Assembly: GCA_010093485.1 (NCBI GenBank)
Contig: MU001507.1
Location: 375,296-439,295, forward strand
Reading direction: 5' to 3'
Length of the DNA stretch: 64,000 nt
Source of the DNA: Karstenula rhodostoma CBS 690.94
Lineage: Eukaryota > Ascomycota > Dothideomycetes > Pleosporales > Didymosphaeriaceae
Shown here: one piece after another, positions 1 through 64,000 of the stretch
Layout: the number at the start of each line of letters is the position of its first letter
Numbering within the stretch: position 1 is the stretch's first letter
Translations under genes and position numbers: made by a program
Notes under the pieces: model-generated
Told to the model about the DNA's origin: nothing
Seen by the model: only the letters and a program-made list of their open reading frames with translations
Databases searched by the model: none

Positions 1-483
1 TGCAGCAATGCAGCGCGGCCTGACTCATGACGCGCTGCTGCGCACAGCAATCCGACAGCTCCGAAGGATGACAATGCTCTGTGATGCTCAACTCGAGGCG
101 CGATGTGCATCAGCGCACCCAATATTTTTGTGGAACCCCTACTCGACCCCGCAGCGGCTCGGGAACTTGATACATTCCCTAAACTCCAGTTAGTTTAGAA
201 GCTAATGAGCTCATCGACGGGGTCCACTACCCGGACGAGCCGAGGCCAACGAGCGGGGGGCGTGCGGCGTGGGCGGTGAGTTGAGGAGGTGGGTTTGAAG
301 GCACGATGTTTAGAGGAGGCTACTACTGAAGGGTCGCCGCTGTTGACTGAGCTGGATGACCGTCACGTGCATTCACACCTTCTACAGCATCTGTAGGAGC
401 GATTACGATTGCAATTGAGCGGTCTCCGACATAGTACAGCTTCTTTGACATCAACTATTGCTCCGAGCGTAACAGAACTCAAT
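1..483. other. Intergenic/5' flank of the first AtuA-like gene
   Basis: I see no convincing coding region here. The only open frame of note is about 60 codons and has no recognisable features. The stretch presumably holds the promoter and 5' UTR of the gene starting at 484, and perhaps the end of a gene outside the window. Confidence 0.4.
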
Positions 484-2430
484 ATGCCGTCAAGAAGGCC
501 TATCCGAATCGGCAATGCTTCTGGAGCGATTGGCGATGGGATAGATCAGGTGTAGGCCACCTACCAACGACCCAACAGAAAGTACACCTAACTGGCATTA
601 CAGCTACCGTCTTGCACGCGACGGAGATGTAGACGCCATAACAGCAGACTATCTCGCTGTAAGTAAATCTCGTCCAGATTTCCTACCGACATGACATGCT
701 GACCTTCCCCAAAGGAATTCAACATCGCCTGGAAAGCCATCGAGCTCACCACCCGCCCTGACCTAGGCTACGAGCCCAACTTCCTCGAGCAACTCGCCTG
801 GCAGGACGGCGCAGCAGCCAAGCTTCTCGCGCGCAAGAACATCAAAGTCGTCCACGACGGCGGAGCACTGAACCCCAAAGGCCTTGCGCAGAAGACAGAT
901 GAGTATTTGAAGAGTCTGGGAATTGAGGGGGTGAAAATTGCCTGGGTCGACGGCGACAATGTTACCGGGATGGTCAAGGAAGGAAAACTGGGCAAGCTGA
1001 TGCATCTCGACCAACGAGGCCTGGAATTGGGCGGACTCCGTCACAAGGTCCTCGCTGCGAATGTGTACACGGGGATGGCGGGCGTGATTGCTGCGCTGGA
1101 GGCGGGCGCCCAGATAGTGATTTGTGGGCGGTGTACGGATGCATCGCCGGTGATGGGGCTTGCGGCGTGGTGGCACGGGTGGAAGAGCACGGATTACCAG
1201 CAGTTGGCGGGGAGTTTGCTTGCGGGGCACATCATCGAGTGTGGTGGGTATGTGACCGGGGGTAACTTCTGCGGGTGGAGGGAAATCGAGAATCTGCACC
1301 ATGTTGGGTACCCGATCGCGGAGATCGCTGCGGATGGGACGTGTGTGATCACGAAGCCGGAGCATACGAATGGCGCGGTGACGGTGGATACGTGCAAGGC
1401 ACAGCTGCTGTACGAGATTCAGGGCCCGTTCTATCTCAATCCCGACGTCACGGCTCGCATCGACGGCGCGCAGCTCGAGCAGATTGGCAAGAACCGCGTC
1501 CGCCTCACCGGCATAGTAGGCGAGGCGCCGCCTCCCACGTCCAAGCTAGCTATCTGCCTCCTCGGGGGCTGGCAGGCCGAAGTCTGCGGCTACGCTGCGG
1601 GTCTGGACACCCGCGAGAAACTCGCCCTCATGAAAGATCAAGTCATGCGCGAGATCGACCCTGCGGACTTCTCAACATTCAGCATGGAGATCTACGGCAG
1701 CAGCCCGGACAATCCAAAGTCTCAGCAGGAATGCACAGTCACGCTACGCATGTTTGCGCAGAGCGAGGACAAAGACGCAATGCTCAAGTTCAAACGGGCC
1801 ATCTTCTACAACGGGATGCAAGGTTATTGCGGACTACACCTGGCGATGGACTGGAGAACCATGGAGCCGAAGCCGTATGTGCGGTATTTTCCGAGTCTGG
1901 TACCGAGCGTGGGTGTGCAGTTGACGGCAAGTTTTGTAGACGGGACGAGTGTCAGTGTGCAATCGAAGACGGAGGAAGAGTGTGCGGAGAAGGTTGCTGA
2001 GCAGCTAAACTACGATCCTGAAGCTCCGGTTTCTCTAGCCTTGTTTGGACCTACGGCGCGGAGACCGCTGGGAGATCTTGTTTTCGCGCGCTCGGGTGAC
2101 AAGGGTGGGAATGCGAATGTAGGCTTTTGGGTCAGGGAGCGTGCTGCGTGGCCGTGGCTTAGGAGTTTCCTAACGAGGGAGAAGTGCGTTGAGCTACTAG
2201 GGGATGACTGGAAAGACAAATACAGCGTAGAGAGATGTGAGTTTGAAGGGCTAATGGCGGTACATTTTGTTGTCAGGGGCCTATTACAAGAGGGGGTAAG
2301 TAGTAGCAGTGTGCTTGACGGGTTTGGGAAGAGTGTTGGGGAGTTTTTGAGGGCGAGACACGTGGATGTTCCGGTGGAATTGTTGACGGTGGAGGAGAGG
2401 CGGCGGGCTACGATGAAGGGGAAATTGTAG
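484..2430 (+). CDS. AtuA/DUF1446-family protein (paralogue 1)
   Basis: Exons 484-551, 604-658 and 715-2430 join in phase to give 612 aa. The two short 5' exons were recovered by hand. They read MPSRRPIRIGNASGAIGDG and then a segment ending DAITADYLA, which runs into EFNIAWKAIELTTRPDLGY; this is the usual AtuA N-terminus. Further family motifs are VVHDGGALNPKGL, CGRCTDASPVMGLAAWWHGW and YEIQGPFYLNPDVTA. A C-terminal ferredoxin-like AtuA-associated domain begins near GDLVFARSGDKGGNANVGFW. Bacterial AtuA belongs to the acyclic terpene (citronellol/geraniol) catabolic locus, but the biochemical role of the family is not settled. The protein ends in GKL, a weak PTS1-like tripeptide. It opens a cluster of acyl-CoA genes and has a second paralogue at 17.1 kb. 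Confidence 0.9.
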
Positions 2431-2739
2431 CAAGAACTACCTTTCGACGTCAGCGTCAAACGATTGACTACGACTACATACCATCGCTGTTGCACCAGCG
2501 GATCTACAATGACACTGCAATCAACGTCACGTGGTCGTGAACAGCCCGGCAAAAGCCGAGGTCGGATGTTCTACCCTGAACCGCTGCTCTTCTCCACACC
2601 GACATCCACTAGCGTGCATCGCGCCGCATGATCCTTGTCCGCCATGTACCTCTAGTATTTCCTATATTCTACGCTACCGTCCCGCAAAGATAAAACGGAC
2701 CAATCCACATTCCCCCACCAATTCACAACTCACGACAAC
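2431..2739. promoter_or_regulatory. Intergenic between two co-directional genes
   Basis: About 310 bp hold the 3' UTR of the AtuA-like gene and the promoter and 5' UTR of the MaoC-like gene. I see no ORF or clear motif beyond general pyrimidine richness before the ATG at 2740. Confidence 0.4.
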
Positions 2740-3780
2740 ATGGTAGCAGACAAAGACAAACCTATCAAGAGACCAGACGGCCGCTACGACAACGTCGACT
2801 TTACAAAAGCAGTCGGCTTCAAGCTGCCCACCGTAAAAGCAAGCTACCTGCGTCGCGATGTGCTCCTTTTTGTATGCCTGTCATCCAATTGCGACGTCGA
2901 GCAACAATACTAACCCATCCAGGCCAACGCAATAGGCTGCACCAAAGACGAGCTCCACTTCCTCTACGAACTGCACCCCAACTTCTCCTGCTTCCCCACC
3001 TTCCCCATCAACCTCCCCTTCAAGCAAACAGACCAGGATGTATTCGACTTCTTCGCGCGCGCGCTCGTCACCGACGTCCCCGGCGTGCCGCCCTTCGACC
3101 CGCAGCGCTCCGTCGACGGCGAGCGCGGCATCGAAATCTTACACCCCATCCCCGTGTCCAGCGCTGGCCTCGATCTCGAAGTAAGTCCGGAGATCGTCGG
3201 CGTGTACGACAAGGGTGGGAACATGATTCAGGAGATGGTGCAGAGCGTGGTGGATCGGGTGAGCGGGAAGGTGTTTGCGAGGCTGACGAGTAAGGCGTTT
3301 GGGATTGGGCAGGGGGGCTATGGGGGGCCGAGGGGGCCCAAGACGGTCGACTATACGCCCCCTGCGAGGAAGCCCGATGCTGTGCATGTGTTTCGGACGA
3401 CGCCTGAGACGACGCTGCTGTATCGGCTGTGCGGGGATTATAATCCTATACATGCGGATGATCAGTTTGCGGAGGAGGGGGGGTTCAAGGGTGCGTTTTT
3501 GCAGGGGCTGGGCACGTGGAATATTGCGGCTCATGGGGTGTTGAGGGAGTTGGGTGGGAGTGAGGCGGGGAGGTTGAGGAGCTTCAAGGCGAGGTTCGCG
3601 AAGATTGTGTATCCTGGGGATGCATTGGAGACGAGGATGTGGAAGGTGGGTGAGAAGACGGTCGATGGGAGGTTGCTGGATGAGGTTATCTTCCAGACTG
3701 TTGTGCAGGAAGACGGGCGAGTAGTGCTGAGCAATGGGTTCGTGGAGCTGTGGAAGAAGGGGTCGCAGAGTAAATTATAA
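2740..3780 (+). CDS. Peroxisomal MaoC-type enoyl-CoA hydratase 2
   Basis: Exons 2740-2871 and 2923-3780 join in phase 0 and encode 329 aa. The protein has the double hot-dog arrangement of hydratase 2 enzymes (the C-terminal part of fungal Fox2 and human HSD17B4). The N-terminal half is diverged. The C-terminal half carries the hydratase motif GDYNPIHADDQF, with the expected Asp and His, followed by GFKGAFLQGLGTWNIA. Such enzymes hydrate trans-2-enoyl-CoA to (3R)-hydroxyacyl-CoA. The protein ends in SKL, a textbook PTS1 signal, so it should act in the peroxisomal matrix. It is convergent with the crotonase gene at 3881, only 100 bp away. The length fits a stand-alone hydratase 2 without the dehydrogenase domains of Fox2. 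Confidence 0.92.
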
Positions 3781-3828
3781 ATATTCAACCTGCGATGCCT
3801 TCGCTTCAGGGCCCAAGGAGTCACCAAA

Positions 3829-3886
3829 GCGTCGTACTCATGCAGTATCATTTATAAGCGTCGTACTCAGGCAGTATCATCTATAA
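3829..3886. repeat. 29-bp tandem duplication over the 3' end of a crotonase gene
   Basis: Two adjacent 29-bp copies (3829-3857 and 3858-3886) each begin GCGTCGTACTCA and differ at two positions. The second copy overlaps the stop codon of the minus-strand hydratase at 3881. The pair fills half of the convergent spacer between two cluster genes. Confidence 0.85.
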
Positions 3887-4714
3887 CCGGCTGCCTTTCC
3901 ATATCGGCTTTCTCTTCTCACTAAACGCCTTCAGCCCCTCCTTAATATTATCCCCCTTCTGTAGCTCAGTCCACTCTCTATCCAGCACCAGTTCCACCGC
4001 CCTCTCCACGCTTGCAGTCTCCCACCCTTCTCTCAACCCCGCCCTCGTACATATGATAGCATCAGGACTATTTTCCGCCATCGCAGCCGCCAACCTCACG
4101 GCCTCCTCCACAACATCCTCTTTCTTCACGACCTTATTGACAATCCCCCACTCACGAGCCTTCTGCGCAGATATCGGCTCCCCCATCAGCGCAAACTCGC
4201 TCGCCCGCTGCAATCCCACCGTCCGTATCAGCCGCGGCAACGCACCCCCTATCGGCGCCACCCCCCTCTTTACTTCAGGCAGCCCAAACACCGCATCCTC
4301 GCTGGCAACCACCAAATCGCAGTTAATAACGAACTCGCACCCGCCGCCCATTGCAAGCCCATTGACAGCCGCAATGACAGGCTTCTTCCCCAGACGCCTG
4401 CTCAGCGGCGTAAACGCGGGCTTGTTCCCCATGCGTTTGCTGGGATCCGCGTCCGAGGCCATGCTGCCATTCCACTCCTTGAGGTCTGCGCCCGCGGAGA
4501 AAGCGCGGCCGGTGCCGGTGATGATGGCGACGCTGAGAGCGGGCTCCGCGTCGAGCCAGGCCCAGACCGAGTGCATTTCCCACTGGCCTGCGGTGGACAT
4601 GGCGTTGAGGGCTTTGGGACGGTCCATGCGGATGAGGAGAACGCGTGGGACGGGGAAGGAGAGTTTGAGGAAGGAGGGTGTTGGGGGTGGTGGGGTGGTT
4701 GTGGGGTAAGACAT
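3881..4714 (-). CDS. Peroxisomal enoyl-CoA hydratase/isomerase (crotonase, paralogue A)
   Basis: A single exon of 277 aa. Crotonase-fold features are in order: the oxyanion-hole segment GRAFSAGADLKEW near residues 67-79, then AVNGLAMGGGCEF, whose Glu sits where the first catalytic acid of enoyl-CoA hydratases lies, then FGLPEVKRGVAPIGGALPR, whose Glu fits the second. It should catalyse syn-hydration of 2-enoyl-CoA or a related isomerisation. It ends GSRL, an accepted PTS1 variant, so peroxisomal import is expected. Transcription diverges from the related hydratase starting at 5238, and the two could share a promoter. The exact substrate cannot be read from the sequence. Confidence 0.92.
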   Translation of the reverse strand: MSYPTTTPPPPTPSFLKLSFPVPRVLLIRMDRPKALNAMSTAGQWEMHSVWAWLDAEPALSVAIITGTGRAFSAGADLKEWNGSMASDADPSKRMGNKPAFTPLSRRLGKKPVIAAVNGLAMGGGCEFVINCDLVVASEDAVFGLPEVKRGVAPIGGALPRLIRTVGLQRASEFALMGEPISAQKAREWGIVNKVVKKEDVVEEAVRLAAAMAENSPDAIICTRAGLREGWETASVERAVELVLDREWTELQKGDNIKEGLKAFSEKRKPIWKGSRL

Positions 4715-5237
4715 TTTGGAGGGTCAGTCTGAAAGGAGGAGGGAACGGTAGAGGTGCGACTTTGACAGTTACTTTTCCTTTCGCAAAACGGGGGATGGGA
4801 AGCCAATTCGTGGTTCCTGTGGTCGCGGAGTGAAAGTGTGGCGAGTCAGGGAGCTGTCCGTTCACCTCGGCATGTGGAGCTGCTTGACTCGGTAGCATGC
4901 GCAACCTGATGAATCATTGATTGTCAGACGCGTCGCTAGCACGCGGGTAACAGAGTACGAGGTTGATACCGGAAACCCCATGGGGCCGTTGCCACAGCGG
5001 ACCGCAATGGACCACAGTGGACCGCTACTGGATACATGCAGGGCGCCGATGATTCAGCGTGGGGAGCCTCGGCAGGTACGACCCGAGCAACTTCTCGCAA
5101 CGCGTCCAGTTTCCGTTGCGGACCCTACAACCTTGTTGGCCTTGTGCTGATTCAAACTGTCTATCGCGGCATCATCCGCGCCTTCCATCGCGACGCCCGG
5201 TTTGCATGTCCCTCCGGTAGCAACCCAGATCGCCAAC
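4715..5237. promoter_or_regulatory. Shared divergent promoter of two enoyl-CoA hydratase genes
   Basis: 523 bp separate the start codons of two head-to-head crotonase genes. Several CGG/CCG triplets occur, including an inverted CCG-N3-CGG at 5113-5121, which is the layout bound by some Zn2Cys6 dimers. The phrase GGACC(G/A) recurs three times around 4999-5027. No experimental support is implied. Confidence 0.35.
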
Positions 5238-6149
5238 ATGACGACTCCCCGCACAAAGAATCCCATGCCTGACTGGATAGAATCACCACACCCCCACGTC
5301 CAGCATTCCCTCATCACGTTCCCAGCGAAACACATCCTCCAAGTGACAATCAACCGCCCGGAGGCGCGCAACTGCCTCCCGGTAGAGGGCACCATCGAGC
5401 TCGGCGCGTTATGGAAATGGTACGACGCAGAGCCCGAGCTGCGCGTGGCAGTCTTCACTGGGGCCGGCGACAAGGCTTTCTGTGCAGGCATGGACTTGAA
5501 GCAGCGGTTCGACATCCTGGACACGGGCGACATCGCGCATGATTATCCTCCAGGGCAGTTTGCCGGGATGAGCAATCGGGCGGGGAAGAAGCCAATTATC
5601 GTGGCATGTAATGGACATGCGCATGGTAAGGAGTCCCGATGTACGTGTTGTAAGGAGCGAAACAGGTCTGACAAAGTGCTTCCAGGCGGCGGCTTCGAAG
5701 CCATCCTCAACGCCGACGTAATCTTCGCCTCGCCCAATGCGACCTTCGCCCTCCCCGAAGTCCTCCGCGGCGTCTCCGCCCTCGCCGGCGCCCTGCCGCG
5801 CGTCTTCCTCCTCTTCGGCAACCACCGCGCCATGGACCTGATACTCACCGGCCGCCGGCTGTCTGTCGAGGAAGCGCACGCATGGGGTCTCGTCAAGGAA
5901 ATCGTGCCGCAGGAACAATTGCTGGAAAAGACGCTGGAGTACGCAAAGCTGATTGCGTCTCTAAGTCCCGACAGTGTTATCATCAGTCGACTGGCGGCGA
6001 GGGAGGCGTGGGAGTCGGGAGTCAGTCGCGCGACGATGAGAGGGCAGGAGTTGTGGGCGGAGAACATGCTGAGGAGTGAGAATGCGAGGGAGGGGCTGCA
6101 GGCGTATAAAGAGAAGAGGGAGCCGAGATGGAAGAGGAGCCATTTGTAG
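5238..6149 (+). CDS. Peroxisomal enoyl-CoA hydratase/isomerase (crotonase, paralogue B)
   Basis: Exons 5238-5625 and 5686-6149 give 283 aa. The start at 5238 (context AAC ATG) is preferred over an in-frame ATG 12 codons upstream, though either is possible. The 60-nt intron is a multiple of three and has no in-frame stop. It was recognised because removing it restores ACNGHAHGGGFEAILNADV, the crotonase active-site loop. Other motifs are GDKAFCAGMDLKQRF and FALPEVLRGVSALAGALPR. The C-terminus is SHL, a PTS1 variant. With the divergent paralogue A this gives two crotonases beside a hydratase 2, suggesting successive or stereochemically distinct hydration steps. Confidence 0.9.
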   Translation: MTTPRTKNPMPDWIESPHPHVQHSLITFPAKHILQVTINRPEARNCLPVEGTIELGALWKWYDAEPELRVAVFTGAGDKAFCAGMDLKQRFDILDTGDIAHDYPPGQFAGMSNRAGKKPIIVACNGHAHGKESRCTCCKERNRSDKVLPGGGFEAILNADVIFASPNATFALPEVLRGVSALAGALPRVFLLFGNHRAMDLILTGRRLSVEEAHAWGLVKEIVPQEQLLEKTLEYAKLIASLSPDSVIISRLAAREAWESGVSRATMRGQELWAENMLRSENAREGLQAYKEKREPRWKRSHL

Positions 6150-6295
6150 AGATGGGGAGACAACAATGTTACGAAGTTGAACGAAAACATACAGAGCCAT
6201 GCCCTGATTGATATTGTTTGGGGACTGTCTCATTCAAACTTGGGTGCATGTTGTAATATCGTTTGATCTTTACGGTATGCGATTAATCCTCAATG

Positions 6296-8172
6296 CTATA
6301 GCCGACCCGTTCTCTCTCGCGCAAGCCGAGCTGGTAGTAACCGACGAAGCACCTTTCCATTCCCTGACTTGGGAATCTCGTCCAGTACGACAACCCCTCC
6401 GCGAAGCTTCTTATACGCCGCAACTCTCGAATCAACATGCCGTCGTATATCCGCCACCATCGCATCCCTATCCTGCCCCTCAGCCTTCGCCTCCGCAGTC
6501 AGCGCAACATACGCAATGGGCACTTCCGTTCCCTGAGCATCGTCCCACAACGCACAAACCGCGCCCTCACTCACACACGGGTGCGAGTTGAGATGCGCCT
6601 CGAGTTCCGCCGGGGGCACCTGGTTCCTGCGGCAACGTCAGCGCGCTCCGCATAGGACTCTTCAACCATACCCTTTGTACTTGATAAGCTCCTTCTTCCT
6701 CTCGGTAAGCCACCAATACCCCTCCCCATCCACCCTCACCACATCCCCGGTCCGCATCCACGCCCCCTCAAACGCCCCCCTCGTAGCCTCCTCATCCCGC
6801 ATGTAGCGTCGGAATACACTCGCCCCCCGCACTAGCATCTCACCCTGTGCGCCCTCCGCCACATCCCTGCCCTCGTCGTCTACAACGCGTGCTTCGAGCC
6901 CTGCAAACAGTTTCCCCACCGACCCCACGCGGTGCGCAGATGCGGGCTTCAGCATCGTGATGTTCGTCTCCGTCATGCCGTAGCCCTGGAAGATGGGCGC
7001 GTGGGGGAGGTGTGTGCGGAAGTGCTGGATGGTGGGCGTGGGCAGGACGGCACCGGTGCACATGATGTACTTGACGGTGTGGAGGCGCGAGAGGTCGAAG
7101 GCGGTTTGTTTGGCGATTTGGACGGCGATGGTGGGGAGGATGCGGAGGGCGGTGGCGCGGATCTGGGCGGACAGCGAGAGGTACGAGGGCAGGGTGTAGG
7201 TTTTCTGGAGCATGGTGTAGAGGCCTGTCCAGGTGCCCATGAGGACTACGGTGACGAGGCCTAGATGGGGTGGGCTTGTAAGCACGCTGTGTAGACGCCG
7301 TGTGGGATGCTGGTGGACCTGCCGTAGATGTGACATAGGGGTGCAAAGAACACGCCGCGAACGCTGGCAGACCAGTAGGAAGGCTCGGTCGCTCGGATGC
7401 TGAGCATCGAGGCTACGAGGTTGTAGTGCGATAGCTCGACGCCTTTTGCTTTGCCACTTGTGCCTGAACTGAAACATACGACGGCTGTGTGTTCCCTACT
7501 ATCTCTTTGCGACAAGTCAAATGCCGGAAGTGAAGCCTCCTGGTCGAAGAGCGCATCCGCAGAGAGGCTCTTATCAAAGGGTGACTGGGCGCCGTGCAAG
7601 GAAATGGTATGCAGTGCGGTCAGGTTCAGCCTCTTCGCTGCACCGAACAGAGTCGGCCAAGTATCTGCATCAGCGGCCAACACCTTCGGCCGCGACAGCT
7701 CCAAGCAATGCGCGACTTCGTACTCTGTGCTCAGCGGGTTGACCAATCTAGCACGCATCAATACCCAAAACGCAAAGGATACGATCCGTGTAACCTCTTA
7801 CGCAGCGATCCCTCCACACCACAGCACGGCGTGTATCAACTTGACGGTCTCAACCTTCGCTCCCCATCAGCGCCAAACCCCTGCAGTGTTTACTCATCGC
7901 GGAGATATTTCTCGTACCGAGTTCGGCGCACATATGCACACCACGTCGCCCTCATTTATGCCGACAAAGTGCCGCAACGCATACGCACCCCTCGCGCTCT
8001 GCTCTGCAATCCCAGCATACGTAATCCTCCCCCCGGTCCAATCATCTTCGCAAATGACCTTGTCGCCCTCGACGTCGTCCGGGTTGTATTTTTGCAGCAA
8101 TTGCGAAACAGCGAGGTTCAGTGGGACTTGCGGGGCCGGGTACGGCGACTTGTAGATGACGGGAGACGGCAT
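6296..8172 (-). CDS. 4-coumarate-CoA-ligase-like acyl-CoA synthetase (AMP-binding)
   Basis: Five exons read from high to low coordinate: 8172-7918, 7854-7802, 7747-7323, 7260-6672 and 6626-6296. Together they encode 550 aa. ANL-superfamily motifs are in order: CFSSGTSGKAKGVELSH (phosphate loop), PLCHIYG, GYGMTETN, WMRTGDVVRVDGEGYWWL, ERKKELIKYKGNQVPPAELE and IPKSGNGKVLRR with the C-terminal adenylation Lys. The enzyme should activate a carboxylic acid to its CoA thioester via an acyl-AMP. The third intron is called as GC..AG because only that junction keeps PLCHIYGLVTVVLMG in frame. The C-terminus GRL is PTS1-like but weak. It lies directly beside the hydratases, so it plausibly supplies their CoA substrate. 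Confidence 0.88.
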
Positions 8173-8842
8173 GGTCGTGGTCGTGCTGTGGACGTTGCTC
8201 TGGCTCTGTGATGCGGGCGAGATTGGAGAGCGTGCATGGTTCCATTGGTGGTTGGCGTGGGCCGGATCGGGGTTGGGCTGGTTTGAGAACCCCCGTGGGA
8301 GGAAGCGCGGAGGGGCGGATTGTGGGTCGCCAGCATCTCGTAGTCACTAGCCTCGGTACGGTTGCGGTTTTCCATCCGAGCTGCTCTAGCCTGCGTAAGG
8401 ATTGTCATCGAGATGCTGTGTGGGTGGTGTGCTTGGGAAAAAAGGGTCCTGGATTCCTACGCTACTGTACGTGTATGGATGCGGCGAACGAGTGGAATGG
8501 CGTTGCGATTGGGGTGTGTGCTGTGCAAGTACGGCCATGGAAGCGTTTTGATGGAGGAGAAGCACCGTGGACGGCGGAATGAAACATCCTTTGGCGCAGA
8601 GGATACTCGTACGATTCGAAGTTACGGTCTAGAATTGTCGCGACTTAACGAGAAGGATTGTCGGATAGATAACCGACAGTGTGGTTGTCGCAGCGTGGGC
8701 CTGGTTCAACAATTTGCTACGAATGCATTCATTCCACGAATAACCAGTCGCGGAGCTTGCGGAACATGCGGCAGTGGCTGGCCAATCGAGCGGGACGGCT
8801 CATCCGACCTTTCCTATGCGGGGACCCCACGCGCTGTAACCA
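8173..8842. promoter_or_regulatory. Left half of a divergent promoter split by a transposon
   Basis: Ordinary-composition DNA upstream of the synthetase start (8172), running to the target duplication of the Mutator-like element. I see no gene. Without the element this stretch would join the sequence after 12328, giving about 1.0 kb between the synthetase and the MFS transporter. Confidence 0.5.
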
Positions 8843-8851
8843 CCTGTTGAC
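8843..8851 (+). repeat. Target-site duplication, left copy
   Basis: CCTGTTGAC lies directly before the left inverted repeat. It is repeated exactly at 12320-12328, directly after the right inverted repeat. Confidence 0.93.
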
Positions 8852-8915
8852 GGATCCACGTCGCGGGCAGGCCTCTAAGTAATCGCGGGCAGGCCTGTAA
8901 CTAAATCTAGTTAAG
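8852..8915 (+). repeat. Left terminal inverted repeat (64 bp)
   Basis: Begins GGATCCACGTCGCGGGCAGG and ends CTAGTTAAG. It matches the reverse complement of 12256-12319 at 61 of 64 positions, and all three differences are transitions. It contains its own direct repeat: CGCGGGCAGGCCT occurs at 8862 and again at 8884, a 22-bp period. Confidence 0.92.
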
Positions 8916-9314
8916 TATATATAGAAAGTCCTATAGGCTAAAGTACTATATAGATAAACTATATTATAGTATAATTTATTATAGGTATATAATATTTTTT
9001 AATAATAAAACTATTATAATATTATTAAAAACTTAATAGAATAAATTTAATTAGGTAAAAGTCTAGCTATATAGGAAAGTTCTATAATATATATATATAT
9101 AAGTATAGAGGTAATCTATATATAAAATTAATTTTTACTAAACTTTAAGGAATTATTTACTTATAGTATTATTTATTTTAAGTTAATTTTTATTAATTTT
9201 TATATAATATATAGTATATAGGTAGAGATATTAGTATATATTAAATTATAAATAATTACTACTTATAAAAGCTCTTTTATATATATATTAATATTATTAT
9301 ATATTACTTATAGA

Positions 9315-9460
9315 TACTATATTAGTTATTTAGAAGTAATCTAATTATAGGCTAATAATACCTATAAATATTATATTAACTATCTAAAAATAGCCTAATT
9401 ATAGGCTAATAATATCTATAAGTATTATATTAACTATCTAAAAGTATAGTAATTATAAAT
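9315..9460. repeat. About 54-bp tandem repeat inside the degraded element
   Basis: Roughly 2.7 imperfect copies, each with the core AATTATAGGCTAATAATA followed by CTATAA and a TATATTA(G/A) phrase. It may be a relic of a repeat in the original transposon or a later slippage product in the A+T-rich DNA. Confidence 0.6.
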
Positions 9461-12255
9461 TATTATTTACTAATAAGCTCCTATATATTAAGTAAAAATT
9501 ATATTACTAGTTAAATTACTAGTTAAATTACTAGTTATATTATTTAGATATCTATATTACTTAAATTTATAACTTATTTATATAATACTTATATCTAATA
9601 TTACTAAATTAATTTATAAGGAACTATAAGAATTTTTAATATTAGTTATTAGTTTATAGATACTTATATTAATACCTCTAATAAATAATTATTATTAAGA
9701 TACTTAACTAATATAGGCTTATATTTAATACTCTAAATTAGGTATTTTATATATTAAATAATAGACTTAAATATATATTTAGTAAGTAGTATATAGGAAT
9801 TCTATATATATAATATCTACTAATATATATTAAAATTAATAGCTTAGAGACTTATTAATTTATAGTCTTTCTTTATTATTATATAGTTATAAAATATATT
9901 TATTATAGCTTACTAAAAGCCTCTATAATAAAATAAAATATATTTTATATTTTTAACTTTCTTTATATATCTATATATAAGTATTAGTTATTAATATATA
10001 AGTATAATTATATAATTAGTAATATAATTCTATATAGCTTTAAATATAAAATTTAATATTTAATAGATAATTTTATTAGTAATAATATTATTAGTAAGTT
10101 AGTAAATATTATTCTAATTCTTATAAAAACTTATAAGGTATTTATATAGGTATAAAAAATTATTATTAATAATATCTAGCTATTACTTAATATAGGTATA
10201 TATACCTTTAATTTTTAATATTACTATTAATTTATAGTATAAATAATAATTTATATAATAGCTAAGTAAAATATTTATATAGTTATTTAGCTAGATTTTA
10301 TATAGATATTACTCTATATATAGGGATATAAATTTAATACTTTAATAATAATTTTTAAAAACCTTAGTAATCTCTATATTAAGTATTTAATAGTATATTT
10401 TTATAAAGTTCTTAGTTTTTAATATATTAATTTAATTAGTACTATTATAATATTAGCTAAGCTTTTTTATATATATAATATATATATAAGCTTATACTAA
10501 CTTATTTATATACTATTAGTAGAGTAAGTATAGAATATTTAGAAAACTTAATATAATAGTATTAATAGTAGTAAGGTTTTTATTTATAATAATAATTTTT
10601 AGCTAGATTTTAAACTTATTAAATAGTTTTTTTAGCTAGCTAAAAATAAAATTATAGGCTTTTTTATTATATATTAATATAAGGTATATACTAAAATATA
10701 TTATATAGTTACTATTATTAAAACTAATAATATTAAATAGTAGTTAGTTATATTTATTTATTTTAAAGGTATAATTAATAAAAAGAATATTTAGTATTTA
10801 TATAAAGGCTTACTAGTAATATAAATAAATAAAAAGGAGATAAGTAATATAATTATTAGTATTAAATTTATATTTAGGAAACTATAAATAGAAATTCTAG
10901 TATTAAAAGTCTAACTAAAATAGAATAATACTAGTTAAAAATAATAATATACTAATTATACTAGATACTAGTTTTAAACTTTAAATAGATATATTAAACT
11001 TAAAGAAATCTAGTATATAACTTACTTAAAAAAATATTTTTTTTTTACTAATTTTTTCTTTAATAGCTCTATTTTTATTTTTAATTATAACTTTTTATAT
11101 TTATATTATAAGTATAGATTATATATATTATTATATATTAACTAGATATCTAGAAAGTTATAGTATAGTATTACTATAATACTATATATATTAGTAATAG
11201 AGGTACTAAAATATATAATTATCTTTTATTTAATATTCTTATTTTACTACTTATTTTTATATTTAGAGTATATATATATATCCTTATATAGTAAGTAATT
11301 ATATAATAAAGATTATTACTTATATTTCTAACCCTCTATATATAAAATTCTCTACTCTAAAGTTTTTAAATTAAGTATATTTATAGTAATAATATATAAT
11401 ATATATAAGTAGCTATATTTTTAGAACTTTATATTAAGTTTTTAATAATTCTCTTTTTTAATATATTTATACTTACTATATTATAAGTACTATATTTTAT
11501 ATTTATATTACTTACTAGTAATATTTTTATATTACTTAGTTTTTTTATATATAATTTAATACTTATAGCTTTAATTATTTAAAAATTTAATTATTATTAA
11601 TAGTAATAGTAATACTACTTTAAATACTAATTTATAAGTATATAGAGGTCCTTTATATATATAGAGACTAGTATAATTAATATTACTATATATAATTAGA
11701 TTTTTAAACTTATATTAATATAATATATAGGTACTTATTATATAAATAATATAATATTACTATTAAATAACTTTTAAAAATCCCTTAATAGATTTCTTAC
11801 TACTAGAATTATTTATAGTATTACTAATATTAATATTATAAGATATCTTATATTCTTTTATATACTTATTAATAATATTATTATTAGAATTAAATATAAA
11901 AGATATAGGTATTTAAGTTATAAATATATAAAATATTAAGTTCTATATTAATTTTATTAGTAATAAAGTACTATTATTAATATTAAGGATATTAAAAATA
12001 GAGTTTAATATAATTATAACTAAGTTTTTATATAAAATAAATATATAATTAATTAAATTAATAAAGAGTAATAGCTAGTATTAGTAATAGAGAGTAATAG
12101 ATATAATATATAATATATAATATTAGCTAAAATACTAATACTAAGAATTTATATATTAAGTAATATAGTAGCTTAATTATTAAAAAAAATCTTTTTTTTA
12201 TAGTAATTTACTTTATAGAGTAGTATTTTAAAATAGTTCCTTAGCCTATATAAAA

Positions 12256-12319
12256 CTTAACTAGATTTAGTTATAGGCCTACCCGCAATTACTTAGAGGC
12301 CTGCCCGCGACGTGGATCC
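12256..12319 (-). repeat. Right terminal inverted repeat (64 bp)
   Basis: Reverse complement of the left end. The three differences from the left copy are transitions, all changes toward A or T on this side, consistent with RIP acting on the right end. Confidence 0.92.
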
Positions 12320-12328
12320 CCTGTTGAC
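12320..12328 (+). repeat. Target-site duplication, right copy
   Basis: CCTGTTGAC, identical to 8843-8851. Confidence 0.93.
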
Positions 12329-12651
12329 ACGCCTAGGTGCAGCCAGGAAGAGGATGAGGAAGAGGAATGGCCCACATCGCTCCCCGAACGCCACCTTCAG
12401 ACAAGCATTTCCTAGCGCCTGTAAGATACGACGTAGGAGCCGAGACTGCTAATTCACGCCCGAAGCGACCTTCCTCTTCCTCCTTAATCTGGCTGCCGCA
12501 CCAGGCCAGTGGAGAGGGCCTGCAGCTAGAAGTTACCCTGGACTACGCTACCCTTGACTATACCTTGCTCAGTCCGCGGTTCTTTGAGCCTCAATCCTCG
12601 CCCATTTTCTCCTCCAGACTCTTCACCCCTCTTCGTTGTCACCACGTCACG
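12329..12651. promoter_or_regulatory. Right half of the split divergent promoter, MFS 5' region
   Basis: 323 bp between the transposon and the chosen MFS start. An ATG at 12367 opens a frame that stays open into the MFS coding sequence, which would add 95 residues. That extension is rich in Pro, Ser and Thr and lacks membrane segments, so I treat it as 5' UTR. Confidence 0.45.
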
Positions 12652-14771
12652 ATGGAGCGCAGATCTTCTGAAGAGCAGCGAGCCAAGGAGGACCATGTTG
12701 TCGAAGAGTACGCGTCCACGTCTTCCGTCTCGGACGCCCTCTCCGTCAAAGATGCCGCTCGAGGCGACAACCTACCCGACAACTACTTTCTGAGCGTCGC
12801 CTTTATCGGGACCGTCGCCGGCCTCTGTCTGGGACAGATCGCAGCGTACATATTCCTGATTTTGCCCACAAACATACTCCCTTTTATCAACGCCGTAAGA
12901 TACACTTTCCCTCTGGACGATTTACATGCTCAAAATCCACTAGGACATCGGTCCAAGCCAGAATCTAGCATGGATCAGCATCGCCAGGACACTGGTGGAG
13001 AGCACCATGTTTTTGGTCGCTGGACGCCTGAGCGATCTGTTTGGCCGTCGATGGTTCTTTATTGGCGGTAATATCGTTTGTCTGATCGGTCTCATCGTCG
13101 GCGCATGCGCAAAGAACGTCAACACGCTGATAGTCGCGTCTGCGGTGTACGGTTTGGGAGAATGCATCCAGCTGAGCTTCGGTGTGGCTATCGGAGAACT
13201 CGTGAAGAACAAGCATAGGCCTGTGGTCGTAAGTATCTCTCTGACCGAATAAGTCGCGCTAAGCTGACCATCATAGATGTCCTTCATCTTCGCGACCTCA
13301 GCTCCAATCGCCACGTTCGGCCCCAAGATTGCGAGAGCTTTCGTCCAGAACCCGTCTCTGGGGTGGCGCTGGACATACTACCTGAGTAGGTCACCACCTT
13401 CCTGTGCTAGCATATTTCGTCGAAGCTGATCATGTTAGATATCATCGTTGTCAGCGTGGCCATCATTCTTCTTTTCTTCTGCTACCACCCACCGAACTTC
13501 GAGCTACTCCACGAGCACAAGTCGAAGAAGCAGCAATTGAAAGAGCTCGACTATATAGGCATGTTCTTGTGGACTGCGGGACTCGTACTCTTTCTTATCG
13601 GTATCTCTTGGGTGAGTCTTACGCATCCTGTTGAAACGTTCTGAACTGATGAGAGTAGGGAGGCAGTATCTACCCGTGGAAGTCAGCATCAGTCATTTGC
13701 GCGATCGTTATTGGCGTTGCTTGTCTTATTGCTTTCGGCTTCTGGGGGGCTTATGGGAATCCAAAGTACCCCTTGATGCCCATGAAATTCTTCAAAAACC
13801 GAGGCTTTATTTCGCTCGTAGCTTGCGCTACAAGTAAGGGACATCCCCCAATTTGCGACCTGGGTTCTGACAAGTAATAGTTGCGTCCATGTTCTACTAC
13901 TCTGCGGTCTTGCTCTGGCCACAGCAAGTCTCCGTCATGTACACCGCCGATGTCGACTATGCCGGCTGGTTATCCGTAAGTCACTGAGCTTGGAATTGCC
14001 ATTGCAAGCTAAAGTATCTTCAGTGCACCGTATCCGCAGCCACTGCACTCGGACAAATCTCTGCTGGTGGCTTGATCAAGGTGTTCGGCAACACGCGATA
14101 CTGGCTCATTGTCTCTGCCTTCGGCATGGTCGCCTTCGTCTCATCGTGCGCTTCATTGACCCCCGCAACTAAAAACATGGGCATCGCTTTCACCATAATC
14201 GGACCCTTCTTCGTCGGCTTCATCGAGCTCGCAGCGCTTTCTCTTGCTCCGCTGTTCTGCAAGGGCGAAGAAATCGGTGTATCGTCGGGCATGCTTGCAT
14301 CTATTCGTGCGGCCGGTCAGTATCCCACACCACTATTCACTGCACATGGCTGACTGTTCAGGTGGCTCAATCGCGGTCACTGTCTACACCACCATCCTAA
14401 CCAACCGCCTCGCAACGACCATGCCAGCTGTCGTCGGCGGCGCTGCAACCGCCGCAGGCCTGTCAGCCTCCGATGTCCCCGCCATGCTCGCAGCTGTAAC
14501 CGCAGGGACCGTCGCGGAAGCCCCTGGCATCACGGACTCGATACTTGCCGCTATCAACGCGGCTGTACCTACCGCTTACAGCCAAGCCTTCAAGACCGTA
14601 TACCTCGCCTCCTTGGGCTTTGGAGGCATCGCTATCATTGGAAGTCTGCTGACTGTCGATCCTGAGAAGCACCTTACAGATAAGGTCGAGCGGCGTCTGC
14701 ATGGGATGGGGGTCAAGGACCCAGTCGAGGGGCAAATTGTAGAGACACACCAAAAAGTGGCTGAGGCTTGA
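12652..14771 (+). CDS. MFS transporter of the TRI12-like family
   Basis: Eight exons: 12652-12894, 12944-13228, 13277-13385, 13439-13611, 13659-13833, 13881-13975, 14024-14315 and 14362-14771. All phases agree, giving 593 aa. The sequence shows an acidic-polar N-terminus, then about 14 hydrophobic segments. It has the MFS loop motif GRLSDLFGRRWFFIGG, a TRI12-type ATSAPIATFGPKIARAF, and GWRWTYYLN. The fungal TRI12/siderophore branch of the drug:H+ antiporters exports small metabolites or takes up siderophores at the plasma membrane. In this context it could move the substrate or product of the adjoining acyl-CoA genes, but the substrate is unknown. It is divergent from the acyl-CoA synthetase. 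Confidence 0.9.
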
Positions 14772-15510
14772 GGATGGGGTTGACCATCTTGAAAAATTGT
14801 ACATATGAGCTGCGTTCGAGCACTTGCGCTTTTGGGATATGAATTGTATATATGGTCTGATGAGAAGGGTTTTGTGTCTACGACTGCTGCACGCATAGAT
14901 GGACAGGGTTATGAAAATCCCACTAGCCTTATACATTGGCGTTATGACGAGAATATATCTGCAGAGCTGTCACTACGTACACAACGCAATACTCACTCGA
15001 ATCTTTGCTAAATCCCTTCAGTTAAGAATCGTGATTATCATCAGTGTTACACATCCATTATTGGTCAGTCATCCTTGCTGTCTTTCCCAGCCAGTTTCAG
15101 GGCCACGAGACACCATGCGTCGTGTGGTACCGTAGAGCTACTAACAAGCAATCTAACTAGATCTCAAGGCAAGGCTCAAAAGTAGGTTGAAAAATAGTTC
15201 TAGCTTATGTTATCAGTGCAAGCTACCAAAGTAAGTGAGCCAGGAGGTGCAGAACTCCACGGTATTGCAGTCCCGCCGGGTATTGTCAGCCTCGTCTCTG
15301 CACGCCCCCCACACCATGTGGCGGCACGAGCTAGACTAGCCTCGGTACACCCGTCTCGCATACTTTCCATTGCAGCTTCATTCCTACGTATCTCGGTTGC
15401 ACACTGTGAGTCCCGTAAAAATTTCTTCCTAGAAATCATTCCGTCGAACGGCCTCGAATCGTAGAGGTTATTTATTTGTTTACTCTCGTCTTCCGCTAAA
15501 CCAATCCACC
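14772..15510. other. Intergenic
   Basis: 739 bp between the MFS gene and the ABM-fold gene on the same strand. Only small unsupported open frames are present. I see no RNA gene or repeat. Confidence 0.4.
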
Positions 15511-16267
15511 ATGCCGAATCTCGTGGTCATCGCCAAGTTACCCTTCGCGAGCAGTGCTGCTAAAGACACGGTAAAGCAAATAGAAAGGCTAAAGGTGTAA
15601 CACTGACACGATACAGGCGCTAGAAAAGCTAGCCCGGATCGCGCAGTTCGCAAAGGAAAACGAGCCCGACACCCTTACGTACTTCATCTCGTCGTCGCGA
15701 GACGAAGCAGACGCCAATGCACTTTACGTAGTAGAAGAGTGCGTTGCAGCATCTCTACAGGGGATCTACACACGCTGATATGATATGTATAGGTACACCT
15801 CGCGAGCAGCATTCGATGCGCACATGTCCATCGACCCGGTGAAAGACATGGTGAACTGGCTGGCTTCGAACCCGGGAAACATCGACGGCGAAGCCACCGT
15901 CTCCATGTCGGAAACTCACGCTTCCTTCACCAGGCCCGACGTCCTCGGGGCGGCTGATCCGTGGATCTGCTATGCTTCTATTGAGTATAAAGAGGGGAAG
16001 CGCGCGGAGGCGTTGGAGCCTTGGAAATATGTCGCGTCTGAGACGGAGAAGAACGAGGCTGGGACGCTGAGCTATAGTATCCTGAAAGATGAGGGACAAC
16101 CGGAGACGGTTAGGACGGTCGAGGTTTATAAGAGTCAGGCGTATTTCAAGGAGGTGCATGTGCCGAGTAGGGCGGTGCAGGAGAATGCGAAGAGGTATGG
16201 GGAGGGGATTAGGGTTTCTGTGAGGCATGTGTTTTTGGAATATTGGACGGGGTATTTTGGTAGGTAG
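15511..16267 (+). CDS. Two-domain ABM-fold (antibiotic biosynthesis monooxygenase-like) protein
   Basis: Exons 15511-15570, 15617-15738 and 15793-16267 join in phase and give 218 aa. The first half (PNLVVIAKLPF, then DTLTYFISSSRDE, ALYVVEEYTSRAAFDAHM) is a classic dimeric alpha+beta ABM unit. The second half (WICYASIEYKEGKRAEALEPW, then SYSILKD, VYKSQAYFKEVH) looks like a second, diverged unit. Members include cofactor-free monooxygenases, heme-degrading enzymes and proteins of unknown role. The catalytic chemistry cannot be inferred. The last 29 codons are duplicated just beyond the stop codon (see the repeat at 16182-16347). Its position inside the cluster suggests a tailoring step. Confidence 0.82.
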
Positions 16268-16347
16268 GAGTTTGCGAAGAAGCATGGGAATGAGATTGGG
16301 GTTTCTGTGAGGCATGTGTTCTGGAAATATCGGACGGGGTATTTGAT
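16182..16347 (+). repeat. 87-bp tandem duplication spanning the ABM gene stop codon
   Basis: Copy A (about 16182-16260) encodes the C-terminal end with VSVRHVFLEYWTGYF. Copy B starts 87 bp (29 codons) later and, read in the same frame after the TAG at 16265, gives IGVSVRHVFWKYRTGYL. The phrase GGGTTTCTGTGAGGCATGTG is identical, or nearly so, in both copies. Confidence 0.85.
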
Positions 16348-17081
16348 GTTTGGGGAGATAGACATGCGGTTAGGATGCAATAGAGTGTATGGTTCAATAC
16401 AGCAGAGCCCATCTGGGACTTCACGCTGTCGATAATCAGCCATCGGGCAATGCCTGTGATGCTTCATCTCCTTTGTTCGCAGGCTCAATCGTTTGCAGCG
16501 CAATCTATGCCCATGTTACGCGTCCCTGCATGCGTGTCAAAGCACGTAATTTGCTAACCGTACGATTGTCTGCATCCATCTTCATATCTAGAGGGGAGGG
16601 GCAAGCGATGGTCATAGGACCGAGAACGAGGGGGGTAGCTCCAAGCTAACGCACCGTGAATCATTAGCACGAACACAGCCGAGATGCACGAATGATTCAG
16701 CACGAGTTGCTGTCGCCTCAAGGCGCATCTCAGTAGCGCATCTCTTTGGGTCGTCGGAAATGTTTTGCATCCGCGCTGATCTCGAGGCCTTGCCTTGTGT
16801 AGGATGTCCGATATCCCCGGTCTCGTCAAACAGCCGGTGTGGTTCTCCAATCAGTCTCTAAGACGCTATGCAAGGCTTCTGCGGGGGTGAATGCTCGGTG
16901 GTACGATTTGTTATTGATCCTTGCGAGGGTGTTGGCGTTATGGTAGGTAGGATGGTGGTTGGTTATGTCCGTACTTATACCCCGCCCTCTACCGCGTTCC
17001 GACATCTTTCCAGTTCTCTCACCGCTGCACGCGTATTTTTTGTTGTTGTTTTACAAGTGATACCTGCTTCCAGCGTTCAAG
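16348..17081. other. Intergenic
   Basis: About 730 bp with no supported gene. It carries the promoter of the second AtuA-like gene. A pyrimidine-rich stretch precedes the ATG at 17082. Confidence 0.4.
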
Positions 17082-19230
17082 ATGGCTCCTCCAGTCGAGA
17101 ATGGTGTCAACGCCTCGGTTACGAATGGTGTCAACGCCTCGGTTACGAATGGGACGAATGGCGCCAGTGGCTCTCAGAAGAGACCCATCTACGTCGCAGG
17201 ATGCTCCGGAGGAGTGTACGATAGGAAACGAGCCATCGAAGACATGGCGAAGGTATGTTACGCCTGAACACCGCGACTGCAGGGGTTGCTGATTACCATA
17301 GAATGAACCACATGTCGATGTAATCACCGGTGACTGGATGTCAGAATGCAACATGACGCTCCGAGGATCAGACAAGAGGGACAAGCTCGCAAAAAAGCAA
17401 CTTTCTGCCGTTGGAGCGGCCTACGAGCCATACTTCCTCGAGGAAGTCGATCCCGCCATCCCGTGGCTCGCGAAGAATAAGACAAAGATCTGCGTGAATG
17501 CCGGGGCAAGCGATGTCGAGGGTCTCGCCAACGAGGTGAAGAAGCTGGTCGCTAAGCACGGCGTCGATTTGAAGGTCGCCTACGTCGATGGTGATGATTG
17601 CACAGATGCTGCTCTGGAACTTTACCGCAAGGGCGAGAATTTTCCCAATCTCCCCGCTGGAAAGAACATCCAGGACTGGCCTTTTGAACCGATATGCGCT
17701 CAGTGCTATCTTGGTGCCACGGGTATTGCGACTTGCTTTGCCGGTAAGTCTTTTCCACCTGCTTCCGTGAACGTATCCTGACAGACGTCTAGCTGGTGCG
17801 GACATCGTGGTTTGTGGTCGCGTGGCTGATGCTTCTCCTACCGTCGGTGCCGCAATGTGGTGGCATGGCTGGACGCGTGAGGACAACATTCAAGAGGTTG
17901 CTTCAGCATTGATGGTTGGCCACGTTATCGAATGCTCGACATACGCTACAGGCGGGTATTACAGCGGCTTCAAGGATCTCGGTGTCAAAGATACTGATAT
18001 GGGTTATCCCATTGCTGCCATAGAAGCCAATGGTGAGGCGGTTTACACCATGGAGAAGGTATGTCAGCCACAATTATTACCTCTTCTGGATGAATTCTGA
18101 CCTTGTTTTCAGGGCAAGCATGGCTTGATTAACATCCAAACAATCGCCAGTCAGCTACTCTACGAGATTCAAGGACCCTACTACTACAACTCCGACGTTA
18201 CCGCGCAGATTGAGAATGTCAAGCTCGAACAAGTCGGCGAGAACGCTGTGCGAATGTCTGGGATCAAGGGTTATCCTGCTCCTCCGACGACCAAAGTTGG
18301 AATCACAGCTAAGGGCGGTTACCAGGCCGAATTCCACTTCTATCTCACAGGCCTGGATATCGAAGAGAAAGCCAAAATGATAGAGAGGCAAACACTGGCG
18401 GCCATGGGCGACTACGCCAAGGAGTTTTCCTGCCTGAAGTTTCAACTCGCGGGCGCTGTACCCGAAAACCCTCAGTCGCAGAACGAGGCTACGGTTGATT
18501 TTCGGATTTTTGCCCAGACCCAGAATGCTGATCTCCTCTCCGCTGGTGCCATGATCGATTCTGATCGGGGCTCGTTCGCGCGCTTCTGTATAGAAAACCT
18601 CCTGCAGGTAGGGAACAAAGAGACTCAAAGGCTTCCGCATAACTGACGAGCATGCAGGGCTACCCCGGGTCCACCATGGCGCCCGACATGCGGACCGCAA
18701 TGGGTCGGCCCTTTTTTGAATATTGGGTCAGCCTGATGCCTCAAGAATTTGTAAAGGAGCAGGCTCACCTCCCCGACGGGACTGTGGTCGACATCCCGTC
18801 TCCAACGGTGACGCAAGAATACGACTTTAACCAGCCCTCATACAATACGCGAAACCCCGTCGATCTTGCTTCCTTCGGACCAACGACTCGTGCACCCCTC
18901 GGCTACGTTGCGATGGGCCGATCCGGCGACAAATCATCCAATTGCAACCTTGGGCTCTTTGTCCGGCATGCAGATGAGTTCGATTGGTTGCGCACGCTCC
19001 TCAGCGTTGAGAAGATTCGTGAGCTTCTTGGGAAGGACGACCAGGGTAAGAATATTGACCGATGCGAGATGCCCAATATCTATGCTGTGCATTTCTTGCT
19101 TCGAGACCACCTTGACCGCGGATTCAATGCCACAAGTGGATTCGATAGCTTAGGCAAGAATCTCTGCGAGTACATCAGGTGTAAGTTCGTCGACATTCCG
19201 AATAAGTTCTTGGAGCGTGGTCGTGTTTGA
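17082..19230 (+). CDS. AtuA/DUF1446-family protein (paralogue 2)
   Basis: Five exons (17082-17252, 17302-17743, 17793-18058, 18113-18607, 18658-19230) encode 648 aa. Family landmarks are VAGCSGGVYDRKRAIEDMAK, VITGDWMSECNMTLRGSDKR, KICVNAGASDVEGLA, CGRVADASPTVGAAMWWHGW, LLYEIQGPYYYNSDVTA and the C-terminal module GYVAMGRSGDKSSNCNLGLF. It is clearly paralogous to the gene at 484 but diverged throughout, so this is not a recent duplication. The N-terminus carries an Asn/Val-rich repeat (NGVNASVT twice) encoded by a 24-bp minisatellite. The C-terminus RGRV has no PTS1 form, so it may be cytosolic, unlike its neighbours. It may act at a different step or in a complex with paralogue 1. Confidence 0.9.
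17099..17146 (+). repeat. 24-bp in-frame minisatellite
   Basis: The unit AATGGTGTCAACGCCTCGGT-TACG (24 bp) occurs twice without change, followed by a partial third copy (AATGGGACGAATGG). It encodes NGVNASVT repeats at the N-terminus of the second AtuA-like protein. Confidence 0.85.
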
Positions 19231-19577
19231 GCGAGATAAGATTGCATGGTCTACGTATCGGCGGTGCATTGCTAGGCGTTTCCAAATATTTCAAGCACAT
19301 CAATAGCATGCCCATAAACTTGCTGTGACTTTGATCGTACTGTTGGGATCCTAAGATCATCACGTGGTGGGGTGGCACGCGCCCCTTAATATACGCCAAT
19401 CACATACCCGTCCGCTGCCTTAGGAGCGGAGGAGCGGGGCTCCTTCCCGGAAGCCGTCTCCCCCAGCTTTCTCCACCTCCGACCACTCTTCCATGCCATA
19501 CCTTCATCCATCCTGACTTTGTCGATGAGCTAGAAACTCCGCGGGCGCGCTTCGCAGGCGTTACGCTTGTAAATTGC
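19231..19577. promoter_or_regulatory. Intergenic, promoter of the bZIP gene
   Basis: 347 bp with no supported ORF. A TATA-like TTAATATACG occurs at about 19387. Nothing else stands out. Confidence 0.35.
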
Positions 19578-20660
19578 ATGATCGCAACTTCCCCTGGTGA
19601 GAAAATGGCATCGACTTCACCGTGGGATACAACATCGCCCGCGAGTGGAGGCCAGCGTACGTCGCAGGATTCTGAGAACCTGGAGAAAAAAAGAGCGAGA
19701 GATAGAAAGAGCCAGAAAGCGATGCGCGAGAGAACCAAATGGAACATTCAATGTCTTACCCAACAAGTCGAACAATTGCAACGCGCACTCGATATCGAGA
19801 CGCGTGAGAAGAGCGACTTGTACAACAAATTCCTTGCCATGTCCGAGGAGAATGACCACTTGCGCGTGCAGAAAGCAGCGCTACAGTTGCGGCTTCTTGG
19901 AAATGGACAGTCGCCGCCGAATAGTGCGTCGTCGCCTACAGGTCTTGCGCCATACGAGACCATTCCGATAAATACTACTCCCACGTGCATGTCGGATCAG
20001 ATCTTGCAAACGTTTGTCGAGAGAAGATGGGAAGCTTACGCTTTCCAAACGGCCGGACGTCTTGAGTACTACCCCGACAAGCCTGATCTTAGCGCTCTGT
20101 TCGATGGCCGGCCAAATCGCCAGGTAGACGAGACGAGTTCGATTGTTGGCGACATTGTCAGGAGCTACACAGAAATTGATACGTTGCCCAAGAAGGTGGC
20201 AGTGCACTACCTCATGAGTACGCTCCTGAAGTGGGAGGTGTTGAGGACCAAAGCCAGCTACCAGGCTATGCCGGAGTGGCTGCGTCCAGAGCAGGTCCAG
20301 CTGGAACGGCCGCATGCAAGCTGGATCGACCGGATACCATGGTTCGTTCGCCTGCTTCCTCTGCGTCGTAGCTAACCCGACCAAAGGCCCAAGATTCGGG
20401 CGTATCTGATCAACCACCCCGAGGTGAAGTTTGATGACTTCGCCTCCGCCTACAGCGTCTCATTTAACATAACGTGGGACTACGATCCGAATCATGTCAT
20501 CTTGACTACCGCGAACGATGAGCATGGCAGCATACTGATCAACCCCATCTACGAAGAGCACTTGAGGCAGCTCAAGAACTGGACTGTTGGAGACAACTTC
20601 CGACGCAAGTTTCCTGAGATGACGGAAATCATTGAGGGCTATGCCAAAAACGAGAAGTAG
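19578..20660 (+). CDS. bZIP transcription factor with DUF3425 C-terminal domain
   Basis: Exons 19578-20341 and 20387-20660 encode 345 aa. An alternative in-frame start lies nine codons downstream (MASTSPW). The basic region is EKKRARDRKSQKAMRERTK. A leucine-zipper-like heptad follows (QCLTQQVEQLQRAL, then LYNKFLAMSEENDHLRVQ). The second half, from ILQTFVERRWEAY to YAKNEK, matches DUF3425, the domain paired with this bZIP type in filamentous fungi; MPEWLRPEQVQLERPHASWI and IPWPKIRAYLI are characteristic. The 45-nt intron has a slightly unusual GTTCGT donor. As the last gene on the right side of the cluster it is a natural candidate for pathway-specific regulator, which is an inference from position. 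Confidence 0.87.
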
Positions 20661-21370
20661 GTGTTCTGGGTTCGTTCAAGTGAAGGTTGGCACTAACCGG
20701 AAAAGGCACGCCGGAGGTTTTCCAGAGGAGATGCTCAACCCGAAGCCTCTGCCCCATTACGCGATATGAAGTGGGAATAACAGCGGGAATATTACACTGC
20801 CACACTCGAAAAATCCAACATACCCATACCACACTCGGTCCGGCGGCGCTCTGCCTTTGCACTGGAGCAGAGCCGTGAAGAGTCTCGAGGACAGCGCCAC
20901 GAGCACCATCGAGCCCACAATGCGGGCGGGTAGAAAGGCCTACGTCCTGCATGCTAATATCAGCAAGACGTTGCGAACCAGTAGTCGCTGCAATCTTGTA
21001 CGCGTAGCCACGATAGTCTGTTGCCTGGATCTAGATCCGGAGGTGAGACAAGGTGTGTACGACCTATGGTGAAAAAGGCATTGGGGTTGCCCACTCCTCA
21101 ACTACGCCGCAGCGGTGCAGTCATGAGAAAGGAATGCATGGGAGAGTATGGCATCGTATGGTATGAGGCTCTTTGGAATTGCTTCTAGGTAATTAATGGT
21201 CAAGTGAAATAGTCATGGAAGAGAGGCATATCCAGGGATTCGCATCTCACAAAGGGGATTGAAAACCTCAAAGTCAGAAGCGTGTTGAACGGTGTCTCAC
21301 GAAAACTTTCACACGTGTTATTCAGCAAAGGGGCAAAGCCTACATTACTTACACTACGCAAAGGGTAATT
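20661..21370. other. Intergenic
   Basis: About 710 bp with no supported gene. Nothing recognisable beyond short unsupported open frames. Confidence 0.4.
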
Positions 21371-22682
21371 TTATGAGTCTATTAAGGGCCTGGCCCACTC
21401 CGTCCGCATGTCCTCCACCATGCGTTCATATCTATCCAAACTTCTATCACGTGCGCCATTAAGGAGTTCTACTACTGGGCATTTCGGTGGGTTCTCCGCT
21501 GTAGGATTAGACATCCCATTATCATTCGCAAAGCACCACCACCGCGTGCACTCTGTACCACAGTGACACGGTATCCACCGATCGTACAACTCAACTCGTC
21601 TAAGCCGGCGGTCTTCAATCGTCCAAGTATTCCGGCTGTCGTAGTCCGGAAGGTTTGCGCTAAACCGACTGATGTGAAGCATGTATGTTACGGCGAGGAC
21701 GAGCGCTCTTGTGTGTACTATATCTTCTGCAGGAGTGTGCTCATTGCAGCTAACGCTTCGCCATACTTTGCGTAGTTTGTCGTCGTCGCACTGGGAGGGA
21801 ATGTGTAAGCGGTAAGTGCGAACTATTACCGTCGGTTAGTCCGTGTGCTAGAAGAGAACTGTCGTTGCACCAGACGCCAAGCTACAAACGATGTCAAAAC
21901 GCTTACAAGTGACCAGTCCATCCTCCAGGCCGTTTCGAGCGTCGACCTTACTGCAGCTGCGGTAGATGTCCTTGTATACAAAGTAAGATTTAAGAGTCAG
22001 ACGTCGCCAGTAATGTTTGTTGGGCTTTAGATAATGCTCGGTTTTTCCTAACGAGGTGAATAACTCAGTTGTGCATTGGATGGTGTCAGACGTAGTATGC
22101 ATGTTTGGAGTGGGCACCGAGGATGGCCGATCGACGTCTTCAGATCGGCTCGCGCGGCCCAAAGCCCAGTCTTGCGACCCATTACCAGGATCAAAGGTGA
22201 CACTGCCAACGGGCGGGATGACTGGGGATTCGCTTTTCCGGACGGAAAGGGCTGGCACTACCAATTCACGGGGGAGCTGGTTCCCAATGTAGAATAGATT
22301 GTTCCAAGTGGAGATATTGATCACATTGGATGTAGAACGTGTGCCTGCAACATAACTATCAGACATTTCCATACCGACATCTAACACACTATGGACCCCC
22401 CGTACCGTTATTCGCCGTGCCCGTCCAACTCTGATGCACACCACTGTATTGATGACTTCCACTCGCCGCATGGTTACTAAAGTTGTATTGGGCTCCGTCC
22501 CCCACCTGGCTGTTTTGCTTTCCCTGACCGTGATGGTGGAAAATGGTGGAAGCGGTTTCCGAAGGCTCGTTGTTGGCTGCCAATGCGGACATCTCGGCTG
22601 AGATATCTTTTAACAGGCCAAGCTGGACATCGGACGACTTTAACGTGCTGAACTGAAAAAGCGCGTGGATGTTGTCGCTGAT
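21371..22682 (-). CDS. Uncertain gene with Gly/Asn/Gln-rich amyloid-like segment
   Basis: One splice is well supported on the minus strand. The exon 22682-22397 and the exon starting at 22344 join in phase across a 52-nt GT..AG intron. The result is a segment reading TIFHHHGQGKQNSQVGDGAQ, then YNFSNHAASGSHQYSGVHQS and GTANNGTGGTRSTSNVINIS. This G-x-G-x-Q-N periodic pattern resembles the sigma-type prion-like segment at the N-terminus of some fungal NACHT proteins. It is preceded by an apparent helix (LGLLKDISAEMSALAANNEP). A further open frame at 21682-21371 (WTIEDRRLRRVELYDRW, Cys-rich) may be a last exon, but its junction is not resolved, and neither is the start (an upstream frame runs to 22910). 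It could be a decayed gene. Confidence 0.35.
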
Positions 22683-22910
22683 CTACAAGTGAGGTAGCTG
22701 GTGGAGAGGGAGGCGGAATCATGTTCATCGAGGTTGGGAAAGGACTATGAAGCTCTGAATGATGCCAGCAAAATAAGGGTTCAAAACTTGATCGAGTTTG
22801 TGCCGAGGGCAAAGTATCAGGTGTATTAGGTGCGCCGGGGTTTTGAATCGATTAGTAGAAAGCAGTGTTAGAAAGCAGGGAGGTGACAGTTCAGTGAAGA
22901 ATGGTTTCAA

Positions 22911-23771
22911 GAGCTCGAAGATGACGCATCGTTAATAGTGTAACAAGATCCTGTCACTGTGTCCTGATCATCACATTCAGAAGATGTTGTGGTATGACGC
23001 ATCTTAATTTGCTAATTAGTTTGATTTCCACGCTTGTTTACGCGCCACGCGTGGGGGGGGGGGTTCGCACGAACATGGCAATCTTATTGCTACCGACTTC
23101 TCGCTGCTGTGGGAGGGAGCTCGTGCTGTGCTGCCCTGTGTGACGACGAGTCCCATTTGCTCGTAATTGGAACAGTTTACCTTTTGATAAAACAGAAGCA
23201 GGTGTTTATGGGATGCGGATCTCTCATCCATGCGTTGCGTTCTGCACGTCTGTATGGTGACTCACAGAGTGGGTGGGATCTTTGTTAATGTGGCCAGTGC
23301 TTGGTGGCTGAAATTCAATAAAAACGAGGTCCTTCGTAGGAACGGCTGAGAGAACTTTCGTCGCGGACATGTGTATGTTTTGGGTGAGTTTTAAGGGGCT
23401 AGGCTGAGGCGGGGCAGGGGAGGCAGAAAAGGCTGAGCAGGCTGATGACCGGTGAGCCTTCGGAGGGTCGCACGCAGTGTCCTGCCCTACGGTCGGGCCG
23501 TAATACCGTTCATTTCATCGCATCCCCATCATAGGGTCCTACTCCCGATAAAATAGGGGCGTTCAGCGGTACAGGCCGCCTTGTCAACGAGTGTCAGCAA
23601 GATATCATGTTCACTCGCTCGTAGACTGCACTCCGTGGGTAGGTCATGTGGGCTTAAGATGCATAGCGATGGCGGTTTAGATGTGGGCATGGGCCTGGCG
23701 AAGTTGAATGTTGAATGCGAATGCATCGATTGTTTGAGGCTCATTGTGACTAATCGAGTGTCTGTATTGCG
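22911..23771. other. Intergenic
   Basis: About 860 bp with no supported gene. A run of 11 G residues lies at about 23053. Confidence 0.4.
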
Positions 23772-24692
23772 TTATGAGGGCGAGGTCTTGTCCTTGAACC
23801 CCTTCATTATCTTCTCCATCATATCTATACCCGTCAGCTCTTCAGCAGTCGGCCCCTGTTCCTCTTTTTTATCCTCTTTGAACCCGCCCTCCTTCATGAT
23901 GGACTCCATCATGCGTATGCCTTTTAGCTCCTGCAGCGGCGGAATATTCTCCAACGCTGCTGCATCAACAGCGTCAAAGTCCACGCCTGAGGATGGCTTG
24001 ACGGCGTCCTGGACCTCGAAGGTTTTCTCGGGTGTAACAACATAGTCGCACTGCACCTCGACAGCCTTTTCAGGCTTGATGCGCTCAAGGCCCAGCTCAG
24101 CCTCGTCGACGACTTGGCACGCGTGTGCGACGGCGACCACAGGGACCTGCTCCCGCATGACTTTTGTATCATGGAGGAGCGCCCACTGGACTTCGAAGAG
24201 CCCCTGGCCTTCCCACACGACCACGCCCTGCGTGTTGAAAGCGAGACCCCCAAAGACGCAGAGATCGACCTTTATGCCCTCCTCCTGCAGCTGCGCGAGC
24301 GACAGATGGCGCCCGATCCCAGGCCTCTCCATGCCGTCCAGCCAGCTCGCCACTCGCAACTCTGCCTCGGGGATTCTCTGCGGGCTAAGCAGCACGAATC
24401 CCCTACGCAACCTGTATGTCCCCACGAGCACCTTCTTCCCGTCCTTGAGTGCCCGATATCTCAGCTCTTCCAGGCTGCCGTCCGACGTGGCCAGGATGGT
24501 GGTAGCCGCTTGATAGCATGGCAGCTGGACCAGGCGGTCCACGGCCGCTGAGGAGCCGTGAAAATCGGGCGTGAACGAGAGGAAGTCGTAGTGAAAGCGA
24601 GAGTCTGGTTTCGCGTGCTTGAGCAGTTCTTTGTAGACGCGATGCCAGATGATCCGCCTGCGTTCGGCGGGGAGCGAGTGTGGCGCCGTCAT
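23772..24692 (-). CDS. 5-formyltetrahydrofolate cyclo-ligase-like protein
   Basis: A single exon of 306 aa. The N-terminus (ERRRIIWHRVYKELLKHAKP) and the core IGRHLSLAQLQEEGIKVDLC, VFGGLAFNTQGVVVWEGQGL, FEVQWALL match the 5-FTHF cyclo-ligase/MTHFS-domain family. That fold binds a nucleotide and folate in methenyl-THF synthetase. The canonical GxGxGYYD loop is altered here (EGQGLFEVQW), as in the MTHFSD-like branch, so true folate activity is doubtful. The C-terminal 60 residues hold two copies of a short helix (ELKGIRMMESIMKEGGF and ELTGIDMMEKIMKGF) separated by a charged stretch. It is divergent from the Rch1-like transporter at 25200. Confidence 0.8.
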   Translation of the reverse strand: MTAPHSLPAERRRIIWHRVYKELLKHAKPDSRFHYDFLSFTPDFHGSSAAVDRLVQLPCYQAATTILATSDGSLEELRYRALKDGKKVLVGTYRLRRGFVLLSPQRIPEAELRVASWLDGMERPGIGRHLSLAQLQEEGIKVDLCVFGGLAFNTQGVVVWEGQGLFEVQWALLHDTKVMREQVPVVAVAHACQVVDEAELGLERIKPEKAVEVQCDYVVTPEKTFEVQDAVKPSSGVDFDAVDAAALENIPPLQELKGIRMMESIMKEGGFKEDKKEEQGPTAEELTGIDMMEKIMKGFKDKTSPS

Positions 24693-25199
24693 GGGGAGTG
24701 GTGTCTAAGTAGCGAGCGACGTGGAAGCGATCGTGGGCGTGTTACGGAGTGAAGGGGCAGAGGCGCTGCTGCGTTGGGTGGAGGCAAAAATGATCGCTCG
24801 AGACATGCCGCAAGTGGACGATGGAGGGGCATGGAGTGAGCTCACGAGACAGCTGCCATCGTGATGCTTTCGCCCACTAAAGGCGGCCAACACGATTGGC
24901 ATTCGTCTTCATCACTATGATCCGCAGCCCGAGAATGCATTGTGACTGAGCAGGCTAGGCGACATCCTGGACGATGTCGTCGTAGGTTTTGCCGTCTGCG
25001 CTTTTCCGGCCTTATTTCCGCACATGCTAATCCGAACCGGGATCTACATCTGGGTGCGAGATGCGACTCGTCATCAACAACACCTTTTGGGATGTGACCT
25101 CCTTTGCTGAAAATAGAATGTTCCTGTTTCTCGTTCAGTCTCAAACCTTCCTAAAAAGTGTAAACAAAGTGTTTATGGTCGTTTTCGCTTCGTTCTTGC
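24693..25199. promoter_or_regulatory. Divergent promoter region
   Basis: 507 bp between head-to-head genes (cyclo-ligase-like and Rch1-like). I see no coding sequence. Confidence 0.4.
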
Positions 25200-26516
25200 A
25201 TGCCAATGGCTGTGTCTACGCATCATGTCTCCATCAAATCGAGCAATGCGGCACCTCATTCAGATGGTCTTGAACTCGAAGACACCAGGGCACCAGAGAA
25301 TACTAATTCAGATGTCACCAAATCCAACAAACAATCTACGAGACCCCAGCATCGAACCATCGAACAGCTACAACGACTGGATGGGAAGCCGGTTTACACG
25401 AAACGCCAAAAGATAGCCAAGAACTTGATATGGCTGGCCAAGGATCAATGGTTCCTCATAGCCATGGGCATCATCATCCTAATAGCATCTCAAGTCCAAG
25501 TGCCCTCATCCCAACAACCCATCAAACGCACCGTCGTAACCTACCTCTCCGTCTCCGTAATCTTCTTCATCAACGGCTGCACCCTCTCTACGCGCGTCCT
25601 CCTCGAGAACTACAAAAAATGGAAAGTCCACGCCTTCGTCCAACTCCAATGCTACCTCGTCACGTCGGCAGCCACCTTCGCCATCGTCAGCCTCTGCGCC
25701 ACAAACCCCTCCTTCATGGACCCCTGGCTGCTCATAGGATTCCTCTTCCTCGGCAGCGCCCCGACAACCATGTCCTCCAACGTCGTCATGACGCGGCAAG
25801 CCCACGGCAACACGGCCCTCACCGTCGTCCAGTCCGTCATCGGCAACTTCCTCTGCCCCTTCCTCACCCCCATCCTCCTGCAGATGTACCTCTCCTGCGA
25901 CGCGTGGTACACCAAAGTCCTCGTCAGCGGCGACAACTACGCCGAGATCTACCGCCGCGTGTTCAAGCAGCTCGGACTGTCCCTCTTCCTCCCCATGGCC
26001 CTCGGCCAGCTCGTGCAGCACCTCTTCCCCGCGCCCACAAGGAAAGTCTTCGTAGACTGGAAATTGATAAAACTCTCCTCCATCGCGCTGCTCTCCCTCG
26101 TCTGGCAGACCTTCGACCAGGCTTTTCGCTCTGCCGCCTTCGCCTCCGTGAAGCCCTCCAACATCATCTTCATCGTCTTCATAAATATCGCACTGTACGC
26201 CATCTGGCTGGGCATATGCTTTGCGGCGGCGACCGTCTGGCTGGACAAGCGCGACGTCATTGCGTGCTGCTACTGCTGTCCGAGCAAGGCGCTGTCCATG
26301 GTGGTGCCGCTGAGCTCGGTGATGTATATCAGTGTGAGTCCGGTGGACCAGTCGAAGCTGCAGATTCCGGCGATTATCTTTCAGGCGCTGCAGGTGGCGA
26401 TTGGGGGTGGTTTGACGGTGGTGTTTAGGCGGTGGATTCGGCCGTTTGAGCATGAAGAGGAGATGCGGGAAGGGAGGCAGGAGGACAAAGATGTACGGGG
26501 CATAGCTGGAGTTTGA
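25200..26516 (+). CDS. SLC10A7/Rch1-type bile acid:sodium symporter-like transporter
   Basis: A single exon of 438 aa. After a hydrophilic N-terminus of about 70 residues come ten hydrophobic segments, starting at DQWFLIAMGIIILIASQVQV. Family motifs are FINGCTLSTRVLLENYKKWK, FLGSAPTTMSSNVVMTRQAH, GNTALTVVQSVIGNFLCPFL, and the late CCPSKALSMVVPLSSVMYIS. Yeast Rch1 and human SLC10A7 of this family are membrane proteins that limit cellular calcium uptake or signalling. A plasma-membrane role in ion homeostasis is a reasonable inference. The C-terminus is short and charged. There are no introns. The large opposite-frame ORFs here are composition shadows. Confidence 0.92.
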   Translation: MPMAVSTHHVSIKSSNAAPHSDGLELEDTRAPENTNSDVTKSNKQSTRPQHRTIEQLQRLDGKPVYTKRQKIAKNLIWLAKDQWFLIAMGIIILIASQVQVPSSQQPIKRTVVTYLSVSVIFFINGCTLSTRVLLENYKKWKVHAFVQLQCYLVTSAATFAIVSLCATNPSFMDPWLLIGFLFLGSAPTTMSSNVVMTRQAHGNTALTVVQSVIGNFLCPFLTPILLQMYLSCDAWYTKVLVSGDNYAEIYRRVFKQLGLSLFLPMALGQLVQHLFPAPTRKVFVDWKLIKLSSIALLSLVWQTFDQAFRSAAFASVKPSNIIFIVFINIALYAIWLGICFAAATVWLDKRDVIACCYCCPSKALSMVVPLSSVMYISVSPVDQSKLQIPAIIFQALQVAIGGGLTVVFRRWIRPFEHEEEMREGRQEDKDVRGIAGV

Positions 26517-26739
26517 GAGAAACGGAACGTTAAACCGGGATACTACGCGAGGTCATAGAAGAGTAGCTATGCATCATCAATCGCCAATCGCCGAAAGCCA
26601 ATCGTCACTCCAAGCACTACCACCGATCCACCCATTCCGTCAAAGTCTACAATCCCAAACCCCACAATCCCTCGTCAAAAGCCCATACACTCCATATCCC
26701 GCGGAACAAGCCTAGCCCAGACCTCACACTCCACGCCCC

Positions 26740-27953
26740 TCACCGCTCCCCAACATCGCCATCCCCCTCCAACTCCCCACACCCATGCTCCCTCCACAAA
26801 TGCTCTACTAGCGCCTCTACCTCCCCACACACCGTATCCGCCTCTCTCCACCGCGAGCACAACACGCACGCGAACCCGCCCCCCTCCCGATGGCATTTGA
26901 CCAGGAACCTCGTCCCTACCAAGAACGTGCGGTCGGGGCCCCCTTCCCGCGAGGAGGCCTTGACCATCTCCCATGCTTTGTTTTCCTGCGAGGAGATGTG
27001 CGTCTGGCAGTAGGGACAGCAGCTGGTTCCACCGGGGCGGAAGGTGTCGGTGAGGGGGAGGGAGGGTGTGCGTTGGAGGTTGCGGGCGTAGAGGCAGTAG
27101 AGAGATGGCTGTGGAGAATTGGATTTTGCGGGACTGCGGGCGGGACTGCGGGAAGCGGGGCGGTGGTGGTGGTGGTATTCCAGAGTCTTGTGGTCGTCGT
27201 CGTGGGGCTTATGAACGGTGGGTGTAGGTGGCAGGGGATAGGCCCCGGGGAGTAGATGGACTGGTGCTGGAAGCATGCGTTGGTATTGCATCGTGAGCGC
27301 TTCGATGACTGCTGAGCGGGCGGCGCGCGTTGTGTGGACGAGCTCCTTCAGGTGGTATGAAGGGGAGTGGCGCGGGAACTCGGCGTTGAGGATGAAGTCC
27401 TCGTATGTGTAGAGGAGCCTCTGTTGCAGACGGATGATCTGCGCCTGCAGTTGGTTGCGCGTGATCACTGCGAGGGTTAGTAATTGTAGATGTTGAGGAA
27501 GAGTGTAATGGACGGACAGTCTCCAACGGCGTATTTTTCGCCTAGACGATGGTATCCCCGGTCGTACTCCGCGCGTACGAGCTCGTATGAATGCTCGATA
27601 GACTCTCTATCGCTGTCACAAGATTTATCTCGCGGGCGCCTGCTCCGGCTCCTGGATCCCCTTCGGTCATGTTCGTTGCTGTGTTCTGCGCGCGCATCCC
27701 GTCGATTAGGGCTCTCGGGCTCAGACAAGTGTTCTTCTATCTCTTGCTTGATGTCTTCCTTGAGACCTTTCTTGGTGTTTTTCGTCTTCTTCTTCAGCTT
27801 TCGGTAGAGGTCCCCTGCCGAGCCAAATGATTTCGCTAGCGTAGAGACGAGCGACACGACGACTACAATGTCTTGCAGGATGTCCTTGGTCTGCCGAAAG
27901 TCAGTGTACCAGCGAGAGAAGGGGACTGTCTCCGCAGTTAGGTCAGCGTACAT
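26740..27953 (-). CDS. Uncharacterised protein with coiled-coil/SR-like and CxxC regions
   Basis: Exons 27953-27518 and 27467-26740 join in phase across a 50-nt intron with a perfect TACTAAC branch sequence, giving 387 aa. The first part has a hydrophobic DILQDIVVVVSLVSTLA helix. It is followed by a Lys-rich coiled stretch (KLKKKTKNTKKGLKEDIKQE) and an Arg/Ser/Asp-rich region. The second part begins with a helix (QLQAQIIRLQQRLLYTYEDF) and has a Pro/His linker. It ends in a possible zinc site: CCPYC near residue 298, then CHREGGGFACVLC and a final LWREHGC. I do not recognise the family. The layout (membrane-proximal helix, basic/SR linker, C-terminal CxxC/His module) is seen in several fungal hypothetical proteins. 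Confidence 0.72.
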
Positions 27954-28798
27954 CTCCGAGTCCTTTCTTCATGAATATTTCTGGCATGATGGTGTATGGT
28001 GGAAAGTTTCATGGTCTTGCAGGAGAAGATTGGGCTGATCAGTTTTGAAGTAGAGGTACGTGTGAGTGCACAGCCATCTCGAGGTTGACCGGTTGATCAC
28101 CAGGCAGCGGCAGCGGCTGACCGGCTCATCTTACGGTATGACTGCACGAGGCCGTATCTCGCGGCATATGAGCTGTAAGCCCTCCACATGTGGACACCCA
28201 TTCCTACGCTCTAGACGTTTTAGTGAGGCGGATACATTCAGTCGCAGTGCCCACGTCCACACTGAGTGTTGACAGGGCGTCCAGTGGTTGGGCCTTCTCT
28301 TCGAAGTTGGCATGGCTATCAGCGCCCGAATGAGATAACCATAATTCCGTAGTTTCATCCCGAAAAATGAGTTTATGGCGCATACATTTTTCCAGCAGAA
28401 TGCTTCGTAGATACGTAAATCGAAATGTGGTAGTGGTCACTCAAGGTCGGCTCGCTCAAAAGCATGCGGCTTCCCACTTGCAGGCTAGCCTGCCGAGGTC
28501 CCTGCTGCAAAGCTCCCAGCCGGGTTATCATCCCACCTCCGTTCTCTCCATTCTCCAAAATGTAGCAGCGCATCTCGAACGCCCACTGTATCCCGCTCAC
28601 CTGTAGAACTTGTATCTCCGGACCCCGTCACCATGGCTTCCTTTCTTCTCTACACTCTAGCTCGCGATTTAGAGCAAAAGCAGAGCACATCCATGACGTA
28701 GTCGAGTCCACGAAAAGCCTCCCCCTACCCTCCCACCCTCACTAACGCAACGAGCATCGTGCGAGCTGCTATCAAAACAAGTCACCATACCAGCAATC
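27954..28798. promoter_or_regulatory. Divergent intergenic region
   Basis: 845 bp between the uncharacterised minus-strand gene and the NIF3-like gene. Only short random open frames are present. Confidence 0.4.
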
Positions 28799-29677
28799 AT
28801 GCAACCCCGACCAACCCACGCCGCAATCACCGCCTTCATCACGTCCCTCCTCCCGCCCAAGCCCACCGACGTCAACCTCCTCTACCACGTCCCCCGCCAC
28901 CCCCGCTACACGCCCGACACCGCGCGCGTAGACCAGATCGTCCTGAGCGTCACCCCGACGCCCGGCGTCTACGACCTGATAGGCTATGCGCCGCCCCGCG
29001 GCCCCCACCGCGGCGAAATGGCCCCCCGCCTGCCGCGCACGCTGTGCTTCCTGCACCGGCCGTTCGCGCTCGACCGCCCGCGCGTGCGCAGAGGTGCGCT
29101 CGTGCTGGCGAGCCACACGTCGTTCGACGAGCATCTGACGGTCGGGTGGAACGTCGCGTTGGCGGGGGCGCTGGGCGTGGACGTTGGCGCGAGCGAGTGC
29201 GTGCAGGGGTACAAGGGGGATGCGGAGAGGAAGATTGGGATCGTGGGGCCGACGGCGACGACGGCGGGGGCGTTGGAGAGCGTGCTGCTGGGGCAGTTTG
29301 GCGCGTTTGAGGCGAGGCTTGTGGGGGAGGGGGAGCAGGTGCGCGTGGTGGCGGTTATGAATGCTTTTAATCCGGGGGAAGTGGAGCGCGTTTTAGAGCT
29401 GGCTGAGCGAAGGGGGTGGATCGCGTCGAAGGAGCTGGGAGGCGCGAGGCAAGTGCTGTATCTTACGGGACAGCCGAGGGAGAGTGGCATGGCGATAGCC
29501 AAGGAGTATGGGCTTCAAGTCGTATGCGTGGGACATCGCGCAGCAGAGGATTGGGGCATCCGGTATATATCGAGGCGGCTGAGGGAGAATTTCCCTGGTG
29601 TGGACGTGAAGGAAGTATACGAAGAAGAGGAGCCGAGAGTGAAGGAGATGCGCAAAGAGGAAGCACCTCGTGGATGA
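28799..29677 (+). CDS. NIF3-family (GTP cyclohydrolase I type 2-like) protein
   Basis: A single exon of 292 aa. The C-terminal VCVGHRAAEDWGIRYISRRL, with the following FPGVDVKEVYEEEEP, is the conserved NIF3 tail in which a His and acidic residues bind a dinuclear metal centre. The central SHTSFDEHLTVGWNVALAGA corresponds to the HTAxD-type motif. The N-terminal YHVPRHPRYTPDTARVDQI is more diverged. NIF3/DUF34 proteins are widespread metal-binding enzymes of uncertain function; a phosphatase or cyclohydrolase-like role has been proposed. The coding region is very GC-rich at its 5' end, unlike its flanks. Confidence 0.8.
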   Translation: MQPRPTHAAITAFITSLLPPKPTDVNLLYHVPRHPRYTPDTARVDQIVLSVTPTPGVYDLIGYAPPRGPHRGEMAPRLPRTLCFLHRPFALDRPRVRRGALVLASHTSFDEHLTVGWNVALAGALGVDVGASECVQGYKGDAERKIGIVGPTATTAGALESVLLGQFGAFEARLVGEGEQVRVVAVMNAFNPGEVERVLELAERRGWIASKELGGARQVLYLTGQPRESGMAIAKEYGLQVVCVGHRAAEDWGIRYISRRLRENFPGVDVKEVYEEEEPRVKEMRKEEAPRG

Positions 29678-30335
29678 TCGATATTTACCTACCTATGGTA
29701 TTTTAGGTGGATCTGTCTGATCACTGTCGAGGACCTAGACGTGTAAATCCGCCTTGCGTAAGCTCGAAAGGCTTTCTATTGCAAACCTTGAAAAGACAGT
29801 AAAGCCGTAATCTGACTTCAAACCCTGTAATTTCTCCATTCAAATTCCATCAGCCTATACCGACGATCCTCTTGGTATCTTAATCCACTGTGTGACCACC
29901 ATCGGCATATCTGGTACTGCGGGAAAGGTTTTCCTGGGTACATATGCACCTGCCTCGTTAAGACACAGGAAAAGAAACCAAACTTGCAATAGGCAACAGG
30001 CAATGATACGTCCATCAAATCAAGCCGCTCGGAATCGTATGTGGTTTACAGTATTAATTCTTTAAGCACTGTCGAACAAAGGCATGTTGATGTAGGTAGT
30101 CGGCCCGATGCCGACGACCTATGACGGCCATACCCGAGCCCCACTCACAACCCGTCTCTACCGCAGACCACAGCAAGCAAGTGGAACGATGTTGGAGATC
30201 CCACTCCGCATTGTGTTGCATGGCATCTGAGGAGGGGGTGGCGGCCTCGGAAATGCGACCCGCCCCGGTGTAAAGACTCCAACGTGCCCAGTTCCCCAGC
30301 CCAAGAACTACGCTTCAACAGACTACACTACAACG
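29678..30335. other. Intergenic
   Basis: 658 bp with no supported gene; 3' region of the NIF3-like gene and promoter of the SDR gene. Confidence 0.4.
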
Positions 30336-31435
30336 ATGGCGTCTTCAGCACCTGTGGCGATCGTGACCGGCGGCAACTCGGGTATGGGTATGGGCATCGT
30401 AGAGCGACTAGTCACGAAAGGGTGGAAGGTTGCCATCGCCGACGTCAACCCCAATGCGCAGTTCGCAGAGCAGCTCGGCGCGGCGGCGAGTTTCATCAGG
30501 TGTGATGTTGCCGACTACGACAGCCAGGCGGACATGTTCCAGCAGGTCTGGGACACGTACGGACGCATCGATGCGTTGTGCGCTAATGCTGGTATCGTCG
30601 ACAAGAGGTATGCCGTCTCTTCCCCATGATGGAATGCGTGCACGGCTAAGAGGCAGCAGCTCCATCTACATCTTCGACCACCGGGGCTCGGACAAGTAAG
30701 TCGTAGTCCCGCGGCAAACGTCGAGGCTCAGCTGCTGAAGGCGACAACGGCAGGATCCCTCCGAAGCCGGATCTTTCGACCACGGACGTCGACTTCAAGG
30801 GCGTGGTATACGGGACGCAGCTCGCCATCCATTTCATGCGGCGGAACAGCACACCGGGCGGGAAGATCGTAGCGACGGCGAGCGTGGCGGCCATCGTGCC
30901 GCACGAGACGTATCCCGAGTATGACGGCGCGAAAGCGGCTGTCGTCAACTTCGTGAGAGCGACGGCCCGCATACTCAAGACGGTAGGCTACACTTGAGGT
31001 CGATGTAGACTACGACTAAGTGGTTGTAGAAGGAAAACATCAGCATCAACACCGTCTGTCCGGGCATTGTCCACACATCCATCATCCCGCAGGAAATGGT
31101 CGATGCCGTGTCGGCTGACTGGTAAGCTTCTGGCGAGCTCGGAGCGGTACCCGCACACTGACGATGGCAGCCTGACTCCCGTCTCCACCATCGTCGCTGC
31201 GTATGAGCGGTGTCTGGACGATGCATCGCTATATGGCAAGGTGATTGAGTGCTCCACGGACAAGCAGTTCGAGCTCGCCCCGTCGACGCTGGCGAACGGG
31301 CACTACTCCAAGAGAGCCGTCACCGTGTGGGAGCCGCTGTTCAAGATGTGGGTACTTTATCCCAAAGCGTGGCGCGGCTGATGATTTCGCAGGTATCACA
31401 AGGAGGCCTCGGGCCTGCCCGATGCCATTCCGTGA
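30336..31435 (+). CDS. Short-chain dehydrogenase/reductase (15-PGDH-like)
   Basis: Six exons (30336-30607, 30657-30695, 30754-30982, 31030-31121, 31171-31347, 31393-31435) give 283 aa. The classical SDR set is present. The NAD(P) motif is VTGGNSGMGMGI, an acidic residue follows beta-2 (VAIADVNPN), then CDVADYD, CANAGIVD and the catalytic YxxxK as YDGAKAAVVNF after TASVAAI, whose Ser fits the catalytic serine. The PG motif follows as INTVCPGIVHT. The Asp at the end of beta-2 favours NAD. The C-terminal WEPLFKMYHKEASGLP resembles fungal 15-hydroxyprostaglandin-dehydrogenase-like proteins. The exon-2 acceptor is a tandem CAGCAG, so the protein may gain or lose one Ser. The substrate is unknown. 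Confidence 0.88.
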
Positions 31436-33305
31436 AGGAAAGGGCGAGGGACGAGGGACGCATGAGGACGAGGGCTGCTTTGGGTGGAGGTGTGGGTAGC
31501 ACGAAGGCTGTAGAGAGGAAATTCGCGTCCAGCAACACTCGTGTGTGACTTGTGACTTGTTTCAATTCCTCTGGCAGTTGCACCAGTGATTTCCACGGCT
31601 TCGTTGATTAATGCATATTCCCGTAAAGATGCGTATCACCGACCCCCGATCGCAGCCCTATATTGGGAGTCACATGGGCGATGATTGGAACGGCCGAGGG
31701 TCGCACAGGGATCCCGACTGCGGGGTCGCGGGACCTAGATGAACGGGCAAGGGATCAGTTACACGGCATATCTATGCCCACAGTGGAGGGGTAAAAGGTA
31801 ACCGTATATGAAATTTACGACGCTCATCATGATCATGTGGATAGATGGCTGATTACACGCAGCCGAGGGTCTCCCAGGTCGATGTTATTACGCATTTTGG
31901 CGGGCAGCAGACACGAGCAGTGTTGGTGGTGTCGGCCCCGTGGCTTGCAGGAGGTGTGGTTGCTAGATACTCGTCAAAAGAGCATTGGCGATAGTCCTAC
32001 GCCGCACGCAAGGGATGGGGGCGGTCCAACCCAACAGATGTGGCTGCCACGAGGAGTATTGATGCAATTTGGGAAGAATGCAAAGTGAGACAAGCGCATA
32101 CTTGAGATGAGAGCCGTCTTGCGTGGCTCGCTTTGAGCAGGCAACCGCTCTATCGATTCCGTCGTTGAAGACCGCATGACACGCGAAAAGAGGGCATCTT
32201 CCAGAATAGGGTCGCGTCCGGTTGCCCAGGATCGGCTTTCAGAGAGCCATACAGCCGTGCTGCTCCCTCCTCCAGATTCCGGGGCAGCTGGGAAGTTAGA
32301 TTGAGCGGTTGCTGCACGAGGCTCGTCAACCCACCGTCTGCCTCTCGGTGTGCTGAGGACTTGCCGCGTGGTGTGGTGGCTCCTCACCCATTGGCATAGG
32401 GAGGGGGTCGTCTTTTGGGTGGCTTACTATTGGCTTGGCAGGCTTGAAGGAGGCGCCGAAGGCAACTGAAGGATGGTGATATTGCTTACCCACCGACGAC
32501 TGACCGTGGCGCCCCCTTCGCCATGTACCACGCGGGCTGCGGGCGGGCTGCCGAGTATTCTGGTGTGGTTCCTGTCCCGAGCGTCGCGACCACGGCATCT
32601 GCTCCGCCGAAGCGTGAGGGGAGCACGTGTGCCTGACAAAGATACACAGTCCCCTATGAAAGGATGGTTTGGGACGAACGGTCAAGGGGTGACGACTTCT
32701 TCCTCTCAGCTTTAACTCTCCTGGGAGGACCAGAGGCTAGACCTCGCCCAACTGCTTGGTTATATTGGATGGCACGAGCCAGTGTCCGCCCCTGCACTCC
32801 CAAATCACCACTTCTGGGCAAGATGCATGGCGGCGCTTTACCCGACATGTTTTCCTCGACCTGCTCGTCCTTGTCGAGCAGCCGCCAGCGTGGTGGCTTG
32901 CAGGCTTGCAGGCTTGCAGCGTGCGCCCATTCAATGGCGCCATGCGCGCAATGAAATAAGGCGCCGCCCCGTGGCACAGCGCACAAGGCTGTTGCTGTCG
33001 AAGACACGCAGATAACCTCCGGCCACCACCCGTTTACATACTTCTGGCGACGATCGACGCTCGACAATCCTCTCCAACTCCCGTCGCTCCTTTCCCAGTT
33101 CGCCGCCGACACGCTACCGGCCCGTCGCCTGCTGCAAGGAACACCGCAGGACGTCTCCACCCAGTGCCTCCACCCAGTGCCTCCACCCCGAGATCAGAGG
33201 GACCACAACGGAGACGCTCGCCGCACTGAACGCAGCTCACGGTCATGGTGTGCAAGCTGCCACGAGGGGCTTGCAAGTAATTATAGACGTGCTGGTGGGC
33301 TTGAG
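31436..33305. other. Gene-free stretch
   Basis: About 1.87 kb without a gene I can support. Small tandem repeats occur: GGCTTGCA three times at 32895-32918, and a 13-bp unit (CTCCACCCAGTGC) twice at 33155-33180. A long 5' leader of the next gene could lie at its right end. Confidence 0.45.
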
Positions 33306-34530
33306 ATGGCCGTGTTGCGGGAACCACTTCTCGCGAAACGCGACATGGGAACAATGCTGTTTCACCATCAAGCGACCACGGCAGAGCGCCATGGCCTTTT
33401 AAAGTCGTGCCGACGCAGCATCTCCCGTCCTGCGAGGCAATCTCCGCCCATCCACCGCTTCCCTGGCTTGCTGTTGTTGCTCGTGGCGCTGCTATCGTGG
33501 GCCTCTCTGCTCGGAAGCTCAACTGCCTCGGTACTTCCACATGGTGATCAACACTATAGAGCAGGAACTGTGCGCCTCTCGGAACCTCTGGAAGAAACCC
33601 TCGTCCCCGTGTGGAAGGGCCCTTCGCTCCTAATCGACACCAGCGAGCCACCATCCGTTGCGCCGTTAATGCCTCCAGTGTACTATGGAGACGCGACCAG
33701 GACCACCACCGCGCCGCCGTCGAAGCGGTCCCTCCACACTGATGCTAGTGCCAGCGGCGATTTCCAGATTCCCACGGCTTTTGACTCGGCGCTGAACAAC
33801 AACTTCACAAACAACTGTGCGACTTTCTTCAAGACGATGCTACAGAGCGAGACCGTAACTGGCTGCCACCCGTTCTCCTTGATGCTGCGAGTGCGTTCGC
33901 CCCTGGCAAATCCTGCTCGAGACTACGACTGACAGCCCACAGACATCGAACGCGCTGTTCAAAGCCTCTAAATCCCTTGTTCGTATCACGCAAACCCTCG
34001 AGGCGACATGCGCTGCAGACTCGACACAGTGTACAGCCGGGACGAACGAGCTTGCGCGCAAACTGCTCACGGACGATGCATGCAAAGTCGACTACGACAA
34101 CAACAACCCGCAGGTGGTACAAGCTTACAACGGCCTCGTCGCGTACGAGCCTCTGTACCTAGCAAGTTGCCTAAAGGACGATGAGGGCGACTACTGCTAC
34201 GCCAATGCCGTTACCAATACTACATCCCAAGGCGTCGATGCCATTCCCTTTTATCTACCTCTAGGTGTGCCCATGCACAGCGGCGCGCGCCCTACATGCA
34301 ACTCCTGCCTCCAGGACGAAATGGCCATTTTCTCTCAGTTCGCTGCCAACTCCTCGCAGCCCGTCAGCCAGACGTACTCGAGCGCTGCCGATACCATCTC
34401 CATGTATTGTGGATCCGCATTCGTTAACGTCACCGCCGCTCCGCTGAAAGGCGCTGCCTCCACTTCAACCGTCGCCTTTACACCGACGATATCCCTGTTG
34501 ATAATGTTTTTCTTCTTTCTCTTCCAGTAA
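33306..34530 (+). CDS. Secreted/GPI-type cysteine-containing surface protein
   Basis: Exons 33306-33890 and 33943-34530 give 390 aa. The start is uncertain because several in-frame ATGs (33306, 33345, 33354) precede a strong hydrophobic stretch (FPGLLLLLVALLSWASLLGS). That stretch would act as a signal peptide or signal anchor. The mature part has a Pro/Ser/Thr-rich region, then a Cys-bearing domain (FTNNCATFF, ETVTGCHPF, ATCAADSTQC, DDACKVDY, YLASCLKDDEGDYC, ARPTCNSCLQDE) with N-glycosylation sequons. The C-terminus ends in a Ser/Thr region plus the hydrophobic tail LLIMFFFFLFQ, as in GPI-anchor signals. The layout matches an uncharacterised family of fungal cell-surface proteins. A role at the wall or plasma membrane is inferred. 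Confidence 0.8.
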
Positions 34531-35779
34531 TTGGGAGATGCACATTGTCTAATTCTAATGTACATATTACGGGCTTCAACATTTGCGACTATATCAAGTC
34601 ACTCCATTTAGCGACGGCGTTTGGGATGACACAGTTTCTTTGTGTTTACTTGGGCCTTTAGGGCAGGCGGACTACGCGGGATACCCATTGGAGAATCAGA
34701 ATAGAAGAGTGGCTTAATGCCAGGCATCGTGGCAGGACGTTGCGGACAGAAGAGCGGCGGACGCTGTGATTCGGGCAGTAATTTTAGTCATGGAAGGCTT
34801 ATCCTTACCAACAACGTCATCGCTATCGGTGCTATCGCTGTCGATTAGGAAACCTTGGAGCTGGATGAGATGGGATGCCGAGGCGTGGTGGAGGCGTCGC
34901 ACAAAGGTCCTTGAATTTCACTGTAGATATTACACCATCTACCTCTTGCGCCCGCTGGGCACAATATACTCGATCAATTTACCCGATTCTAATAAGGTCG
35001 CTCACCGTGCACACCTTCCGAGACCTTGGTCGCGTTTAGCGTTCTTATGCGAACTCATAGCCACCGGTACCTGCGCGGTACGACGCGTCTTATGCGCGGT
35101 TCGTGTCCCCAACTTGTCTTAGTGCATTGCAGATGGCAGATGTAGGGCCTGAAACAGTCACGTGGACGAATCCTCCATGCGTGGGTCCTGCGGGGGGATC
35201 TCTGAACCACAATCCGAGCCTCAACGTCGCAAAACGGCCCCTGATTGTCCGTGAGTCTCAGCCTCCACGCCGCAATGTCTATGCGAGCCGCTCGCCCGTG
35301 TGCGACGCTCGACTTCAGTCAGTCAGTCTGTCTCCAAGAGCCGGTACTATTACTCTCGTCGTTGATCACGGAGTGGGGAAACGAGCGCATGGGTGGAGCC
35401 AGGAACCACATCCTCTCATCTTACGCCGGAGTATTTTGTGGACGGGAGCACCGGGAATGCAGGAGCGATCGACCCTGTGACAGGCGCAAATCCCAGACGC
35501 CAACGCGTTTGATGGTCTGTCATCTTGCGAGCAGCGGACATCCATGTCTGACATTTGTACATGCGACCGCCAGTTCCCAAGCTCCATCCGACGTCAATGG
35601 CTCTCCATTATCTCTTCATGTACCCCTAATATTTTTTATTTTTTCCACTCTACCTCGCTCCTTTCGCACGTAGTACAGACTTCGGTCTATCCACACTCTC
35701 TATCGCGTCCGTTTCAGCTTCATTCTTTGGCTATCCAGCATTCCGCCATTTCGGTATACCATAGTGAACTTAGGCTACG
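34531..35779. other. Gene-free stretch
   Basis: 1.25 kb with no supported gene. The last 150 bp before 35780 are pyrimidine-rich, as expected for a fungal promoter and leader. Confidence 0.4.
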
Positions 35780-37866
35780 ATGACAGACTATATGACCCAG
35801 CCGGGGCTTAGCCTACCGCCGTCCTCTCGACAGGATATTGTCAGCGCTCTGCTGAACGATTATGGAAACTCGTTCGAGGACGGTGATAGCTCGACGTACG
35901 AGACGTCGCAGGTAGCAGCTTTCAAGGAACTCCCGCCACCGCCGCCGGAGAGAGCAAGAGCAGGGGATTACGATGATGGTAAAGCGTCTTTGGGTGTTCA
36001 GAAAATGAATATGCCCTTCCAACTTCGGGGTAAGTAATATCTCCGGCTCTTTGGTGGATGTTACACATGGCTTGGGTGGATAGTGATGGATCGCTCGTTT
36101 TCGCTCGAGTGTCCATCACGCGACGATGACGAAGGGCTCTACCGCCTCATCTTCAAGCCCTCTCCACTCTCCGGCCACCTGCTATCTGCGGCCTTGTAAG
36201 AGCCACGATTACTAACAGCCTTTCAGTGGACATACCGATATCGCCCGAATCACCAAATGGGTCTAGTACCTCAGACGGCTCTCCATCCAGAATTGTCTCC
36301 CAACGCCTGAAGCGTAGATCGATTCCACGCTCCTTGACATTGACCAGAAGCAACGGATCGACCGCCGAGCTGCCCAATGCTCCTGCGATTGCTTCGCACC
36401 CTGTACCGCAAGATCCCTTTCACACGCCAATCGAAGAGAAGGCACTTCCTCCCCCACCCCCAGAGAAATCTACTCGCCGGCAACAGTCGGCAATGGGCAA
36501 CCAGAGCTCGACAGCGCGGTCTCCACGAAAGGACTCGCTGCATTCGCAAGACGGCAAAGACGATATGGAGCCTGTGAGGAGGAAGCCTCTCCCCAAATTC
36601 ACGTCTTTGGCAGATTTGGGGAACGGTCCTCGAGGTGGCAAAGGTGGACCATTGCCTCAACCGCGCGCTCGCAAGCAGAGTCTCGAGACAGATGCAGAGG
36701 AAAATCGCGGGCGCACTGTGGTACGAACCAGCACAGCTGAACAGCTGCCTCGTGAATCAGCCCCTCCCAAGCTAAGGGAGCAAACCGCTCCAATGGACGT
36801 TCCTCGGATGGCCAATCCCCTCCCGCCAACTCCGAAAGATGAACCGGTCGCCGGCCCCCCGCCTTCATCAAAGAAGCCATTCGGAGGAATGGGCCTCCCC
36901 TCTAACCCCAAGCATAGAAAAGGAAAAAGCGACACGCGCTTCGACGTCTTAAACAGCGCGACGTCCCCACGCGCGCAACAGCTCCCAGCACCACCGCAAA
37001 CCATGACCCCCGGCCCCACACCCACGCCTCGCAAAACCGAAACCATGGGAAATGAGAAAAGCGTGGACCACGCGGCCAGGCTCAGCCCTGAAGAGTCAAA
37101 CAGCCAACTTCGCCCTTTTAGCTTCGAACGCGTCCCCACTTCGGCGCAGCTAAAACAATCCACCCGCGAACCCTCTAGCGACGCGTCCATCAACGCGCCG
37201 CCTCCCGCCTCACATCCACAACCACAACCTCCCTCACCACCCTCCCCTCCCGCCTCCCACACCCCCCTCTCACCCGCCTCCCCCCCACGATCGCCACCGC
37301 GCCACCAGCCGCCCCCACCCGCCTTCGCGAGCCTCCCCTCCCAACGCCGATCCCCAACCTCCGACCCAGCCATGTCCTCCGACTCGTCGCCCGCGACGCC
37401 GCCCTTTGTCCCCCTGACGGACACCCCCGCGCCCGTCTCCGGCGCCCCCATCACCCACAAGCACCACGCGTGCTACTCGCAGCACGCGACCTTTGTGTGG
37501 AGCCGCAACGACTTCCAGCCCATGGCGTGCATGATCTGCGCGAAGAACGATTCCGACCGCCGCTGGGCGTGCGTGTGGTGCTACCTGCGCATCTGCGCCG
37601 AGTGCAGCGTCGAGCTGCAGAAAGAGCCCGGGCGGCGGCTGCAGGGCGTGCTGGAGCGGCGGGCGGCGGCTGCGGGGGATGCGTATGAGGACGACGAGGA
37701 GCCGATGCATCCTGGGTTTGAGGGGGATGCGAATGGGGCTGTCAATGGCGGTGCTGGTGTGAGTGCCGGTGTGAATGGTAAGAAGCATGATAGTGGGACT
37801 GCGAATCCGAGTTTTGTGGTGTGGGATGCTGATGCTGAGGGTGTAGGTGAGCGGGTGGGCTTTTAG
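35780..37866 (+). CDS. Proline-rich protein with C-terminal cysteine-rich (zinc-type) module
   Basis: Exons 35780-36029 and 36227-37866 give 629 aa. Most of the protein is disordered, rich in Pro, Ser, Lys and Arg, with repeated proline clusters (LPPPPPE twice, PPSPPSPP). Near residues 490-560 lies an ordered segment, HKHHACYSQHATFVWSRNDF followed by MACMICAKNDSDRRWACVWC and CAECS. Its cysteines follow C-x2-C-x10-C-x2-C-x4-C-x2-C and would suit two zinc ions. I know this type only as a conserved fungal hypothetical family. Adaptor or signalling roles are possible given the SH3-ligand-like proline motifs. The intron is 197 nt, unusually long for this window, and holds a readable alternative segment. 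Confidence 0.8.
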
Positions 37867-40019
37867 CTGAGCTTCGCTCAGCTAAGCTCTGCTGTGAAGG
37901 TGTATAGATTTCTTATGTGTTTGGGTTGGGACTGGCAGCGCCAGCGTTGGGAGACGTATGGCTGGAGTACGGGACGGCGGGGTCGTTTGATATATACCAT
38001 CGCCATGCGAATACAACAACACTGTTCTTTTTTTTTTGTACACGCGCGAGTCGTCGTTTTGGCTGCTTTTGTCTATCACACTTTTTCCGTTCTTAGGCCT
38101 CATCTTCCAGGATGAGGAAGTCTTGCTACAGACCCGAACAACGATGCTGCAGCCCTACATCGCGCCCAGTGCGTCCACCACAATGGCAATCCCAACCGTA
38201 CAAAACAGGTCGGATTTATCACAGGCGCGAGAGCTGCTAAAGAACCGACAGATGGTGATTGTGCAGCGGGGATTTTGCCGTGCAAGGGGGCGTTGCATGG
38301 CAGCCACCCACCTGCCCACTTCAAAGTGGTAAAGGCACTTTCGACTGGTAGATGGAAGCGGAATCTACACTTGCTCCTGGACGGTGAGTTCGTTCGTAAG
38401 CTACTTGTACAGTTTCTGCGTGAGGATGGTGTGGTGGGGGTTGTTCATCGCTCTGTGGCGCCCGTCGCGTGGGCTGTGAGCTATTGGGAAAGTCGCGAGG
38501 AGGTTGCAATCGAGCTCAAGAACGGGAGTTAGTATGATTTTGCGGGGTGAAGATTGCTACCGTGTAGTTTCACCGATAGGAGTTCTGGTGGGCTGTACCA
38601 ATTAGCCCTTTTAGAGTTACTCTTTACCTCTTAGAGAATATAAGAGATTTTAGCCATAGGCGTCAACGCTATATCTTACGGCAATTGGTATTGGAGGTGA
38701 TGAAGAAGGCTAGGATTTATAGACCACCGGAATTCTTGTCGGTGGAACTATACGGTAATGTGGTGGGGTCTGCGTACTACGAGGCCGGAGTGTATACAGA
38801 CACACAGTCTAAATTCTGGGATAATCGTCTATGCTCGTTCGTGACCTCGGGATGGAAGTGCTGTGTCAGGTGGCCTGGTCGTTGGGGATTTAGTGATTAG
38901 TATTTACAGGATGGAGTCAAGAAGTACGCGATGGTGGTCGAAATGGAAGTGGAAAAGCGAACTGACGATGGTCGAAGTGGAAGGGGAGAAGCGAACTGAT
39001 GGTGTTGAGGAAATTTACCGGGCTGTAACGACGATGGAGGGGCGGGCTACTAGGAGAGCTCGGCGCACTAGATACGTGCAGATACATTACATAGACTTCG
39101 TGTTGGGTCGTGAGCGGTGATGAGTTGGTGGGGCGCCTACGGACTTGGGGGAATGGCATGTTGGACACCGGGATAAGGCTGCGGCCTGGCAAAAGCAGGA
39201 TCGGTCTGTACGAGCCAAAGGCAGCCATCATTCATGCTCGTTGTATTGATGCGGGGACGTGCAGTACTGCGCTTCGTTCACGAGACGAGATGCATGTTGG
39301 TCCATAGGTGCCCAATCACCACGTGAGGCGCAGTAAGCCGCAGCTTCAGCCCCTCCTCCCTCCTTGCTTTGGACAACCACATCTGCACCTGGCTCCGCCA
39401 TCCCGCCCGCAGTGGCATACGATACGCAACGGGCGCCCAACGCTTCTCACTGTGAAGGTGGGCACAATGATTAGCAAGCAGTCCATGGGCTGACCCGGGT
39501 CGGTTTTCCTCTCTCGCTCACCGGTTCCGGAGCACAAGACTCCAAGCGCTGGCCATAAATTTGAGGCTCGTATCTTTCAGCCCCCCCGTCCTCAGCTTGG
39601 CCTCTGAGCAGCCCGCACATGTCCCAACACGGGCTGGTCCCACCCTGACCGGCCCACGCCTTACCGCAAACAGGCCATCTGCGCCACGCCCGCCCGAGCC
39701 ACACGGCCTGCCATTCGACCACGCCTGGTATGCTCGCTAGCCCCCGTCGCTGTGTTACGAGCGAGCGATGCGAAGAGAGGACTGGTGCCGTGTAGATCAT
39801 TGGCCGTAGACGGCGAGTGCAGACGAGTACGACAGTCGGAGACATTGGCACCGAGGGCGCAGGCTACAATTAGAAACAGCATGCGTCTGTGTGAGTCGAG
39901 TCGCCGTGGGTTTAAGACGGCGTGCCCACGCTGCTCGAGCCTGGTGTTTGGCCAGACGTACTTTTTTCCCAGTATCGACAGGAGTTGTTACCTTCTTGGC
40001 TTCTGCACGACCGTTAGCA
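37867..40019. other. Gene-free stretch
   Basis: About 2.15 kb with no gene I can support. An open frame at 38685-38900 is short and unlike known families. The run of T residues near 38026 and an A+T-rich patch around 38600-38670 are the only compositional features. Confidence 0.45.
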
Positions 40020-41182
40020 ATGGCCGACGGACAACACCCGTGTGTATTGTGTGGGAAACAGTGCGAGCAAGGCTGACCGTGTGCATTCAGATCGCTTGTA
40101 CCTCGCTGGACTGTCGCTGTACATGCCGTCCAGATCCTTTTCGCCATCGTGATCCTGGGTTTCGATGCGTACGGCATCAAGTACATCGCCTACAATGCCC
40201 TCATCTTCTCCCTCGTAGTGGTAAGCCAACTGCTCCACGCTTCCCATTCTCGTCGCTGACGTAGAACGACAGTGCCTCTGCACAATGGCCGTGGGCGCCT
40301 ACCTCATCGCTTCACAGACCATCTTCCCCAAGATGTACAACGTCTACATTGCCTTGGCAGTGCACGTATGGCTGCTCATCTTCTGGGTTGTTGATCTCGG
40401 CCTGGTTGCCAATCTCGCTGCCATGTGGGGTCGAGGTGACTACTGCTTCACCACCTCCTACGGATGTACGTACAAACTCCCTCCACCAAGCAGAGAATAG
40501 CACTGACGATGCAATCCACCACAGTCGGCTCGACCTACTGCTACCTCAAGCGGGACCTGATCAAGAGAGACGACTACACAACCTTCGGCGCCTACTACGG
40601 CGTCCTAACCGCCGGCGCCGTCTTCGCAGCCGTCCAACTGTATGCCCATCCCCCCTCCCTCACCCCCTCCCACTAACAACCCCAAGCGTAACCTGGGCCC
40701 TCACCGGTATCCTCCTCATCCTCGCCTGGAACAAGCAACGCGTCGCCGGAACCACCACCACGCACCACTCGGGACCCCCACAGTACCAAAACAACGGCCA
40801 ATCCGTCCCAATGGAGAAGTACGACCAGCCCTCCACCTCCGCCCCCACCCCCGGCCCGCAGTACGGCGTCCCACAACCACAGTACGCCAGCCCGCAACCG
40901 CAGTACGCGCAGCCCGCGCAGCCGCACTTCACCGGCGCCCCCTACGCCCAGGACCCCGTCCAGCGCCAGGACACCGTCAGCCCCGTCTCGCACGCCGGCG
41001 GCTACGCCCAGGGCCACAACCACAACCACAACCCCAGCGTCTCGGGCGTCAGCTCGCCCCAGCACACGGGCCAGCCTGCATACCCCCCTACTCCGCAGCA
41101 GCAGGCGTATCCGCAGAACGCGGCCGAGGTCCACACGGACCCGTATAACCCTAATGTTCCCGAGTTGCCGAATCATAGGTGA
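40020..41182 (+). CDS. MARVEL-domain membrane protein
   Basis: Five exons (40020-40039, 40091-40220, 40273-40465, 40525-40639, 40687-41182) give 317 aa. The 20-nt first exon (MADGQHP) was found by phase matching to the second. Four hydrophobic segments form the MARVEL core: TVAVHAVQILFAIVILGFDA, ALIFSLVVCLCTMAVGAYLI, IALAVHVWLLIFWVVDLGLV and, after YCYLKRDLIKRDDY, FGAYYGVLTAGAVFAAVQLV. The C-terminal 130 residues are hydrophilic and rich in Pro, Gln and Tyr, with repeated PQY units (QPQYASPQPQYAQPAQP). MARVEL proteins organise membrane domains, such as eisosomes or secretory vesicles; the specific role here is unknown. Confidence 0.88.
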
Positions 41183-42998
41183 GCGGCAGCGGGGATGAGT
41201 CTTTGCGTGGAATATCTAGTAGGGAGGGGGAGGGACGGGGATATGTAGACTGACAGTCGGCGTGACGTATGAGATACCCTTTATCCAAGCACGCCTGCGT
41301 TTTCATTCTTGACTCGCTCGTGCGGTGAAATGTGTGCCCGTCTCTCGCCGGGCATGTAAGTCGTAGGAGATGGCCAGGCGGTGTGAGCGTTGCCGGGGAG
41401 TTGAGAAGGACAGAGGGTGGCATCTAGACGCCTCAACTAACCCGACGTCGTCACAGCACCGGATCATAGCAGCTACACGGCGAACAAACTACACATCTAT
41501 CTATGTGCCACTTCGCTGTCTAAAGTCCGCTTGCCCTTCCATTCCGCTCACCTCTTTCGGCTCGGGTTCGCCCTTGCACCACGGAATTCTTGACTGTGTA
41601 AGAGGGTCGGCGCTTGGGTCGCTATCACGGTCGCTATGGCAGGATTGATTATCACACAGTTAGTACCTCCTCACCACGACAGACCATGGCAAGGATGGCG
41701 TCGCGGGTGCCGATGGAGAGGCCGAGTCTTCTTCCAGCCACAGCCTACGTCTTCTACCTCGATCTTTCTCGCCAAGGACATCTTGTATTCAGCACTCATA
41801 TCCCCTCCCAGCGCAATTCCCACTTGAACATCCAGCGACCCGGGGTCACCCGCCCTTTGAGGCCTTCCCACCACACACCACACACCCCATCCCATATCCC
41901 CCACAACCCCCGCACGTCCGTATCTCTCCTTTGCCGGAGACACCATCCATCACCACCTCGCAACGCCACACTCCCCAACGACAAGAGTAGCTACCCCCAA
42001 CTATGTCACGCTCCCCAACGTATCAGTCTTGCCTTTCCCCCAAAACCCCCCTCCACCCAGCGAGTCGAGCAAAAGCGGAAAGAAAAAGGGGTAGGAGAGA
42101 CGTTACTGCACACGCCATGCACAGGGTGCGGTATTTGTTGGGGATGGTAGTGTCCGCACGACTTGCCACGGGAAATGAGCTTGGCGGGTGGTGTGGCGGA
42201 TACGAAGGCAGGGAGGGCCATGAGGGGGCCGCGGGGAGACGCGATATCGTGGCTGGATTGGATTGGATTGGATTGGATTGGGGTGTTGTGTTATACTGGT
42301 GTAATAGGGTGGAGCTTGCTGAGCTTCTCAGTCCTGGCGGTTTGGTGATGGCGACAGTGGACATCGCTCTGGGGAACTGCCGTCGTTCTGATGTACTTGC
42401 TCTGACTCAAACACTCGTAAGTGAACGAGGCGAAGAACGAAGCGCTCTGGCGTCACGGGACTGTCCTGCACTGTAGACATGGTAACGAAAGTTGACCACA
42501 TCGAACACCTCGTCCCTCGTTTAGGGGAATGCATGCACAGTAAGGAACGGGTCTCTGTGAGTACGCACACAGCAACGCGATCACATCACCAGTACAGAGA
42601 CGACCCAGTAAAAAATCAATACTTCAATAATATCGCTACGAAACGACGCTTCCCAGCCGCGCAAGCCGGCAGAACTGTCTTCTGTTTTTCCGAACCAGGA
42701 AAAAAAAAACGCGCTATCCAACGTGTTCAATTACAAGATATCAGGCCTGGCGCCGTCGGCGCCGAGCAAAGTAAATAGAATGCGATCTCGAGCTCAAAGC
42801 CCCGAGACTGCATCGTGCGCAATTTTCAACAATCAAAGAAACGCTGAGAGATGGATGGATGGTGGCGACGCCGCATAGCCACCAAGGGTATTATACAGAG
42901 CACCAGGCCGGCCATGAGAATGCGAGAGAAATGAAAAGAGACGATAGGTGCGTGGGTGCGTTGCGGATGGCGGATATATGGATGGGGATCGAGGCAGC
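41183..42998. other. Gene-free stretch between convergent genes
   Basis: About 1.8 kb with no supported gene. A (GGATT)5 microsatellite lies at 42256-42280. The 178-codon open frame at 41614-42150 is Pro/His-rich and looks random. Confidence 0.45.
42256..42280 (+). repeat. (GGATT)5 microsatellite
   Basis: Five perfect GGATT units followed by GGGG. Confidence 0.9.
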
Positions 42999-44110
42999 TT
43001 ATTTCTTGTTGATGCTGACCACAACGCCGACTATGATGGCGATGATAATGATGATGATGATGACGATGAGGAGGCACCACCACTTCTTGCGGCGCGCGCT
43101 GCGGGCCTTTTCGATGGCACCGCCGATTTCGGTGTTGGCCTGAACGACGTTCTCGTGGATCTCCTCTCCTTTTGCCTCGATATTCTCCACGAGGGGCTCT
43201 TGCTGCATGACGATCTGGTCGAGCTCCGTGAAGAGCTGGGTAAGTTCAATCATCTGTTCCTCGATCTTCTTGATGGCATCGTGTCGCTCCCTCACTTCAC
43301 GCAGAGTAGAGTTTGCTTGGCCCTGGCGATTCGAGGTCATAAGCTGGATACTTGTTAGCGGCTGAACATGATTTGGTTTTGAGGCCTCCAGCGCTAAATA
43401 AATCGCGCTGTGATAGAACAGAGTGGCCAGAAATAAAACAGAGACGTAATGGAGCCCAAACTTACGGCCTGCGTAAAAACACCCTCGTCGTTGGTTCCGA
43501 GAGCACCTTGTACCTCCTCCTCAGAGGCTTCTGGGTTCACGATGCGGTATTGACGCTTGAAAGATTCCTCCTGGTCTCGTCGGTGTTCCTTTTCCAGGTT
43601 CATATAGCGATTCATGGTTGCCTTCAATCTACGGTCGACCTTGCCGACCTGGGGAGCATTTCGGGGGTTGCCAGACTCGGGCTTCGACTTGATGTTCTTG
43701 ACACGGGTCACGAGAGCGCGGTAGCCGGTCATGACCTGCGAGGTGAGGCCCTCGACTTCGCGTGAGGACGTGTTTGTGCTCTGCATGGCCCGCTTACTAG
43801 CCCGCTCGAGGTCGTCTAGCTGCGAATCGAGCTGGTCCAGGGCGCGGTCGACCTCGCGGCACTCATTGAGGATCGCATTGGGGTCTGCGCCGCCTTGCTG
43901 CTGGCCGTAGGGCTGCATCTCAACAGCGCTCGCTGCACCTTGTCAGCCTGAATGGAGCAAGAACACGCCTGTCCACATACGATCGTCATATCGGCCCTGA
44001 GCGTAGTTGTTAAAGCGGGGGTCCTGCGCGCCGCCGTCTTCGCGCTGTTCGTAAGGGTTCGCGCCGTAGCCCATCTGCTGGTAGCCTCCGTTGCCGTACT
44101 GCGATGCCAT
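42999..44110 (-). CDS. SSO1: Syntaxin-type plasma-membrane t-SNARE (Sso1/2-like)
   Basis: Exons 44110-43981, 43932-43466 and 43343-42999 give 313 aa. The N-terminus is Gln/Gly/Tyr-rich (MASQYGNGGYQQMGYGANPY). A three-helix Habc region follows (AILNECREVDRALDQLDSQL to YMNLEKEHRRDQEESFKRQY). Next comes the Qa-SNARE helix from TLREVRERHDAIKKIEEQMI through LTQLFTELDQIVMQQEPLVE to EIGGAIEKARSARRKK. The protein ends in a tail anchor, WWCLLIVIIIIIIIAIIVGV. This is the order of yeast Sso1/Sso2, which pair with Sec9 and Snc1/2 to fuse secretory vesicles at the plasma membrane. The position and content of the SNARE motif leave little doubt. The symbol is given by analogy. Confidence 0.93.
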
Positions 44111-45111
44111 GATGTATTAGCGGGTGAGGTCGTGTGTGGTGGGGGACATGTGTGAACGGAAGCGCAATGAGGGCCCTCAAGACGCAAACGGAGGCGGCTT
44201 ACACTCATGCTGAAACCCGACGTGTGGTGTGTGGGCGGTGGATCTCCTGAGACACTGGTCTCGTTGCTGCAGGTGCGGTCGGCGGGTAGGAGGAATTGAA
44301 CGCGATGCGGGTGTGGAAGAGCACAATGGTGGAGAACCAATGCAGAGCAGAATCCGGAAGAAGATGGGATATGGGGGGAGTTTTGGCTCGTGTCGTATCG
44401 GCTGGCTGTGTCTGTGGTGCCTGGGGCTGTGAGCTGAAGACGAGAGGTCCGTTCGCGCCCCCAAGCCTTGCCGCCCGGTGCGCTAGACCTCAACGCTGCT
44501 TAGCCGCCCCTGGCCTGCAGAGCCCGTCAGCCAAAGAATGGGTCCCTGTTCACACGCCTGCGACGTCCGACGCACAATGCGCCGCGTCCAATCTACCTGC
44601 CCCAAGGTACATGAGATGCCAGATCGTGTTGCGATGACCTCTCCAAAATTATGCGCGTTGTGTCGGGAAATCTGTTTCATTCCGTCTCATTCGCTGACCG
44701 CGACGTTCTGGAAGTGGGAGACGCTTCTTTTCTTACGCCGAGCGTAGGTCGCCGCTCTGCTTTCTATTTTTGAACCGCCTTACACACTTGTTGCCACAGA
44801 ACGCGCAGACCTATGCGCAATGCGCACATGTTCCACTTGTTCACAACCATCCATTGACTATCGCGGCGGTCTCTTGCAGCTAGCTTTGCGATGTTCGCTG
44901 ATCGCTTTCGCTTTCGCCCGAAAGACCTCGCAACCATGTCCGAATCGAAAAGTCACAGTGAGCTCAGCCTTATCCGATCCGGCCCTGGGGGCTGCGCACA
45001 CTGACCCCGACCGTTTAAACTGAACGAACGACATCTCACGCACCCGGCTGTTGTTCTCTATCTTGCTGCCCTTCGACTTGTCGTAGTACACAACCTGATG
45101 ACCGCATCAAA
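44111..45111. other. Intergenic
   Basis: About 1.0 kb upstream of the syntaxin gene and downstream of NPT1. No supported gene. Confidence 0.4.
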
Positions 45112-46697
45112 CTATGACGTGGGCTTCTGGCCTGCTGTTCCCCATCGCGTGTTTTCGTCGACCCCTGCCCATGTCTTTTCCGTGTAGCCAAGCCGCTGTT
45201 TGACTTCTTCGACCGTCAACTTGTTGCCGGTGTTCTTGCCAATGTTATCGCTAATCTTCACAGCGTGTCGTCCTGAGGCAGAGGCGATCTTGATCACAAT
45301 GTTCAGCGGCACCGACTTGTTGCCCGTCGACTCCTGGACATAGTCATCTATCGCAAGTCAGCGCGTCAATCCCCAGGTAGAAATAGCGATGCTTACTAGT
45401 CAAGAAGGTTCCTACTCCAAAGGTCGGTTGGAAGCCTTCCTTCTCCGCTGCCGCCTTGTACTTCAGACACAGATCGATATTGAGCGAATCCGAGAACACG
45501 ATCGTCTTCTTCGCCTTAATCCCCTGCTCGTCGTAGAACTCGCGCATCATCTTAACAAAGTCCAGCGGATCTCCGGAGTCTTGGCGCACACCGGTGAACA
45601 CCTCAGCATAGGTTCTCCGCTGCTTCGTAGCGCCGTCTATTCCCGCTTGGATAGGAGGTTCCGTGCGAGCCAGCGTCTGGACGTCAGGGTTTGTCGTGGC
45701 CGCGGTTCTGATTTCCGGAATTGGCTCCTTGAAGGCTCTTAGGAACGCCGGAGTACCAAATGTATCCGTGAGCGCGATGCTTAGAACTCCTTCGCCAAAC
45801 GTTGACGTCCAGTATTCCAGAGCAATCCGGTTAGCTTGCTCGTAGTTGTTCGTGATGGCCGCGACGCCCATGAACCATTCGTGCGCAACCGTTCCTATTG
45901 GCAACAACCCGTGCTTCATTGCAAAGTGAACGTTGCTGCTGCCCGTGAGCTTGCCCTGCCATCCTTTTGGAGCGCCATCGGCTTCTGCGCGGCGCAGTCC
46001 TTGGAGCACCAAGTCCTGAGTATGGTAATCGCGTCGCCGCCGGGTGCCAAACTCGGAGAAGATGCAACCCTCCTGTAGCAGCTTTGATCCCTTCTCGTAT
46101 GCCTTCTCAACCTGACCGGCGTAGCTCCAGTCCTTGTCGACAAACTTGAAATATGCCTCGCTCACCAAGGCGAGCAGGGGTATCTCGTACAGAATTGTCT
46201 CCACCCACAAGCCTTCGGTCTGTATGCTGAAATCGCCGAGGTCGTCGTCGGAGCCTGTATCGTTGATGGGCTTGAAGACGAGTTTCAATTGCTTCGATGG
46301 GTGGAGGCGGAAGTTCGAGAGGAAACGGAGGTACTGGTCGTTCAGGTAATGGCACGTGGACTTGAGGAACTTGTACTCCTCCTCGGACAAAGAGATGCTC
46401 TCGAGTTCTATGCTTTGTCAGTGGAACCTGCCAGTCAACACACGGTAGACTCACTATCGACCTGGGCCTGCAGCCAACGGAAAGCCGCGCGGTTTAGCTT
46501 CTTGTCTGGTGTTCGATTGGTGAAACTGTAGGTTACGGCGACGTCCGGAAAGAACTTGAGCACGCAACATTGCATGGTAAGTTTGTAGAGGTCGCTAGCC
46601 TGGTCAGCCTTGCGATCGCGCGGAAACAGTGGGCTGCTCACGTATCGAGCAGCGAGAAGATGCCCTCGGGCAGCTGCTCGGAGGTCGCCTCAGCCAT
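45112..46697 (-). CDS. NPT1: Nicotinate phosphoribosyltransferase
   Basis: Exons 46697-46642, 46594-46455, 46407-45397 and 45347-45112 give 480 aa. The enzyme makes nicotinate mononucleotide from nicotinate and PRPP in the NAD salvage (Preiss-Handler) pathway. Recognisable segments are DLYKLTMQCCVLKFFPDVAV near the N-terminus, then TYSFTNRTPDKKLN, SEFGTRRRRDYHTQDLVLQG, the His-loop region LLPIGTVAHEWFMGVAAI, GVRQDSGDPLDFVKMM, IVFSDSLNIDLCLKY and VGTFLTNDYVQE. The DSGDP and SDSLN motifs belong to the phosphoribosyl-binding site. The length fits the eukaryotic enzyme. All four splice junctions keep phase. Confidence 0.95.
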
Positions 46698-47389
46698 GGT
46701 GTCGCAGCAAGATGCAGCAGAGAGTCGGGGTTGTGACAAGATAGAGGGGTGGTGGGGTAAAGTTGCTTTTGCACTAAACTAGCAGGCGGGTCTGCGGCGC
46801 GTCGCAACGTGAACGTGGGACAGTGCTCGATTCGGTGAATGTGGCTACGAGTTCAAGAGTAATCGGTAAGGCGAATGATTTCCAGCATGTCGACGCCGAC
46901 TTAGCGCATCGCAGACCGCGTCGTCTCGATGGTTAGCGCGATCTGCAGCCTTACTGCAGGCAACGAGCGCGGAAACCGATGAAGAGTGTTATCGATAGCT
47001 TAGCTCAGCCCCACCTGTTTAAAGGCCCTGTCACGTGCAGTCTTTGTTGAGGTCAAGTCCAGCAGGTGGTGTCTTGCCTTAGCCCGGCAGAACCAGCGCA
47101 TACCTGACTTGGTTGGCCCGCGCATGAAGCTTTGTTGAGATGTTTACTGTCCGCTCCTATGCGGATTGACGATAGTTCTCCACCATTGACACACCACACA
47201 TTGAAAATGCCAACAACCAGCAATGAGTAGGTCCGCTTCAAAAATCATGTTGCTTTGCACTTTACCTGCCTTGCCTCTACTAGTGATGACTGCCTTTATG
47301 TATATCTACCGGCCTACAGGGGAATTCGAAGCTTACACCAACAAATGGAAAGAGATGGTTAACCAGACGCTTCACTACCGAGCCCTGTC
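46698..47389. promoter_or_regulatory. Intergenic, promoter of NPT1
   Basis: 692 bp between NPT1 and the 3' end of the HET-NACHT-ankyrin gene. A plus-strand open frame from 47223 runs antisense into that gene and is not credited. Confidence 0.4.
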
Positions 47390-50300
47390 TTACGACTTGT
47401 TCGCACGCGATACAGGCAGCCACCTGGTCAGCGCCTTTGGAATACGAAGTGGCTTGAACGAGGTTGTTGTTGAGGTGCCAGAACCATCGAATGCGTCCAC
47501 GGGGTTTGTTATGAGACTTCTTTTTTGGTGGTGTTCAGCAGACCGTGCAAGCAACAGCTCGAGTATCTGTTTATGATTCCCTTCTGGAGCTGCCTGTATG
47601 GGGTCGTCGTACATTATACCCATCGCTATTCGAGTTGCAAGCTCGGCGCTGCCGTACCGTCCACCTCGTATGTCAACATTGGCGTTCCTGTCAAGCAGCA
47701 TCTTCACAATCTGCGTATAGCCTCCTGCCGCTGCTGCCTGTAGCGCGCTGCACAGCGGGCCTCCCCGTGCGTTAACATCTGCTCCACTGTTAAGCAGCAT
47801 CTTGACAATCTGCTTATGGCCGAAACTTGAAGCTGCCTGTAGGGCGTTGCCGTACTCTCCACCCTGTGCGTTAACATCGGCCTTCCTGTCTAGTAGTATC
47901 GCAACCAGGTACTCATAGCCGAAGCCTGACGCTGCCTGCAGGGCGTTGCCGTATTGTCCACCCTGTGCGTTAACATTGGCGTTCCTATCAAGTAGTAACT
48001 TAACTATTCCCTTGTGGCCTCTGAATGACGCTGCCTGCAGGGCGTTGCCATATTGTCCACCCTGTGTGTTAACATTGGCGTTCTGATCAAGTAGTAACTT
48101 GACTATTTCCTCGTTTCCTCCATATGAAGCTGCCTGCAGGGCGTTGCCGTAATTTCCACCCTGCGCGTTGACATCGGCGTCGTTAAGCATCATCTTCACT
48201 ACCTGCGCATGGCCCGATGATGCAGCTGCTTGTAATGCATTGCCGTAGTATCCACCCTGAGCGTTGATGTTGGCGTTCTTGTCAAGTAGTAATTTGACTA
48301 TACGCTCGTGGCCTCTCAGTGAAGCTGCCTGCAAAGCGTTGCCAAAGTCTCCACCTTGCGCGTTGACGTCGGCACTGGTGAGCAGCATCTGGACTACTTT
48401 CTCATGGCCTTCAAGTGATGCCGCCTGCAGTGCGTTGCCGTAGTATCCACCCTGCGTATTAACGTCGGTAGTCTTGTCATCAAGCAAGATTCTGACTACA
48501 TCTTCATGGCCTTCTAATGAAGCTGCCTGCAGTGCATTGCCGAACGCTCCACCCTGCGCGTTGATGTCGACACCTTGGTCCAACAACGTTTTCGTAATCG
48601 TGCTCAAGCCTAACAGTGCGGCGTAGTAAAGCGGCGCAGCTACGCTTTCTACGCCTTTGTCCAGATAGGGTTCTTCACCTGGCCAGTCCGGATCACTCAA
48701 CTGGATCCAGGTAAGATAGGCTGGTCTTTCCATTGACAATAGCTCCATCGCTAGCCGACTCACTTCTTTCATCTCCTCTTCTGTCTTTCGTAGATGGTGG
48801 CCCCAAAACCTTGCTACGTAAATTGCGAGTGCGGATGCCGGAAGGGTTTCCCATGATAATGGTTGCTGCAACTGGGCCAGGTACTTCAAGCAGCCTTTCG
48901 TTATTGAGGTTTGGCATTCGACCTTCTCCATGCCGTACCGTTTTGCTGGTCCTTGCTTGATCCTGTCTGAGACTAGGTACTCCTGAACTGAATAGTGTGC
49001 CAGAGCGGCGATCCGCTTCCGCATAACTCTAGCACTCCTGCCTGGCGACGTTTCTTCCACAACTGTGACAGTGACTAAACTGGAGCAGATGTTCAGCACT
49101 TCTAGCGGGTCTTCTAGCACCTCGTCGCGGTCGAACGCTGGGTCGCGCGCCGCGTCGAGGGCGACAACTTCGGCGATCTCTTCAATGGACAGTGGCCGCT
49201 CGGAGAACGTTAGCCACTGCAAGATGCGCATCGCATAGTCAGAGTCTTCTTCGCTTATATCAGAGAGGATGTACTCGTACGTCTGGTCTAGTGTTTGCGG
49301 CAAAGTGGCGAGTGACTTGCGCAGCATCATGCGATTGCGACATTTCCCCAACCTGTCAAGCTGGCACACAGCCCATCGGAACCTATACTAACGTCAGTTT
49401 GGGCCCTATAGATAATCGGATGAATACGCATACATCCCGCGAGCTCCACTCATCATTGCAGCCTCGATTTCTTGTCTGACAGCAGCGTCCTTGTTCCATT
49501 TTGCCAAACCCTTATCGTCAGACAGCCTTTGCTGAATGTATCTTTGTATGTCCTTGTCCACTTCGTCCCTCTGGAGACATATAGTGTCTTCTTCCGTAAC
49601 AATCTTCTCCAAAGAACTCTCGATGTCCCGCTCTTTCCGACTAGTCAGGAGCAGATGCAGATTGTTGGGTTGCCATCCGGCTACTGTTTCGAGCATGTCC
49701 ATCAGTTCCGAGCGTTGCTTACATTCGTCGAGAGCATCAATAATGATGTAGACCTGCCCGAATTCTTGCAACGTTGACCGTACTGCTTCTAGGAACTCAT
49801 GCAGTGGTGGCAGTCGTCCAGTGTTCTCGCACGATGCGAACAACGCGTCAATACTTTTGGGTGTTATGACCGCACGTTGCAGCAGCTGGGAGAGCAACGA
49901 GCGGATCGCTAATTCTGGACCTTGCTTCTGTGTGTCTTTGAAGTCGAAATAGAAATATGCCGTCACCATACTGGGGTCGTCGCCACAGTGGTGCAGCATG
50001 TTTTCAATAATAGTAGAGCTCAAGATGGTCTTTCCACATCCTGGGATCCCATGCAGCCAAAGCCTCGATGCTGCACTCGCCTTCCATCTCGTAAATTGCT
50101 CGCCCTCTACGAGCCAAATTCCGGTCCCAGCCTGCCGCTGCTTGTGCGCTTTATGGTAGTTGGCAGATGGGTCAGGCGCCGAAAGCCAGTTGCATATCTT
50201 GCGCAGCCTCTCCTTTTGGCTTTGCCTGCCGCTCTGGGTACTGTCCACAAAATCACCTGTGACGTCCTGGGAAGCCTCATGTACCACTTTCTTTAGCCTT

Positions 50301-51007
50301 CTAGTCGCGTTATCCTTGCCTTCACCATATATGAGTGGCATGTAGATGCCAAAAATGCCCAGCAGACAGTAGGCCGCATCTTCCTCACGTGTCGTCTGGC
50401 GATTTTCTGTCCACGAGAAACGTTCAGATACGGTGAACTCAGATATCTGGCCTCCATGGAGAGCATCAACGGGTATTCCTGTGATGCCATGAATGATATG
50501 TCTGAGTGACTCCTTGTCACCCAGTCGCCTTCCCGTCTTAGAGAAAAATTCAACCGATTTCGGTGCAAGAAGTTCCTGAAGCGTCCAACCTCTAGTGTGC
50601 CATCGGCTTTGCTTAAAGGCCAACTCGCCCTCTTCATCCAGAGTATCGTGCTCGACGTCCGAAAGGTAGACGTAACACCTCGCTGCGCGCTGATACCAAC
50701 GAAACATAGAGTTGATCGCTTCTTGGAGCTCAGAGCTGTCTGACTTATTAATGCAACAGGTGTCGACCCAAAAGTAGACCAGGCCATCCCGCTTAGCCTG
50801 CTCTGCGCAGAAGCGAAGCTTTCGATATCCTTCACTGTTCTGACTATCGAGTCCTTTTCCGTTGTTGATGTTGTTCAGATCGTCGAAGGTCACCTCCTCG
50901 TCCGTCCAGGTGTGCGAGAGGATCGCATAGTTGGGAATCTCTACGTTGCTGATATAGTTCTTGCTCCATTCGAACCTGCCATCGCTTGCGGTGTGTAAGA
51001 GTCGCAT
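47390..51007 (-). CDS. HET-NACHT-ankyrin NLR-type protein
   Basis: Exons 51007-49434 and 49382-47390 give 1,188 aa. The start at 51007 (MRLLHTASDG) is the usual start of HET-domain proteins. The HET domain spans roughly residues 25-250 (NYAILSHTWTDEEVTF, WVDTCCINKSDSSELQEAIN, RGWTLQELLAP). The linker LLGIFGIYMPLIYGEGK is typical. A NACHT NTPase follows, with P-loop GIPGCGKT near residue 320 and Walker B YIIIDALDEC near 420. The NACHT-winged-helix segment YEYILSDISEEDSDYAMRIL comes next. About ten ankyrin units then follow (residues about 770-1120), each close to YGNALQAASxxGHxxIVKLL plus LDxNANVNAQGG. Proteins of this build mediate heterokaryon incompatibility and innate-immunity-like cell death in fungi. 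Confidence 0.93.
47640..48640 (-). repeat. Array of about ten near-uniform ankyrin-coding units (96-102 bp)
   Basis: Tandem coding repeats within the NLR gene. The DNA of successive units is strikingly alike, for example CTGCCTGCAGGGCGTTGCC recurring every 96-102 bp. Variable positions concentrate between the conserved GNALQAAS and VNAQGG blocks. Confidence 0.88.
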
Positions 51008-51533
51008 CAGGCCGAGTATTTGCACGAGCGATAGAGAGGTCCTCGTAGTCTGAAGGAAGACCAGACTGCAGTGTAGAAAGCTCGTGGCCACCCTGAAACC
51101 GAGAGCGGGGGCTGTGCCATGAGAACGATGCAGGGGTTGGCAGACCATGCTCGCACACAGCGCTTAGCCATGACCGCGACCAGGGAGGCAGCGCTTAGCC
51201 ATGACTGCGACTAGGCAGCGCTTGCGCGTGAAGGCGATGTATATGGGGGAAGTGAGCAATGAGTATCGACGCGAGGCTCGTATCCGGCCACGATATCAGT
51301 TCTGAGGTGCATGTTGAGGGATGGTATCTGTGCAGTGCGCTGGTCAACGTCAGCGTCAAGGTCAACGTCCTGGCCCCCAAACTCGCAAGCAGGCAGCGGG
51401 AGCGGGCCGAAGCCAACGAAGGGCGTTATCGATAGCGATAGGCCTAGCCGAGCCGCGGCGGACTGGACCCTGAACCAGCGGGCAAAGACGAAATAATCGG
51501 CGTACTCTCCGCCGCTGCACACCTCGCACAGTG
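51008..51533. promoter_or_regulatory. Divergent promoter region
   Basis: 526 bp between the NLR gene and the cytochrome b5-like gene. A direct repeat (AGCGCTTAGCCATGAC) occurs at about 51159 and again at about 51191. Confidence 0.5.
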
Positions 51534-52529
51534 ATGTTGGTCGCTTTCTCGCTGCTGGCCATCTCGCTGTCCTTCCTGTTCTTCAAGCGGCCCCCTTCGA
51601 CATGGCTCGCCTATCTCCGTCAAAACGCGCCTCCACCTACCATAGATACTGAACACAAGCCGTCTCAACCCACTGCAAATCGAGAGGCACCCGCGGTCGA
51701 GCCATCAGACAACCAGACCTCAAGGCGCGCAAGCAGAGGCTCGTCGTCCGAAGGCACACCGAAAGTCGCTCCCAAGGATAGTGCAAATGGCGCCGTCCCG
51801 ACGTTCACGCTCGCGGCGCACGAAAGCTCCGACGAGGACGACGAAGACAACCTCCCACCGCCCTCTTTCCCCGCCCTGAACTCGGCGCAAAGGGCGTCTG
51901 CGCCGTCTCCGACAATAGCTATGCCTCCGCCGCCTAAAGTGGCGCCTATGGCCCCTCCCGCCCGACCTGCTTCCTCGCTCATGCCTCCGCCCACACTGAA
52001 AGCCTCCAACCTGCGCGCCCTACCGACGCCTACGCAAGGCCTGCGTGTACCCACCACAGGACCTCTGCCCAACCGCGGGCCCGTCCCGAATCGAGGCCCT
52101 CCAGCTTCAAACGGCGGCCTCATGCCGACAGCCACAGTCAAAACACCGAACTCGCGGGGCAAGGTGCTACTCTCGCCCGGGCACTCTCCGCTAGACTGGG
52201 CGAACCTGCAGCGCTCGGAAAAAAACCTGGCCGGTGTACCCTCGCTTCTCCGTGTCACACCCGCCATGCTCAAGGAAAACAACGGCCGGAAAGGGAAGCC
52301 CGCCTGGTCGAGCTACGAAGGCAAAGTGTACAACCTCACACCCTACCTGCCCTTCCACCCAGGTGGCGAAGGAGAGCTGCGGAGGGCTGCAGGGAAAGAC
52401 GGGAGGAAGCTGTTCATGGAAGTGCATCCGTGGGTGAACTGGGACAATATGCTTGGCGAGTGTCTGGTCGGCATCATGGTGACGGAAGAGCAGGCGCGCC
52501 CAACAAGCACTCTGGAGGACATGGATTGA
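51534..52529 (+). CDS. Membrane-anchored cytochrome b5-domain protein
   Basis: A single exon of 331 aa, starting at the ATG at 51534 (a GTG lies just upstream in frame). The N-terminus is one membrane segment (MLVAFSLLAISLSFLFF). About 190 disordered residues rich in Pro, Ser and Ala follow. A C-terminal heme-binding b5 domain then reads KPAWSSYEGKVYNLTPYLPF, HPGGEGELRRAAGKDGRKLF, MEVHPWVNWDNMLGECLVGI. The HPGG His and the downstream His of EVHPW fit the two axial heme ligands. The domain most resembles the Irc21/CYB5R4-type b5 proteins rather than microsomal b5. It is likely an ER electron-transfer protein; the partner is unknown. Confidence 0.88.
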   Translation: MLVAFSLLAISLSFLFFKRPPSTWLAYLRQNAPPPTIDTEHKPSQPTANREAPAVEPSDNQTSRRASRGSSSEGTPKVAPKDSANGAVPTFTLAAHESSDEDDEDNLPPPSFPALNSAQRASAPSPTIAMPPPPKVAPMAPPARPASSLMPPPTLKASNLRALPTPTQGLRVPTTGPLPNRGPVPNRGPPASNGGLMPTATVKTPNSRGKVLLSPGHSPLDWANLQRSEKNLAGVPSLLRVTPAMLKENNGRKGKPAWSSYEGKVYNLTPYLPFHPGGEGELRRAAGKDGRKLFMEVHPWVNWDNMLGECLVGIMVTEEQARPTSTLEDMD

Positions 52530-53012
52530 TCTTGAGATACCCCATAGACCGCAATAGACCAGGTCAGCCTTTCCTATACTTCGTCGGCCACGTCTCCAGT
52601 ATCTGTGTTGTCGTCCTTACTCGCCTTTTACATCGAGCATCACGTACCTTCGAGCTTGGCAACTGGTTGAGCTGATCACGGTGGTGAACTTACAGAATAG
52701 ACACTCGTGCCTGCCACTCAGCTGCATGCAGCGGACCAGAGTAGCACAATCGATTCTGCCGCTGGCTACACCAACGTCCCTTGTGAGACACACGAACCCG
52801 TCACTGAGACAATGCTGAACACATCAAAACCTGACTTTCAGTGCTTTGCAAGATCCATGACATCCGACGAAGTGAGCACCCGCGCCTACCCGCTCCAGAT
52901 GGCAGTCACGGTCGCAGTCGCACCTGCCTCTGCTGAAGTATCCTTTCTCAATCGCATGTTTATCCGCACACGAACTCGCCCTCGAATTTAAGCAACTATC
53001 CAGAACTACCCC
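52530..53012. other. Intergenic
   Basis: 483 bp with no supported gene. Confidence 0.35.
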
Positions 53013-53611
53013 ATGGACCGCTCCCGCCTCCCCTCTCGCCTCGCCCTCCTCCACTGTACATCCCTCCCGACTGCCTCCCTTCCTTGCCCACAAACACTGA
53101 TACCCCTTAGTCCTCACCCGCTTAACCACCCTCCTCCTGACCGACCTCCTCCTCACCATAACCATCTACCTCTCCACCAACCCAGGCCCATTCCACCCCA
53201 CACCCCTCCTCTACGCGCCCTTTCTGACCACCCTCGCCGCCGACACCGTTGAGATCCTTGCCCTCATCACGCGCACCGAGGACGGCATACCCCACGCGCC
53301 AACGTGGTGCCTGCTTGCGGCCGAGGCGCTGATCGTGGGGTTGTGTAGCGTGGCGTGGGTTGTTTCGCATGTGGCGTTGTCTGTAGCGGAGACGAACCTG
53401 GAGAAGGTGTGGATGGGGAGGTTGTGGGCGGGAGTTGCGTGTTTGGTGTAAGTACGATAGGGGATCGACCGGGGTGAGATGGGGAGTGGTTAGGGCTGAC
53501 GTGGATAGGGGCTTAAGGGGTGTTATAGCGGGGATTGTAGTTGTTGATGAGGCGCGTGTTAGGAGGAGGGCGAGGGAGATTCGTTTTGGGGCGAGGAGGC
53601 GGGGACCATAG
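53013..53611 (+). CDS. Small four-helix membrane protein, family not recognised
   Basis: Exons 53013-53055, 53111-53447 and 53509-53611 give 160 aa. Both introns have GT..AG ends and keep phase; the first has a CACTGATAC branch-like site. The protein is short and hydrophobic, with likely membrane segments at LTTLLLTDLLLTITIYL, YAPFLTTLAADTVEILALI, WCLLAAEALIVGLCSVAWVV and WMGRLWAGVACLVGLRGVIA. It ends in a strongly basic tail (RRRAREIRFGARRRGP). No conserved enzyme motif is visible. The open frame would be missed by simple ORF calling because no single exon is long. Confidence 0.7.
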
Positions 53612-53926
53612 CGGGGCGTTATGGATGTTGTGCGGGGGACGGGGTGGTGATGGAAATTGGATGCTGTATCGGGTTGGTGACATTGGGAAGAATGACTGTA
53701 CTAACTTACATTTATTCGCCTCAAATTTCACTCCAGTGCTTCGAGACATGCGTTGTCGGCTGAATAACTCTGCAGACAGATTGGTGTATCGACATAGCCA
53801 CAACTACGCTATATCGCTCATGAATGGTGAGACGCTGAGAGTCAGGCTGTCCGCAGTCACATAGGAAAGTAACTCTACCGTTCACTTCCGCTAGGCAGAT
53901 AGGGTCGGAAGAAAGATTCCGAAGCC

Positions 53927-54179
53927 ATGAAGAATTCTAGATTCATGATGGAACTCCGAAGTGCATATGATCCCATCTACGAGGACAATCCTATATACGA
54001 GTACTCAAGCGAGGGTGAAGAAGAGCACAGCCAGCCGGAGAACCGCCACAACGCACCCTTCCCCGTGCCATACGACCATGTAATGTAGGAACCCCGTCTA
54101 GCCTCGCAAAAACACAACACAGTTCCTAGGCGAATGGATTCTCACCTTCGACGGAAACATTCGTCTCCGCCAAGACTAG
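53927..54179 (+). CDS. Putative very short acidic protein
   Basis: Exons 53927-54079 and 54123-54179 join in phase 0 across a 43-nt GT..AG intron and give 69 aa. It has an acidic, Tyr-bearing middle (DPIYEDNPIYEYSSEGEEE) and ends FLGEWILTFDGNIRLRQD. I do not recognise it. The sensible reading across the intron argues for real coding sequence, but it could be the remnant or 3' part of a larger gene. Confidence 0.35.
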
Positions 54180-54345
54180 TCAGTCACCGACAAGTTTCGG
54201 AAAGCTCGATATGTCATCATGCGGTACGAGCTACTTCAGCACAAGGCCTCTTGCTGAGGCCATGAATCGGGAAATCGCAGTGACCACACCGTTCCAGGAA
54301 AGAGAAACTGCACGTAGACTTATGAGTCTGGGAATCATCGCCGGA

Positions 54346-55086
54346 TTACATGCAAATGCTGGAATAGAAGGGTCTCCTGCCTTTGATCGACACAGACCCG
54401 AATTGGTCCGGAAGGCCGCCGAGTATCGGACAGCACGTTGAATTCGAGCCAACATCCCACTCGAGAACATCGGCACGATTCTCCATTCTGCGATTGCTGA
54501 TCGAAAGAGTTCGATACCGGAGGATACACCTGGCGCATAAATCGATGCTATGCCATCGAAAGCTGACAATCTCCGAAGCTCCGTCCAAGGAAGGCCTTTT
54601 GTACTTCTCCTGTATCTTGGTGCCGAAATGGATCTGAACGGTGTTTTGGGTGGTATTGAAAGAGTTCTTGTGCCAGGAATTCCGATAGATTACGGCGATT
54701 TCATGGCCGTCGCGAGTGTGGGCCAGTGCTCCGACTGCCTCGCTGCGGCGCTCGCCTACGTGCACGACAAGACTGCGAAGCATATAGTTATCAAGCCTCG
54801 GAATGGTGTAGTCAAACCCATAGATATCACTGCTTAACAAGAAAGGGTGCAGCGACAAAGGTCGTGATTCGTTCCGCAGCGCTCGTGCAACCTCTGGCGA
54901 TAAAGTCAATCCATCGAAGGAGCCCAACCGACTATCCAGTCCAAACACCCAGGATGCGGTGGCCAAAACATAACGTGCCTTGGTACTAGTCCCAGAGGCA
55001 GGACCAGTTCTTTCCCAGAGACGTTTCCACGATATTCCCAGTACATGATTGAATCGCGTCGTCCAAGACGCTACGAGCTTTGCCAA
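54346..55086 (-). pseudogene. Unassigned 246-codon open frame, possible gene relic
   Basis: An uninterrupted frame without a convincing ATG at its start, since the first codon is TTG. It reads WTTRFNHVLGISWKRLWERT at one end and YGFDYTIPRLDNYMLRSLVV, HVGERRSEAVGALAHTRDGH in the middle. The length is more than chance would easily give at this base composition, but I cannot place the family, and upstream exons or a start are not evident. It may be one exon of a gene, or a decayed gene. Confidence 0.3.
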
Positions 55087-56253
55087 CCACTCTCCTCAAC
55101 TCAAGACTTCGACTTCCTAAAAGCCTGCTATCACATCTGAACAGCGGGATGTTGTTATCCGGCATCTTTGTCCAAATATACCAAAGGCCATGGATGACAA
55201 CTCACTCACCGTCCAAGACAATCTTCCTCTTCCGAGAAGGTTTTAGCGTGCACTGCACCTTGACCACAACTATACCATCTCATCCAGCGTCCACAACACA
55301 ACACAACACAACACCAAACCCGCTACCTCGCCAATATATACCACGAATGCAAAGCACATATATACATGCCCTACCCCACCAACCCGCCGAAGCACACTAA
55401 CCAGCCCAGCCCAGCCCAAGCACGCCTCCCCCCAGCCGAAACCGGTGGCCTGATCAGTCATCACAGCAGCAGTACCACCACGTCGGACGCCTGACATCAC
55501 AGATACCAGCGAGCCACCTCCCATGACCATCCTCAACGTCATCGCAGTGCAACCAGCCCCTCCCCTCTTGCTCACGCGCGCGGTTGCATCAGCCAGAAGC
55601 TTACCCATCACGTGAAAGGGTCTCTTGTCGTAGTTGGTTGGGCAGCTGTCTGATTGGCTTATCGCGGCAGGTGACTGGATAGGTCGACGGGAGTGGTTCG
55701 GGAAACTAGCCCGCTCCGCTTATACCTTGACACGCTGGTCTCCCGGATAATCTGGTTGGGTGTACTGCATAGATGATAGATGCGAGTCCAGACAGCGCTG
55801 CGGTGCTGGAGTTCGCGGGGCGCTATCTATGGACGCGGGGGGTTATCTATCAATGTGTTTTTGGTGAGGGTGACGTCGCGTTGAGCATCCTCTTCCCTAC
55901 ACAGCACAGCACATGCCAACGCGGCCTGTACATACTGTGACACACAGACCCAAACCAGTCGTAGCATAGATAATGCTTAACACCGTGGTCTACATATCAG
56001 AAACGCGGCCATGTCCATGTAGCAATCGCAGACTCCGTACGCCTGACTGGTCCTGGGGTTAGCCTCCCTACACACCATGAGTAGAACAGCCATGTGGACG
56101 TATCGTCCAAGTAGTTTCGTTGCGTCTGGCTCCCCTCCAGCAGCCCAGCCATCGTTAATAACCCCCCTTTCTATCGCCGAGTAAAAAGGTGTCATAGCAC
56201 ACGCACACACGCCTTTACCCTGCAAACTAACGCTTTGTTTTACCGTGCCCGTG
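55087..56253. other. Gene-free stretch
   Basis: 1.17 kb with no supported gene. Short tandem words occur (ACAAC repeats near 55295; CAGCCCAGCCC near 55402). Confidence 0.4.
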
Positions 56254-59200
56254 TTACCGCTGCTGGTACTCGTCCCAGCTCGACCGCTGTCCGCGCCGCT
56301 GCTCCTGAGTCTGAGCCTGTTCTTGCGCCTGCTCCGGTGCATCCTGCATGTACGCATCGCCCGCGTCAAACGGCAGCGGATTGTGCTGGTCGAACCCGGT
56401 GAGAAACACGTTCGCCAGCGGCGAGTGCGAGTGCAGCGCGTCGTAAAAGAAGCCCGACACGGGCAGGTCCGCGGCGCTCGGGAACACATTGACCGATGGC
56501 GTCGTCTGGGCGAAGATATTCGACATATAGGGTTCGCTGCCGGGCGGTGCGTCCTGCGACAGCGGGGCCTGCTCGAGGAACTCCTCGCCGGTGAACCACT
56601 GCGGGGCGAAACCCGAGAACTCGGCGTCAGACGTGGCGGGACTAGGATGCTCGGAGAGGAGTTGTTTGATTTCCTGGGGCGGGATTAGCAGACAGTCGTG
56701 TGCAGTTCTCGACGAGTGCTATCTTCGTACGTAACTTACTTGGGTGGTCCGGGGATCTTTGAAAGTCCGCGAAGCCAACTTTTTGAGCAGATCGACGGTA
56801 ACGGAATACGCGCGTTCTGCGGTCTTGTTCGTGGCGCTTAGTTCTCGAAGCCAACGTATCAGCTTCTTCACAGCCGGCAGGACGCTTGTGGCTTCCGCTT
56901 CGTAGCAAGCTTCCAGCAGGAGGATGGCGATTGGTTGCATTAGATAATGCACTGCCGACCACCATGGGAAGATCTTGTATATTTCTTTTCCCCATACAGC
57001 CATATCGTCTGGTAAGCACGCGGCGATCGACTTGGCCGCCGCCACACACTGTGCCGCAGTTTGGTGGTTGAAGTTGACTGAGGATTGTGTCTGTGATCGA
57101 ATGCGACGGTCCAGGCGGCACAAGCAGGGTCTGCAGATGAGTATCTTGGTGCTGTAATAGTAGGTTTTGAGGATGTTACGTTCTTGATTCATGGTTTGAC
57201 CTCGGCCATGGTCCTTGAAAAGATCGAGGCCTGCGGGAAGCGAGTACAGCCACGCATCCAGGTCTTCTGCAAGCTGCGCAATGCACCCTTGGATGTCTTT
57301 CCATGATTTTGTAACAAGATTCGGCGAGTAGAGCTGATTGAGGACCTTGGTCGTCACCATTCCTAGCTTTACAATGGCGATCAAAAAGGTCCCCGCGTTG
57401 GCTTCATTGGACGTGTCTCGTGCATCGGGCACATTAGAACTACTTCCCGGTGGCGGGTCGCTGGGTGCACGAGACGAGCCTGCATCCGAAGGCGAGGCGG
57501 CGGTCGCACTGCCCCATCTTGGGTTTGATCCAAATTTGGCTTGAATGATGGCCTCATCTATATCGTTTGCTGATATCGGAAGAGGTAGTGTGGTTGAAGA
57601 ATGAATCTCGGCGCCCACCGCAGGCCGACCAGTAATGGCAGACAGGGTACGGTCAAGCGAATAAACTGCCCACCATATCCGCGACAGGATCTCCTTCTTT
57701 ACTGCGGTAGCAGAGCGATCCTCGTTACGTATGTGGAGTCCCAAAGAAAACCCAAAGCGAATCGACATTCCTATGACAACCCAAGATCTACATCGTTTTT
57801 GTCAGTAAACCGTGCTTTCGAAGACGGATACAAGGCAGTGACGATATTGAGTCGATGACATATGCGCAAATGACGAAAGGCTGATGTGGAAGTCAGACCA
57901 GCATGCAAAAGGAGATACCGACTCTTGGCGGCAGCTCGTTGCTTAGTGCGCGTAAGAAGAAGTTGAAGAACAGTACCAAGACAGAGAAGATACTGACCTG
58001 TTAACGTGACCGATAGACATGTAGTAAAAGGACAGCAAGCCAGTCTGCAACCGTTAATAAATATACTTGGATAAGGTTGATTGCATATACTATTTGCATC
58101 TGAGCAAGGTCAGGATGAGTGAGCCACCTGAAGTTGACGTTAGCAGTTTTCCATGGAAGTCTTGTTTGGTCCTCTTCGCAAAAGGAACGCAATAACAAGG
58201 CTCATCATCCTTTGTGGAGCAACTCAAAGAGGGATTGCTTACCAAGGATCATTCAGACTCAGAGCCCACGCTCTGTTGTGGTAGAGCAGGTGATCTCTCT
58301 CTGCGAAGTATGAGTATTGAGGGTGCTTCGCAGAGAGATGAGGCATACCGTCGGCAGCACCGTTGGTTTCCATAAGGTGTGAATAGACAGTACCGATGGC
58401 GAAGACTAGGTTGAGCATGGCCTGCCACTTTTGAGGCAGTCTGTAGGCCGCTCCACGAGCCACCGAGTTATAGTAATGGACAAACTGTTTTGTGAAGGTC
58501 TTTTGGGACAGAATAGGAAACGAGTTTTGGACAGTTTGCATGTAGCACCTGAGCAGGTGTTCTGCCGTTTCGTAGGGGGGCAATTCGTGAGGGTCCACTT
58601 CCATATCCATATCCAGGGGCTCTTCGTCCAGGTAGAAGCTGCAGCTTCTCGTGTCCATCAGCGGAAGCGGATTCTTATTCTGACGTTGGTGCATGGCGTC
58701 TATGCGTTCTTCATGGGCCTGGGCCGAACTGCCCGGAGGTCCGTACGGACCATGGTCATGATGACCAGAGCTTGTGCCATCAGCCTCGCGGTGAAGTCTC
58801 CGCAGCCACTGAACCTCTGAGTTCTTCCCTATGTATCCAATGGCTCGAGAATGCCTGCTGGTCAAAAGATCTTCGCCCATGTTGTCAATGTCCTCGTTGG
58901 AGCCAACTTCGGCTGTGACATTTGCTTCGCCTAGATCGTGGGGCCGGATTTCGTCTTCAAGAGCGACATCGAGAAGTTGATCGGGGGATTTCTCAGGGCT
59001 TCTCTGCAAGGTCGAGGCGGCTTCAGCAACGTCTTCGCCGGCCTTTGGTGATGTCAGAAGATATTTCTTGCGTGATGAGAGCTCACCACGTACACCGGCC
59101 AGTATGTCATCGATCTTTTGCTTCTCCCGGGGCGAAGCGCCCGGGCGCAGTTCTTGGAGCAGATTGAGCAGGTCCTGGTTGTGTTCGGTCGCGCTGAAAA

Positions 59201-59829
59201 TGTCAGCAAAAGGAGGAACAGGACAGCAGCATGACCGACGTCTTCAAGCGGTCCTTGCGGCTGGCGGCGTAGACACAGGCGCCGGCGTTTTCGGTGCAGT
59301 TCTGGCATTTTGGCTGGGCGCCATTGCACTTGATCTTCCGGGCACGACAGCTCAAACATGCTCTCGAGACACGGGCTTGGCGTGGGGCAGCGGGCTTCTT
59401 GGGTGGTTCTCGTGGTCTGTCGAGACGTGGGATGGGGAGTTTGCCAGACTGGCCTGGAGGCATGTGAGGCTGCTGGAAGGCCATACCTGGAGATTCAGAA
59501 CGGTTTTTGGGTACAAAGGAAGAGTCCAGCGAGGTGCTTCATGGCTTGCCACCAGCATGAGCACAAAAGCCCTGCAGCGGCAGGCTCTGGGGCATAGGAT
59601 CGTAGATTCGTACTGTTAGAGAGCGATGCTCAGACGGCGGCGATTGGCTGGTGTTCGATGCCGAGATGGGGGTGGACGGTGATTGGTGGGTTGGGCTGCC
59701 GAGCTGGCGACGGGCGATGCGGATTGAAAAGTCCATGTCTAGCGGCGCTGGGCTGGACCGCTGGTGTGGAACCCATGAGCGGGGGGGAGGGGGGGGCAGG
59801 TAGAGGGCAGAGGGGTGGGCGAGCAGCAT
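56254..59829 (-). CDS. Zn2Cys6 fungal-specific transcription factor
   Basis: Eight exons: 59829-59553 (probable), 59486-59240, 59193-59094, 59042-58243, 58127-58091, 58044-57998, 57787-56740 and 56673-56254. All phases agree. The length is 991 aa from 59829, 960 from the ATG at 59736, or 898 if translation starts at 59484. The DNA-binding domain is RACLSCRARKIKCNGAQPKC plus QNCTENAGACVY. It is followed by a linker helix (DLLNLLQELRPGASPREKQK) and a fungal_trans middle domain. That domain includes HLLRCYMQTVQNSFPILSQK, the hand-built MQITGLLSFYYMSIGHVNRS across two microexons (37 and 47 nt), then MSIRFGFSLGLHIRNEDRSA and LSRIWWAVYSLDRTLSAITG. The C-terminus is Gln-rich. The targets are unknown. 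Confidence 0.88.
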
Positions 59830-60155
59830 CTCGCACTCTAGGACTGAAGAGAAGAGGATGTCGTGGCAGCAGCTGAGCAGCCGAGCAGCCGAGCAGTCGA
59901 GCAGTCGACGGCGACGTGATATACCTACGCATGCACGAGGCGTAACCCCACTACGACGACGCGCCTAAGGGAGCTAAAGCAGCTTCCGGAGCCGCCCCGC
60001 AGCCCGCAGGCCCGGGAAGGACGTGAACGCCCGCGCGACACCTCGCCGTGGCCTCTCACCGTGTATCGTGCATCGTGCATCGTGTATCGTGTAGGCACAG
60101 TTGGACCTACAGCACCTGCGTATAGGTAGCCCTGCAGTACCTGCTTATAGGTACC
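59830..60155. promoter_or_regulatory. Divergent promoter of the Zn2Cys6 gene and CAB2, repeat-rich
   Basis: 326 bp holding several short tandem arrays: a GAGCAGCC/GAGCAGTC octamer run at about 59874-59906, the heptamer (T/C)ATCGTG four times at 60064-60091, and an 18-bp near-duplicate at 60111-60128 and 60136-60153 that ends two bases before the CAB2 start codon. Confidence 0.7.
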
Positions 60156-61295
60156 ATGGCCGACCCCAGCAGCCAGCAGGACGAGCGCGACTACTTCGCC
60201 AACGAGCCGCCGCCCAAGGACCTGCAGGCCAATGTCACCCTCGCCCGCGAGTTCATCGACCGCCATGGTGCCGCCTGCCGCCGCCTGGTGCTTGTCACGT
60301 CGGGCGGCACCACGGTGCCCCTCGAGGCCCAGACGGTGCGCTACATCGACAACTTCTCCGCCGGCACCCGTGGCGCCACGAGCGCCGAGTTCTTCCTGCG
60401 CCAGGGCTACGCCGTCATCTTCCTGCATCGCCAGTACTCGCTGCTGCCCTACTCGCGCCACTACTCGCACAACACGCGCTCCTTCCTCGACTTCATGCGC
60501 GAAGAGGACGGCCGCGTCGTCGTCGACGAGCAGCACCAGGCCAACATGCTCGACGTGCTACGCCAGTACACCCACGTCAAGCGCGACGGCCGCCTGCTGA
60601 TCCTGTCCTTCGTTACCATCACAGAGTACCTGTGGGCCCTGCGCGAGGTCGCCCAGCTCATGCGTCCCCTGGGCCCCCGCGCCATGTTCTACCTCGCCGC
60701 CGCCGTCTCCGACTTCTTCGTGCCCCGCGACCGCATGGTCGAGCACAAGATCCAGTCCAACGACGAGTTCAGCCAGTCCCTCGAGCCGGCCGACGGCACC
60801 GTGCTCCCGCCCGCAACCCGCACAGAGGGCCGCAAGCTGGTCATCGACCTGGAGCCCGTGCCCAAGTTCCTGAAGCAGCTCGTCGACGGCTGGGCGCCCG
60901 ATGGCATCATCGTGAGCTTCAAGCTCGAGACGGACCCGTCGATACTGGTCAAGAAGGCGAGATACGCCCTGGACAAGTACTCGCACCATCTCGTCATTGG
61001 CAATCTGCTGAGCACCCGCAAGTGGGAGGTCGTCTTTGTGTCCAGGCTCGACGGCGAGAAGTGGATCCGCGTGCCCGAACACAGACGGACCAAGAGCTTC
61101 TCGGGCGTGCCTTCGCTCGTGGGCTCGGCCGATCCGGCGGCGAAGCAGCATCAGTCCGCGCCGTCACAGTCGCTGCTGGAAACGCAGTCGGAGGCGCCCA
61201 GAGGCGAGCCGGCCGTTGAAATCGAATCTCTCATCATCCCAGCCATCGAAGCTATGCATACAAAGTACATTGAGCAGACGCAGAAGCGGACATAA
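60156..61295 (+). CDS. CAB2: Phosphopantothenate-cysteine ligase
   Basis: A single exon of 379 aa. It joins 4'-phosphopantothenate to cysteine in CoA biosynthesis; the eukaryotic form uses ATP. The dinucleotide-fold signature is [20 protein letters not shown] followed by [20 protein letters not shown]. The second region [20 protein letters not shown] is the phosphopantothenate and cysteine site segment. [20 protein letters not shown] and [16 protein letters not shown] complete the fold. The symbol follows yeast CAB2. The C-terminal 70 residues after the fold are low-complexity and fungal-specific. A CoA-biosynthetic gene elsewhere in the same window as the acyl-CoA cluster is probably coincidental. 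Confidence 0.94.
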
Positions 61296-63307
61296 GTAAT
61301 AAATAGACCCAGACGAGGTATCGTATGCTGCGCTCCGTCTGCTCCAGCGAGGCTCCGTGAGCTAGTCCATTGCGAAGAACGTGTTGCAATCAAACCCTCG
61401 TAATACAGCACAGATTCGAGCCTGGTTCTCTTTTCATAAATGTGCACGTCGCAAGATCACGCTTGCTGCTTCGGTCCCCACCCTCTACCGAGTGCCGAAT
61501 CCGTCTCCCAAGAAGCCTAATCGGGCGCAACGTACATGGAGCACGTCCATTTCGGGCCGCGCGTGAATGTGCGACACTTTCTAAGACATGTCTCAGTCAC
61601 CATACGCTCCCAAATACCCGGATTGGGGCGGGAGCAGACCCGGGGACGAAGGTCATGGGACGGCATTTGGCGCGCGCGCTGGGAGGAGCGCTGCTCTGCT
61701 GTGGTTGCGAAGTGGTGACGATGCGATTAGTATCGGGCTTGGCTGGCGGTGCAGGATCACAGGGATAGAAACAGAGACCTGGGATGGAGCAGATGGCGAC
61801 GTGTCTGTGGCTTTGGGAGGTTGGAGCGCTTGCGTCAGCACGTCGCCGTGAATCGAGCTACTCGGCACCACGTCCTCGGGAAAGAATTGGTGAGCGAGCA
61901 GCTCTGGCCCTCGTCCTGTGTGGTGTTCTGTACATTGACTGTATCCACCTTGAAAACAAATGTTGTCGTCGCAAGTCCTCGATGAGTGATTGGTAGGCCT
62001 GCGTTCCCGTTGAAAAGCGGGCCTCTAGCTTCCACAACTCGACAAACACTGCCGACAAGAAATTGACCCCCAAAGATGGCGCGCGTATTCCACAGGTCGT
62101 CCCTGGCTTGTGCGGAGCGGCGCTCCTAGTTGATGTGCCAAGTAGCCGCGGTCCATGCGTTCAGCATCGCCCTTTCCCTCAACATCCACACCCTCCCATC
62201 TCGTCGCTATTCTAGAACCTCGACATGATCTCGTTATCGATACACCTTTCGAAGGATGGCTGCATGTCTGGCGGCCGTGACTGAGGTGAGGTCGGTGGCT
62301 GAGACGAAATGCGTCGACGCCAGAGGCACGCTTCCGACTATGCAACGCTCGCGACAGCAACACTGCACCATCCCTCAGCACACGCCGACGATACCTCCGC
62401 CCCTACGTCCCTCGTACGCAAGGTATGCCACGTATTGCACCCTCCTCATCACCATGTGAGACCTCATTCTTCCTCGTCCGTCTTCGAGCAGTCTTCCAAC
62501 CGTCCTGCGCAAAATGACATGGCTTGTCTCAACCATCGCGCTCTCTTTCCAGTTCTCCGTGTGTTTATTTATGGGCATGGGGGGTGGACTCGAGGAAGTT
62601 ACATTCCATAAGACGCCGTGTGACGGCTTAGCGCTACCACTCTTCGCCCATGCACAGCGCCTTGCGTGACGATAGCCTTCTTCTAGCTGCATCACTGGAT
62701 GTATTGCAATCTTCATCCGACTCTGTGTGGCGCTGAAGCTTCCACTCTCCCACTTTTCTCATCGCTGGCGCTGCAGCATGACATGCATGACTAGATTGAC
62801 GACAGCGCCTGGTGTTTGAGAGCGTTTCCCGACAGACGCCTTCGCCAGGTTCAACTCCTCCGACATTTGACAAGACTGCCATCCCTTGCTGACATCGGCT
62901 TGTCTACTCGCTTCACCTCGCTTGGGTCACGGCGTCGTGCCCAATTGGACGGCCCAACGCTGCAACATATCGAATTGAGGGCTCCATCGCGAGATCTCTC
63001 AGGTAGTAGGGGTATACACAAACCACAGATCCGGGGAGCTGGTTCTATGTCACGCTGGCCCTGGCAGCTCAGATATTCCCACCCCAGCCTCCTCACCGTA
63101 GTAGCGCTTGGCCAGTCGGTACTTGATAAACAACATGTCTCACCCCTTGGCTCCAGGACGCCGGTCGTGTGCATGTATATATCGTGGCAGCACCTATCGT
63201 GTTATCAAGCTTATCGCCCTTGGCCAATTCTCTGTCCGACCCTCCTGGCTCGTCTATCGTCATCCCCGGAACACTTCACACGTATCTGCTGTTAGTGCGT
63301 TGGAGGC
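61296..63307. other. Gene-free stretch
   Basis: About 2.0 kb with no supported gene. An 87-codon open frame at 61588-61851 (MSQSPYAPKYPDWGG start) lacks features I can support. Confidence 0.4.
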
Positions 63308-64000
63308 ATGTCTACAACAATGACCTTCACACCCCAACACTCTTCGCCACTGGCTCGAACAATCTCACCTTTCAAAGATCCTCGGCCCCCGCCATGTACA
63401 CCAGGAAATACGGCGCAAATATGGGACGAGTACGAAAGACATGCTGTGGAAAATGCGAAGAGACGGGATACCACACCTAATCCAGCCCGCCGTCAGACGC
63501 AAGCATCGCATCTTTCGAGCGGAGCCGTATACGACGTTATCAAGAGCCACGATCCGCACTCGTCGCCAAGGGCGCCATCCATCAAAGGAAGTCCGCAGCT
63601 CAACTTTGGCTTCCCCACACGACAGCTCCCGGCCAAGCCTACCACAGTGGCCATCTGCAAGACGTGCAAAGGCCCAATCAGGTCCACACTCGGAATCTGC
63701 GAAGCATGCAAGAAGACCATCGTCCTCTCCTCGCCACCCGGCCAGGCCACGCCCCCGCTCACCCCTACCACGAACGCATTTCCAGCATCAGACCTCCCGC
63801 GATCCGCCAAGCCAACTTCCAATGGCGCCCCTGGAACCACGTCTCCCAAGTCCGCCTCCCCAAAACGACGTGCCCACCGTTCCTCAGCATCCGCATCCGC
63901 ATCCGCAACGCACACCTTCGACCCCCCCATTCGCCTCTCCTCCCTCAAACCCCCCCCCCCCCCCCCACCACCCCCCCCCCCCCCCCATTCGCCTCTCCTC
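63308..64000 (+). CDS. Partial gene: Ser/Pro-rich protein with CxxC...CxxC motif (runs off the window)
   Basis: An open frame from the ATG at 63308 (in-frame stop just upstream) continues without a stop to the window end, at least 231 codons. It starts MSTTMTFTPQHSSPLARTIS. It includes a charged segment (AQIWDEYERHAVENAKRRDT) and a probable zinc ribbon, VAICKTCKGPIRSTLGICEA followed by CKK (C-x2-C-x10-C-x2-C). It then becomes Ser/Pro/Ala-rich with an Ser-Ala run. The last 50 bases are poly-C, where the reading frame is not trustworthy. The family is not recognised. A tail beyond the window is likely. Confidence 0.6.
   Translation, partial: MSTTMTFTPQHSSPLARTISPFKDPRPPPCTPGNTAQIWDEYERHAVENAKRRDTTPNPARRQTQASHLSSGAVYDVIKSHDPHSSPRAPSIKGSPQLNFGFPTRQLPAKPTTVAICKTCKGPIRSTLGICEACKKTIVLSSPPGQATPPLTPTTNAFPASDLPRSAKPTSNGAPGTTSPKSASPKRRAHRSSASASASATHTFDPPIRLSSLKPPPPPPPPPPPPHSPLL
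63922..64000 (+). repeat. Poly-C tracts with a duplicated ATTCGCCTCTCCTC word
   Basis: Two long C runs (interrupted by ACCA) sit between two copies of CCATTCGCCTCTCCTC. The second copy ends the window. Confidence 0.8.

Follow-up and report, generated by a model that had tools for sequence, protein, structure and literature searches.

The closest described systems include citramalate lyase CmlA/CmlB, which splits citramalate into pyruvate and acetate. In another, feruloyl-CoA synthetase acts together with enoyl-CoA hydratase/aldolase, a single crotonase that both hydrates and cleaves. The Pseudomonas atu operon and actinobacterial AtuA operons contain an AMP-ligase, a crotonase, and AtuA, and in the accessible part of a review LiuE, not AtuA, is named as the enzyme behind the lyase step of that pathway (PMC4097962). 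In the peroxisomal siderophore module with SidI, SidH, and SidF, SidH acts on a beta-methyl acyl-CoA, according to the portion of the source that was available (PMC3709128). For fungi, the available text of one report lists a pair of putative AtuA proteins from Phacidium infestans, with terpene uptake, transport, and detoxification as guessed functions (PMC12148953, 2025), and that of another includes one DUF1446 gene in an expression table of A. nidulans (PMC5371717). In the literature on AtuA/DUF1446 that is accessible, in part, without subscription, we found neither a description of a cluster such as the one reported here nor a tested fungal function for the family.

The locus in Karstenula rhodostoma CBS 690.94 resembles the atu operons in that AMP-ligase, crotonase, and AtuA genes occur together. 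Unlike these operons, it has no carboxylase pair or acyl-CoA dehydrogenase, and in addition it encodes two AtuA proteins, a hydratase 2, an ABM protein, an MFS exporter, and a DUF3425 regulator. It shares with the SidI-SidH-SidF module a peroxisomal ligase and a SidH-type crotonase, but it has AtuA proteins and no nearby SidF-type acyltransferase, and its crotonase ECH1 is only about 50% identical to SidH. The ligase-hydration-retro-aldol logic without oxidation that is proposed below is that of the feruloyl-CoA system, except that a separate protein with the AtuA fold would perform the cleavage, on a beta-branched substrate. The cluster thus provides a defined fungal setting for the AtuA (DUF1446) family, and the citramalate-lyase fold predicted for relatives of its AtuA proteins offers a concrete reaction class.

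Organization of the gene cluster

The window, i.e. the whole stretch of 64,000 nucleotides that was analyzed, contains nine adjoining genes at positions 484-20660 (Table 1). Their spliced models yield intact proteins, and all 22 introns are of the GT...AG type, with lengths of 44-69 bases. The genes are present where the preliminary description had placed them, and the identities that it had given them agree with the Pfam families. Both AtuA proteins contain PF07287 followed by PF23544 in one chain, each above the curated cut-offs. The other families are PF22622 and PF01575 (MaoC hydratase 2), PF00378 (ECH1 and ECH2), PF00501 and PF13193 (AMP-ligase), PF06609 (MFS exporter), PF03992 (both stretches of the ABM-fold protein), and PF11905 (regulator). 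A bZIP-like basic region was recognized by eye in the regulator; no bZIP family of Pfam matched it at E 0.001. The ABM-fold protein has no solved-structure relative below E 0.18, and it has no role within the pathway proposed below.

Table 1. Features of the cluster region, with positions in the window
Feature	Positions	Strand	Basis
AtuA1, AtuA-family protein, 612 aa, three exons (484-551, 604-658, 715-2430)	484..2430	+	spliced model, Pfam
MaoC / MFE-2 hydratase 2, 329 aa, two exons	2740..3780	+	spliced model, Pfam
Crotonase ECH1, 277 aa, single exon	3881..4714	-	gene model, Pfam
Crotonase ECH2, 283 aa, two exons	5238..6149	+	spliced model, Pfam
AMP-ligase (acyl-CoA synthetase), 554 aa, five exons	6296..8172	-	spliced model, Pfam
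RIP-degraded transposon	8852..12319	not assigned	65-nt terminal inverted repeats, 9-bp target duplication
TRI12-type major facilitator (MFS) exporter, 593 aa, eight exons	12652..14771	+	spliced model, Pfam
ABM-fold protein, two ABM-like stretches, 218 aa, three exons	15511..16267	+	spliced model, Pfam
AtuA2, AtuA-family protein, 648 aa, five exons	17082..19230	+	spliced model, Pfam
DUF3425 transcription regulator, 336 aa, two exons	19605..20660	+	spliced model, Pfam

A tenth gene, encoding a second AMP-ligase, is divergent from AtuA1 and starts 115 bases to the left of the window. The transposon between the AMP-ligase and the MFS gene splits the cluster and stands outside the pathway. A search of seven promoter stretches for exact words of 7-10 bases and for 4+4 palindromes with spacers of 0-8 revealed no motif shared by more than four of them.

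In the genome (44.3 Mb), AtuA is represented by at least about 8 clear loci and 2 weaker ones, crotonases by at least about 15 loci, and MaoC by at least 4 matches; the AtuA and crotonase loci were tallied manually on the basis of exon pieces, and their numbers are lower bounds. A rough Poisson estimate that rests on these counts puts the chance that a given AtuA gene has two crotonase genes within 22.5 kb at 1e-4, with the remaining genes uncounted. The clustering of the genes exceeds chance, in line with the coherent set that had been described earlier.

Conservation and peroxisomal tails

Searches with AtuA1 and AtuA2 retrieved at least 5892 and at least 4124 relatives, respectively, at E <= 0.001 from candidate sets of limited size. 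Relatives of AtuA1 and ECH1 are found close together in many moulds, and AtuA2 relatives less often alongside them. Missing co-occurrence in related genomes, which the preliminary description had named as an argument against a common pathway, therefore does not apply to these three; for MaoC and the AMP-ligase, conserved co-occurrence was seen in single cases. Contig sharing was taken from the best 120 relatives each of AtuA1 and AtuA2 and from 119 of the best 120 relatives of ECH1, so that an absent partner is of little weight. AtuA1 and AtuA2 relatives share nine contigs among the best 120 each, or eight after one paralogue case was dropped (contig 5133630 of Paraphaeosphaeria sporulosa, where the partner is a paralogue at 55%); AtuA2 pairs with a second protein of <66% identity were excluded as paralogues. 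Very long shared contigs are weak evidence of adjacency, and pairs of locus tags were judged by eye, those of Microdochium perhaps not being positional.

The C-termini of MaoC (SKL), ECH1 (SRL), and ECH2 (SHL) are accompanied by weak PTS1 forms in AtuA1 (GKL) and the AMP-ligase of the window (GRL), while the tail of AtuA2 (GRV) is no PTS1. Canonical PTS1 tails are present in 118 of the best 120 ECH1 relatives and in 43 of the best 120 AtuA1 relatives, and 89 of the latter have PTS1-like tails of the form x[KRH][LM]; these counts use the proteins as predicted, some of which have wrong ends. None of the 42 close AtuA2 relatives (P0121-P0162) has a PTS1-like tail. For MaoC, ECH2, and the AMP-ligase, the tails are those of the proteins encoded in the window. 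The tails of MaoC, ECH1, and ECH2 and the counts for the ECH1 and AtuA1 relatives bear out the largely peroxisomal setting that had been suggested.

Proposed pathway

We propose, with a probability of roughly 0.42, that the locus is a conserved fungal cluster for a short, self-contained, mainly peroxisomal acyl-CoA pathway with a ligase, a hydratase, and a retro-aldol lyase. From the genes, their clustering and partial conservation, the folds predicted for relatives of AtuA1 and AtuA2, and the tails that were observed, we infer the following reactions, their order, and the substrate class. The AMP-ligases, one of them outside the window, would form the CoA thioester of a beta-branched alpha,beta-unsaturated acid. 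The SidH-type crotonases ECH1 and ECH2 would hydrate the beta-branched double bond to a tertiary 3-hydroxyacyl-CoA, a step in which the MaoC hydratase 2, with opposite stereochemistry, may also take part. AtuA1 would then cleave the tertiary alcohol in a retro-aldol reaction, yielding a ketone or 3-oxo product and acetate or acetyl-CoA. AtuA2, which lacks a peroxisomal tail, would perform the same cleavage on a second or cytosolic intermediate, and the MFS exporter, the ABM protein, and the DUF3425 regulator would be accessories. If this chemistry is true, moulds would have a way of cleaving beta-branched acids that needs no biotin carboxylase, and a reason for keeping two AtuA proteins with different tails together would be suggested.

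Known acetate-lyase reactions require a free carboxymethyl group. No member of the cluster would install such a group, which counts against the proposed scheme, as do the lack of a promoter motif shared by most of the genes, the weak PTS1 forms GKL and GRL, and the ABM protein that it leaves without a role. A carboxylase-free bypass of the beta-methyl block is unlikely: peroxisomal SidH-type hydration of a beta-methyl enoyl-CoA would give a 3-hydroxy-3-methylacyl-CoA intermediate, which AtuA1 would directly convert into acetyl-CoA and a methyl ketone; such a route would need neither a biotin enzyme nor an oxidation step or a thiolase, and the second AtuA would carry out a related cleavage outside the peroxisome. 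If true, the bypass would be a new route for moulds to degrade isoprenoid acids.

Relationship of the crotonases to SidH

For both crotonases, which are divergent from each other, the nearest solved structure is SidH (7oeq), to which ECH2 is 43% identical; SidH may top the matches owing to the small number of fungal peroxisomal crotonases in the PDB. ECH1 contains both Glu positions of the crotonase active site, and the MaoC protein, of the peroxisomal hydratase-2 type, contains the hydratase-2 motif, YRLCGDYNPIHADDQFA. The nearest solved relatives of the AMP-ligase in the window are long-chain acyl and 4-coumarate ligases. The listed solved relatives of ECH1 include p-hydroxycinnamoyl-CoA hydratase/lyase; as some crotonases are hydratase/lyases, the cleaving step need not be performed by AtuA.

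The proximity of both crotonases to SidH, and the name sidH that the source database gives to some ECH1 relatives, would fit the biosynthesis of a short beta-branched acyl unit, as in the formation of anhydromevalonyl-CoA by SidI, SidH, and SidF, and ECH1 could be the SidH of the host. The MFS exporter and the DUF3425 regulator, which resemble those of secondary-metabolite clusters, also favor biosynthesis. It is nevertheless unlikely, because the best 120 ECH1 relatives share 71-92% identity with ECH1, far above the value for solved SidH, suggesting that ECH1 is a paralogue, and because such broad conservation is unusual for a specialized metabolite. The two SidF-type matches (PF13523) in the genome are both on contig C3, none near the cluster on contig C16, and the nine genes and the added AMP-ligase include no PKS, NRPS, terpene cyclase, or acyltransferase family. 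A plain SidH or siderophore identity is disfavored by the identity gap, the lack of a SidF neighbor, and the tightness of the ECH1 group; it was kept as a rival, since no crotonase locus retrieved from the genome is closer to SidH than ECH1.

Predicted fold of relatives of the AtuA proteins

AtuA1 has a C-terminal ferredoxin-like domain, and its relative P0001 is 94% identical. The AlphaFold models of this orthologue and of an AtuA2 relative (P0121) significantly match one solved fold, that of citramalate lyase CmlA (CmlA/CmlB, PDB 9erq, 9evf). Both models have the overall fold of its large chain, and the match covers most of the chain in each. CmlA chain A aligns with residues 3-451 of P0001, and the aligned stretch contains GRxxD and an EC motif. 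CmlB chain B matched the models at E values of 0.023 and 0.033 (probabilities 1.00 and 0.99) and may correspond to the C-terminal ferredoxin-like domain. The identity to CmlA is 13-17% and a sequence profile search was not significant (E 0.17), so that the fold alone links the AtuA proteins to CmlA. CmlA and CmlB are two separate subunits, whereas each AtuA protein is a single chain with a ferredoxin-like domain; the AtuA proteins are also fungal, and AtuA1 has a PTS1-like tail. The shared fold does not prove that the modeled proteins catalyze the same reaction. By analogy with 9evf, which contains ADP, the AtuA proteins might need a nucleotide, a feature that the lyase scheme leaves unexplained.

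With citramalate lyase as the sole significant match, the fold would also agree with catabolism of branched C5/C6 dicarboxylates (itaconate, mesaconate, citramalate, 3-methylglutaconate, or HMG), with a ligase, hydration by MaoC or a crotonase to a citramalyl- or HMG-type CoA, and AtuA as a citramalate/HMG-type lyase. Both MaoC and crotonase proteins occur among the itaconyl-CoA and mesaconyl-CoA hydratases, and a DUF1446 gene was found in a methylaspartate-mesaconate context, both in favor of such a pathway. The nearest relatives of the AMP-ligase and the type of the MaoC protein make it likewise unlikely, and two AtuA clades seem excessive for a single C5 acid.

Carboxylase genes and bacterial AtuA loci

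The preliminary description had drawn on acyclic-terpene catabolism, with a geranyl-CoA-type carboxylase. The seven genome matches to the carboxyl-transferase family (PF01039) are at three loci (C17, C18, and C21), none on C16. Two of these were compared with carboxylases of bacterial AtuA operons, to which the C17 protein is about 50% and the C18 protein 27-29% identical. Judged by eye, the N-terminus of the C17 protein looks mitochondrial. An AtuA paralogue lies about 6 kb from the methylcrotonyl-type carboxylase beta gene on C17. None of the 10 matches to acyl-CoA dehydrogenase (PF00441) is near the cluster, the single one on C16 being 1.2 Mb away, and acyl-CoA oxidase (PF01756) and thiolase (PF00108) have no match near the cluster. 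The carboxylase step was thus not borne out, and the carboxylase-based terpene scheme is left without support.

For comparison, 80 bacterial AtuA loci were kept from at least 590 relatives. A carboxylase-beta match is present in 48 of them. Of the 52 loci that are flanked by 6 kb or more to either side, 33 have such a match; among the other 19, six have a crotonase match and six an AMP-ligase match. The predominance of carboxylase-beta matches counts against the carboxylase-free scheme that we propose as the main reading. The first ten loci listed (L054-L063) have no such match in the examined DNA, which is short on one side in two cases. A carboxylase pair is annotated together with ligase, crotonase, and AtuA in five of the six bacterial plasmid regions inspected. 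The bacterial AtuA neighbors point to no single pathway or substrate.

The plasmid regions, the frequency of carboxylase-beta, and the C17 paralogue could indicate terpene catabolism of the Atu type, in which a carboxylase from a distant locus would act, the crotonases would hydrate a glutaconyl-CoA, and AtuA would free acetate before beta-oxidation. We regard this as quite improbable in view of the missing carboxyl-transferase match on C16, the lack of a nearby dehydrogenase, the bacterial loci L054-L063, and a mitochondrial-looking carboxylase opposed to peroxisomal tails on several cluster enzymes. It is very unlikely that AtuA1 and AtuA2 are non-lyases with another, possibly nucleotide-dependent, acyl reaction and a clustering kept for regulation, as might be read from the ADP in 9evf, the insignificant sequence similarity to CmlA, and the lyase role of LiuE in the accessible part of the review, because the fold match extends over most of the chain in both proteins and lyase annotations exist in two bacterial pathways.

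A tblastn search of the 80 bacterial loci with the fungal MaoC protein yielded no match at E 1e-10; annotated MaoC genes are found near AtuA in Mycolicibacterium chubuense.

Gene content and extent of the cluster

After removal of short GT-AG introns, the window genes yield nine intact proteins, and the Pfam matches of the spliced products are concordant with the identities proposed in the preliminary description. Pattern searches retrieved the catalytic motifs, comprising the hydratase-2 motif in MaoC, both active-site glutamate positions in each of the crotonases ECH1 and ECH2, and the AMP-ligase signatures in the AMP-ligase. Within the 44.3-Mb genome, the window occupies positions 375296-439295 of contig C16.

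A second AMP-ligase gene is situated directly left of the window (see the table), with its start codon 115 bases from the window edge and 598 bases from that of AtuA1. The protein contains AMP-binding and C-terminal domains and is 33% identical to the first AMP-ligase. In the remainder of the 10-kb stretch left of the window no related gene was found by eye and tblastn. To the right, no further AtuA, crotonase or MaoC match is present within the window, and the right edge was placed by eye and by this absence. The cluster therefore comprises ten genes in about 22 kb, including three divergent gene pairs, i.e. AMP-ligase 2/AtuA1, ECH1/ECH2, and AMP-ligase/MFS. The last of these pairs is now interrupted by a transposon of 3468 bases, which has 65-nt inverted repeats (95% complementary) and a 9-bp target duplication. 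With 14.4% GC, 4 CpA (96 expected) and 3 TpG (117 expected), it is an insertion strongly mutated by RIP.

Locations of features within and outside the window
Feature	Location	Strand	Remarks
Second AMP-ligase	L021 (10 kb left of window): 8191-9885	divergent from AtuA1	single exon, 564 aa, tail VKL
Transposon	window: 8852-12319		between AMP-ligase and MFS promoter
HET/NACHT and ankyrin frames	window: 47390-51163	-
DFP-family protein	window: 60156-61295	+	partial match
Third SidH-like crotonase	C16: 291863-292741		~83 kb from window
Region with third AtuA gene of contig	C16: 796500-808000
AtuA paralogue and carboxylase beta gene	C17: 648228-656720		~6 kb apart

Conservation of the gene neighbourhood

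The best 120 relatives of each of AtuA1, AtuA2 and ECH1 were listed. Among these, the closest named AtuA1 relative is from Paraphaeosphaeria sporulosa (94% identity) and the closest named AtuA2 relative from Paraconiothyrium brasiliense (95%), which suggests that the host is probably closely related to these Pleosporales. When contigs are matched by their length, the best 120 AtuA1 and 119 ECH1 entries share 34 of them, 16 of which are at most 500 kb long. Judged by eye from numbered locus tags, the two genes are 1-5 tags apart in all ten pairable species (Neonectria ditissima, N. magnoliae, Fusarium zealandicum, Thyridium curvatum, Sarocladium strictum, Colletotrichum jinshuiense, Elasticomyces elasticus, Verticillium albo-atrum, Sporothrix bragantina, and Trichothecium roseum).

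For the best 120 AtuA1 and AtuA2 relatives, eight common contigs were found after removal of one paralogue. The spacing, again by eye, is 2-8 tags in five of six pairable species, i.e. V. albo-atrum, N. punicea, N. ditissima, Neoarthrinium moseri, and Microdochium bolleyi; in F. zealandicum the genes are separate (tags 1610 and 9455). In Paraconiothyrium brasiliense, the locus tags of ECH1 and AtuA2 differ by four. AtuA1 is run together with MaoC in predicted proteins of Neoarthrinium (P0088) and Colletotrichum (P0107), and with an AMP-ligase, 52% identical to that of the window, in Cudoniella (P0103).

Common contigs and close tags thus firmly tie AtuA1 to ECH1 well beyond the genus. AtuA2 is fairly well tied to its cluster partners, and MaoC and AMP-ligase are linked in single cases. 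The co-occurrence in other genomes by which the cluster was to be checked is borne out to this extent, for a comparison that covered AtuA1, AtuA2, ECH1, MaoC and AMP-ligase.

One predicted protein of N. moseri (P0144) fuses a TauD-type dioxygenase with AtuA2, which suggests that a dioxygenase gene lies beside AtuA2 in this species; none is present among the window's cluster genes.

Predicted compartments and AtuA phylogeny

Canonical PTS1 tails occur in 118 of the best 120 ECH1 relatives. For the best 120 AtuA1 relatives, 43 tails are canonical and 89 have any x[KRH][LM] end, and for the 42 closest AtuA2 relatives (P0121-P0162) no PTS1-like tail was found. The window's AtuA1 (GKL) and AMP-ligase (GRL) end in weak PTS1 forms. 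The simplest reading of these tails is that AtuA1 would be peroxisomal and AtuA2 non-peroxisomal.

In a midpoint-rooted FastTree phylogeny of 100 sampled sequences, all fungal sequences of the sample form one group (support 1.0). The AtuA1 proteins are monophyletic (1.0), and the AtuA2 clade (0.996) contains one sequence labelled beforehand as a paralogue.

Relationship of the crotonases to SidH

The top solved relative of both ECH1 (~50% identity) and ECH2 (43%) is the mevalonyl-CoA hydratase SidH, although few fungal crotonases are represented in the PDB. The best 120 relatives of ECH1 are 71-92% identical to it, in contrast to ~50% for SidH, so that ECH1 looks like a member of a distinct SidH-like group. 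This reading calls for caution, as two sources give the name sidH to some relatives of ECH1, and none of the crotonase loci of the genome that were compared is nearer to SidH than ECH1. A third SidH-like crotonase on the same contig is 44% identical to ECH1 and 39% to SidH.

According to PMC3709128, SidH is peroxisomal, acts in siderophore synthesis, and has a beta-methyl acyl-CoA as its substrate.

Proposed route and alternatives

The citramalate lyase CmlA (PDB 9erq/9evf), a fold match of the AtuA relatives, likewise bears the name of an AtuA family protein. The 9evf structure contains ADP and pyruvate, and a need for a nucleotide, if true, would bear on the whole AtuA family. As the best explanation we tentatively propose, with a probability of about 0.4, that the ligase and the hydratases, together with a single putative C-C lyase, constitute a complete route for a beta-branched unsaturated acid. 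This acid would carry its alpha,beta double bond and its beta branch from the outset; the ligase would activate it, the hydratases would convert it to a tertiary alcohol, and the putative lyase would perform the retro-aldol cleavage of this alcohol. The boldest version, a beta-methyl bypass yielding methyl ketone and acetyl-CoA without carboxylase or thiolase, is doubtful.

With a siderophore enzyme as the nearest solved relative of the crotonases, a biosynthetic cluster for an acyl unit may be considered, but is unlikely. A C5/C6 diacid route, in favour of which the match with citramalate lyase can be cited, appears improbable.

The carboxylase-dependent route of acyclic-terpene catabolism, the model of the preliminary description, was compared with bacterial loci. 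Six annotated plasmid regions with an AtuA gene were inspected. In five of them, a carboxylase pair is accompanied by genes for enoyl-CoA hydratase, acyl-CoA dehydrogenase and an AMP-binding protein or CoA ligase; in the sixth, none of these is so annotated. Among the 80 bacterial AtuA loci listed, 48 have a carboxylase-beta match; the first ten (L054-L063), two of them with a short flank on one side, have none. Unlike in these operons, neither carboxylase (PF01039) nor acyl-CoA dehydrogenase (PF00441) is found near the fungal cluster, and matches to acyl-CoA oxidase (PF01756) and thiolase (PF00108) are likewise absent from its surroundings. The carboxylase-dependent route is thus quite unlikely for this cluster. 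A non-lyase role of AtuA, set against the lyase CmlA, is the least probable alternative.

Carboxyl-transferase loci are present elsewhere in the genome on C17, C18 and C21. The first two were compared with two bacterial AtuA-operon carboxylases, to which C17 is ~50% and C18 27-29% identical. The methylcrotonyl-type carboxylase beta gene and AtuA paralogue of C17 represent a bacterial-like pairing; by eye, the N-terminus of the carboxylase looks mitochondrial, and a short-chain dehydrogenase-like frame with the tail SKL lies in between.

Additional genes

The third AtuA gene of C16 is, by pieces, 51-59% identical to AtuA2, and a TRI12-like MFS gene (36-40%) is located ~3 kb from it. Within the window, the DFP-family protein may be phosphopantothenoylcysteine synthetase, an enzyme of coenzyme A synthesis. 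A frame with HET and NACHT domains and the next frame, with a run of highly similar ankyrin repeats, probably represent a single NLR-like allorecognition gene with an intron.
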